Assembly: GCA_024644745.1 (NCBI GenBank)
Contig: JAHEHF010000025.1
Span: 1 to 38,508, forward strand
Direction of reading: 5' to 3'
DNA: 38,508 nucleotides
Source of the DNA: Flavobacteriaceae bacterium
GTDB lineage: Bacteria; Bacteroidota; Bacteroidia; Flavobacteriales; Flavobacteriaceae
Both the position numbers and the translations under genes were made by a program. Positions 1-38,508 of this stretch are shown here, piece by piece (within the stretch, counting starts at the first letter, position 1; every line of letters begins with the position of its first letter). The notes beneath the pieces were generated by a model. That model worked only from the letters and a program-made list of their open reading frames with translations. It was not told where the DNA came from and searched no databases.

Positions 1-144
1 ATTCTGATGAGTGTTGATGGTCCGGATCACAATGTTTTAAAGATCAAGCCTCCGTTGGTATTCTCACAGGACAATGCTATTACATTGCTTGACTGTTTGA
101 AATTGATTTTGAAAGAAGATTATATGAACCTCAAAAAAATATAA
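1..144 (+). CDS. Class III aminotransferase, C-terminal fragment (5' end outside window)
   Basis: The first 144 bases are open in frame 1 and encode 47 residues before a TAA stop. The segment DGPDHNVLKIKPPLVF, followed by an amphipathic terminal helix, is characteristic of the C-terminus of PLP-dependent class III aminotransferases (ornithine/GABA/alanine-glyoxylate aminotransferase-like). The catalytic lysine and PLP site would lie upstream of the window, so substrate cannot be assigned. The stop is only 2 bases before the next start, so the two genes are probably co-transcribed. The family call rests on this short tail only. Confidence 0.7.
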   Translation: MLMSVDGPDHNVLKIKPPLVFSQDNAITLLDCLKLILKEDYMNLKKI

Positions 145-146
145 AA

Positions 147-578
147 ATGAAAAAAACCATCTTACTGCTCAGTATCGTCTTATTTTCCTCGTTCCTTCCG
201 AAACCATCTGCCTCGGATGATGAAAAAGCGATAAGGAACGTACTGGAAGATCAACGACTGGCCTGGAATGCCTTCGATTTGGAAGGCTTCATGAAGGGTT
301 ACTGGAAATCTGATGATTTGAAATTTTATGGAAGCAACGGCGTCACTTACGGTTGGGACAATACACTGGCCAGGTATCGCAAAGCCTATCCTTCAAAGGA
401 CCATACAGGAATTTTAAAATTTGTCATTAATGATATTTCCAGCATTGAAAAAGGCTCTTATTACGTCATGGGGGAATATCATTTGCAAAGGAATGCTGGA
501 GATGCCAATGGTATTTTCATGATCATATTCAAAAAAATCAATGGTCAGTGGAAGATCATTGCCGATACTTCCTGTTAG
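147..578 (+). CDS. Secreted NTF2-like / DUF4440-type protein
   Basis: The 143-residue product starts with a typical Sec signal peptide (MKK, a hydrophobic core, then PSAS near residue 23). The remainder fits the NTF2/SnoaL fold: an early helix DEKAIRNVLEDQRLAWNAFD, a conserved-looking FYGSNG...YGWDN segment, and the terminal strands IFKKINGQWKIIADTS. DUF4440/SnoaL_3 proteins are small cone-shaped domains that bind small molecules or act as steroid-isomerase-like enzymes. No function can be fixed here. The gene follows the aminotransferase by 2 bases and precedes a GNAT gene on the same strand. It is probably periplasmic. Confidence 0.75.
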   Translation: MKKTILLLSIVLFSSFLPKPSASDDEKAIRNVLEDQRLAWNAFDLEGFMKGYWKSDDLKFYGSNGVTYGWDNTLARYRKAYPSKDHTGILKFVINDISSIEKGSYYVMGEYHLQRNAGDANGIFMIIFKKINGQWKIIADTSC

Positions 579-626
579 GTCAGATTCAAGAGCATAAAAA
601 AACAGATACTTTTTAAAAAACCATCT

Positions 627-1094
627 ATGTATTTTCTCAGAATAGCTGTACTTGAAGATCTTCCACAGCTGCAGGAAATGGAACAGGGCCTGATCAAAGT
701 GGAGCGAACCATGGACCCGACCATCAAGGAAGGAAAGATCTCTTATTATGACATTGCGGCATTGATTGGGGCGCATGACGCCGAAGTATACGTCATTGAA
801 TATGAAAAAAAGATCGTCGCTTCGGGATATGCCCGGATCAAAGATGACAGGCATTATTTAAAACACGAAAAACAGGGATATCTGGGTTTTATGTTCGTCA
901 AGGAATCGCATCGGGGCAAGGGCCTCAACCAATTGATCATTGATTCCCTCGTCAAGTGGTGCGAATCACAGGGGGTTTATGAGATTAGGCTTGATGTTTA
1001 CGAAACAAATCCAAGGGCCATCAGAGCCTATGAAAAAACGGGCTTTAAAAAACACATGATTACCATGAGATACAATAGTCAAGACAAACAATAA
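627..1094 (+). CDS. GNAT family N-acetyltransferase
   Basis: This 155-residue protein has the GNAT core. Strand beta4 (GFMFVKESHRG) runs into the acetyl-CoA pyrophosphate-binding loop RGKGLN near residues 96-101. The C-terminal motif follows (LDVYETNPRAIRAYEKTGFKKH, near residues 124-146), in which Asn and Tyr are typical GNAT positions. The substrate is unknown. The gene is convergent with the Xaa-Pro aminopeptidase, with only 5 bases between the stops and no obvious hairpin terminator. Confidence 0.85.
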   Translation: MYFLRIAVLEDLPQLQEMEQGLIKVERTMDPTIKEGKISYYDIAALIGAHDAEVYVIEYEKKIVASGYARIKDDRHYLKHEKQGYLGFMFVKESHRGKGLNQLIIDSLVKWCESQGVYEIRLDVYETNPRAIRAYEKTGFKKHMITMRYNSQDKQ

Positions 1095-1099
1095 AAGAC

Positions 1100-2392
1100 T
1101 CAACCCTGCATTAATTTTTCAATTTCTTCAATTTCAATGGGCATGGCCGCCGTCAGGTTGATGTTCCCTTTGGCGGTCAACAAATAGTCGTTTTCAAGCC
1201 TGCACCCGATTCCTTCTTCCGGAATATAGATCCCAGGTTCGCAGGTAAGAACCATTCCAGCTTCAAAGGGTCTCGAATACAAACCCACATCGTGCACATC
1301 CAAACCAATGTGATGGGCGGTGCCGTGCATAAAATACTTTTTATACAATGGCTTTTCAGGGTCCTGCTTGGCAATGTCTTCTTTGGACAACAGACCCAGT
1401 AAAACCAATTGGTCTTCTATCAGTTTGGCCATTTCTTCCTCATAAACTACTGAAAGCGTACCTGGTTTCAATAACTTTGACCCTTCTTTTAAGCAATTGA
1501 GAACGGCTGTGTATACTTCCTTCTGCCTCTTGGTGAATTTTCCGTTGACCGGAAAACACCTGGTAGTATCGGAGTTGTAATTGGCGTAACAGACCCCGAA
1601 ATCCATCAGGATCATTTCTCCATCTTTACAAATTCCATCATTGCTGTTGTAATGCAAGGCACAGGCATTTACCCCCGAGGCCACAATGGGCCTGAAGGCA
1701 TGTCTTGTTGCTCCGTTTTTAATAAAAATATAACTGAGTTCCGCTTCAAGTTCATATTCCTTCATTCCAGGTCTTACGTTTTGCAAGACCTTGAGGAATC
1801 CATCGAGACTTATGTCCGCAGCTTTTTGGATCAGTTTCACCTCTTCCCTGTCTTTTATCTGCCTCAGTGACCTTGTGATCTTCGCTGCTCTGTGATATGT
1901 GTGAAGGGGATATTTTTCTTTGCACCACCCGATCATTCTATCCTGTCGTGTTTGCTGGTCCATGGTCAGGCGCTTGATGTGTTCGTTGTGACCCAGATAA
2001 AATGAATCTGCCTCAAAGGCCATATACTGCAAAAGCTTTTCAAAATCATCGATCCATTCAACTCTTTTTATTCCCGAAACTTCTCCTGCGGTCCTTTTGT
2101 CGAGTTTTTGCCCTTCCCAGATCCGGATCTGCTCATCGGCCCTTTTGATAAAAAGTATCTCTTTATTTTCCTCTTTGTATGCGTCAGGATACAGCACAAG
2201 AATCGTCTCCTCCTGATCAATGCCGGACAAATAAAAAAGGTCATTGTTTTGAGCAAATCCCATTCCGTCGTCGGCATTGGTATGCTGTATATCATTCGAG
2301 CAAAGAATGGCAATGGAATTGCTTTCCATGGCAGCCGAAAAATGCTTCCTGTTTTTCTGAAACAACAAATTGGGGATGGCCGGATATCTCAT
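1100..2392 (-). CDS. pepP: Xaa-Pro aminopeptidase (M24B, aminopeptidase P)
   Basis: The 430-residue protein has an aminopeptidase P N-terminal domain (about residues 1-140) and a pita-bread M24 catalytic domain. All five metal ligands of the family are visible: Asp in MDFGVCYANYNSDTT (two Asp), His in HGTAHHIGLDVHDVG, Glu in CEPGIYI and Glu in GCRLENDYL. These bind the dinuclear Mn centre that removes N-terminal residues preceding proline. No signal peptide is visible, so it is likely cytoplasmic. It lies 18 bases after the D-hydroxyproline dehydrogenase gene on the same strand. As the last gene of the operon it could supply Pro/Hyp from imported peptides; that role is inferred from context. 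Confidence 0.9.
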   Translation of the reverse strand: MRYPAIPNLLFQKNRKHFSAAMESNSIAILCSNDIQHTNADDGMGFAQNNDLFYLSGIDQEETILVLYPDAYKEENKEILFIKRADEQIRIWEGQKLDKRTAGEVSGIKRVEWIDDFEKLLQYMAFEADSFYLGHNEHIKRLTMDQQTRQDRMIGWCKEKYPLHTYHRAAKITRSLRQIKDREEVKLIQKAADISLDGFLKVLQNVRPGMKEYELEAELSYIFIKNGATRHAFRPIVASGVNACALHYNSNDGICKDGEMILMDFGVCYANYNSDTTRCFPVNGKFTKRQKEVYTAVLNCLKEGSKLLKPGTLSVVYEEEMAKLIEDQLVLLGLLSKEDIAKQDPEKPLYKKYFMHGTAHHIGLDVHDVGLYSRPFEAGMVLTCEPGIYIPEEGIGCRLENDYLLTAKGNINLTAAMPIEIEEIEKLMQG

Positions 2393-2410
2393 GGCATCTT
2401 TTTTAAAACA

Positions 2411-3655
2411 TTAAAATTTTCTATCAGGATGAAAGGCGTCGGTATTCATAGACAACTTGCTTTCTGAAATGATTTCCGAAACCAATTTACCCGTACCGGT
2501 GGCCATGGACCAACCCATCATGGCATGCCCGGTGGCTATGGTCAGATTTTTACATTTGCCCGATCGTCCTATATAAGGCAATCCATCCGGTGAAAGAGGT
2601 CTCAGCCCTGAGGAAGCCAATTTTTTCTCTTCCTCATTGATGCTGACCCCGGGATAATACCGCGAAGCCGCATTGGCAATGGCCTCAATTCTTACCTGAT
2701 TCACCACCTCACTGATTCCGGCTATTTCCATGGTTCCGGCAAAACGTGTAAACCCGTTCATGGGTGTTACAGCAGCTTTGGCTTCAGCTAGGATAGCAGG
2801 ATAAGTGATCCCCGTGTCTCTGGGTACATTGATCCTGTATCCTTTACCTGCCTGAAGCAGAAGGCGAATCCCCATTTTCCTGGCAACCATGGCCGTCCAT
2901 GAACCTGCCGAGAGGATATATTCGTCTCCCCGGTACATTTTTTTATCGGTCCTGACCCCGGTAATCATCATCTCTTTGCTTTCAATATCGATCACTTTTT
3001 CATTGCTGTGGATCTCAACACCTTTGCTCAATAAATGTGACTTCATGTTTGACATGAACTCATGAGGTGTAGTATGCGAATCGCATTTGTATAAAGTACC
3101 ACCCAGAACATCGAGTTTTACATGGGGCTCAAGGCCTTGTAATTCTTTCTGATTCATTACCAGGGCCTCCAGACCTGCCTCTTTGGCCAGGGCGGCCAGT
3201 TTCATCTCTTCTTCAAGCATCTTTTCGGTCTGGCACAGCATCAACAGTCCTTTCTTTTCAAAATGAAAATCAAATCCTTTTTCCTTTTGAATTTCCTCAT
3301 ACAGCTCATGACTCATGACAGAAATATCCCTGATGACGGGAATGGCCTTTTTGACATGGGCAGCATTACAGGATTTATTAAAGGCCCAGGCCCATTTTAA
3401 AAAGTCCTTATCGGCTCTCGGTTTCACATAAAAAGGGCTCGCAGGGTCAAACATCCATTGAATTCCCTTTTTCACCACGCCCGGAGCTGAAAGCGGAATG
3501 ATATGGCTCGGAGAGATATAGCCCGCATTCACATAGGAGGCGCCTCCATCCATGTTTGATTGATCGATAACGGTTACCCGATGCCCTTCCTTTTGAAGAT
3601 AAAAGGCACTGCAAAGTCCTATGATACCTCCTCCAATAATGATACAGTTTTTCAT
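2411..3655 (-). CDS. FAD-dependent D-hydroxyproline dehydrogenase-like oxidoreductase (DAO/DadA family)
   Basis: The product begins with the dinucleotide-binding motif IIIGGGIIGLCSAFYL and VTVID. It ends with the DAO-family signature GLRPLSPDGLPYIGRSG...NLTIATGHAMMGWSMATGTG that closes over FAD. Length (414 aa from the ATG at 3655) is normal for DadA-like dehydrogenases. An upstream GTG at 3676 would overlap the epimerase stop as GTGA and is an alternative, translationally coupled start. In hydroxyproline clusters this family oxidises cis-4-hydroxy-D-proline to pyrroline-4-hydroxy-2-carboxylate and passes electrons to the respiratory chain. The specific substrate is inferred from the adjacent epimerase and deaminase. 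D-proline or other D-amino acids remain possible. Confidence 0.82.
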   Translation of the reverse strand: MKNCIIIGGGIIGLCSAFYLQKEGHRVTVIDQSNMDGGASYVNAGYISPSHIIPLSAPGVVKKGIQWMFDPASPFYVKPRADKDFLKWAWAFNKSCNAAHVKKAIPVIRDISVMSHELYEEIQKEKGFDFHFEKKGLLMLCQTEKMLEEEMKLAALAKEAGLEALVMNQKELQGLEPHVKLDVLGGTLYKCDSHTTPHEFMSNMKSHLLSKGVEIHSNEKVIDIESKEMMITGVRTDKKMYRGDEYILSAGSWTAMVARKMGIRLLLQAGKGYRINVPRDTGITYPAILAEAKAAVTPMNGFTRFAGTMEIAGISEVVNQVRIEAIANAASRYYPGVSINEEEKKLASSGLRPLSPDGLPYIGRSGKCKNLTIATGHAMMGWSMATGTGKLVSEIISESKLSMNTDAFHPDRKF

Positions 3656-3672
3656 TTTCCCAATATTTATTG

Positions 3673-4683
3673 TCACAATACTTGAAATCCATGTGCATAC
3701 GGATCATCCTGATCATCTATGATGATGGTATTGTATCCATAGACCTTGGCCCAGCCTTCTATGCTGGGCACAATGGCACTGACTCCTTTTATGCTCGTCT
3801 CCTCCTCTATCCTGCCGGTAAATTTGGATCCTATAAAACTTTCATGAACAAATGCTTCTCCTTTTCTGAGTTTTCCTTTGGCGTGAAGCTGCGCCATTCT
3901 TGCTGAAGTACCAGTTCCACAAGGAGATCTGTCAATCGCCTTGTCGCCGTAAAAAACAGCATTTCTGCCTGAAGACATATGATCAAGAGGTTCTCCCGTC
4001 CAGAGCATATGGCTGGCACCCCTGATCGATTTTTGCTCAGGGTGAATAAAATAATCCGGATATTTTTCATTGATCCTGTTGCGAACAACCTGGGAATATT
4101 GAATGATCTTTGCCGCGGTAAAATCCTGAATGCCGGAAAAATTGCGCTGGGGATCAACTATCGCATAAAAATTCCCTCCGTAGGCCACATCAAAAGTGAG
4201 TTCTCCCAGATCAGGACATTCAACAGTCAGTCCTTCAGCAGCAAGATAGCTCTTTACATTGGTCAGCCTTACCCATTCAACCTTTCCATTGTTCTCGCTG
4301 TATTGAATGTGAACGAGCCCAGCAGGGGTTTCCATTTTTATTCTCCCTTTTTCGCGAGGTTTTATAAGCCCTTCCTGGATGCCGATGGTAATGGTTCCGA
4401 TGGTCCCGTGACCGCACATTGGCAAACATCCCGAGGTTTCGACGAACAAAATGGCCAGATCATTTTCAGGATCATGGGGAGGATAAATCATGCTTCCGCT
4501 CATCATATCATGGCCCCGGGGCTCAAACATCAAACCCTTTCTGATCCAATCATATTTTTTCATGAAATAGAGCCTTTTTTCGTTCATGTCCTTGCCTTTC
4601 AGCTCGGGGACTCCCGTTGAAATCAACCTCACGGGGTTACCGCAGGTGTGCGCATCTATACATTTATAAATACTTCTTGCCAT
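3673..4683 (-). CDS. 4-Hydroxyproline 2-epimerase (proline racemase family)
   Basis: The 336-residue protein carries both catalytic cysteines of the racemase/epimerase branch: Cys90 in PMCGHGTIGT and Cys255 in DRSPCGTGTSA. The trans-3-hydroxyproline dehydratase branch has Thr at the second position, so epimerisation is favoured. I chose the ATG at 4683 (MARSIYKCIDAHTCGNP) because it matches the family N-terminus. The in-frame ATG at 4764 would add 27 residues that merely overlap the upstream gene. The start overlaps the DUF885 stop by 20 bases. It should convert trans-4-hydroxy-L-proline to cis-4-hydroxy-D-proline. Proline racemase cannot be excluded by sequence alone, but the neighbours favour hydroxyproline. 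Confidence 0.88.
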   Translation of the reverse strand: MARSIYKCIDAHTCGNPVRLISTGVPELKGKDMNEKRLYFMKKYDWIRKGLMFEPRGHDMMSGSMIYPPHDPENDLAILFVETSGCLPMCGHGTIGTITIGIQEGLIKPREKGRIKMETPAGLVHIQYSENNGKVEWVRLTNVKSYLAAEGLTVECPDLGELTFDVAYGGNFYAIVDPQRNFSGIQDFTAAKIIQYSQVVRNRINEKYPDYFIHPEQKSIRGASHMLWTGEPLDHMSSGRNAVFYGDKAIDRSPCGTGTSARMAQLHAKGKLRKGEAFVHESFIGSKFTGRIEEETSIKGVSAIVPSIEGWAKVYGYNTIIIDDQDDPYAHGFQVL

Positions 4684-6418
4684 TGCTTTTTTGCTCAATA
4701 TATTGATTGATCCTTCTTTCCAGAATAGGAAGCGTAACGGTTCCCTGCTTGAGGACAACTTCATGAAACTCCCTTATATCGAATTTTGTCCCTAAAGCTT
4801 CTTCTGCCCTTGATCTTAATTCCCTGATCTTCAACTCTCCTATTTTATAAGCCAGGGCCTGTCCTGGCCATGAAATATACCTGTCAGTTTCAGTAGCGAT
4901 CTCATGCAGGGAAAGCGCGGTGTTTTCAGACATAAAGGCAAGCACTTCTTCGCGGGTCCATCCCATGGCATGAATCCCGGTATCCACAACCAATCTGCAG
5001 GCTCTCCACATTTCATAGGTCAATTGTCCAAATCTTTCATAAGGGCTCGTGTACATTCCCATTTCAGCTGCCAGGAATTCAGAATAAAGGCCCCAGCCTT
5101 CACCGTAAGCCGAAAGGTAAAGCTCTTTCCTGAAGGCAGGAATACTGTCGCCCAGTTCGTTGTTAAGACTAATTTGCAAATGGTGTCCGGGTACTGCCTC
5201 GTGCACGGTCAAAGCTGGCAACGTATAGAGGGTTCTACTTCTCAGGTCGTAGGTATTCACCCAGTAATAACCGGGCTCTGAGCTGTTTTTTTCTGTCCCT
5301 ACATACCTGCCTCCTGTATATTTCGGCGCAATGGCTGCAGGAACGGGTGCCACCCCATAAGGTTTTCTGGGCAGGGTGATAAAAAAACGGGGCAGTTGGG
5401 CATCCGCTCTTTTGGCCATATCCCTTGCAATCATCATCAACTCTTCAGGTGTTTTCGCATAGAACTGATCATCTGTCCTCAAAAACCGAAGAAAATCTGC
5501 AAAACTTCCCTCAAAATTGAGATCACTGATGACCTCCTGCATCTCAGCCCTGATCCTTTCAACCTCCCTCATCCCTATTTCATGGATATCAGCCGCTGTA
5601 TACTGTTCACTTGTCGTATAATAATTGATCCTGTTCTGATAATATTCCCGACCCCCAGGTGTTTCAGAAACACCAATGGTGGTCCTTGTGTTGGGATAAT
5701 AAATCTCCTCAAAAAATTCCTTGATCCTTTTGAACTGAGGAACAACATTGTTCTCTATGCTTTTCTTCGCTTGGGCCAGTACCGAATCTTTCTGGCTTTC
5801 ATTCAGATCTGAAGGCAGCTTCTTAAAAGGTGCATAAAAATATGAATCTTCAAAATGATCAGTGATGTGAGTATCATAACTGCTCTCATATCCTTCAAAA
5901 ATTATTCTGGGTTGAGAAACACCTTTCTCCAGGCCTTCTTTTAAAAGGGCAAAGTGCTCATCAACAAACCTGGGAATGTCATTCAATTTATTGAGGTAGG
6001 TCCTGGTTTGATCATAATTGTCAAGAGGCTTGACCAAATAAACGAGATTACTGTGAAAGCCGGCATCCGACAAGATGGGATTGAGGTACATTTGAAAAGT
6101 ATCGTAATCAATCCTGCTCTGCAGTACAAAACGCAAAAGTTCATAGGATATCAGCTCAGACTCCTTCAGATTTTCCTGCTCCAACTGATCCAGCCGGCCG
6201 AGTTGTTCCTCAGCAAATGCCGCCTCAGCTGCATAGTATTCTCCTGAAAAGCGACCCAAAGGGAATTCATCCTTGTCAAAACCCTGATGGTCCTCTACCG
6301 CTTGAACAATGCCTGCCAGTTCCTGAGACGCTCTATTTTTGTCTTCACCACAACTGATACATACCAGCATAAATAACAAACCCACTAATCTTCCCATCAT
6401 GGCAATTTTAAATCCCAT
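4664..6418 (-). CDS. DUF885 family metallopeptidase-like lipoprotein
   Basis: The 584-residue product has the DUF885 hallmark HEAVPGHHLQ, a zinc-binding-like HExxxGHH motif near residue 400, followed by the conserved segments YGEGWGLYSEFLAAEMG and RLVVDTGIHAMGW. The N-terminus has a short hydrophobic stretch ending VCISCGED, a relaxed Bacteroidota lipobox, so it is probably a periplasmic or surface lipoprotein. The start at 6418 overlaps the dehydrogenase stop by 11 bases. In-frame ATGs at 6400 and 6397 would still leave the signal and are equally possible. DUF885 proteins are predicted peptidases of poorly known specificity. Its place inside a hydroxyproline operon suggests it cleaves Hyp/Pro peptides, but this is inference. 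Confidence 0.82.
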   Translation of the reverse strand: MGFKIAMMGRLVGLLFMLVCISCGEDKNRASQELAGIVQAVEDHQGFDKDEFPLGRFSGEYYAAEAAFAEEQLGRLDQLEQENLKESELISYELLRFVLQSRIDYDTFQMYLNPILSDAGFHSNLVYLVKPLDNYDQTRTYLNKLNDIPRFVDEHFALLKEGLEKGVSQPRIIFEGYESSYDTHITDHFEDSYFYAPFKKLPSDLNESQKDSVLAQAKKSIENNVVPQFKRIKEFFEEIYYPNTRTTIGVSETPGGREYYQNRINYYTTSEQYTAADIHEIGMREVERIRAEMQEVISDLNFEGSFADFLRFLRTDDQFYAKTPEELMMIARDMAKRADAQLPRFFITLPRKPYGVAPVPAAIAPKYTGGRYVGTEKNSSEPGYYWVNTYDLRSRTLYTLPALTVHEAVPGHHLQISLNNELGDSIPAFRKELYLSAYGEGWGLYSEFLAAEMGMYTSPYERFGQLTYEMWRACRLVVDTGIHAMGWTREEVLAFMSENTALSLHEIATETDRYISWPGQALAYKIGELKIRELRSRAEEALGTKFDIREFHEVVLKQGTVTLPILERRINQYIEQKSNGKKYL

Positions 6419-7991
6419 CTTTTGTCAACACATTGTTAACCAGTCTTGTAATACCTAAAGGGTTCTCGTTTTTTAGAGCATCAGGGAGCAACTGATTTGG
6501 CCAGTCCTGGTAGCTGAATGGTCTGATCCATCTTTTGATCGAGTGAATCCCAACCGCTGTAAACCTGCTGTCGGTCGAAGCGGGATAAGGACCCCCATGC
6601 ACCATAGAAGGACACACTTCAACTCCCGTTGGCACTCCATTATAAATAATACGACCCACCCTGTTCTTCAGGGCGTCGATGACACCTCCATAACCCGATA
6701 ATTCATGATCTTCAGCGATCAAAGTACCGGTCAATTGCCCTTCAAGACTTTGAACTATGGCCTCAAGCTGGGCTTTATCATCGCATTGCACTACCATGGT
6801 AAAGGGACCAAATACTTCCTGATGTAAGGTGGTATTCTGTAAAAAAGTCAGTCCTTCTACCCTGGTCACGGCCTGCCTCGCATAATTGACCTGCAATTCA
6901 TTGGTGTATTGAGAAACCATTTCAATTCCTTCCTGCGACAAGGCTTTACTTTTATTGGCCTCATATGCCCCGATAATATTCGGGTGAAGCATGCAGCCCG
7001 GTTCGATTTCAACAATGGCCTCGGCCAGTTTTTCAATAAAATGATCCAGCGATTTGCCTTTGATCCCGAGCAACAATCCCGGGTTGGTACAAAACTGCCC
7101 TACCCCTAAAGTTACAGAAGACGCATAGGTCGCAGCCAATGACCCGCCTCTTTTTTTCAACGCTTCCGGCAGGAATACCACCGGGTTCACGCTTCCCATT
7201 TCAGCAAACACCGGAATAGGCTCCTTTCTTTTGGCTGCCAGGTCATACAGTGCCCTTCCTCCCGCGATACTACCGGTAAAACCAACGGCCTTAATACCCG
7301 GATGCTGCACAAGCCTTACGCCTACCTCAATGCCACTGCTGTTCAGGTTTGAGAAAACACCATTGGGCATTCCGGTCCTTTCAGCTGCCCTGATGATTGC
7401 TGACGCGATCAATTCACCGGTTCCGGCATGCATCGGATGCGATTTTACAACAACGGGGCATCCAGCTGCAAGGGCAGCCGCTGTGTCTCCCCCGGCCGTA
7501 GAATAGGCAAGTGGAAAATTACTGGCACCAAATACAACCACAGGACCCAAAGGGATCATCATCTTTCGAATATCAGGTTTTGGGATGGGTTCCCTTTTAG
7601 GCTGAGCCGTATCAATACTGACCTCCACCCAATCCCCTTCTTTCACCAGATCCGCAAAACTTCTTAACTGAAATAGGGTACGCCCCCTCTCTCCCATTGC
7701 CCTTCCCGGAGCCAGTCCCGACTCTGAGCAATAGGTCTCGATCAGGATGTCTCCCAAAGCTTCTATCTCGTCCGCAATGGCATTTAAAAAAATGCTTTTG
7801 TCGGCTCCTGATGTGTTCCTGTATTCCTGAAAGGCCTCCCAGGCCAGTGCAACTGCTTCATCTATTTCCTTATCTGAGGCTTCGGAAAACAGGATCTTGT
7901 TTTCGCTGTTGGCAAGAGGATTAAAAGTTTTAAAAGTTTTGCCTGACGCTCCTCGTTTGTCTTTTCCGATATAGTTCTTTCCTGTGATCAT
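6408..7991 (-). CDS. Alpha-ketoglutarate semialdehyde dehydrogenase (aldehyde dehydrogenase family)
   Basis: At 527 residues this is a longer ALDH of the KGSADH type. Visible catalytic features are the NAD(P)-binding segment FGASNFP (Asn158), KSHPMHAGTG, the general base Glu264 in FAEMGSVNPVVFLP, and the nucleophile Cys301 in GVGQFCTNPG. The FAEMGSVNP and QFCTNPG wording is typical of KGSADH enzymes from hydroxyproline and sugar-acid pathways. It should oxidise 2,5-dioxopentanoate, the product of the neighbouring deaminase, to 2-oxoglutarate. It is translated in the same operon as the epimerase, overlapping the DUF885 gene. Cofactor preference cannot be read from the sequence. Confidence 0.9.
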   Translation of the reverse strand: MITGKNYIGKDKRGASGKTFKTFNPLANSENKILFSEASDKEIDEAVALAWEAFQEYRNTSGADKSIFLNAIADEIEALGDILIETYCSESGLAPGRAMGERGRTLFQLRSFADLVKEGDWVEVSIDTAQPKREPIPKPDIRKMMIPLGPVVVFGASNFPLAYSTAGGDTAAALAAGCPVVVKSHPMHAGTGELIASAIIRAAERTGMPNGVFSNLNSSGIEVGVRLVQHPGIKAVGFTGSIAGGRALYDLAAKRKEPIPVFAEMGSVNPVVFLPEALKKRGGSLAATYASSVTLGVGQFCTNPGLLLGIKGKSLDHFIEKLAEAIVEIEPGCMLHPNIIGAYEANKSKALSQEGIEMVSQYTNELQVNYARQAVTRVEGLTFLQNTTLHQEVFGPFTMVVQCDDKAQLEAIVQSLEGQLTGTLIAEDHELSGYGGVIDALKNRVGRIIYNGVPTGVEVCPSMVHGGPYPASTDSRFTAVGIHSIKRWIRPFSYQDWPNQLLPDALKNENPLGITRLVNNVLTKDGI

Positions 7992-8044
7992 TGCTAATTC
8001 CGTTTATTAGATGTAATGCCTGCTGTTGAAAACAGGGTATTTAT

Positions 8045-8224
8045 TCAAAAGTTTTTCTGACCTGACAGGTCTTTATTTGGGACCCTGGCAATGATGGTAT
8101 ATTCCTTCCGGCGTTCTATTCCATTCTTGCAAAGGGTACCTTCAAAGGTACGAATCATGGCAAATTCCGCATCAAAAGTCAGTGCCTTTTTACACGATAT
8201 CCAATCGGGTCTGATTCCACGCAA
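8045..8224 (-). CDS. Possible small ORF or gene remnant between two operon genes
   Basis: A 59-codon reading frame (TTG start at 8224; an ATG at 8158 would leave 37 codons) fills most of the 235-base gap between the deaminase and the dehydrogenase. It runs in the operon direction and starts within a few bases of the upstream stop. The peptide is balanced and not low-complexity, with segments ALTFDAEFAMIRTFEG and EYTIIARVP. I recognise no family and see no cysteine pattern of a 2Fe-2S subunit. It may be a small gene, a decayed remnant, or chance. The opposite-strand frame here is less plausible. Confidence 0.2.
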   Translation of the reverse strand: MRGIRPDWISCKKALTFDAEFAMIRTFEGTLCKNGIERRKEYTIIARVPNKDLSGQKNF

Positions 8225-8226
8225 TT

Positions 8227-9144
8227 CTAAAGGTTTTTATAATCAGGCAACAGGGGTCTGGTTCTTAAAGCATCGTCAATAATTCCCAGTACTTTTTTCC
8301 TTTCCTCACCGTGCAAAGGCAATCTGGGCTCCCTGACATTCTCTGTTCCAATTTTGGTGGCAACCTCTGCCAGTTTTATATTCTGTACCAATTTAGTGTT
8401 AATATCCAACTCTAACAAGGGTAAAAACCACCTGTAAATAGCGATGGCCTCCTCAATTTTTCCTGCCCTGGCCAATTCATAGATGGCCACAGTTTCTGCA
8501 GGAAAAGCACAGACCAGACCGGCAACCCATCCATCAGCTCCCATGAGCAAGCTTTCAAGGGCCAAAGTGTCCACTCCGCATAAAATGGCAAGGCGATCTC
8601 CAAACTTGTTTCTCATCCTGCTGATATTGGATATGTCGCGTGTTGATTCTTTCACCGCCTGGATGTTCGGACATTCTTCCAATAATTCCTCGAACATATC
8701 GATAGTGACCTCGATCCCGTAATCAACAGGATTATTATAGATCATGATCGGCAGGGAGGTACTTTGAGCCACCTTTTTAAAATAAGTGACCGTCTCGTAG
8801 GCGTCGGCCTTATATCGCATCGGAGGCAGCATCATCAAGCCGTTGGCTCCATCTTCTGCAGCGATGCGGGCCATGGCAATGGCATCTCGAGTTGATTGTT
8901 CAGCAATATTAATGATCACAGGTACCTCACCTTTGACAAAAGAAACCGTTTGACGTACCAGAATTCTTTTTTCCTCCTCCGTTAAAGTACTTGCCTCTCC
9001 TAAGGTTCCTCCCAAAATAATCCCATGTACTCCGGCATCCAGCTGGGCCTGAATATTCAATTTAAAATTGTCAAGATCCAGTTCGTCCCGGTCATTGAAT
9101 TTGGTTGTTACTGCGGGCATCACCCCTTTCCATTTTATCTCCAT
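8227..9144 (-). CDS. Pyrroline-4-hydroxy-2-carboxylate deaminase (DHDPS/NAL family)
   Basis: The 305-residue TIM-barrel protein has DHDPS-superfamily signatures: GGTLGEASTLTEEEK (residues 45-59), the catalytic Tyr136 in IMIYNNPVDYG, and the Schiff-base Lys165 in IQAVKESTRD. In hydroxyproline operons this subfamily deaminates and dehydrates Pyr4H2C to alpha-ketoglutarate semialdehyde. With the epimerase, DAO-family dehydrogenase and KGSADH also present, the complete D-hydroxyproline route is encoded. The gene is first in the operon and diverges from the AraC-type regulator. A promoter box sits 20-27 bases upstream. Without context, N-acetylneuraminate lyase or KDG aldolase would be alternatives. 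Confidence 0.87.
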   Translation of the reverse strand: MEIKWKGVMPAVTTKFNDRDELDLDNFKLNIQAQLDAGVHGIILGGTLGEASTLTEEEKRILVRQTVSFVKGEVPVIINIAEQSTRDAIAMARIAAEDGANGLMMLPPMRYKADAYETVTYFKKVAQSTSLPIMIYNNPVDYGIEVTIDMFEELLEECPNIQAVKESTRDISNISRMRNKFGDRLAILCGVDTLALESLLMGADGWVAGLVCAFPAETVAIYELARAGKIEEAIAIYRWFLPLLELDINTKLVQNIKLAEVATKIGTENVREPRLPLHGEERKKVLGIIDDALRTRPLLPDYKNL

Positions 9145-9163
9145 AATTGTAATTGTTTGGATA

Positions 9164-9171
9164 CAAAATTA
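9164..9171 (-). promoter_or_regulatory. Predicted -7 promoter element of the hydroxyproline operon
   Basis: Read on the minus strand, the sequence is TAATTTTG, an exact match to the Bacteroidota -7 consensus TAnnTTTG. It would place the transcript start about 16 bases before the ATG at 9144. I do not see a good TTG-type -33 element at the normal distance, which fits an activator-dependent promoter controlled by the divergent AraC-type protein. Confidence 0.45.
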
Positions 9172-9212
9172 GCACTTGAAAACGGGCTAAGATTCATCTA
9201 AATTATCAACTT

Positions 9213-9222
9213 ATAGTACTAT
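9213..9222. promoter_or_regulatory. 10-bp palindrome in the divergent regulator/operon intergenic region
   Basis: ATAGTACTAT is a perfect palindrome near the middle of the 137-base intergenic region between the deaminase and the AraC-type regulator. It is a possible operator half or looping element. It is short, lies in AT-rich DNA and could be chance. Confidence 0.25.
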
Positions 9223-9269
9223 ATTACCTTAATAAATTATTTAATTTCATTTTGTGAATAATATTTGTC

Positions 9270-9277
9270 TAATTTTG
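9270..9277 (+). promoter_or_regulatory. TAnnTTTG box immediately before the AraC-type gene
   Basis: TAATTTTG matches the -7 consensus exactly but lies only 4 bases before the ATG at 9282. Transcription from it would give an almost leaderless mRNA. The same 10-mer CTAATTTTGT occurs in inverted orientation at 9163-9172, so this may be part of a protein-binding inverted repeat, not a promoter. Confidence 0.25.
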
Positions 9278-9281
9278 TGAT

Positions 9282-10139
9282 ATGAAAGTTTTGCCCTTTA
9301 AAATTCCGAAACCTGAAAATGCCACCTTGATCGTACAGGAGGACAAAGGTGAAATGTTCTATTCCAAATTGCACCAGCATCAGGAGATCCAGATCAGTCT
9401 GATCCGGCGAGGAGAAGGTACCTGCATCATCGGCGACTATGTTGGTGAATTCAAAAAGGGAGATATTTTTGTGATTGGAGAAAACCTTCCTCATGTATTT
9501 ACAAGTGACAGTACAGATAAGGGAGTTCATATGATTTCTCTCTTCCTTGTCAAATCAAGTTATGGGGAGCATTTTTTTACATTGCCTGAATTCAGAGGTC
9601 TGGAACATGTTTTTAAATTTTCTGAACTTGGGTTTCAGCTTGACGCTCCTAAAAACAAAGTTGCGGAACTGATGGAGAGGCTTCCCCAGGTTTCCAAACT
9701 GCATCGGTTCCTTATTTTCATAGAATTGCTTCATTTGTTTAGCCAGGGAAAAATTACGACACTCTCTTCTGCGAGTCACACGAAAATTTATGGAGAGGAA
9801 GAAGGCAAAAGAATGCGTGATATTTTTGAGTTCACCCTCGACCATTTTGACAAAAGAATTACTTTAAAGCAGGTTGCCGAAATCGCGAACATGACTCCAA
9901 ATGCCTTTTGCAGGTACTTTAAACAAAGAACGAATAAAACTTACGTCAACTTCCTTCTGGATATTCGAATCGGAAATGCCTGCAAATTACTCTCCAGAAA
10001 AAATGAGTACAGCATTGCTGAAATTGCTTATCGGTCGGGTTTCAATAACCTGACGAATTTCAATAGAAAATTCAAATCTTTAAAGGGGGTCACACCCTCG
10101 GAATTCAGAAGCAGAGCCGGTAAAAACATCATGGTATAG
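9282..10139 (+). CDS. AraC family transcriptional regulator (cupin sensor)
   Basis: The 285-residue protein has an N-terminal AraC-type cupin domain (HQHQEIQISLIRRGEGTCIIGDYVGEFKKGDIFVIGENLPHVF, about residues 30-75). The C-terminal double helix-turn-helix (about residues 185-280) ends with the family signature IAEIAYRSGFNNLTNFNRKFKSLKGVTPSEFR. It is transcribed divergently from the hydroxyproline operon across 137 bases and is the obvious candidate to activate that operon. The inducer is presumably hydroxyproline or an intermediate, inferred from position only. Confidence 0.88.
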   Translation: MKVLPFKIPKPENATLIVQEDKGEMFYSKLHQHQEIQISLIRRGEGTCIIGDYVGEFKKGDIFVIGENLPHVFTSDSTDKGVHMISLFLVKSSYGEHFFTLPEFRGLEHVFKFSELGFQLDAPKNKVAELMERLPQVSKLHRFLIFIELLHLFSQGKITTLSSASHTKIYGEEEGKRMRDIFEFTLDHFDKRITLKQVAEIANMTPNAFCRYFKQRTNKTYVNFLLDIRIGNACKLLSRKNEYSIAEIAYRSGFNNLTNFNRKFKSLKGVTPSEFRSRAGKNIMV

Positions 10140-10168
10140 TCAACCTGAAATTGACTGAACAATTCATA

Positions 10169-10519
10169 TCAATCTAATTTTTCGCGCAGTTTTTTAGGTA
10201 ATCCCCGGACCACCATGTCATAGGAATGATTGATCAGATCCACAAACAATTCATCCGAAAATGAGCCATCCACAATGACCGTGTTCCAGTGCTTCTTGTG
10301 CATATGAAATCCGGGCCTGATACTGTCATATTGCTCCCTGAGTTCCAGTGCTCTTTCAGGATCACATTTGAGGTTGACGCTAAATTCCAGATGATCCAGC
10401 CCGGTCAGAGCAAAAATTTTGCCACAGACCTTAAAGACAAGGGTTACCTCATCAAAGGGAAATTCTTCGGTTACCATGGGTTTGTCCAGACAAAAAGCTC
10501 TGAATTCCTCTATATTCAT
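10169..10519 (-). CDS. MmcQ/YjbR family protein
   Basis: The 116-residue protein matches the YjbR/CyaY-like fold: EFRAFCLDKPMVTEEFPFDEVTLVFKVCGKIFALTGLD, then the central NLKCDPERALELREQYDSIRPGFHMHKKHWNTVIVDGS with its conserved-looking Pro-Gly-(Y/F)-His-(M)-x-Lys-x-His-Trp stretch. The family is common and small, proposed to bind DNA, and its biological role is unsettled. It follows the PIF1-like helicase gene by 17 bases on the same strand and is probably co-transcribed with it. Confidence 0.85.
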   Translation of the reverse strand: MNIEEFRAFCLDKPMVTEEFPFDEVTLVFKVCGKIFALTGLDHLEFSVNLKCDPERALELREQYDSIRPGFHMHKKHWNTVIVDGSFSDELFVDLINHSYDMVVRGLPKKLREKLD

Positions 10520-10536
10520 CTTATTGAAATTTCCAT

Positions 10537-12219
10537 TTAAATAAACACCAAGGCCATTTTGATCTGATCATAAGTCACCTGTCCTTTCAGCATGTCAAAG
10601 ATGGGTTTTAAACTCAAATGCTCTCCCGGCCCGATCTCTTTGAGCAGTTTATTTCTGGCCTTTTTTACCTTATTGATCACTTTGGCCTCCGGCTTGAAGC
10701 GTGACAGGTCCGTTTGGGGGTACAGGGCTGCTATTTTGATAAGATGCGTTGATACCGTCCCTATTGTCAGGTCCCGTTCAATGACAATATCCTCAAGTGA
10801 ATACCCTTTATCTATCAATTGCTTGGTAATGAGGTAGGTTGATTTTTTTGTTACTTTTTTGCCTTTTTCCAGGTTCCTTTTGTTTTCCCTGATCTCATCC
10901 TTGTCAATAAGCCCACCACTCTTTTTAATAAAATTCACGGCCATCTGTTCCAGTAATGCTTCCTCAAATTGTTGTTCGGCCTCTGAAGATAATTCCTGAA
11001 ATCTCTTATCGGCTCTCAAAGCAAGGGAATCCACCTCCAGGGTAGTATGGTTAAAACCATTTAACTGCAGTCCGTCAAGGCCTTTAATTCTCGACAAAGC
11101 CACATAGCCCTGGCCCTTTTCAAAGGTATTGCTGAGGTCCATCACGGCGCTGTCTAATGTCATCCCCTGGCTTTTATGTACCGTAATGGCCCAGGCCAGT
11201 CGCAGTGGAACTTGCCTGTAACTCACCAGCAGCTTACCTGTTTCATCCTCAATCCTCCAGTCTTCGGTTTCGGCCCTGATATCCATCCCGTTGTTCAGGC
11301 GGATCACCGGATGACCCTCTTTGTCAAAATTTAAAACCCGGCCCAGAGAACCATTCAGGTATCCCTTTTCATAATTGTTTTTCACAAACATGACTTTGGC
11401 ATCTTTTTTTAACTCCAGCGATTCAGGGGCCATGATCGACCTTTTAATGGTCTCGGCCAGTTTTAAATTTCCCTTTATCCTGGCTTTAAAAATTTTCTTT
11501 CTACCCTTGATTTCAGCCATCTGCTGGCTATTGATCCGGTCAACATCCAAATTATGGGTATACAGTCTTGTGGGTTCCTCGGTTCCAATAGCTTCCTTTC
11601 TTGACTGCAGCAATTCGATGGATCTCTTTGAGACCAGACCTGATCGGATTTCATTGAGAATGTCATTCAACTGGGTATCGGTTTGACGGAACTGATCTGT
11701 CAGATAACAGATGGAAAGTTGTGCATCAAGCCATGCCTGAGACATAAAACAGAATTTTTCCTTATTGGTTTCATCGCTGTTTCCCACAGGTGGCAACTGA
11801 AAAAAATCACCGCATAACACAAGTTGAACACCTCCAAAGGGATCTTGTGTATCCCTGAAAAACTGTAAAACCTCATTGACCATCTCAAATTGCTTTTTAT
11901 GCAGCATCGAAATCTCATCAATGATCAGGACTTTTGTTTTTTCAATATTCTTTTTTAAATATTTCTTTTCTTTTAGCGCTCTTAGATTCCTTTGGCTCAG
12001 GGAATCCCTGATCCCAATCCCGGACCAGGCATGTATCGTAGTACCCTGAAGATGTGTGGCTGCAATTCCGGTGGAGGCAGTGATGGAAACCGGAATTTTT
12101 CTGGCTTTCAGGTATTTGATATACTCATTGAGCACATAAGTTTTCCCGGCGCCGGCAGAACCGGTCAGAAATACATTGGTTCCGGATTTTAAAATGGAGA
12201 GTGCCTTTTCCTGATTCAC
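10537..12219 (-). CDS. PIF1-like superfamily 1B helicase with C-terminal helix-turn-helix
   Basis: The 560-residue protein has Walker A GSAGAGKTYVL (residues 20-30), motif Ia TASTGIAATHLQGTTIHAWSGIG, Walker B LIIDEISMLHKKQFE (about 94-108), motif III LVLCGDFFQLPPV, and the terminal motifs LAWAITVHKSQGMTLD and GYVALSRIKGLDGL. This is the PIF1/RecD-like 5'-3' helicase set. After about residue 440 comes a basic stretch and a helix-turn-helix (LIDKGYSLEDIVIERDLTIG), resembling the HTH_40 domain found at the C-terminus of some RecQ and PIF1-like proteins. It probably acts in replication or repair. Confidence 0.9.
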   Translation of the reverse strand: MNQEKALSILKSGTNVFLTGSAGAGKTYVLNEYIKYLKARKIPVSITASTGIAATHLQGTTIHAWSGIGIRDSLSQRNLRALKEKKYLKKNIEKTKVLIIDEISMLHKKQFEMVNEVLQFFRDTQDPFGGVQLVLCGDFFQLPPVGNSDETNKEKFCFMSQAWLDAQLSICYLTDQFRQTDTQLNDILNEIRSGLVSKRSIELLQSRKEAIGTEEPTRLYTHNLDVDRINSQQMAEIKGRKKIFKARIKGNLKLAETIKRSIMAPESLELKKDAKVMFVKNNYEKGYLNGSLGRVLNFDKEGHPVIRLNNGMDIRAETEDWRIEDETGKLLVSYRQVPLRLAWAITVHKSQGMTLDSAVMDLSNTFEKGQGYVALSRIKGLDGLQLNGFNHTTLEVDSLALRADKRFQELSSEAEQQFEEALLEQMAVNFIKKSGGLIDKDEIRENKRNLEKGKKVTKKSTYLITKQLIDKGYSLEDIVIERDLTIGTVSTHLIKIAALYPQTDLSRFKPEAKVINKVKKARNKLLKEIGPGEHLSLKPIFDMLKGQVTYDQIKMALVFI

Positions 12220-12242
12220 TTAAAATTATTTTAAAATAAAAC

Positions 12243-12884
12243 TTAGGTGCCTTTTTCCAGCTTTTTCACAGGCTCGTTCTGGATCATGCCCTTCTGGTTT
12301 TTTGCCAGCAGAAGGTCCTGATAATCAAGGGTCCACCCTATGGTTTCCACAATATTCTGAATCAGAAGAACTGCTTCAAGTGCCTCGCTTTTTGCTGTAT
12401 CAAACAAACCGCTTTCGGGGATCTTTTGCATCACATGAGCCTTCGCTTTGCTATTGACCTCGGTAAGATCCATGGAATCAAATTTGTTGAAGAGGCCCTC
12501 CTTTTTATCGTAATACCTCAGATCAGTTTCCAGACTCAAAATCTGAGGATCCGGAAATTTTGTCAATTTGATCACCTTTTTTTCATTGATCGCTTCCATA
12601 TCAATTTTAGACAGGTCAAAACCTACATGAGCCTTGGCATTGATCAGGAGAATGGCCTTTTTTTTACTTGAAACCATACTCATGAAACGCTCCTTGGTAT
12701 TTTCGTAATGATAAATTTCCGCAAATTCCCCTTCCACGGTGATCAGTTTCCAGACCTTCCTGATTTTTTCAAGAAGAATTACCGACTGGGCATTGGTAAC
12801 CTCTTTACTTTTCTGAATCTTTATATATCTCATGGCCCAATAGGTAATGATCGCACCGAGAAATAAACCGAGTAAAGCTTCCAT
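12243..12884 (-). CDS. DUF4230 family membrane-anchored protein
   Basis: The 213-residue protein has one N-terminal membrane segment (residues 3-19, LLGLFLGAIITYWAMRY) and a soluble part matching the DUF4230 pattern. That pattern is LITVEGEFAEIYHYEN, then KKAILLINAKAHVGFDLSKIDMEAINEKKVIKLTKFPDPQILS, then LRYYDKKEGLFNKF. DUF4230 proteins are frequent in Bacteroidota and some Firmicutes and have no firm function. It lies upstream of the helicase gene (23 bases between stop and start) on the same strand. Confidence 0.8.
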   Translation of the reverse strand: MEALLGLFLGAIITYWAMRYIKIQKSKEVTNAQSVILLEKIRKVWKLITVEGEFAEIYHYENTKERFMSMVSSKKKAILLINAKAHVGFDLSKIDMEAINEKKVIKLTKFPDPQILSLETDLRYYDKKEGLFNKFDSMDLTEVNSKAKAHVMQKIPESGLFDTAKSEALEAVLLIQNIVETIGWTLDYQDLLLAKNQKGMIQNEPVKKLEKGT

Positions 12885-12945
12885 ATGTATAATATAAGAA
12901 TTTTAAAAATAGTAAATATAGTTCATCCTTAACTTACAGCGAATA

Positions 12946-14082
12946 TCAATCGGACGATACTTTTAACAAAAACAAATCAGAAGCAATACCATCTGCCAGA
13001 AAAGATCCTTTTTCTGTAAGATACAAATGATCATTTTCCAGTTTTAGGGTTTCCTGATCCAAATGCCTTTTTGCCTGCTCCAAAATTCTGAGTCTGTAAT
13101 TGCCCCCATAATTATTTGCCAGGGTGTTCAAAGAAACACCCCAGATGGTCCTCAAACCCGTCATGATCGCCTCATTGATGCGATCTTCAACAGAAAGCTT
13201 CTCACTTTCACCTGGCCGCTGGCCCTTGAAAATAGAAGCCATATATTTGGCATTGTTCGAAATGTTCCAGCTTCTGCAGGTCCCGTCATAGGAGTGAGCA
13301 GAGGGTCCGATACCGATATAGGAGGCTCCCTGCCAATAAGATGCATTGTGTTTTGAAAAATATCCCTCCAATCCAAAATTTGAAATTTCATACTGTATAT
13401 ACCCTCTCTTAAGGCACTCCTGCTGGAGGATCTCAAAGTGCCTCCTCGCAAGCGATTCGTCCAATGGTGGGTATTTCCCGCTTTTAATGAAATGAGCCAG
13501 GGCCGTTTTGGGTTCAACCGTAAGGGCATAGCTCGAAATATGTGCCATACCCAGTTCAAAAGCATGCTGCAGGTTCTTCCTCCAGCGAGATTCACTGAGA
13601 CCGGGAACTCCATAAATCAGGTCAATGCTTATATTGTCAAAATAGCGCGAAGCCAGTTTAAGGGAGTTTTCTGATTGAATTGCATTATGGGCCCTGTTCA
13701 TAAAAATCAAGTCCTCGTCAAAAAAGGACTGAACCCCAATACTCAGCCTGTTGACAGGTGACTTTGACAATTCATGAATTGTTGAAGGATCCAGGTCATC
13801 CGGATTTGCCTCTAAAGTGATTTCAGGCCGGTCACTAAGGGTGAAATGTTTTTGTATCAGATCGAGGATTCCCCCGATTTCATCCAGAGTCAACAAAGAA
13901 GGGGTTCCCCCTCCAAAATAAATGGTATCCACAACATCTATGACCTCCTCCTTTCTCATAAGGAGTTCAGACCTGATGGCCATTATCATTTCTTTCTTCT
14001 TTTTCAGTGAGGTTGAAAAATGAAAATCGCAGTAATAACAAGCCTGCTTACAAAAAGGTATATGAATATAAATACCGGACAT
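12946..14082 (-). CDS. hemW: HemW, radical SAM heme chaperone
   Basis: The 378-residue protein begins YIHIPFCKQACYYCDFHF, giving the radical-SAM CxxxCxxC cluster motif at Cys11, Cys15 and Cys18. It continues with TIYFGGGTPSLL, EANPDDL, RLSIGVQSFFDEDL, SIDLIYGVPG and the C-terminal HemW domain. HemW proteins were long annotated as anaerobic coproporphyrinogen oxidase but lack its additional cysteine and transfer heme instead. Length and motifs fit HemW. It lies on the same strand as ruvC but 146 bases away. Confidence 0.92.
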   Translation of the reverse strand: MSGIYIHIPFCKQACYYCDFHFSTSLKKKKEMIMAIRSELLMRKEEVIDVVDTIYFGGGTPSLLTLDEIGGILDLIQKHFTLSDRPEITLEANPDDLDPSTIHELSKSPVNRLSIGVQSFFDEDLIFMNRAHNAIQSENSLKLASRYFDNISIDLIYGVPGLSESRWRKNLQHAFELGMAHISSYALTVEPKTALAHFIKSGKYPPLDESLARRHFEILQQECLKRGYIQYEISNFGLEGYFSKHNASYWQGASYIGIGPSAHSYDGTCRSWNISNNAKYMASIFKGQRPGESEKLSVEDRINEAIMTGLRTIWGVSLNTLANNYGGNYRLRILEQAKRHLDQETLKLENDHLYLTEKGSFLADGIASDLFLLKVSSD

Positions 14083-14228
14083 GAAATTGTGAAAGTTTTA
14101 TGCTTGCAAGATACAAAGTAACGGCCACTATCAATTATTTATTCATTCCAAGCTGAAAGGTCAACAACGCCGCAAAGTTAAGATCTAAAACCAATTCATG
14201 AATGGCGAAAAATGTCATGTTCAACTAT

Positions 14229-14780
14229 TCATCCAATCCTTTTCTCATTTTGCTTGACAAAGGATCCCCAACCAGAATAACTCTTATCAGATGTTTGCTT
14301 TCCAGCATTGTAAAAATGGCAAACCGCCGCAGCCAGTCCGTCTGTGGCATCGAGATTTTTAGGAAGTTCCTTCAATCCCAGTGTGCTTTGCAACATTTTT
14401 GCAACCTGTTCCTTTGAAGCATTGCCATTGCCGGTAATCGCCATTTTTATCTTTTTAGGAGAATATTCCGCAATGGTGACCTCCCTTGATAATCCTGCGG
14501 CCATGGCGACACCCTGTGCCCTTCCGAGTTTTAGCATAGATTGTACGTTTTTCCCAAAAAATGGAGCTTCGATCGCTATTTCATCAGGATGATAGGTATC
14601 AATCAGGTGAAGTGTCCTTTCAAAGATCAGCTTCAACTTGGTGTAAGGATCTGAATACTTTTTCAGCATCAGTTCATTCAATTGCATGAACAACATTTTA
14701 TTGTTGACAACCTTGATCAATCCGTAACCCATGATCGTGGTGCCCGGGTCAATCCCCAATATGATCTTCTCTTTTGGCAA
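14229..14780 (-). CDS. ruvC: RuvC, crossover junction endodeoxyribonuclease
   Basis: The protein has the RuvC acidic active site: GIDPGTTIMGYG (Asp), IAIEAPFFGKNVQSMLKLGRAQGVAM (Glu) and DATDGLAAAVCHFY (Asp/His). It resolves Holliday junctions with RuvAB. The ATG at 14855 would add 25 residues unlike the family and would overlap the divergent gene start at 14840. The TTG at 14780 (then PKEKIILGIDPG) gives a typical N-terminus, so I use it. That start is not proven. Confidence 0.88.
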   Translation of the reverse strand: MPKEKIILGIDPGTTIMGYGLIKVVNNKMLFMQLNELMLKKYSDPYTKLKLIFERTLHLIDTYHPDEIAIEAPFFGKNVQSMLKLGRAQGVAMAAGLSREVTIAEYSPKKIKMAITGNGNASKEQVAKMLQSTLGLKELPKNLDATDGLAAAVCHFYNAGKQTSDKSYSGWGSFVKQNEKRIG

Positions 14781-14839
14781 TATTAATTCTTTTGTTTTTT
14801 GGAACAAATATCCTGTCGATATTTTGTTTCTTTGTGTAA

Positions 14840-15814
14840 ATGTACAATATCTCACAAAAATACTTTTCCGGATTGGTGTTTTTTATCAAAATCCTGATCA
14901 TCTCAGGCGCCTATTATATCATTTCGGGAAGGCTACTGGATCAGGGCGGCCTGCACGGTTTTTTATCAGATCAGGCCAGGACAGCATTTGACTTGTCAGA
15001 TTATGCCTTTATTGTACTGCTGCTGTTTTTTTCACTGACCAACTGGATTCTTGAAATCCAGAAATGGAAGTCCCTGGTTGCATTTGTAGCACCCGTTTCC
15101 TTCTTCAGTGCGGCAAAACAAAGCCTGGCATCGCTCACTGCTTCCCTGATGACTCCAAACAGAATAGGGGAATACGGGGCCAAAATTATTTACTTTCAAA
15201 AAAAAGAAAGGTCCAGAATCCTGCTTCTCAATTTTTTGGGTAATATGAATCAAATGGGCATCACCCTGGCTTTTGGTCTTATAGGAATTGCTTTTTTATG
15301 GAAGGATCTTCCTTCGACATCGCTTCAGACAGATCCCGTGATTGGGTTCGCCATATGCCTGCTCCTGATCGCACTATGTCTTTATCTATTCAAAAATAAA
15401 TGGGTGCCTGTTTATCATAAAATCAAAAATCAATACCTTAAGATTCCTGTACTTGTTCATCAAAAAACCCTGTTCTATTCCTTTTTAAGGTACCTCGTAT
15501 TTTCACATCAATTTTATTTGTTCCTGATCTTCTTTGGCGTAGAGATCCCCTATGGTTCAGCCATGCCTCTGATTTTTTCAATGTATCTCATATCTTCAGT
15601 CATACCCGGTTTTGTGGTCTTTGACTGGCTCGTCAAGGGTTCTGTGGCCGTTTCCCTTTTCGGATTTTTCGGAATGAATGATATGATCATAGTCGGTGTA
15701 ACCGGTTTGATGTGGATCCTCAACTTTGCCCTGCCTTCGATGATCGGTGCCGTTTTCGTGATGCAATTCAAGGGTTCTTCTTTGATGCCTGTTAAAAGAA
15801 AGATATCAAAATGA
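14840..15814 (+). CDS. Lysylphosphatidylglycerol synthase TM-region / UPF0104-like membrane protein
   Basis: The 324-residue protein is strongly hydrophobic with roughly 8 membrane segments. It has the family's interior motif TASLMTPNRIGEYGAKIIYF (about residues 97-116), comparable to the conserved (L)TPGRxGE segment of LPG-synthase TM/AglD-like flippases. The catalytic C-terminal domain of MprF is absent. The next gene, a GT2 glycosyltransferase, overlaps by 4 bases (ATGA). The pair may build and move a lipid-linked glycan; this is inferred from pairing. Confidence 0.78.
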   Translation: MYNISQKYFSGLVFFIKILIISGAYYIISGRLLDQGGLHGFLSDQARTAFDLSDYAFIVLLLFFSLTNWILEIQKWKSLVAFVAPVSFFSAAKQSLASLTASLMTPNRIGEYGAKIIYFQKKERSRILLLNFLGNMNQMGITLAFGLIGIAFLWKDLPSTSLQTDPVIGFAICLLLIALCLYLFKNKWVPVYHKIKNQYLKIPVLVHQKTLFYSFLRYLVFSHQFYLFLIFFGVEIPYGSAMPLIFSMYLISSVIPGFVVFDWLVKGSVAVSLFGFFGMNDMIIVGVTGLMWILNFALPSMIGAVFVMQFKGSSLMPVKRKISK

Positions 15815-16953
15815 TCTTCCCGGCACTATTCATATGCATCATTTACAGTATTTTGATCCTGTATTTTGCAAAAGGATTCGATCTTTTAAAGGCTCCGTCA
15901 GTCGGAGAAAATTCAGCACAAACCCAATTCTCGATTTTGATCCCATTCAGGAATGAAGCAGATCAGCTTCCTGGGCTGTTGCAAAGTCTGGCTTCAATTG
16001 TATACCCGAAAAATAAAATGGAAATCATCCTGATCAATGACCAATCAGATGACGGTTTCGAACCCATCATCAATGATTTCATATCAAGACACAAAGACCT
16101 TCCCGTAAAATTGATCCACAGCAAGCCTGTCAGTTCATCTCCTAAAAAGGAGGCCTTAGAAAAAGGAATAAAGACAGCAATACACCCATGGATCATTACT
16201 ACGGATGCCGACTGCCTGGTACCCGTCAATTGGCTCAAGGCATTTGATACTTATATTGTTTTGGAAAAACCCAAAATGATTGCCGCACCCGTCACTTTTT
16301 TATCTGGTAAAGGAATGCTGCATCACTTTCAGCTTCTCGATTTTTTAAGTCTGCAAGGAGCCACCATGGGGAGTTTTGGCCTGAAAGGAAAGGGAAAGAC
16401 AAGGCCCTTTCTGTGTAACGGGGCAAATTTATGTTATGAGAAAAAAGCCTTTGCAGCGGTACAAGGATATGAAGGCAATCTCGACATCGCCAGCGGAGAC
16501 GACATTTTTCTGCTGGAAAAGATGTATGATACCTTCCCGGACCAAGTCGGGTTCATGAAATCTTCGGAGGCTATTGTAAAAACTTCCGGAGCAAAGAGTT
16601 GGAAAGAACTGTTCAAACAGCGTATCCGTTGGGCCTCAAAAACATCCTCTTACAGCAACAGCTTTGGAAAACTTGTGGGTTTGCTGGTTTTTGGCACCAA
16701 TACGACACTCATCCTTTTACTCGCATTATCCTTATATAACCGTTTTTCCTGGACACACTTAGGGCTTCTTTTTATCATAAAATTCAATGTAGATTTCCTT
16801 TTGTTGCATAAAACCGCTGTATTTTTTAATCAGAAAGACGTCTTAAGATTTTATTTCCTGTCAAGTATTTTGCATCCTTTTTATACTGTAACGGTGGTAC
16901 TTTTTTCCCTTAAAAAATCATACAGCTGGAAGGGTCGTAACTTTAAAAAATAA
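15811..16953 (+). CDS. Membrane glycosyltransferase, GT2 family
   Basis: The 380-residue protein has an N-terminal membrane segment, then a GT-A domain: FSILIPFRNEADQLPGLL, IILINDQSDDG, the DxD-like ITTDADCLVPVNWL, the acceptor region ASGDDIFLLEKM and the QRIRWASK (QxxRW) motif typical of processive GT2 enzymes. Two or three C-terminal membrane segments follow. It is translationally coupled by ATGA overlap to the preceding flippase-like gene. The sugar and acceptor cannot be deduced. Confidence 0.87.
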   Translation: MIFPALFICIIYSILILYFAKGFDLLKAPSVGENSAQTQFSILIPFRNEADQLPGLLQSLASIVYPKNKMEIILINDQSDDGFEPIINDFISRHKDLPVKLIHSKPVSSSPKKEALEKGIKTAIHPWIITTDADCLVPVNWLKAFDTYIVLEKPKMIAAPVTFLSGKGMLHHFQLLDFLSLQGATMGSFGLKGKGKTRPFLCNGANLCYEKKAFAAVQGYEGNLDIASGDDIFLLEKMYDTFPDQVGFMKSSEAIVKTSGAKSWKELFKQRIRWASKTSSYSNSFGKLVGLLVFGTNTTLILLLALSLYNRFSWTHLGLLFIIKFNVDFLLLHKTAVFFNQKDVLRFYFLSSILHPFYTVTVVLFSLKKSYSWKGRNFKK

Positions 16954-16957
16954 ATGT

Positions 16958-17443
16958 TTATCGCTTGTGAGAAACTACAATGGGCAATTTAAACATCGAA
17001 TTTACGGGAATTCCCCTTTTTAAAGAAGGTTGCACGGTAGCAGGCAACTCGGCAATACTTTGGTATAAAAGACTGTCCAGTTCAGGCAGTGCCTCCAAAA
17101 TATATTCACTTTTGTGTATTTCAGAAATCGATATTTTTCCTTCAGTGTCTACCAAAATATCGACCATCACGGTATCTCTGATATGCTCATCTGCCCCCAG
17201 CTCGATGTCAAGGGTAATTTTTTGAAGTTGTCTGATCAATTCCATCTCAAAACACAAATTCTGTTTCTCACTGGTGTCACAGTTATTGCAGTCCATAAAC
17301 AGGGGATATACATCAACCTCATGATAATCGATCACCGTGTCGATCGCAACTGTATTTCTTAGAGCCGTCCTTTTAGGTGATATAAAATCACAGGATATCG
17401 TTACCAAAAGAACGGATATGAGGATGACCAGCCTAAAAAACAT
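16958..17443 (-). CDS. Lipoprotein with TonB C-terminal-like domain
   Basis: The 161-residue product begins with a short signal and lipobox-like LLVTISCDF (cysteine near residue 18). Its second half resembles TonB C-terminal-like domains of Bacteroidota: DTVMVDILVDTEGKISISEIHKSEY, then LPATVQPSLKRGIPVNSMFKLPI. A Cys-containing segment FMDCNNCDTSEKQNLC sits between them. Without a proline-rich linker or membrane anchor it is unlikely to energise a transporter as classical TonB does. It is convergent with the GT2 gene. Confidence 0.65.
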   Translation of the reverse strand: MFFRLVILISVLLVTISCDFISPKRTALRNTVAIDTVIDYHEVDVYPLFMDCNNCDTSEKQNLCFEMELIRQLQKITLDIELGADEHIRDTVMVDILVDTEGKISISEIHKSEYILEALPELDSLLYQSIAELPATVQPSLKRGIPVNSMFKLPIVVSHKR

Positions 17444-17466
17444 TGTATTCGCTTATACCTTGTGAA

Positions 17467-17503
17467 TGTACAAATATTTTTGAAAAAGAAACTTTATTGT
17501 ACA
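17467..17503. repeat. Spaced inverted repeat upstream of the lipoprotein gene
   Basis: TGTACAA (17467-17473) and TTGTACA (17497-17503) are exact 7-base inverted arms with centres 30 bases apart, about three helical turns. They lie in the 268-base region between the divergent lipoprotein and DUF456 genes, which otherwise holds nothing I can identify as a gene. They might be an operator pair. Chance is possible in AT-rich DNA. Confidence 0.3.
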
Positions 17504-17711
17504 AAACTTGAACAAATTGTTAATACTATGTTTCGCCTTGTCAAATCGAATGAAAATGAAAGGACAATTTGCGCACAGGAACTGACTGATAAGAACAGGT
17601 AATCATCTGTAAAACAGAATCCCATCAGGACTTTTTCAATTGAATCTGAATTTCCTGAATACAAAAAAAGGCTTACCATGATATTTAGTATCTTTCGCTA
17701 AAATTAGGCCT

Positions 17712-18218
17712 GTGGATATATTTTGGCTCTTTTTGGGTTTGTGCATGATGATCCTCGGGGTCATTGGTTCAGTATTGCCGGTATTACCCGGTCCTATTAC
17801 GGGATGGTTCGGGCTCCTTATTTTGCATCTTACCGATGCGATACCCATGAATTATCAAATGCTCGGAATTACTTTTTTTGTCGCCCTGGTCATTTTTTTT
17901 CTTGACTATATCATTCCTGGTATGGGAACTAAAAAATTTGGAGGGAGCAAAAAAGGGGCCACCGGGGCCACTCTGGGCCTGGTAATCGGACTTATCGCAC
18001 CGATTCCTCTGGGCTTTGTCCTGGGCGCCTTTCTGGGTGCATTGATCGGAGAATTAATCAATGAGCCAAAAAATGTGAAACGCGCCCTTCGTTCGGCTTT
18101 TGGCTCCTTCATTGGTTTCCTCGCCTCAGCCACCATGAAACTCCTTGTAAGCCTTGTCTTTCTGGTTATCTTTGTCTATAAAGTCATCAGCCACTGGGAC
18201 GCAATAGCTGTGTTTTAA
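17712..18218 (+). CDS. DUF456 family membrane protein
   Basis: The 168-residue protein matches DUF456. It has the N-terminal segment LGLCMMILGVIGSVLPVLPGPITGWFGLLIL, a second membrane helix before DYIIPGMGTKKFGGSKKGATGATLG, then a glycine-rich region GLIAPIPLGFVLGAFLGALIGELI and a terminal helix. It starts with GTG. A near-consensus -7 box (TATCTTTC, 17689-17696) lies just upstream. Members have about 4-5 membrane segments and unknown function. Confidence 0.85.
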   Translation: MDIFWLFLGLCMMILGVIGSVLPVLPGPITGWFGLLILHLTDAIPMNYQMLGITFFVALVIFFLDYIIPGMGTKKFGGSKKGATGATLGLVIGLIAPIPLGFVLGAFLGALIGELINEPKNVKRALRSAFGSFIGFLASATMKLLVSLVFLVIFVYKVISHWDAIAVF

Positions 18219-18258
18219 TGAACAGACTTTTATCAGGTTTTTATCCAAACTAAAATTG

Positions 18259-18266
18259 TACTTTAG
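18259..18266 (+). promoter_or_regulatory. Candidate -7 box of the nickel transporter gene
   Basis: TACTTTAG matches five of the six fixed positions of TAnnTTTG. If used, transcription would start near 18270, about 42 bases before the TTG start. The palindrome at 18283-18298 would then lie downstream of the transcript start, a repressing position. This is speculative. Confidence 0.3.
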
Positions 18267-18282
18267 AATCTTCAATCAGCTT

Positions 18283-18298
18283 CCTGATGCTTATCAGG
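18283..18298. promoter_or_regulatory. Crp/Fnr-type palindrome upstream of the nickel transporter
   Basis: CCTGATgcttATCAGG is a perfect inverted repeat (6-base arms, 4-base spacer) containing the core TGAT-N4-ATCA typical of FNR/DNR-family sites. It shares its core and outer bases with the palindromes at 27761 and 33318. It is centred only 21 bases before the TTG start, so activation from the usual -41.5 position is not possible for that start. Confidence 0.6.
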
Positions 18299-18311
18299 GC
18301 ATAAAATTTTA

Positions 18312-19028
18312 TTGGTTTTGTACTTGCAGATCTCATTTCCGCTTTTCGCCGGACTACTCGCATCCATACTTCATGTGATCATGGGACCCGATCATCTTGC
18401 TGCGGTGATTCCTTTTGCGATAGAATCCAAAAGAAAGGCCTGGAAAATTGGTTTGTTCTGGGGGATTGGCCACATCTTTGGCATGGCTCTCATCGGATTT
18501 TTGTTTGTTTTGTTCAAGACCCTGATCCCTATTGAAAAAATATCAGGCTACAGCGAACAACTCGTGGGGCTCGTATTGATCATGATCGGGTTCTGGGCAT
18601 TTTACAGGATTTTTAAAAATGAACCCCAACACAAACACCTGCACATCCACAGCGAAAACAATCCGATGATCCACAAGCACCCTCATGAACACGAGAAAAA
18701 CAGTTCGCATGAGCACCAGCATCAAAAGAAAGAGAAACAGGGGCTTATCACCTCATTTTCAATTGGAATTCTGCACGGGCTGGCCGGCATCGCTCATTTC
18801 ATCCTTTTTATTCCCATCCTGGGTTTTGAAGACAATTTTGACGCCTCAATTTATATCCTGGGATTTATTATCGGAATCATCATTGCCATGACACTTTTTT
18901 CCGCAATCATGGGCAGTATCTCGAGCTTTGCCAAGAATGAGCACAACCAGACCCTGTTCAAAGGGATCAGACTGGCAGGAGGTATATTTGCCGTAATCAT
19001 AGGAATTTACTGGATGGTTGGCATCTAA
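18312..19028 (+). CDS. Nickel (cobalt) transporter, NicO/UreH-like family, with His-rich loop
   Basis: The 238-residue protein has about six membrane segments. It has the metal-transport signature HVIMGPDHLAAVIPFA in the first segment, WGIGHIFGMAL in the second, and ILHGLAGIAHFILF after the cytoplasmic loop. That loop (about residues 98-145) holds 11 histidines in HKHLHIH, IHKHPHEH and HEHQH clusters and could store or sense metal. The likely job is Ni2+ import for the two hydrogenases encoded next door. The start is TTG at 18312. TTGs at 18318 and 18324 are alternatives, and no ATG fits before the first motif. It is convergent with hypE. Confidence 0.82.
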   Translation: MVLYLQISFPLFAGLLASILHVIMGPDHLAAVIPFAIESKRKAWKIGLFWGIGHIFGMALIGFLFVLFKTLIPIEKISGYSEQLVGLVLIMIGFWAFYRIFKNEPQHKHLHIHSENNPMIHKHPHEHEKNSSHEHQHQKKEKQGLITSFSIGILHGLAGIAHFILFIPILGFEDNFDASIYILGFIIGIIIAMTLFSAIMGSISSFAKNEHNQTLFKGIRLAGGIFAVIIGIYWMVGI

Positions 19029-19046
19029 GGTCCTATACTATTTATG

Positions 19047-20072
19047 TCAGCATATTCTGGGTAATTGCTCCCCTATCAAAGGGCTTACCATGCGTTTCCC
19101 ACCAATGCTGCTTTGCATCACTACTTTACCGGGATGATCCAGGGTGACTGTGCCGATGCATTTTGCGTTGATTCCCTTGGGATCCTTTTTCATTTCAGCC
19201 AGAAAGTCCTCTTCTGCATCTGCCGACACAATGCTTATAAAAACCCCTTCATTTGCGACGAACAAAGGATCCAGGCCCAGCATTTCACAAGCCGCGGCCA
19301 CCTGCTTTTCAATGGGAATATCGTTTTCCCGGATACTGATCCCCATTCCGGTATCACCGGCAATTTCAGACAACACGCTAGCCACACCTCCACGCGTGGG
19401 ATCTCTGAACAAATGGATCTTTTCGCCGAATTTATCCAGCAAATTCATAGCCAGAAAATTGACATTGGTCGTGTCACTTACAATAGAAGATTCAAAATCA
19501 AGTCCTTCCCTCTGCGACATGATGGCCATTCCGTGCTGGGCAATAAAACCATTAACAAAGATCTTGTCTCCTTCTTTGATATTCTGGCTTGAAATATTGG
19601 CTTTAAGGTGCACCTGACCAAAACCCGTAGTATTGATAAATATCTTGTCTCCCTTTCCTCTTTCCACAACCTTTGTGTCACCGGTTATGATCTGTACCCC
19701 GCTCTCATCCGCTGCTGCTTTAACCGCTCTGACAATCTCGATAAAGTCGTCCATCTTCAGCCCTTCTTCCACAATAAAGGCCAAAGAAATGTATTTTGGT
19801 ATGGCCCCGCACATGGCAACATCGTTCACGGTTCCGTTAACTGCGAGTTCTCCGATATTTCCTCCTTTGAAAAAAACCGGAGAGATCACGAAGCTATCCG
19901 TTGAAACCGCCATGTCACCATTGAATCTGACGATGGCCCCGTCGTGTTTTTGATTCAAAAAAGGGTTGTCAAAGGTTGAAAAAATTATTTTATCCAGCAG
20001 GTCCCTGGTCATGATTCCTCCGCTGCCGTGGCCAAGGTTGATCTTGTCAAAATTTAAGCCTTTTGCCTCCAT
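19047..20072 (-). CDS. hypE: HypE, carbamoyl dehydratase for hydrogenase cyanide ligand
   Basis: The 341-residue protein is full length. It has the PurM-like N-terminal start NLGHGSGGIMTRDLL, the segments GAIPKYISLAFIVEEGL and ITGDTKVVERGKGDKIFINTTG, the ATP-binding DPTRGGVASVLSEIA, and the diagnostic C-terminal PRIC. Its last-residue cysteine accepts the carbamoyl group from HypF and is dehydrated to thiocyanate. It is the last gene of the minus-strand hydrogenase run, 3 bases after hypD. It serves both hydrogenases, since no second copy is present here. Confidence 0.96.
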   Translation of the reverse strand: MEAKGLNFDKINLGHGSGGIMTRDLLDKIIFSTFDNPFLNQKHDGAIVRFNGDMAVSTDSFVISPVFFKGGNIGELAVNGTVNDVAMCGAIPKYISLAFIVEEGLKMDDFIEIVRAVKAAADESGVQIITGDTKVVERGKGDKIFINTTGFGQVHLKANISSQNIKEGDKIFVNGFIAQHGMAIMSQREGLDFESSIVSDTTNVNFLAMNLLDKFGEKIHLFRDPTRGGVASVLSEIAGDTGMGISIRENDIPIEKQVAAACEMLGLDPLFVANEGVFISIVSADAEEDFLAEMKKDPKGINAKCIGTVTLDHPGKVVMQSSIGGKRMVSPLIGEQLPRIC

Positions 20073-20075
20073 ATT

Positions 20076-21167
20076 TTATAGCATTGAATGTTCAGAAAAA
20101 TTGTAATAAGCACTGCATGCTCCTTCAGAAGAAACCATGGGGGCACCAAGAGGATTCGCAGGAGAGCATTTCTTTCCGAATTCAGGACATTCAATCGGTT
20201 TTTTAAGACCTTTTAAAACGTCTCCTGCCATGCAAAACGGATTTTCCGCTACCCTGATGCTATCGATTCCGAATCTGTGTTCAGCATCATAATCTTTGAA
20301 TTCTGGAGTGATCTTATATCCGCTGTTCGGAATATTTCCAATACCCCTCCACTCGCGGTCACCTACTTCAAATACCCTTTGAATGACTTTAATGGCTTCA
20401 GGGTTTCCCCCTTCTTTCACTACCCTGGTATACTGGTTTTGTACCCTGGCATCTCCCCTTTCCAACTGATCCACCGCCATCTGGATCCCCTGTACGAGAT
20501 CGAGGGGCTCAAATCCGGTTATGATGATGGGTAACTTATACTTTTCTACCAAAGGATGGTATTCTTTGTAGCCCATAATGGCGCATACATGACCGGCCCC
20601 CAAAAATGCATTGATACTGTTAAATTCATCAGCTAATATCGCTTCCATGGCAGGAGGAACGAGCACGTGTGAAACCAGGATTGAATAATTGCTGAGTCCT
20701 TCCTTTTGAGCGTGCAGCACGGATAAGGCATTGGCAGGAGCCGTTGTTTCAAATCCAACGGCAAAAAACACGACTTCTTTATCCGGGTTATCTCTTGCAA
20801 TATTAACGGCTTCAAGGGGCGAATACAAGATCCTCAGGTCGCCTCCTGATGCCTTGGCCTCCAGCAAACTTTTTTTGCTTCCGGGAACGCGAATCATGTC
20901 CCCAAACGAACAAACCACAACACCTTGATCAAGCAGTTCAATGGCCTTGTCTATAAGGCTTAAAGGGGTAACACAAACAGGACAGCCAGGACCGTGAATC
21001 ATTCTGATCTTTTCAGGTAATAAATCTAAAAGACCGTTCTTCACCAGACCGTGGGTCTGCCCACCACAGATCTCCATGATGTTCCATGGCCTTGTAACTG
21101 ATCTTTCAATCTGTTTCAACACCCTTTGAGTGGCTTCGATATTTCTGTATTCACTTAGATATTTCAT
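20076..21167 (-). CDS. hypD: HypD, Fe(CN)2CO assembly scaffold
   Basis: The 363-residue protein has the invariant motifs of HypD: EICGGQTHG (Cys34), HGPGCPVCVTP (Cys62, Cys65), FFAVGFETTAP, and the C-terminal GKKCSPANPLGAPMVSSEGACSAYYNF containing [4Fe-4S] ligands. HypD with HypC carries the iron while CN- and CO are added. It lies between hypF (43 bases upstream) and hypE (3 bases downstream). Confidence 0.96.
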   Translation of the reverse strand: MKYLSEYRNIEATQRVLKQIERSVTRPWNIMEICGGQTHGLVKNGLLDLLPEKIRMIHGPGCPVCVTPLSLIDKAIELLDQGVVVCSFGDMIRVPGSKKSLLEAKASGGDLRILYSPLEAVNIARDNPDKEVVFFAVGFETTAPANALSVLHAQKEGLSNYSILVSHVLVPPAMEAILADEFNSINAFLGAGHVCAIMGYKEYHPLVEKYKLPIIITGFEPLDLVQGIQMAVDQLERGDARVQNQYTRVVKEGGNPEAIKVIQRVFEVGDREWRGIGNIPNSGYKITPEFKDYDAEHRFGIDSIRVAENPFCMAGDVLKGLKKPIECPEFGKKCSPANPLGAPMVSSEGACSAYYNFSEHSML

Positions 21168-21210
21168 TGGAAATCCATCATTTGGTATCTTTTCGGATCA
21201 AGCTCCTTGC

Positions 21211-23496
21211 TCATGATCCCCTTTTATCGGGCATACAATTCAGATAGTACATCAGCTGTCCGTAAGAAATATTTTCATCATTAGGAGCTAAGTTACGGTT
21301 AAAATATAATTCGAAACGGTTATTGGAAATATCTTTTAGCATGTCGACCAGGGTGGTATTTTGAAATACGCCCCCGCTCAAAGCAATCTTTTTTATTTTT
21401 TTGTTGGATGCAATGTCTGTGACAAGTGTTGCGAGGGTAAACAAAAAATTCAGAATGATCTTTTCCTTTTCCTCCCCTCTCAGAAAGTCCTGATAAAGAT
21501 GCTTCCACAAGGTTGCTGTGCAAACCCTATCACCATCCCCAACCCTGTAATATGCCTTACAATGATCCAAATGTTCATACCGCACCTTGTTTTCAAGTAT
21601 GATCGCAGCTTCACCTTCATAAGTATTGATGTCGCAAAGGTCCAACAGAGAGGCCACGGCGTCAAAGAGCCTTCCGACAGAAGAAGTTTGAAGTGTATTG
21701 GATTTCTTGACCGATCGATAGATTTCCAGCTCCTGCCGGGTAAATTTCTGATGCAAAACATCCTCTGCTGCATCGTCGATCAAGGAGAATAAAGACAACC
21801 TGGGTTCTCGTGCCATCTTATCTCCTGCCAGCCAGTTGAAATATTCAAAATGCGTCAATCGTGCTATTTTTTTATTCTGATAAACAAAGAATTCACCGCC
21901 CCAGATCTGATCATCCTCCCCGTATCCGGTTCCATCCCAAACCACGCCAAGCACGGGTTCTTTCATGTCAAACATTCCATATTCGCCCAAAACAGATGCA
22001 AAATGGGCTTTGTGATGTTGTATACTCCACAGTTCAGAATGGTACTTCAATGACAATTCATGCCCTAAACGTGTACTGTTGTAAGCCGGATGTTTATCGA
22101 CCAGAATGACCTCCGGTTCCTGTTCAAAGATGGCACACATGTTATTTGCTGTCTGAACATATCGCTCGTAAACATCGTACTGATCCAGATTCCCCAAATA
22201 CTGGCTGATGTAAAGAAAATCATTTGGTATAAACGACAAGGTGCTTTTTAAATGACTCCCCATGGCCAGGATCTTTTGAGGGGATGCAGCCTTAAAATCC
22301 ATAAAATTTGGTGCAAATCCCCTGGAGCGTCTGAACATGATATGCTGGCCATTTTTAAAACTGTATTTGACTACTGAATCATCCTGTGGATTTGCAATAG
22401 AAAGATTGTGGTGCAAAAGGTAATCTGTCAGCCCGGAGAGCCATGCTTTGGCATCTTCTTTGTTACTGACAATGGGGCTTCCATGAATATTGCCGCTTGT
22501 GGCCACAACCGGCCCTGAAAGTTCTGCTGACAATAATTGCAAAATCCCGGTGTAGGGCAACATTACGCCAATTTGAGAAAGCTTTGGGGCCAGGGATTCC
22601 AAAGCGAGATTTGATTGAATCCCACGACTTGATAAAATGACAATCGGTTTCTCAGTTGACATCAAAGTCATACGCTGGTCCATGTTCACATCCAGCTCCT
22701 TTTCTAACATTTCAATTGACGGATACAACACAGCGAATGGTTTTTCCGGTCTTTTTTTTAAGGTTCTCAGCCTTTCTATCACAGCAGGATTGGTTGCATC
22801 ACAGCAGATCAAATAACCACCGGTATTTTTTATTGCAATGATCTTTCCCTGTTCTATCAGTTCGCTCATTTTTTTAAAGATCGAATCTCCGGTGACAGGA
22901 ACAATTCCATCCTGAACATGCTCAAGCTCGAGATCAATGCCGCAATCAGGGCAGGTATTGGTTTGAGAATGAAATCTTCTGTCGGCAGGGTCTTCATATT
23001 CCTCCCTGCAAGGGTCGCACATCTTAAAATTTTTCAATGTGGTATTGCCTCTTTCAAAAGGGAAAGTATTGGTAATGGCCCAGCGCGGACCGCAGTTTAC
23101 ACAAGTGGTAAAGGGATATGAAAACCTTCTGTTCCTCTGGTCTGAAATTTCACTTTTACAGGCATCGCACAGGGCAAAATCAGGGGTAAGTGCCAAATTT
23201 AATTTTTGGTTCTTCTCTGATGGTACGATCCTGAAATCTTCAAATGCAAGCTTTTCTATTTCCTGCAGGTCGTGACTTTGAATCTGCGCCATTGGTGGCG
23301 GGCGCTTTACAAGAGATTCACAAAAATCATGGACCGCAGGTTCTGCCCCGGTGAGTAAAATCAATACGCCCTCTTCATTGTTGGAAACATATCCTGTAAG
23401 TCCCAGCTGATTGGCCAAAACATATACAAAGGGTCTGAAACCTACCCCCTGAACACGCCCCTTCAGGATCATTTTGTATGTGCAGTGTTTTACCAA
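21211..23496 (-). CDS. hypF: HypF, carbamoyltransferase
   Basis: The 761-residue protein has all four HypF modules. They are the acylphosphatase domain (LKGRVQGVGFRPFVY, about residues 10-95), two Cx2C-x18-Cx2C zinc motifs (CDACKSE...CVNCG and CDPCREE...CPDCG, about 110-185), a YrdC-like domain (about 205-395) and a Kae1-like domain with IQHHKAHFASVLGE and the terminal ALSGGVFQNT. It makes carbamoyl-adenylate and transfers it to HypE. The start at 23496 is TTG. An ATG at 23472 would clip the first strand of the acylphosphatase fold, so TTG is preferred with moderate certainty. Confidence 0.95.
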   Translation of the reverse strand: MVKHCTYKMILKGRVQGVGFRPFVYVLANQLGLTGYVSNNEEGVLILLTGAEPAVHDFCESLVKRPPPMAQIQSHDLQEIEKLAFEDFRIVPSEKNQKLNLALTPDFALCDACKSEISDQRNRRFSYPFTTCVNCGPRWAITNTFPFERGNTTLKNFKMCDPCREEYEDPADRRFHSQTNTCPDCGIDLELEHVQDGIVPVTGDSIFKKMSELIEQGKIIAIKNTGGYLICCDATNPAVIERLRTLKKRPEKPFAVLYPSIEMLEKELDVNMDQRMTLMSTEKPIVILSSRGIQSNLALESLAPKLSQIGVMLPYTGILQLLSAELSGPVVATSGNIHGSPIVSNKEDAKAWLSGLTDYLLHHNLSIANPQDDSVVKYSFKNGQHIMFRRSRGFAPNFMDFKAASPQKILAMGSHLKSTLSFIPNDFLYISQYLGNLDQYDVYERYVQTANNMCAIFEQEPEVILVDKHPAYNSTRLGHELSLKYHSELWSIQHHKAHFASVLGEYGMFDMKEPVLGVVWDGTGYGEDDQIWGGEFFVYQNKKIARLTHFEYFNWLAGDKMAREPRLSLFSLIDDAAEDVLHQKFTRQELEIYRSVKKSNTLQTSSVGRLFDAVASLLDLCDINTYEGEAAIILENKVRYEHLDHCKAYYRVGDGDRVCTATLWKHLYQDFLRGEEKEKIILNFLFTLATLVTDIASNKKIKKIALSGGVFQNTTLVDMLKDISNNRFELYFNRNLAPNDENISYGQLMYYLNCMPDKRGS

Positions 23497-23526
23497 TATG
23501 GATTTAAAGAAAGTACTGCAACGAAG

Positions 23527-24060
23527 TTAAACATTTCTAGTTTGCAGTTCCATGGTCAGATTCATGATCTGTTCAATTGCTTCAGGTATGGCTTCCTTTA
23601 CCTTTGGAGACAGTTCAAGTGTCATCGGCTTCATTTCTTTTATGGAAATCGTAAAAAGGTACATTTCAGGTTTCGAGTCCATAAGATAAACCGACTCGAT
23701 CAGGTCCTTCAGACCAACATCATGAACACTGAGGGCAGAAGGAAAATCGGCGGCAAATTTAGGCTTGATCAGTGTAATGGTTCCCTCCTCTTTGCCATCC
23801 ATGGTGGCATCCACAAAAATAATTCGGCCATAGGCTTCAAAGCAGCTGAGCAACAAGAAACCCCCGGTACCTCCATCCAAAATGTCTATATTTTCCGGTA
23901 AATCCTTTTTGGTCATTTCCTGGATAAGCTGAACACCAACCCCTTCATCGCCCATGAGATAATTTCCTATACCCAGAATAAGCGTACAGGCTGATTTGTT
24001 CTTTTCAAAAAAGAATGCGTCACTACTGACAGCTATTGAAGCTCTTTCTTCATTCATCAT
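23527..24060 (-). CDS. Hydrogenase maturation endopeptidase (HyaD/HybD/HupD family) for the uptake enzyme
   Basis: The 177-residue protein has the family motifs LILGIGNYLMGDEGVGV (Glu39, Ni ligand), DGGTGGFLLLSCFEAYGRIIFVDATMDG (Asp) and SVHDVGLKDLI (His). It should remove the C-terminal tail of the group 1 large subunit after nickel insertion. A 24-residue N-terminal extension precedes the usual start of the fold. It lies 8 bases after the cytochrome gene in the same run. A second, different protease is encoded beside hoxH, which fits one protease per large subunit. Confidence 0.92.
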   Translation of the reverse strand: MMNEERASIAVSSDAFFFEKNKSACTLILGIGNYLMGDEGVGVQLIQEMTKKDLPENIDILDGGTGGFLLLSCFEAYGRIIFVDATMDGKEEGTITLIKPKFAADFPSALSVHDVGLKDLIESVYLMDSKPEMYLFTISIKEMKPMTLELSPKVKEAIPEAIEQIMNLTMELQTRNV

Positions 24061-24068
24061 AATTTTAT

Positions 24069-24788
24069 CTAAATATGTTTACCTTTTTTTAAACGTTCCT
24101 TTCTGACAAATTTATACCCGCTGATCATAGAGGATGATTCTCCCCTGCCCTCGAGCCAGTCATGGTAAAAAACCAGGTAAACATGAACAAGTGTGAATAT
24201 GACAAATAACCAGGTGGCCAGATGGTGTATGAATCGGGTGGTCATCTCATCGCCTATCAGGTAAGGCACCCAGGAAAATAATTTAGGCAACCACCATCCG
24301 GATGTTGGAGCATAGAGTCCAAAGCCCGTAAATATCTGAACCAAGGCTAATAAGAACAAAAGGATATAAGATAATGATGCCAGATAGTTATGGCCCACAC
24401 TAATATTCTTAAGGACTTGCTTTTCTTCATTTTGCACCAGTATATCTATCTTAAGAACGTGTTTAATGTTCTCCCATTGCTTTTTCTTCAAAGGAATGAA
24501 GGCCCTCCAACTGGAATAATAATTTCCATTAAATGCCCAATAAATTCTTACCACAAAATTGAGAAGAAACACATAGGCTGTAATAAAATGAATCATTCTG
24601 ACCGTACCAAACCAGTAGGAATCTACTGCCTCAGCTGTAGACATCAGGACCGGGGGATTAGCAATAATTAAACCTGTTATAGCCAATACCAAGATGCAGA
24701 ATGCATTCAACCAGTGAAAAATCCTGACAGGAAGTTCCCAAACAAGAACCCTTTTAAAGTCATAAGTTTTACTCAAATAGCTATTCAT
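24069..24788 (-). CDS. Ni/Fe-hydrogenase b-type cytochrome subunit
   Basis: The 239-residue protein has four membrane segments with histidines placed as in HupC/HyaC diheme cytochromes: RIFHWLNAFCILVLAITG, MIHFITAYVFLLNFVVRIYW, YILLFLLALVQIFTGFGLY and FIHHLATWLFVIFTLVHVYLVFYHD. The ending GRGESSSMISGYKFVRKE is typical of the family. It anchors the periplasmic hydrogenase and passes electrons to quinone. It lies 17 bases after the large-subunit gene. Confidence 0.94.
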   Translation of the reverse strand: MNSYLSKTYDFKRVLVWELPVRIFHWLNAFCILVLAITGLIIANPPVLMSTAEAVDSYWFGTVRMIHFITAYVFLLNFVVRIYWAFNGNYYSSWRAFIPLKKKQWENIKHVLKIDILVQNEEKQVLKNISVGHNYLASLSYILLFLLALVQIFTGFGLYAPTSGWWLPKLFSWVPYLIGDEMTTRFIHHLATWLFVIFTLVHVYLVFYHDWLEGRGESSSMISGYKFVRKERLKKGKHI

Positions 24789-24805
24789 AGTTTTTGATGA
24801 TTTAA

Positions 24806-26539
24806 TTAGACGTCACAACTTCCTACATTCGTCACACGTGAAATATGATTTCCATGTTCATCATATAAATGCACCGCACATGCCAGACAAGGGTCAAAAG
24901 AGTGTACGGTACGAATGATCTCCAAAGGAAGATTCGGATCGGCTACAGGTGTATCAATTAAAGCAGACTCATAGGCAGATCTTTGTCCTTTTGGATCTCT
25001 TGGTGAAGCATTCCAGGTAGTAGGCACCACCTGCTGATAATTCTCTGTTTTTCCGTCTTTGATTTTGATCCAGTGGGCCAGGCCACCGCGAGGTGCTTCG
25101 GTAAAACCAACCCCTTTTGCCTCAGCGGGCCATTTAGAAGGATCCCATAAATCCATATTGGCCATGCGGGTATCCCCATTCTTTATGTTTAAAAGCAACT
25201 GGTCATAGAATTCCATGGTCCAGTTTGCCACAAGCTGAGATTCAATTCCTCTTGCCGCTGTTCTTCCCAGAGTGGAGAACAAGGCTTCCACAGGAACATT
25301 CAAATGAGAGAGCGCACCATTAACCGCGTCCTGTATTTCTTTGTTGCCCCTTCCATAGCCTACCAAAAGCCTTGACAAAGGACCAACTTCCATGGCCTGT
25401 CCCTTCCAGCGGGGTGTTTTTACAAAACTGTATTTTTGTTCAACGTCCAGATGCTCATACGGGGGCTGAGGTCCTGAATAATTTATGTTGGTTTCCCCTT
25501 CCCAAGGATGCCTTCCTGTTTCAGCACCTTCCTTGTAATTGTCATACCAGGAATTGTTGACAAACTCTTCAATGTCTCCATTTCGATGGTCAACATCATG
25601 AACCTTAGACAGATCCCTGTTCAGTATAACCCCTTGTGGAAATTTAAAATTACTCGGATCTCCATAGCCATTCACAGGGAAGTCTCCGTACGACATATAA
25701 TTTCCGACCCCTTTACCTATGGCTCCCCAGTCTTTGTAGAAAGATGCGATGGCCAAAAGATCAGGAATATAGACTTGCTCAATGAAATTCTTTCCTTCCT
25801 TGAGTAATTTACCCACATGGGCCAGTCGTTCTGCATTCAATCCGCCGGTACTGTTTTCATTGATGGCGCAAGCCATACCTCCAACCAGATAATTCGGATG
25901 CGGGTTCTTACCTCCTAAAATGGTATGGACCTTTACGATTTCCTTTTGCCATTCCAGGGCTTCCAGATAATGTGCGACTCCTAATAAATTTACCGCTGCA
26001 GGTAATTTCATCTGGGGGTGCCCCCAATAGCCATTGGCAAAAATACCGAGCTGACCACTGTCAACAAATTTTTGGATTCGTTTTTGGATGTCACTGAAAT
26101 AACCGGGAGAACTCTTAGGCCAGTTGGAAATACTTTGTGCAATTTTGGAAGTTTCAACCGGATCTGCGCTTAGTGCATTGACCACATCTACCCAATCCAG
26201 CGCATGAAGATGATAAAAATGAACTGCATGATCATGCATATACAAAGCACCTTCCATGATGTTTCGTACCATTTCGGCATTGGGGGGAATCGCTATTCCC
26301 AAAGCATCTTCTACTGCTCTGACCGAGCTAATCGCATGCACTGTGGTACAAACACCACAAGTCCTTTGAACAAAGGCCCAAACGTCTCTCGGATCTCTTC
26401 CTTTAACGATGTTCTCAAGTCCGCGCACCATGGTACTGGAACTAAAGGCATCAACAATTTTCCCCTCTTTTATTTCAGCTTCTATTCTTAAATGTCCTTC
26501 GATCCTGGTAATCGGATCAACCACTATTCTGTTTGCCAT
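24806..26539 (-). CDS. [NiFe] uptake hydrogenase large subunit (group 1)
   Basis: The 577-residue protein has the L1 motif RTCGVCTTVHA (Cys61, Cys64) and the L2 motif DPCLACAVH (Cys551, Cys554), the four Ni-Fe ligands. A 20-residue tail after His557 is the predicted cleavage peptide of the adjacent protease. The signatures VRGLENIVKGRDPRDVWAFVQ and GYGRGNKEIQDAV are typical of periplasmic membrane-bound enzymes. It is exported together with the Tat-bearing small subunit, encoded 6 bases upstream. Placement in group 1d follows from the small subunit's cysteines and not from this chain. Confidence 0.96.
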   Translation of the reverse strand: MANRIVVDPITRIEGHLRIEAEIKEGKIVDAFSSSTMVRGLENIVKGRDPRDVWAFVQRTCGVCTTVHAISSVRAVEDALGIAIPPNAEMVRNIMEGALYMHDHAVHFYHLHALDWVDVVNALSADPVETSKIAQSISNWPKSSPGYFSDIQKRIQKFVDSGQLGIFANGYWGHPQMKLPAAVNLLGVAHYLEALEWQKEIVKVHTILGGKNPHPNYLVGGMACAINENSTGGLNAERLAHVGKLLKEGKNFIEQVYIPDLLAIASFYKDWGAIGKGVGNYMSYGDFPVNGYGDPSNFKFPQGVILNRDLSKVHDVDHRNGDIEEFVNNSWYDNYKEGAETGRHPWEGETNINYSGPQPPYEHLDVEQKYSFVKTPRWKGQAMEVGPLSRLLVGYGRGNKEIQDAVNGALSHLNVPVEALFSTLGRTAARGIESQLVANWTMEFYDQLLLNIKNGDTRMANMDLWDPSKWPAEAKGVGFTEAPRGGLAHWIKIKDGKTENYQQVVPTTWNASPRDPKGQRSAYESALIDTPVADPNLPLEIIRTVHSFDPCLACAVHLYDEHGNHISRVTNVGSCDV

Positions 26540-26545
26540 GATCGT

Positions 26546-27682
26546 TTAATTTTCTTCGTTCTTTTTTAATTTGTCTTCATTAATTTTTCCTCGAGTGTAG
26601 CGTCCCTTCAGTTCATTATACTTAGAGATATTCGCTGCAATCGTGTGCGCTGTCAATCCTGCTGCCACAACCCCCGTAGCGATGATACCAACATCGTCGG
26701 CAGAACTCTCTATTCCAAATCCGGGGGTATTGGAAAGGCGCTTGTAAAATGGTCCATTATCCCAGAAATTGGCCTCACTACAACCGATGCATCCATGTCC
26801 TGATTCGATAGGGAAGCTCGTTCCGTTGTTCCACTTCATGCTTCCGCAGGCATTATACGTCGTTGGGCCCTTACATCCCAGTTTGTATAAACAATATCCC
26901 TCTTTGGCATGAATATCATCAAATGATTCTGCAAAAAGTCCCGCATCAAAATAAGGCCGTCTATAACAGGTATCATGCACCCTTTTGCCATAGAAAGCTT
27001 TGGGACGCCCTATTCTGTCGAGCTCCGGTAATCTTTCAAAAGTGACATAGTGCACAATTAGGGCTGCCATGGCCTCACCAATGGGCGGACAACCAGGCAT
27101 TTGTATAATGGGTTTGTTTTTGATGATCTTGTGGATTGGAGTAGCTCCTGTAGGATTCGGTTTTGCTCCCTGTACGCATCCGTTGGTGGCACAACTGCCC
27201 CAGGCGATAATGGCTTTTGCTCCGGCCGCGGCCTCCTTCAGATGATCTAATGCCGTTTTTCCTGCAATGGTGCAATACACTCCGTTAGCACCGGTAGGTA
27301 CCGAACCTTCAACGCATAAAATATATTCCCCATGGTATTTTTCCATGGTATCGTGTTTGGCCGCCTCTGCCTGATGCCCTGATGCAGCCATCAGTGTTTC
27401 GGTGTAATCGAGTGAAACATTGTCCAGAATAATGTCAGCCACCATAGGATGGTCGGAACGGATAAAGGACTCACTGCAACAGGTACATTCCTGATAATGT
27501 TCCCAGATGATTGGCAGCCTGTGCTTTGTTTCCAGAGATTTTGCCACCTGCCCTATCATGGAGTGATCCAGGCCCATATATGCCGTGATAAAAGCGGCAA
27601 ACTTCATGAAATCTCTTCGACTGTAACCTTTTCTTTTTGCACTTTGGTAATAGGTCTCCCGGACCGCATCTTTTGTTGCCAT
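26546..27682 (-). CDS. [NiFe] uptake hydrogenase small subunit, six-Cys proximal cluster, Tat-exported
   Basis: The 378-residue chain (ATG at 27682; an ATG at 27721 would only add 13 odd residues) has a twin-arginine signal SRRDFMKFAAF at residues 21-31. Proximal-cluster cysteines are Cys66, 68, 69, 164, 169 and 198. These sit exactly 49 above C17, C19, C20, C115, C120 and C149 of mature Ralstonia/Cupriavidus HoxK as I recall that numbering, so the two supernumerary cysteines of the O2-tolerant [4Fe-3S] centre are present. Distal ligands His236, Cys239, Cys264 and Cys270 also fit. A C-terminal membrane helix (about 331-351) anchors it. Confidence 0.95.
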   Translation of the reverse strand: MATKDAVRETYYQSAKRKGYSRRDFMKFAAFITAYMGLDHSMIGQVAKSLETKHRLPIIWEHYQECTCCSESFIRSDHPMVADIILDNVSLDYTETLMAASGHQAEAAKHDTMEKYHGEYILCVEGSVPTGANGVYCTIAGKTALDHLKEAAAGAKAIIAWGSCATNGCVQGAKPNPTGATPIHKIIKNKPIIQMPGCPPIGEAMAALIVHYVTFERLPELDRIGRPKAFYGKRVHDTCYRRPYFDAGLFAESFDDIHAKEGYCLYKLGCKGPTTYNACGSMKWNNGTSFPIESGHGCIGCSEANFWDNGPFYKRLSNTPGFGIESSADDVGIIATGVVAAGLTAHTIAANISKYNELKGRYTRGKINEDKLKKNEEN

Positions 27683-27731
27683 ATCAGTAGTTTTAAGCGT
27701 CAGAACGTATATTTTAAACACAATTAAGCAT

Positions 27732-27739
27732 TAAATTTA
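27732..27739 (-). promoter_or_regulatory. Candidate -7 box of the uptake hydrogenase operon
   Basis: Read on the minus strand, TAAATTTA matches five of six fixed positions of TAnnTTTG. It begins exactly 29.5 bases from the centre of the palindrome at 27761-27776. The transcript would start near 27728 with a leader of about 46 bases. The region is very AT-rich, so a partial match alone would be weak; the shared geometry with hypB and hoxF is what supports it. Confidence 0.45.
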
Positions 27740-27760
27740 AAATAATTAAATAGCTGATTA

Positions 27761-27776
27761 CATGATTATTATCATG
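27761..27776. promoter_or_regulatory. Crp/Fnr-type palindrome between the uptake-hydrogenase operon and hypA
   Basis: CATGATtattATCATG is a perfect inverted repeat with the FNR-family core TGAT-N4-ATCA. It is centred 86 bases before the small-subunit start and 66 bases before hypA. TAnnTTTA-type boxes lie 29.5 bases away on the hydrogenase side and 28.5 bases away on the hypA side (27797-27804). One bound dimer could therefore serve both divergent promoters. Confidence 0.7.
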
Positions 27777-27834
27777 AATTTTTATTATAATTTAATTATA
27801 TTTATAGCTTGTTTTTTCTGAAAATAGTATCAAA

Positions 27835-28176
27835 ATGCATGAATTGTCAATTGTTATGGGGATACTGAAGATTGCAGAAAACGAGGCCGAAAAAGCCGGT
27901 GCGACAAGAATTGACCGCATTGAACTTGAAATCGGCAGTTTGGCAGGGGTCGATCAGGACGCTTTGGATTTTGTCTGGTCAGGTGCCGTGAAGGGTACGA
28001 TTTTAGAAAATGCAAAAAGAAAAATCTTCTTAATCGAAGGTAAGGGACAATGCATGGAGTGTGATACAGTTTTCTCCTTAAACCATGTTTATGATCCCTG
28101 CCCCAACTGCCAAAACTACCTCAAAGGAGTACTTCAGGGTAAAGAGCTGAGAGTCAAGGCACTTGAAGTCGCTTGA
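27835..28176 (+). CDS. hypA: HypA, hydrogenase nickel insertion protein
   Basis: The 113-residue protein starts with the nickel-binding MHELSIV (His2) and carries the structural zinc site Cys73/Cys76 and Cys89/Cys92 (CMEC...CPNC). Length is normal for HypA. It works with HypB to place Ni into both large subunits. It is the first gene of the plus-strand arm and diverges from the uptake-hydrogenase operon across 152 bases. The hox genes separate it from hypB and hypC. Confidence 0.96.
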   Translation: MHELSIVMGILKIAENEAEKAGATRIDRIELEIGSLAGVDQDALDFVWSGAVKGTILENAKRKIFLIEGKGQCMECDTVFSLNHVYDPCPNCQNYLKGVLQGKELRVKALEVA

Positions 28177-28216
28177 ATTGTTCATAACTACATCCTTCAT
28201 GTTTGGCTCAGATCGT

Positions 28217-28243
28217 CAAAAATCTTCAAAACAGTGATTTTTG
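28217..28243. terminator. Hairpin between hypA and hoxF
   Basis: CAAAAATC (28217-28224) and GATTTTTG (28236-28243) are exact 8-base inverted arms around an 11-base loop, 40 bases after the hypA stop. The stem is AT-rich and has no U-run, so terminator strength would be low. It could be an attenuator. Its right arm overlaps the Fnr-like box of hoxF, so the two readings compete. Confidence 0.3.
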
Positions 28244-28246
28244 TCA
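28235..28246. promoter_or_regulatory. Degenerate Crp/Fnr-type box upstream of hoxF
   Basis: TGATttttGTCA differs from TGAT-N4-ATCA at one base. Its centre lies 29.5 bases before the TAAATTTT box at 28270, the same distance as at hypB and the uptake operon. The palindrome is 46 bases before the ATG at 28292. Confidence 0.45.
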
Positions 28247-28269
28247 TACTATATCACCAAAAAATTTAG

Positions 28270-28277
28270 TAAATTTT
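28270..28277 (+). promoter_or_regulatory. Candidate -7 box of hoxF
   Basis: TAAATTTT matches five of six fixed positions of TAnnTTTG. It predicts a transcript start near 28281, which lies after the TTG at 28241. This supports the ATG at 28292 as the true hoxF start. Confidence 0.4.
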
Positions 28278-28291
28278 CGTCTTACTTTTCA

Positions 28292-30124
28292 ATGATTATG
28301 GCTGCTCTAAAGAACCCCCCGCCAAAATCCTCTTTATTGGATATCCTGTGGGATATTCAGAACAAAAGAAGGTACATAGCTCCTGATGACATTACTAAAA
28401 TTTCTAATGAATTTAATATCTCCCGAACTGAGCTGGAGGGCATTATTTCATTTTATCATTTTTTTCATACCCGGCATGCTGGTCAATACACCATCTATTT
28501 GAATAACGCGATCATTTCCAAAAACCAACACTACGAAGCCGTTAAAAAAGCATTCGAAAAGGCCATTGGCGTTTCGATTGGGAATACCAGTGAAGACGGA
28601 AAGTTCGGACTTTTCGAAACTTCGTGCATTGGCCTAAGTGATCAGGAAACCGCTGCTTTGATCAATTTTCAGGCCTTTACAAACCTCACACCATTCAAGG
28701 TGAAAAAAATAGTCAGGCAATTAAGGAATGGCATATCACCTAATGAATTGACTGACCTTCCTAAAAATAATATTCGCTATACACCTGCTCCTGATAAAAC
28801 TATTTTTTTAAAGCCCTATTTAGCGGGATCCGCTTTAAAAAAACTTAAAAATCTAAAACCACAGGAACTCATTACTTTGATAAAAGAATCCAAACTTGCG
28901 GGACGAGGTGGTGCCTTTTTTCCCACAGGCATGAAATGGCAATTTTGTAAAAACAACATTTCAACGCAAAAATATGTGATTTGTAATGCTGATGAAGGAG
29001 AACCCGGTACTTTCAAAGACAGGGTATTAATCAACAAATATCCCGGACTTATGCTGGAAGGAATGGCTATGGCAGGCTATGCGGTCGGGGCCAATAAGGG
29101 ATATATTTATCTTAGAGCTGAGTACTTTTACCTCAAAGAAAAAATTGAAAATAAAATCAAGGAATTTACTGAAAAGGGATTCCTTGGAAAAAACATCTGT
29201 AACATCCAGGGATTTGATTTTGACATCCAGATATATATGGGTGCAGGTGCTTATGTATGCGGTGAAGAAACTGCTCTAATCAGTTCCATGGAAGGCAAAC
29301 GAGGAGAACCTTCAACCAAAGAATATTTTCCCGTAGAAAAAGGGCTTCATGGACAGCCCACCATCATCAACAATGTGGAAACCCTTTGCGCTGTTCCCAG
29401 AATAATTGAATTGGGATTGAAAAAGTACTTGAAAATTGGAACGGAGGCTACGAAAGGCACTAAATTGTTAAGCGTATCGGGAGATTGCAAAAAACCGGGT
29501 ATTTATGAAATTGAATGGGGTATGAAACTTAAAACCTTCCTAGACCTCATCGAAGCAAAAGATCCATATCTCGTTCTTTTTAACGGTTATGCCGGAGAAT
29601 GTTTGTCTTCAGCAGATTTTAACCGTGAAATTTCAGGAGAAAACCTTTTGGCCGAACACGTTCAATTCGAATGGAATGATCCAATTGAATACGCTCGTAA
29701 AATGAGTGCCATTGGTCTGAGAAGCGGAGGGTCATTTATGGTATTTAACAGCGATAGAGACTTTATGCAAATCTTTCAGAATATCAATAATTTCTTTGTC
29801 TCGGAATCTTGTGGAATTTGTGCACCGTGCAGGACCGGCAATTTTTTACTTTCTAAAAAACTGAATAAAATAAAACTTTGCCATGCCGACAATTCAGATT
29901 TGGATGACATCAAGGAATGGAGCACAATTATTAAGCAATCCAGTCGCTGCGGACTTGGTAAAACCTCGACCAATTGCTTGCTGACAGCCATGCTGAAATT
30001 TCCAAATGAATTTACCAAATGCATTTTGGCCAAAAGTGATATCAATGAGGCGTTTAAACTAGAAAATGTTGTTACAGAATATGACAATATCATCAACGAA
30101 ATTGAAAACATTCATGAACAATAA
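28292..30124 (+). CDS. hoxF: HoxF, NAD(H)-binding diaphorase subunit of NAD-linked hydrogenase (NuoE-NuoF fusion)
   Basis: From the ATG at 28292 the protein has 610 residues. Residues 1 to about 150 are NuoE-like. From about 200 on it is NuoF-like: GRGGAFFPTGMKW, CNADEGEPGTFKDR (FMN/NADH), GAGAYVCGEETALISSMEGKRGEPS, and the [4Fe-4S] ligands Cys507, 510, 513 (CGICAPC) and Cys553 (RCGLG). The NuoE-like part keeps only Cys112 (CIGLSDQ) of the usual four [2Fe-2S] ligands. A TTG at 28241 gives a longer frame but falls in the predicted promoter. It transfers electrons between FMN and NAD+. Confidence 0.92.
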   Translation: MIMAALKNPPPKSSLLDILWDIQNKRRYIAPDDITKISNEFNISRTELEGIISFYHFFHTRHAGQYTIYLNNAIISKNQHYEAVKKAFEKAIGVSIGNTSEDGKFGLFETSCIGLSDQETAALINFQAFTNLTPFKVKKIVRQLRNGISPNELTDLPKNNIRYTPAPDKTIFLKPYLAGSALKKLKNLKPQELITLIKESKLAGRGGAFFPTGMKWQFCKNNISTQKYVICNADEGEPGTFKDRVLINKYPGLMLEGMAMAGYAVGANKGYIYLRAEYFYLKEKIENKIKEFTEKGFLGKNICNIQGFDFDIQIYMGAGAYVCGEETALISSMEGKRGEPSTKEYFPVEKGLHGQPTIINNVETLCAVPRIIELGLKKYLKIGTEATKGTKLLSVSGDCKKPGIYEIEWGMKLKTFLDLIEAKDPYLVLFNGYAGECLSSADFNREISGENLLAEHVQFEWNDPIEYARKMSAIGLRSGGSFMVFNSDRDFMQIFQNINNFFVSESCGICAPCRTGNFLLSKKLNKIKLCHADNSDLDDIKEWSTIIKQSSRCGLGKTSTNCLLTAMLKFPNEFTKCILAKSDINEAFKLENVVTEYDNIINEIENIHEQ

Positions 30125-31382
30125 AGTTAAAATCAATATCGATGGTAAAGATTACCAGGTATTAGAAAACAAAAGGCTCGTTGATGCAGCCAAAGAAAAC
30201 GGGATTTATATTCCAACACTTTGCCATTTTCGAGAGATCAATCCCTCTATGGGAACATGCAGGATTTGCACGGTAATCGTCAACGGGAAATTTACCGCCA
30301 GTTGCACCACAAAGGTACAGGAAGGGATGAGCGTTGAAATAAACACAGAGGAACTCATTGATACCCGCAAGGCCATAGTTGAAATGTTGTTTTCAGAAGG
30401 CAATCATTTCTGTCCATCGTGTGAAAAAAGTGGCAATTGTGACCTTCAGAATCTGGCCTATGACATGGGTATTACTGTATCCAGATTTCCACATGCCTTC
30501 AGCAATAAATTTGTTGACTTTAACTCTGAGAGAATGATTATGGAATCCAACAGGTGCATCTTATGCAAGCGCTGTGTGGAAGAAATTCAAACGACCGATA
30601 ATAAAAATATCTTTTCTTTTGTGAATCGTGGAATCAAAACAAGGGTTCATATTGATTATGAGGAAGAAGGTAAACTCAGTCAGGCTGAAGCGATACATGC
30701 CATGAATTTATGCCCTGTTGGTGCCATTCTAATCAAAGGAATGATTCATAAAGAACCTTTCGGTGAGAGAAAATATGATATTTTAGGAAAAATAAAACAG
30801 ACCGAATCAAATGACTCCCCCGCTGTCAAAAACGAAAATGAAAAATTTATCGTAGCAACAACTTCACTTGCCGGATGTTTTGGCTGTCATATGTCTCTAT
30901 TGGATATTGATACTGATATTCTGGATATGCTTGAGATCATAGAATTCAATAAATCACCTCTTACTGATATAAAGAAATTTACCAAGCGCTGTCATGTTGG
31001 ACTCATAGAAGGAGGATGTGCCAATACTGAAAACATAGAAGTGCTGAAAGAATTCAGAAAAAAATGTGATATTCTCGTTGCCATCGGTGAATGCGCCGTA
31101 ATGGGGGGTATTCCAGCCATGCGAAATTTCGTGTCTTTAAAAGAATGCCTTGAAGAAGCTTACATTCATGGAATAACCAGTGAAATTGGTGCTAATGTAA
31201 TCCCAAATCATGAAGACATTCCAAAAATTCTGAACAATGTTTACCCTTGTAATGAGGTGGTTAAAATAGACTATTATATTCCGGGTTGCCCTCCTAATGC
31301 CAATCATATCTGGAAGGTTGTTAAAAGTATTTTACTCGGTAAAGAGTATCCTGTTATGCATGAAGAATTTAAATATGACTAA
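30114..31382 (+). CDS. HoxU-HoxY fusion: diaphorase electron-transfer subunit joined to hydrogenase small subunit
   Basis: One 422-residue frame holds two normally separate subunits. HoxU-like part: [2Fe-2S] ligands Cys37, 49, 52, 64; His98, Cys100, 103, 109; and CILCKRC (148, 151, 154) with Cys200, followed by a linker near 220-245. HoxY-like part: proximal [4Fe-4S] ligands Cys255, Cys258 (CFGCHMSLLD), Cys327 (GEC) and Cys392 (PGCPPNANHIW). No stop or internal restart separates them. It overlaps the hoxF stop by 11 bases. An ATG at 30066 gives a longer frame, but the product starting at 30114 resembles HoxU/NuoG N-termini. The fusion would wire the NADH side directly to the Ni-Fe side. Confidence 0.9.
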   Translation: MNNKVKINIDGKDYQVLENKRLVDAAKENGIYIPTLCHFREINPSMGTCRICTVIVNGKFTASCTTKVQEGMSVEINTEELIDTRKAIVEMLFSEGNHFCPSCEKSGNCDLQNLAYDMGITVSRFPHAFSNKFVDFNSERMIMESNRCILCKRCVEEIQTTDNKNIFSFVNRGIKTRVHIDYEEEGKLSQAEAIHAMNLCPVGAILIKGMIHKEPFGERKYDILGKIKQTESNDSPAVKNENEKFIVATTSLAGCFGCHMSLLDIDTDILDMLEIIEFNKSPLTDIKKFTKRCHVGLIEGGCANTENIEVLKEFRKKCDILVAIGECAVMGGIPAMRNFVSLKECLEEAYIHGITSEIGANVIPNHEDIPKILNNVYPCNEVVKIDYYIPGCPPNANHIWKVVKSILLGKEYPVMHEEFKYD

Positions 31383-31393
31383 TCCTTACTGAA

Positions 31394-32845
31394 ATGAGTC
31401 AAAAAATAGTAATAGACCCTGTAACAAGAGTTGAGGGTCACGGAAAGGTAACCATCCATTTGGATGAACAAAACAGAGTTAAAGAATCATTTTTTCATAT
31501 CATAGAATTTAGAGGCTTTGAAAAATTTATACAGGGCCATCCCTATTGGGAGGCTCCAGTCATGGTTCAGCGTTTATGCGGTATATGTCCTGTTAGTCAT
31601 CATCTGGCAGCTGCTAAAGCTATTGATCAAATCATTGGGTTAGAACCTGAAGAATTATCTTTGCCCACTCAGAAAATTAGAAAATTATTACATTTCGGTC
31701 AGATATTTCAGTCTCATGCACTTCATTTTTTTTATCTGGCCTCTCCCGATCTTTTATTTGGCTTCGATGCAGCACCAACAACAAGAAATGTAGTTGAAGT
31801 ATCGATGAGATACCCTGAACTGGCCAAAAAAGGAATCTTAATGCGCAAATTCGGGCAGGAAATTATAAAAACGATTGCCGGTAAACGCATTCATGGTATT
31901 TCAACAAGCCCAGGAGGTGTACATAAAAAAATAAGTGCACAGGAACGTGATTATTTTCTAAATGGAAAAGATATCCCTTCAATAGACGCTATGATTGAAT
32001 GGTCAAGAGAAATAATTGAATTCGTCAAAGACTATTACATAAAAAATGAAAACTGGATCAACGACTTTGCGCACTACCCTTCTGGCCATCTCGGTCTGGT
32101 CGACAAAAAAACCGGAAATCTTGAACTTTATGATGGCTATTTAAGGGCCATTGATTCTGATGGAAATAAAACCCTTGACGATATCGAATCAGATGACTAT
32201 CAAAATTATTTTTATGAAGGCGTTGAAAAATGGTCCTATTTAAAATTCCCATATTTAAAGCACTTAGGTAAAGAAAACGGATGGAACAGGGTAGGTCCTT
32301 TAGCCCGACTTAATGTTTGTGAAGGGATCTCAACTCCCCTGGCGGCATATGAAAGGCTGCAATTTTTAAAAATCTCAGGTGGCAAAACCAATAATAGAAC
32401 CATGTATTCTCACTGGGCACGACTTATTGAATTGTTGCATTGTGCTGAATTAATGAAAGATTTACTTGAAGATGATGACCTTTTAAGTAATGATTTGATG
32501 AGAAGAGGAGAAAGAAGAAATGAAGGAATTGGAATTATTGAAGCACCCAGAGGAACTTTGATCCATCATTATGAGGTTGACGACAAAGACCGGATAACAA
32601 GGTGTAACCTGATTGTATCCACTACACACAATAATGAAGCCATGAACAAGGCAGTGAACTGGGTGGCCAATAATGTTATCGATGGTCAGCAAAAAATTAC
32701 TGAGAGTATGCTCAACCAGGTTGAAGTAGCCATCAGGGCTTACGACCCCTGCCTGAGCTGTGCAACACATGCTTTAGGACAAATGCCTTTAGAGGTATCA
32801 ATTTATGACCATCTTGGAAATTTACGCGATGTCAGAACCAGGTAA
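31394..32845 (+). CDS. hoxH: HoxH, NAD-linked [NiFe] hydrogenase large subunit (group 3d-like)
   Basis: The 483-residue protein has L1 QRLCGICPVSHHLA (Cys62, Cys65) and L2 DPCLSCATHALG (Cys453, Cys456). A 24-residue tail after His459 should be removed by the HoxW-like protease. The sequence is of the cytoplasmic bidirectional type, with no export signal. It oxidises H2 and passes electrons through the HoxY and HoxU domains to HoxF and NAD+. It starts 11 bases after hoxUY. Group 3d is inferred from the accompanying diaphorase genes. Confidence 0.96.
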   Translation: MSQKIVIDPVTRVEGHGKVTIHLDEQNRVKESFFHIIEFRGFEKFIQGHPYWEAPVMVQRLCGICPVSHHLAAAKAIDQIIGLEPEELSLPTQKIRKLLHFGQIFQSHALHFFYLASPDLLFGFDAAPTTRNVVEVSMRYPELAKKGILMRKFGQEIIKTIAGKRIHGISTSPGGVHKKISAQERDYFLNGKDIPSIDAMIEWSREIIEFVKDYYIKNENWINDFAHYPSGHLGLVDKKTGNLELYDGYLRAIDSDGNKTLDDIESDDYQNYFYEGVEKWSYLKFPYLKHLGKENGWNRVGPLARLNVCEGISTPLAAYERLQFLKISGGKTNNRTMYSHWARLIELLHCAELMKDLLEDDDLLSNDLMRRGERRNEGIGIIEAPRGTLIHHYEVDDKDRITRCNLIVSTTHNNEAMNKAVNWVANNVIDGQQKITESMLNQVEVAIRAYDPCLSCATHALGQMPLEVSIYDHLGNLRDVRTR

Positions 32846-33308
32846 TAAAAAAATGCTGATTATAGGAATTGGCAACTCAGGAAGAAGTGATGACGGACTT
32901 GGATGGCTGTTAGTCGATGCAATAAGAAAGAAATTTTTAAATATTGACTTGGTATACAGATACCAATTGCAGATAGAAGATGCTGATCTGATCTCAGATT
33001 ATCATACAGTCATCTTTGCAGATGCCACTAAAAAGAGCACTGAAGAAGGGTTTTTCTTTGAGTTATGCCGTCCGAATCAAGGTCTTGGCCTTAGCTCACA
33101 TATGCTCGAACCCGAAACTGTGCTTTGGCTTGAAAATCAATTGTTTAAAAAGAAGCCTAATGCTTTTGTTTTAGGAATTGAAGGTGAAAAATGGGAACTG
33201 TCTCTCAAGCCCAGCCAATCGGGTATGTCAAATTTACAAAGGGCTATTGACTTTATTTTAAAAATGGTTCCCATCCTTTTAAAAAGCAAATACCCTCAAA
33301 TGGTATAA
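32829..33308 (+). CDS. hoxW: HoxW-like hydrogenase maturation protease
   Basis: The 159-residue protein has the endopeptidase fold starting MLIIGIGNSGRSDDGLGWLLVDAI. The usual Glu of the nickel-binding GDEG is Asp (SDDG), as in group 3 proteases. It continues with TVIFADATKKS (Asp) and LSSHMLEPETVLWLE (His). It should cleave HoxH. The ATG at 32829 overlaps hoxH by 17 bases; ATGs at 32805 and 32853 are also in frame. It differs clearly from the protease at 23527-24060, which serves the uptake enzyme. Confidence 0.85.
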   Translation: MSEPGNKKMLIIGIGNSGRSDDGLGWLLVDAIRKKFLNIDLVYRYQLQIEDADLISDYHTVIFADATKKSTEEGFFFELCRPNQGLGLSSHMLEPETVLWLENQLFKKKPNAFVLGIEGEKWELSLKPSQSGMSNLQRAIDFILKMVPILLKSKYPQMV

Positions 33309-33317
33309 ATAGCCATT

Positions 33318-33333
33318 CCTGATGAAAATCATG
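33318..33333. promoter_or_regulatory. Crp/Fnr-type box upstream of hypB
   Basis: CCTGATgaaaATCATG has the exact core TGAT-N4-ATCA at 33320-33331 and shares outer bases with the palindromes at 18283 and 27761. It is centred 59.5 bases before the hypB ATG and 29.5 bases before a perfect TAnnTTTG box. This is the geometry of a class-II activator at about -41. Confidence 0.7.
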
Positions 33334-33354
33334 TGCTTAGATATTTAAATTCCT

Positions 33355-33362
33355 TATTTTTG
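33355..33362 (+). promoter_or_regulatory. Predicted -7 promoter element of hypB
   Basis: TATTTTTG is an exact TAnnTTTG match, predicting a transcript start near 33366 and a leader of about 19 bases. Separate transcription of hypBC from the hox genes would keep nickel chaperones available for both hydrogenases. Confidence 0.55.
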
Positions 33363-33384
33363 AATAAACCAATATTCAAAAATT

Positions 33385-34248
33385 ATGTGCGGAACATGCG
33401 GTTGCAGCGGACCTGAAGGACAAGTTAACATTCAAAAACCAGGAACACGTGCGGGTCTGGAAGAACATCACCACCATGATGGGTTGCATTCACATCCGCA
33501 TACTCATAGTCATGCCCACCCACATGAACACCATCATACCCATGACCATCATAGCCACGATCATCATAGCCACGATCATCAACATCAGGGAAAAACAATT
33601 ATTGAGGTAGAACAGGATATTTTGCGACAAAATGATATGATGGCGGCCAGAAACAGGGGATATTTTGAGGCCAAAGATATTCTAGCGCTTAATCTTGTCA
33701 GTTCTCCGGGATCAGGAAAAACCAGTATTTTGGAAAGAACGCTGAAAGACCTGCGAAATCAGCTGTCTTTTTCAGTAATCGAAGGAGATCAGCAAACGAT
33801 GAACGATGCCGACAGGATTGATGCCCTGAATGTTCCGGTTATTCAGATCAATACCGGTAAGGGATGTCATTTGGAAAGTGACATGATCTACAATGCGGTG
33901 AAACAATTATCGCCAGAAGAAAATTCAGTCTTGATGATCGAGAATGTAGGCAACCTGGTATGTCCATCCATGTTTGATTTAGGGGAAAAGAACAGGGTGG
34001 TGATCATCAGTACCACTGAAGGGGAAGACAAACCACTCAAATACCCGGACATGTTCCATACGTCAGACATTTGTCTCATCAATAAAATTGACCTGCTTCC
34101 GCATCTCAACTTCGACCTGGAAAAATTAAAGTCCTATGCCCTTCAGGTGAATCCTGAACTGCAGTTCTTCGAAGTTTCGGCAACAACAGGGGAAGGCATG
34201 GAAAGCTGGTACCAATGGTTAAAAAAAGAAAAAGAGGCTGCGCTGTAG
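33385..34248 (+). CDS. hypB: HypB, nickel-storing GTPase for hydrogenase maturation
   Basis: The 287-residue protein has the N-terminal CxxCGC nickel site (MCGTCGC, Cys2, 5, 7). A histidine tract follows with 23 His between residues 28 and 67, then a SIMIBI GTPase domain: P-loop SSPGSGKTSIL, EGDQQTMNDADR, GKGCHLESDMI, ENVGNLVCP and INKIDLLPH. It hydrolyses GTP while delivering Ni via HypA. The tract should bind several nickel ions. The DNA encoding it contains short tandem repeats, a likely place for length variation. Confidence 0.96.
   Translation: MCGTCGCSGPEGQVNIQKPGTRAGLEEHHHHDGLHSHPHTHSHAHPHEHHHTHDHHSHDHHSHDHQHQGKTIIEVEQDILRQNDMMAARNRGYFEAKDILALNLVSSPGSGKTSILERTLKDLRNQLSFSVIEGDQQTMNDADRIDALNVPVIQINTGKGCHLESDMIYNAVKQLSPEENSVLMIENVGNLVCPSMFDLGEKNRVVIISTTEGEDKPLKYPDMFHTSDICLINKIDLLPHLNFDLEKLKSYALQVNPELQFFEVSATTGEGMESWYQWLKKEKEAAL
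33538..33584 (+). repeat. Short tandem repeat encoding part of the HypB histidine tract
   Basis: The unit ACCATCATAGCC/ACGATCATCATAGCC recurs about three times, encoding repeated His-Asp-His-His-Ser. Nearly identical 15-base units with mixed CAC/CAT codons indicate duplication by slippage or unequal exchange. Repeat borders are approximate. Confidence 0.5.
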
Positions 34249-34278
34249 CACAAAGTCTGTTCATTAAAAATATATACA

Positions 34279-34542
34279 ATGTGTTTATCTATCCCTGGGC
34301 AATTGATTGAAATTACTTCTGAACTTGATGAAACCTTCAGGGTTGGCAGGGTATCCTTTGACGGGATCATAAAAGAAGTAAGTCTCACCCTTGTTCCTGA
34401 AGCGAGGGTCGGGCATTACGTCATGGTTCATGTGGGCGCTGCCATCAGCCTTGTAGATGAAGAGGAGGCCAAAAAGACTTTTGAACTTCTCAAGCAGCTC
34501 GGGGAATTGCACGATCTGGATGATCCACAAATCAATTCATAA
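34279..34542 (+). CDS. hypC: HypC, hydrogenase assembly chaperone
   Basis: The 87-residue protein begins MCLSIPGQLIEI, with the essential Cys2, and continues with SLTLVPEARVGHYVMVHVGAAISLVDEEEA, the HypC/HupF pattern. It carries iron with HypD and docks on the large-subunit precursor. It follows hypB by 30 bases and ends right before a strong terminator, closing the hydrogen island. Only one HypC/HupF-type gene is present for two hydrogenases. Confidence 0.95.
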   Translation: MCLSIPGQLIEITSELDETFRVGRVSFDGIIKEVSLTLVPEARVGHYVMVHVGAAISLVDEEEAKKTFELLKQLGELHDLDDPQINS

Positions 34543-34543
34543 C

Positions 34544-34576
34544 AAAAAGAGCTCCTTATTTTAGGAGCTCTTTTTT
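34544..34576. terminator. Bidirectional rho-independent terminator between hypC and the permease gene
   Basis: AGAGCTCCT (34548-34556) pairs with AGGAGCTCT (34563-34571) around a 6-base loop. A-run and T-run flanks extend the stem and give a U-tract in either direction. It starts two bases after the hypC stop and lies 17 bases before the stop of the convergent permease gene. Confidence 0.9.
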
Positions 34577-34592
34577 GATGGTTACGGATATG

Positions 34593-35669
34593 CTAAGCTT
34601 CTGTTGTTTTTGAATCTGATGATCCCTCAGCAACCCATGTGGTGTATATCTGATATCCGAGTGCAAGTACTACCGGACCAATAAACAGGCCTAGAATGCC
34701 CTGGAGCATCATTCCCCCAAGTGCACCTATTAAAATCACCAGCATCGGTGTTTCCAGACCTTTACCCAATAGCATGGGTTTTAAGAAATTATCTGAGATG
34801 GAAACCAAGATGGCATAAATTGCAAATATGATGGCCGGCGTTGTATCTGCATATCCAAATACTATCGCAATGGCAGGTATCATGGCAAGTAAAGCCGGAA
34901 TCTGCACAATCGCAAAGATCAGCACCAGCAATCCAAAAATGCCTGCAGCCGGCAATCCTATGACAATGAAACCGAGATAGGCCAGAACGGCCTGAATGAT
35001 GGCGACCAAAAGAATCCCCTTGACAACACTTCTGATGGTATTGACACACATGTCCATAAATTCTTTCCCTTTTCCGGCAACCAATCTGTTGGCAAATTTA
35101 ATCCCTGACTGGTATCCGGCATCGGCAGATGACATAAAAACTCCGGCAATGATCAAAGCGAACAGGCCCAGGATCACGGAACCCATCAGTCCTGTAATAC
35201 TGCTAAAAAACCAAGTCATGGAGTTGGAAATTTCATCTTTGTATTTGACAATAAATTTCTCCAGATCCTGTGAGGCATGCGACCATGCTCCATACAATTT
35301 TTCCCCTATAAGTGGCCAATCCTTAACCGTTTCAGCCGGGGGCGGAACTTCAAGGGTTCCCTCGTCAAAACTCTGATACAATTCCTTGCCCGAATCAATA
35401 ATTGACCCGGTAACACCAATAGTTGGCATCACGATTAAGGCAATCAGTATGATCACAAAGACAGACGTTACCAATCCTTTCTTTTTCCCTTTTGTCCATT
35501 TCAATAATTTTTGATAGAAGGGATAAAGGGCCACAGCTAAAATAATGGACCAGACGATCAGAATGATAAAGGGCTTCACAATATAGAAGCTCCAGACCAG
35601 CAGTAAGGTGAGCAATACAATTTTGATGTATACATCAACGGGATTTTTGGATTCAGATTTTTTCATCAT
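34593..35669 (-). CDS. AI-2E family transporter (PerM/UPF0118-like permease)
   Basis: The 358-residue protein has about eight membrane segments. The two hydrophobic blocks typical of the family are an N-terminal pair (IVLLTLLLVWSFYIVKPFIILIVWSIILAVALYPFY) and a C-terminal set with GLPAAGIFGLLVLIFAIVQIPALLAMIPAIAIVF, LKPMLLGKGLETPMLVILIGALGGMMLQGILGLFIGPVVLALGY. Members include TqsA (AI-2 export) and Na+/H+ antiporters; substrate is unknown here. It follows the outer-membrane efflux gene by 13 bases and is probably co-transcribed with it. Confidence 0.88.
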   Translation of the reverse strand: MMKKSESKNPVDVYIKIVLLTLLLVWSFYIVKPFIILIVWSIILAVALYPFYQKLLKWTKGKKKGLVTSVFVIILIALIVMPTIGVTGSIIDSGKELYQSFDEGTLEVPPPAETVKDWPLIGEKLYGAWSHASQDLEKFIVKYKDEISNSMTWFFSSITGLMGSVILGLFALIIAGVFMSSADAGYQSGIKFANRLVAGKGKEFMDMCVNTIRSVVKGILLVAIIQAVLAYLGFIVIGLPAAGIFGLLVLIFAIVQIPALLAMIPAIAIVFGYADTTPAIIFAIYAILVSISDNFLKPMLLGKGLETPMLVILIGALGGMMLQGILGLFIGPVVLALGYQIYTTWVAEGSSDSKTTEA

Positions 35670-35682
35670 ATCGGTTTTTAAA

Positions 35683-37077
35683 TTAGTTCATTTCTTGGGC
35701 TTCCTCGTTGTCAACATACCAGCCTCCTCCCAGAGCTTCATAAAGGTTGATCATAGAGGTCAATTGATTTTTAAAAGCTTCCGATGCCTTTAATTCTGCG
35801 TTAAACTGAGAACTCTGAAGGTTCAGGACTTCCAGGTAACTCGTAAGTCCTCCGTCATAACGCACCCAGGCAAGTTGCGAAGCCTTGGTAGCCATAAGCA
35901 TCTGTTCATTTCTCAGGCTGTATTCTTTTTTATAGGTCTGCACCGAAATCATGGCATCTTCAACCTCCTGCAAGGCAAAAAGATAGGAAGTTTCATAAGA
36001 TAACAATAATTGCTTTGTCCTTGCTTGTTCAATCTCAACATTTCTTTTCAATTTTCCTGAATTGAAGACAGGACCCAATAATTGAGCTCCCAAATCAGCA
36101 AACAAAAACGAAGGGTTCAAAAATTGAGCCCCCATGTCAAGGCTCAGGGTCAAAGAAGGATATTTCAAGGCCTCTGCCACCCCGATACGCAAGGTCTGGG
36201 CGTGCAACCTTCTCTCTGCCGCCAAAATATCAGGGCGTCTGTCAAGCAATTCAGAAGGAAGTCCGACGGGTATCTCCGGGAGAACAATCTGCTCATACAA
36301 AGGCAGCCCCCTGGGAATCGCTCTGGGGGCTGTTCCCATGAAAACACTGATGGCATTTTCGATCTGTGCTCTTGATCTGTCAAATATCTCAATGGCCGTT
36401 TTAGCTTCGCTCAGTTGGATTTTGGCCTGTGACAAATCAACTTCACTGATAAATCCTGCGTTGAATCGGGCCTGCATCACATCCAGATTATCCTGAAAAT
36501 TCTTAGCTGTTTTTTCGGCTATAATCCTTCTGTTATCGACATCCCTCAAAGAAACATAGGCCCCTGCAACTGCTGACACTATGGCAATGTTCAGGGCTTT
36601 ATAGGCCTCCTCAGTTGCAAAGTAATTTTGCAATGCGATCTTGTTCATCGATTTTATTTTTTGCCATAGATCAACCGTATAAGATACATTGAGACCGGCA
36701 CCAACAGCATTTGACAGACCCGATACCTCAGAATTCGCTACACTTGAACCGTAAGCATTGTAACCGATCAGGGGATAATAATCTGCTCTGGCCATATCAA
36801 TCTGTAATTGGGCTTCCTCAATCCTGGAAATGGCAATTTGAATATCTTTATTGTTCACAAGTGCCGAATCAATGAGACCCACCAGAACAGGGTCTTTAAA
36901 CAAATGCCACCAGGGTATATTTGAAATCGCACTGTCTTTTGGAAAATCCTGCCGATATACCTCAGGGTGTTCCATTTCGGCTCTTTCATAATCCTTTCCC
37001 ACCTTACAACTTTCAAGATGAAATACAAACCAACCGATCAGTATGACGACAAGGCCCTGTTTTAAAATACTTTTCAT
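35683..37077 (-). CDS. NodT/OprM-type outer membrane efflux lipoprotein (TolC superfamily)
   Basis: The 464-residue protein has a signal and lipobox-like ending VFHLESCKVGKDY (Cys24). Two OEP repeats follow: PWWHLFKDPVLVGLIDSALVNNKDIQIAISRIEEAQLQIDMARADYYP, and a second one with LLDRRPDILAAERRLHAQTLRIGVAEALKYPSLTL. This is the standard outer-membrane channel architecture. It overlaps the end of the DUF2955 gene by 4 bases, giving an HlyD-like/DUF2955/TolC-like export operon. Confidence 0.92.
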   Translation of the reverse strand: MKSILKQGLVVILIGWFVFHLESCKVGKDYERAEMEHPEVYRQDFPKDSAISNIPWWHLFKDPVLVGLIDSALVNNKDIQIAISRIEEAQLQIDMARADYYPLIGYNAYGSSVANSEVSGLSNAVGAGLNVSYTVDLWQKIKSMNKIALQNYFATEEAYKALNIAIVSAVAGAYVSLRDVDNRRIIAEKTAKNFQDNLDVMQARFNAGFISEVDLSQAKIQLSEAKTAIEIFDRSRAQIENAISVFMGTAPRAIPRGLPLYEQIVLPEIPVGLPSELLDRRPDILAAERRLHAQTLRIGVAEALKYPSLTLSLDMGAQFLNPSFLFADLGAQLLGPVFNSGKLKRNVEIEQARTKQLLLSYETSYLFALQEVEDAMISVQTYKKEYSLRNEQMLMATKASQLAWVRYDGGLTSYLEVLNLQSSQFNAELKASEAFKNQLTSMINLYEALGGGWYVDNEEAQEMN

Positions 37078-38117
37078 GATTCGGGCCTTGTTTTAGATTT
37101 TAAAATATAATTCAATATTCCAAAGGCCATCACCACGTAGCTAACAGCTATTCCTATTTGCACTACCCGGCTCCAAACCTTGCTGCCGGCATCGGCATCA
37201 GAGGCAGTCACGGATCCCAGGATCAGCAGGAAAGTCGAAAAGGCACTGCCAAAAATCCCGGCGAATTTATTATCCGAAAAAAGTTTATTGGCAAAAAAGA
37301 GTCCTATAGCCAAAGTAATCAGGATCATGAATATAAAATTGGGTACCATCACCAGCAACTGATAAGCCAATATCCCAAAAATACCTCCTAGAATATTGGC
37401 CAGGATCATCACCAGTCCCGCCTTTTTATTGGCAAGGGCAGGGCTTATGGAAAGGATCGCTACAAAGGTAAGAATAAGAATACTGGATGATAATTTAAAG
37501 ATATAGAACAATAACAACACCGGCATGAGCAGCAATATGATATTGACGGCATAATTAAACCTTTCTCTGTCTGACTGTTTTTGAATTTCCTTTTGTTTTT
37601 TCTCAAAGGGAATATCCGCCTCACAGAGCGGAAAGGCCCAGAAGACAATCTGTGACAGAATGATGGCCATAAATGCGTTAAATACCAGTCTTAAGGCTAT
37701 ATAACTGCCAATGGCACTTCCGTCAATTGATACAAGCGGTATAATGACCAGGCTGATCAGGGCGAAAAGCTTGATCACAAGAGGTAGTTTGTCCGTATAA
37801 TACAACCAGAGCAGCGACAACAAGAGCAATGGCATAAATACCAGTGCATAATCTAAAAACATCTCCGTAAAAATGACCGTTGTTCCTGTCATCAGGATCA
37901 GTATCAATATAAAACCAGAGGCTTTCTTAAACGAAAGGGGCCTGGCACCGGGTGCCATGAATCCTAAAGAAAGCACGGAGGTAAGATAAGCCAGATCATA
38001 GTTCATCAGGGCTGTTACACCCAGGATAAAGCATGAACCCAGAACATAACGCAATACCGGGATGGATGCTTTCCAGTCTATTGAAAAAAGTGCTATGTTT
38101 TGCAATTTACCTGACAT
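37074..38117 (-). CDS. DUF2955 / FUSC-like inner membrane protein
   Basis: From the ATG at 38117 the protein has 347 residues and about ten membrane segments, with a short charged cytoplasmic stretch in the middle (FEKKQKEIQKQSDRERFNYAV). This two-bundle layout resembles DUF2955 proteins and aromatic-acid exporters of the FUSC type, which pair with an HlyD-like periplasmic adaptor. An ATG at 38162 is also in frame but would overlap the upstream gene by 56 bases. The exported substrate is unknown. Confidence 0.75.
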   Translation of the reverse strand: MSGKLQNIALFSIDWKASIPVLRYVLGSCFILGVTALMNYDLAYLTSVLSLGFMAPGARPLSFKKASGFILILILMTGTTVIFTEMFLDYALVFMPLLLLSLLWLYYTDKLPLVIKLFALISLVIIPLVSIDGSAIGSYIALRLVFNAFMAIILSQIVFWAFPLCEADIPFEKKQKEIQKQSDRERFNYAVNIILLLMPVLLLFYIFKLSSSILILTFVAILSISPALANKKAGLVMILANILGGIFGILAYQLLVMVPNFIFMILITLAIGLFFANKLFSDNKFAGIFGSAFSTFLLILGSVTASDADAGSKVWSRVVQIGIAVSYVVMAFGILNYILKSKTRPES

Positions 38118-38508
38118 AAGAAAGCATGGATAAAAATCTGATCCTGAAAGAAGCAATCGCATTCAAAATAAAATTGCCTCCAGTATAAACCACGACATCC
38201 ACCTGGCCGCCCAACCTGTATAAATCCTTTACATCAGGGTCATCGCTGCTGATGATGACCGGAAATCTTTGTGGGTCCTGCAACCATCCCTTCTTATCCG
38301 ATATAGAAGGCAATCCCCCTTTGTTGGTCTGATCTGTGGCTACACCAAATCCAAGGCTCCTGACCTTGCCTGAAAATACTTTCCCCGGAGCAATGTCCAG
38401 TGTAAATTCAACTTTGTCATCAATATGCATTTTTGAAAGATTATTTTCTTTCATATTGGCCTGTATCCATACATCCGAGCTTGAAATCAGCGTTGTGATC
38501 GGCTGACC
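38107..38508 (-). CDS. HlyD/EmrA-like membrane fusion protein, C-terminal fragment (5' end outside window)
   Basis: 134 codons are open to the window edge. The segment SSSDVWIQANMKENNLSKMHIDDKVEFTLDIAPGKVFSGKVRSLGFG is typical of the beta-barrel domain of HlyD-family adaptors, and PVIISSDDPDVKDLYRLGGQVDVVVYT matches the end of that domain. It then runs into a short hydrophobic tail. It overlaps the DUF2955 start by 11 bases. Confidence 0.85.
   Translation of the reverse strand, partial: GQPITTLISSSDVWIQANMKENNLSKMHIDDKVEFTLDIAPGKVFSGKVRSLGFGVATDQTNKGGLPSISDKKGWLQDPQRFPVIISSDDPDVKDLYRLGGQVDVVVYTGGNFILNAIASFRIRFLSMLSYVR

Follow-up and report, generated by a model that had tools for sequence, protein, structure and literature searches.

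A conserved Crp/Fnr-type site with fixed promoter geometry precedes two hydrogenase operons and points to a wider low-oxygen regulon in the Flavobacteriaceae

The window (the whole stretch of 38,508 nucleotides that was analysed) carries two divergent sets of hydrogenase and maturation genes, with hypB and a hypC-like ORF beyond the second (Table 1). The spacing of the hya genes suggests that they form one operon; hypA is assigned with an NCBIfam score of 86.3 bits, below the cut-off of 88.1, and hoxF likely starts at the ATG at 28292 rather than at the mechanical ORF start. The palindrome TGATN4ATCA occurs exactly four times, once within ruvC, as originally noted. The three intergenic copies share outer bases, fitting CMTGATN4ATCAKG, and a one-mismatch copy (TGATTTTTGTCA) lies ahead of hoxF; at hypB, hoxF and hya a TAnnTTTG-like box begins 29.5 bp from the palindrome centre, again as predicted.

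Table 1. Genes, palindromes and promoter boxes in the window
Feature	Position	Strand	Remarks
Palindrome TGATAGGTATCA	14590..14601	.	Within ruvC
Palindrome TGATGCTTATCA	18285..18296	.	Upstream of nickel/cobalt transporter-like gene
hyaA, hyaB, hyaC (cytochrome b), hyaD protease, hypF, hypD, hypE (putative hya operon)	19047..27721	-	NCBIfam matches
-7 box TAAATTTA of the hya genes	27732..27739	-	TAnnTTTG-like, 5/6; 23 bases after palindrome
Palindrome TGATTATTATCA	27763..27774	.	Between divergent hyaA and hypA; strongest conserved site
Box TATATTTA toward hypA	27797..27804	+	TAnnTTTG-like, 5/6; offset 22, not 23
hypA, hoxF (NuoE-NuoF-like fusion), hoxU-hoxY fusion, hoxH, protease	27835..33308	+	NCBIfam matches
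One-mismatch palindrome TGATTTTTGTCA before hoxF	28235..28246	+	Overlaps mechanical ORF start 28241
hoxF box TAAATTTT	28270..28277	+	5/6; 23 bases after palindrome
Palindrome TGATGAAAATCA before hypB	33320..33331	+	
hypB box TATTTTTG	33355..33362	+	6/6; 23 bases after palindrome
hypB	33385..34248	+	TIGR00073
hypC-like ORF	34279..34542	+	88 codons including stop; begins MCLSIPGQ; read by eye

The number of palindromes is unremarkable, with four observed and 1.67 expected, at least four in 7 of 100 shuffles, and 261 sites in the whole 3.1-Mb genome (∼3.2 per 38.5 kbp). Since the count insufficiently excludes chance, the case rests on conservation and geometry. Among Bacteroidota-type relatives, with upstream regions set by tblastn starts, eight duplicate loci removed, and matches below the identity floor or near a locus end excluded, strict TGA[TC]N4[AG]TCA sites precede hoxF at 57 of 72 loci, hyaA at 25 of 28 and hypA at 26 of 39, the last two counts not being independent because both genes share one divergent region; the site is absent from the remaining 15 hoxF and 13 hypA regions. 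Loci of the cultured species Lutimonas halocynthiae and L. saemankumensis are among those with sites. When 3,328 palindromes (256 words by 13 gaps) are scanned blindly, ATGA-N6-TCAT comes first at hyaA (24/28; mean at other gaps, 0.2), hoxF (32/72; 0.7) and hypA (22/39; 0.1), but at neither hypB nor the nickel gene. The TGA-N6-TCA spacing is the Crp/Fnr register. Conservation upstream of orthologues holds in part: the site at hypA is kept, whereas that at hypB is lineage specific (5 of 38 loci, all Lutimonas-like). The palindrome at 18285 has no counterpart in 15 other orthologous regions and no box at offset 23; it is rejected as a member of the regulon and is probably non-functional, and the copy inside ruvC looks like a chance match.

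The distance from site to box is also constrained in the relatives, with TAnnTTTG peaking exactly 23 bases after ATCA. Among 61 hoxF-region sites, a box scoring at least 5/6 lies at offset 23 in 31 and at offset 24 in five, with at most four at any other of 37 offsets; for 26 hypA-region sites the corresponding numbers are eight at offset 23 and six at offset 22, and all five hypB-region sites have a 6/6 box at offset 23. Of the 36 composites of site and full TAnnTTTG present genome-wide in three Lutimonas genomes, 24 have a gap of 22, among 29 gaps allowed. The site stands at one fixed distance from the -7 box, as expected of class II promoters, which would place it near -41 relative to the transcript start. 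The proposed Crp/Fnr-type class II geometry is thus retained at both hydrogenase operons and in relatives, although the site at 18285 lacks a box.

The combination of site and box extends well beyond hydrogen metabolism. It is present in 249 of 299 Flavobacteriaceae genomes, including most of those without HoxH (found in 14 of the 299), and it precedes many other genes, so a hydrogen-specific regulon, as originally predicted, is too narrow and is replaced by a general, family-wide one. In the three Lutimonas genomes there are 56 matches to a TAnnTTT composite and one in the reversed control, and 52 of 55 inspected composites fall outside ORFs of at least 100 aa in a mechanical check. The genes behind the composites are rich in low-oxygen functions, which bears out the predicted link to anaerobic genes: pyruvate:ferredoxin oxidoreductase in all three Lutimonas genomes, as well as other 2-oxoacid oxidoreductases, pyruvate phosphate dikinase, a molybdopterin oxidoreductase and an MtrC-like cytochrome. 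No nitrogen-oxide gene is prominent among those read, and several have no evident low-oxygen role. Four inspected genomes with CrpA only (a Crp/Fnr protein described below) have composites at ccoN in all four and at hemN in three; cbb3 oxidase and haem-synthesis genes are reported to be upregulated in Flavobacterium psychrophilum under oxygen limitation (PMC9723704). The occurrence of one signal before hydrogenase, fermentation and low-oxygen respiration genes points to a putative shared low-oxygen control system. The half-site of this family is ATGAY and not that of the FNR/DNR-type TTGAT-N4-ATCAA: in the same 77 genomes there are 562 ATGA composites versus 75 with TTGA and 27 in the reversed control, and canonical TTGAT is rejected as the family motif.

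As predicted, no Crp/Fnr gene lies in the window; the source genome codes for three PF13545 proteins above cut-off, on contigs C130, C110 and C76. One of these, CrpA (C130:84354-85040), is FNR-like with an altered cysteine set, and its gene faces away from that of a FixI-like ATPase, in divergent orientation, and adjoins ccoS-ccoNO-ccoP-ccoG, whose promoter has a site (ATATGATAATTATCATGT) and a 5/6 box (TTAATTTG). The ligands of E. coli FNR are C20, C23, C29 and C122; its sequence and PDB chain 9qlt give the same alignment of the C-x2-C pair and later cysteine with CrpA. In 31 CrpA proteins (the 30 best-scoring loci plus L057, and not a random draw), equivalents of three ligands are invariant, the third N-terminal cysteine (the C29 position) is replaced by N (25/31) or S (6/31), and there are two extra conserved cysteines (31/31 and 29/31), so CrpA departs from the canonical FNR with four cysteine ligands. 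A single-sequence structure model (mean pLDDT, 35.7) is too low in confidence for judging cysteine proximity. The recognition helix has I before the Arg in 31/31. CrpA-like genes are near only 2 of the 94 hox loci searched, one of them (L057) a close homologue.

A second candidate, RecCrp, combines Response_reg, cNMP_binding and HTH_Crp_2 domains in one protein, and its gene adjoins that of a FixL-like PAS kinase. Composite number tracks both candidates, averaging 14.2 per genome with CrpA and RecCrp (82 genomes), 6.0 with CrpA only (97 genomes), 6.9 with RecCrp only (56 genomes) and 1.0 with neither (64 genomes), in a comparison that ignores kinship among the 299 genomes and in which some RecCrp absences are perhaps false (cut-off E of 1e-60, with seven candidates scored per genome). 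Eight of the 299 have a strong CrpA alone and zero composites. The idea that CrpA is the sole regulator is weakened by the genomes with RecCrp alone: all nine tested site-bearing genomes lacking a strong CrpA have RecCrp (G194 being the ninth), and in G143, which has RecCrp but no strong CrpA, hoxF and hypA still have the site, so RecCrp presumably is able to serve it.

These observations bear on how the hydrogenase operons are controlled in the source organism, for which we consider class II activation at low oxygen through ATGAY-N4-RTCAT, with CrpA as the most likely activator, to be the probable explanation. A Crp/Fnr-family dimer, bound to an operator whose centre lies ∼41 bp upstream of the transcript start, would contact RNA polymerase positioned at TAnnTTTG, the -7 element of Bacteroidota. 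This would turn on hya-hypFDE and hypA-hox, as well as hypBC in Lutimonas, alongside the cbb3 oxidase and genes of ferredoxin-based fermentation, and CrpA may sense low oxygen or redox state via its conserved cysteines.

The same element could instead be read by RecCrp, phosphorylated by the PAS kinase at low oxygen, which we regard as unlikely. Besides the tracking of composite number and the nine genomes without strong CrpA, the closest solved structures to the PAS domain of the kinase are FixL haem PAS chains (E of 2.9e-12), with a His of the haem-pocket region aligned that is presumably the haem ligand. However, the Lutimonas RecCrp helix is altered to AKETLTR, with T before the Arg in 3/3 and I in 27/27 of the others (the 30 best-scoring loci of the search, and not a random draw), and all 31 CrpA proteins likewise have I, which leaves CrpA as the better fit to ATGAY sites. 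Moreover, tandem sites around the Lutimonas RecCrp locus are richer in T-flanked half-sites, unlike the hydrogenase sites, in which the 5' base of 236 half-sites is A in 202 and T in 7; for the tandem sites the strand with the better offset-23 box was taken, and only same-strand ORFs of at least 120 aa were checked, mechanically. Lutimonas has a second, tandem-site architecture besides the single-site class II element.

Binding of both proteins at the hydrogenase sites, integrating redox or oxygen and kinase signals, is more doubtful still. It would account for the additive composite numbers and for the presence of both regulators in 9 of the 14 HoxH-bearing genomes (three have CrpA only, one RecCrp only and one neither), but genome size and ancestry could also produce additivity in genomes that are not independent, and the Lutimonas helix change favours separate target sets there. 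That the window palindromes are functionless chance or coding-bias words fits their ordinary number and holds for 14590 and probably for 18285, but for 27763 and 28235 it is contradicted by the many relatives that keep both the site and its set distance to the box at hya, hypA and hoxF, and the composite excess across the family also speaks against it, leaving it highly improbable overall. Use of the palindrome by a repressor of another family is hardly credible, because, although a palindrome near -41 could block polymerase, nothing supports it directly, the fixed 23-base distance is that expected for activation, site number tracks Crp/Fnr genes, and TGA-N6-TCA is in their register.

We tentatively propose, at slightly less than even confidence, that the Flavobacteriaceae have their own low-oxygen regulon, defined by ATGAY-N4-RTCAT 22 bases before TAnnTTT and served by the paralogous activators CrpA and RecCrp, and that in Lutimonas the I-to-T change in RecCrp went with a move to T-flanked tandem sites 22 bp apart and a second, stress-type regulon, the hydrogenases staying with CrpA. 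Flavobacteria are numerous and usually regarded as aerobic, and to our knowledge little is established about how their hydrogenases, ferredoxin-based fermentation and high-affinity respiration are turned on. An operator of fixed geometry would make the regulon readable from any Flavobacteriaceae genome, CrpA and RecCrp are available as candidate regulators, and in Lutimonas the altered helix, together with T-flanked tandem sites, allows a direct test of whether a transcription factor has altered its DNA code. In the literature that could be searched, no title or displayed abstract mentions the ATGAY motif or its regulon.

Several known systems are related to this one. As in E. coli FNR, CrpA has the Crp/Fnr fold (PF00027 and PF13545), an E...R recognition helix, and a C-x2-C pair and later Cys that align with ligand positions, and the regulon shares class II placement and anaerobic targets with that of FNR; it differs in its half-site (ATGAY rather than TTGAT) and Bacteroidota-type -7 box, and CrpA differs in having I where FNR has S before the helix Arg, N or S for the third N-terminal Cys, and the two extra cysteines. 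One study (PMC8510549) loosely assigns flavobacterial Crp/Fnr homologues to MalR, on the basis of their place in a tree and a matrix for MalR; Bacteroides MalR is likewise a Bacteroidota Crp/Fnr protein, but the targets here are mainly low-oxygen functions, not carbon-use genes. DNR, NnrR and HcpR exemplify Crp/Fnr-family control of anaerobic genes (PMC1274295), although the site here is not TTGAT-N4-ATCAA and nitrogen-oxide genes are not prominent. The rhizobial FixL-FixJ-FixK cascade, with fixNOQP and fixGHIS, resembles this system in its FixL-like PAS kinase beside a receiver protein, Crp-family output and control of a cbb3 oxidase (here predicted), but RecCrp fuses receiver and Crp domains in place of a separate FixJ (receiver plus LuxR-type) and FixK pair, and the cysteine-bearing CrpA is a protein distinct from it.

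The element upstream of the hydrogenase genes, a TGAT-N4-ATCA-like palindrome followed at fixed spacing by a TAnnTTTG-like box (together, the composite), is real and conserved, and is part of a broad low-oxygen-type regulon; binding of the palindrome, activation, and the signal are what we infer. All four exact palindromes, the copy with one mismatch, and the three boxes lie where the original prediction placed them. The number of palindromes in the window says little taken alone, since the four found compare with 1.67 expected, 7 of 100 shuffles reach at least four, and the source genome (taken to be a Lutimonas; 3,144,300 bases in 138 contigs, judged 95.8% complete, with the window as bases 1-38508 of contig C2) has 261 exact palindromes, about 3.2 per window length.

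Coordinates of genes, sites, and composites in the window and in comparison genomes (G, genome; C, contig; L, locus)
Feature	Sequence	Position	Strand	Remarks
hyaA, hyaB, hyaC, protease, hypF, hypD, hypE	window		minus	NCBIfam matches
hypA, NuoE-NuoF-like HoxF, HoxU-HoxY fusion, HoxH, protease, hypB	window		plus	NCBIfam matches
Site in ruvC	window	14590		exact
Site at nickel gene	window	18285		exact
Site at hyaA/hypA	window	27763		exact
Site at hoxF	window	28235		one mismatch
Site at hypB	window	33320		exact
hoxF and hoxU-hoxY	window	28241-31382		HoxF a NuoE-NuoF-like fusion; HoxU joined to HoxY-like small subunit
Mechanical hoxF ORF	window	28241-30124		begins within operator; alignments to relatives start near residue 13-29
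Palindrome pairs near RecCrp	G000 C110 (L185)	9192-9225, 10173-10206, 11950-11983
Longer-gap composite	G000 C84	27876-27927		gap 30
Longer-gap composite	G253 C15	163555-163606		gap 30
Longer-gap composite	G025 C1	807016-807068		gap 31
MtrC/MtrF-like outer-membrane cytochrome	L167	2671-3780		L. halocynthiae; preceded by composite
580-aa protein behind composite	L179	1086-2828
Composite upstream of CrpA gene	G115 C11	927063-927153		gap 23; ends about 50 bp upstream
CrpA homologue	L057	17426-18106		49% identity

Conservation was scored at the HoxH loci of 14 HoxH-bearing genomes (299 family genomes screened) and at 80 loci from GTDB contigs, with eight duplicate loci removed, gene starts placed by tblastn, and 300 upstream bases scanned. 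Sites with at most one mismatch lie upstream of hyaA in 27/28 regions, hypA in 29/39, hoxF in 54/72, hypB in 9/38, and the nickel gene in 7/16. The strict form TGA[TC]N4[AG]TCA, in a scan that permits two Y/R changes and covers a slightly longer region, is present at 25/28 hyaA, 26/39 hypA, 57/72 hoxF, 5/38 hypB, and 4/16 nickel-gene loci. The hyaA and hypA counts are a single test because the genes are divergent and the sites are common to both. ATGA-N6-TCAT ranks first at hyaA, hoxF, and hypA in a blind palindrome scan (256 words by 13 gaps). The palindrome at the nickel gene, also included in the prediction, is rejected as a regulon member: none of the 15 other orthologous regions has a site at that place, and the two Lutimonas orthologues among them (L019 and L020) have no site at all within one mismatch.

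Searching 37 offsets after the palindrome for boxes at 5/6 or better gives a peak at offset 23 (counted after ATCA) for 31/61 hoxF, 12/26 hyaA, 8/26 hypA, and 5/5 hypB sites, with the box at offset 22 in six more of the 26 hypA sites. Allowing any gap from 8 to 36, a genome-wide search of the three Lutimonas genomes (G000, the source genome; G025; and G253) yields 36 matches to the full composite. Gap 22, measured from TCAT, accounts for 24 of these, and together with the offset-23 peak this makes the predicted 29.5 bp from palindrome centre to box, and with it the class II geometry of the element, a rule of the family. The box is presumably the Bacteroidota -7 element, in which case the palindrome would sit near -41. 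All three Lutimonas genomes also contain a composite with a gap longer than 22. The hoxF start is likely the ATG at 28292.

With TAnnTTT as the box, the composite has 9, 25, and 22 matches in the three Lutimonas genomes (reversed pattern 1, 0, and 0), 55/56 of them at gap 22, not 23. Among 55 re-examined, 52 fall outside ORFs of at least 100 aa, the others being at L172, L176, and L019; the L172 ORF is shorter in relatives, suggesting a false upstream start. A pyruvate:ferredoxin oxidoreductase gene lies downstream of a composite in all three genomes, and other downstream genes code for further 2-oxoacid:ferredoxin oxidoreductases, pyruvate phosphate dikinase, a molybdopterin oxidoreductase, a paired-CXXCH cytochrome, an MtrC-like outer-membrane cytochrome, alanine dehydrogenase/transhydrogenase, and an Rrf2 regulator, as well as products with no evident oxygen link (a porin, MlaE, a DUF4440 protein, and several unassigned lipoproteins). 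The L. halocynthiae cytochrome hints at extracellular electron transfer. The 580-aa protein at L179 carries cNMP_binding at its C-terminus, and by eye its N-terminal portion resembles an FAD-binding region. At least one composite is present in 249/299 genomes of the family draw, and a phylum draw has matches in 36/118 (11/11 in the family, 2/2 in a second family of the order with 6 and 9 matches, and 23/105 elsewhere with one to three each). The proposed hydrogenase regulon therefore stands as to its conserved element, but the regulon is broad rather than particular to hydrogen metabolism.

In Flavobacterium psychrophilum, cbb3 oxidase and haem-synthesis genes are upregulated in oxygen limitation, in a study whose main text contains neither the word Crp nor Fnr (PMC9723704). 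Another study places flavobacterial Crp/Fnr homologues near MalR and proposes carbon sensing (PMC8510549). No description of the operator ATGAY-N4-RTCAT was found in the literature searched, which need not cover all in print.

The source genome codes for three PF13545 proteins. CrpA (229 aa) is FNR-like, and its gene lies close to ccoNO and is transcribed divergently to that of a FixI-like ATPase; a site with box TTAATTTG (5/6) is present in the ccoS-ccoNO promoter (ccoS identified by eye). RecCrp (343 aa; Response_reg, cNMP_binding, and HTH_Crp_2) adjoins a PAS histidine kinase, with FixL the nearest solved structures to the PAS domain. The third, on contig C76, has a different helix and adjoins membrane-protein genes that look YeeE/YedE sulphur-transport-like by eye. 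The composite upstream of the CrpA gene in G115 suggests self-regulation there. A CrpA homologue lies near the hox cluster of Flavobacteriaceae bacterium UBA2765, one close case among 94 loci.

CrpA homologues (E 1e-20 or better) are present in 241/299 genomes and RecCrp (E 1e-60 or better) in 138/299. In raw counts over the 299 genomes, with ancestry ignored, there are 14.2 composites per genome where RecCrp is accompanied by strong CrpA (E below 1e-50; 82 genomes, each with at least one), 6.0 with CrpA only (97 genomes, 8 with zero), 6.9 with RecCrp only (56 genomes, none with zero), and 1.0 with neither (64 genomes, 42 with zero); densities per Mb in genomes of at least 2.5 Mb are 3.78, 1.83, 2.08, and 0.37, respectively. 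Five genomes with neither regulator have at least three sites, and these are 73 to 90% complete. A composite is present at ccoN in 4/4 CrpA-only genomes examined (G017, G265, G044, and G059); G143, with RecCrp but no strong CrpA, has one there too. The 14 HoxH genomes include nine with both regulators, three with CrpA only, one with RecCrp only (G143), and one with neither (G048, 82% complete); a hoxF-region site is present in all three CrpA-only genomes (L023, L025, and L028) and in G143 (L021).

RecCrp is flanked by three palindrome pairs in each Lutimonas genome, with members exactly 22 bp apart in the source genome. Matches to TGAYN4RTCA-N10-TGAYN4RTCA number 10, 21, and 18 in the three Lutimonas genomes, and of the other 75 genomes searched, two have a single match each; the reversed control has one match each in two genomes. 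All but one of the 49 pairs lie outside same-strand ORFs of at least 120 aa, and in 34/49 the proximal site is followed at offset 23 by a box scoring at least 5/6, taken on whichever strand has the better box. Genes behind them code for Usp and Hsp20 (Pfam, source-genome examples) and dodecin-like and secreted proteins (by eye), and the tandem sites look like a putative Lutimonas-specific second regulon around RecCrp.

The base 5' of TGAY is T in 101/196 tandem half-sites; at hydrogenase sites, it is A in 202/236 and T in 7/236. The Lutimonas RecCrp proteins have the helix GIAKETLTR, with T before Arg, and I is at this place in 27/27 other RecCrp and 31/31 CrpA sequences. FNR prefers T-flanked half-sites, and this, with the T-flanked tandem sites around RecCrp and its helix change in Lutimonas, would favour CrpA as the reader of the A-flanked hydrogenase sites in the source organism. 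FNR itself has S before the helix Arg, in contrast to the I of CrpA and non-Lutimonas RecCrp and the T of Lutimonas RecCrp. Among 31 CrpA sequences (30 best loci and L057), all have Cys aligned with FNR C20, C23, and C122, and two further Cys positions are occupied in 31/31 and 29/31, whereas the place equivalent to FNR C29 is N or S.
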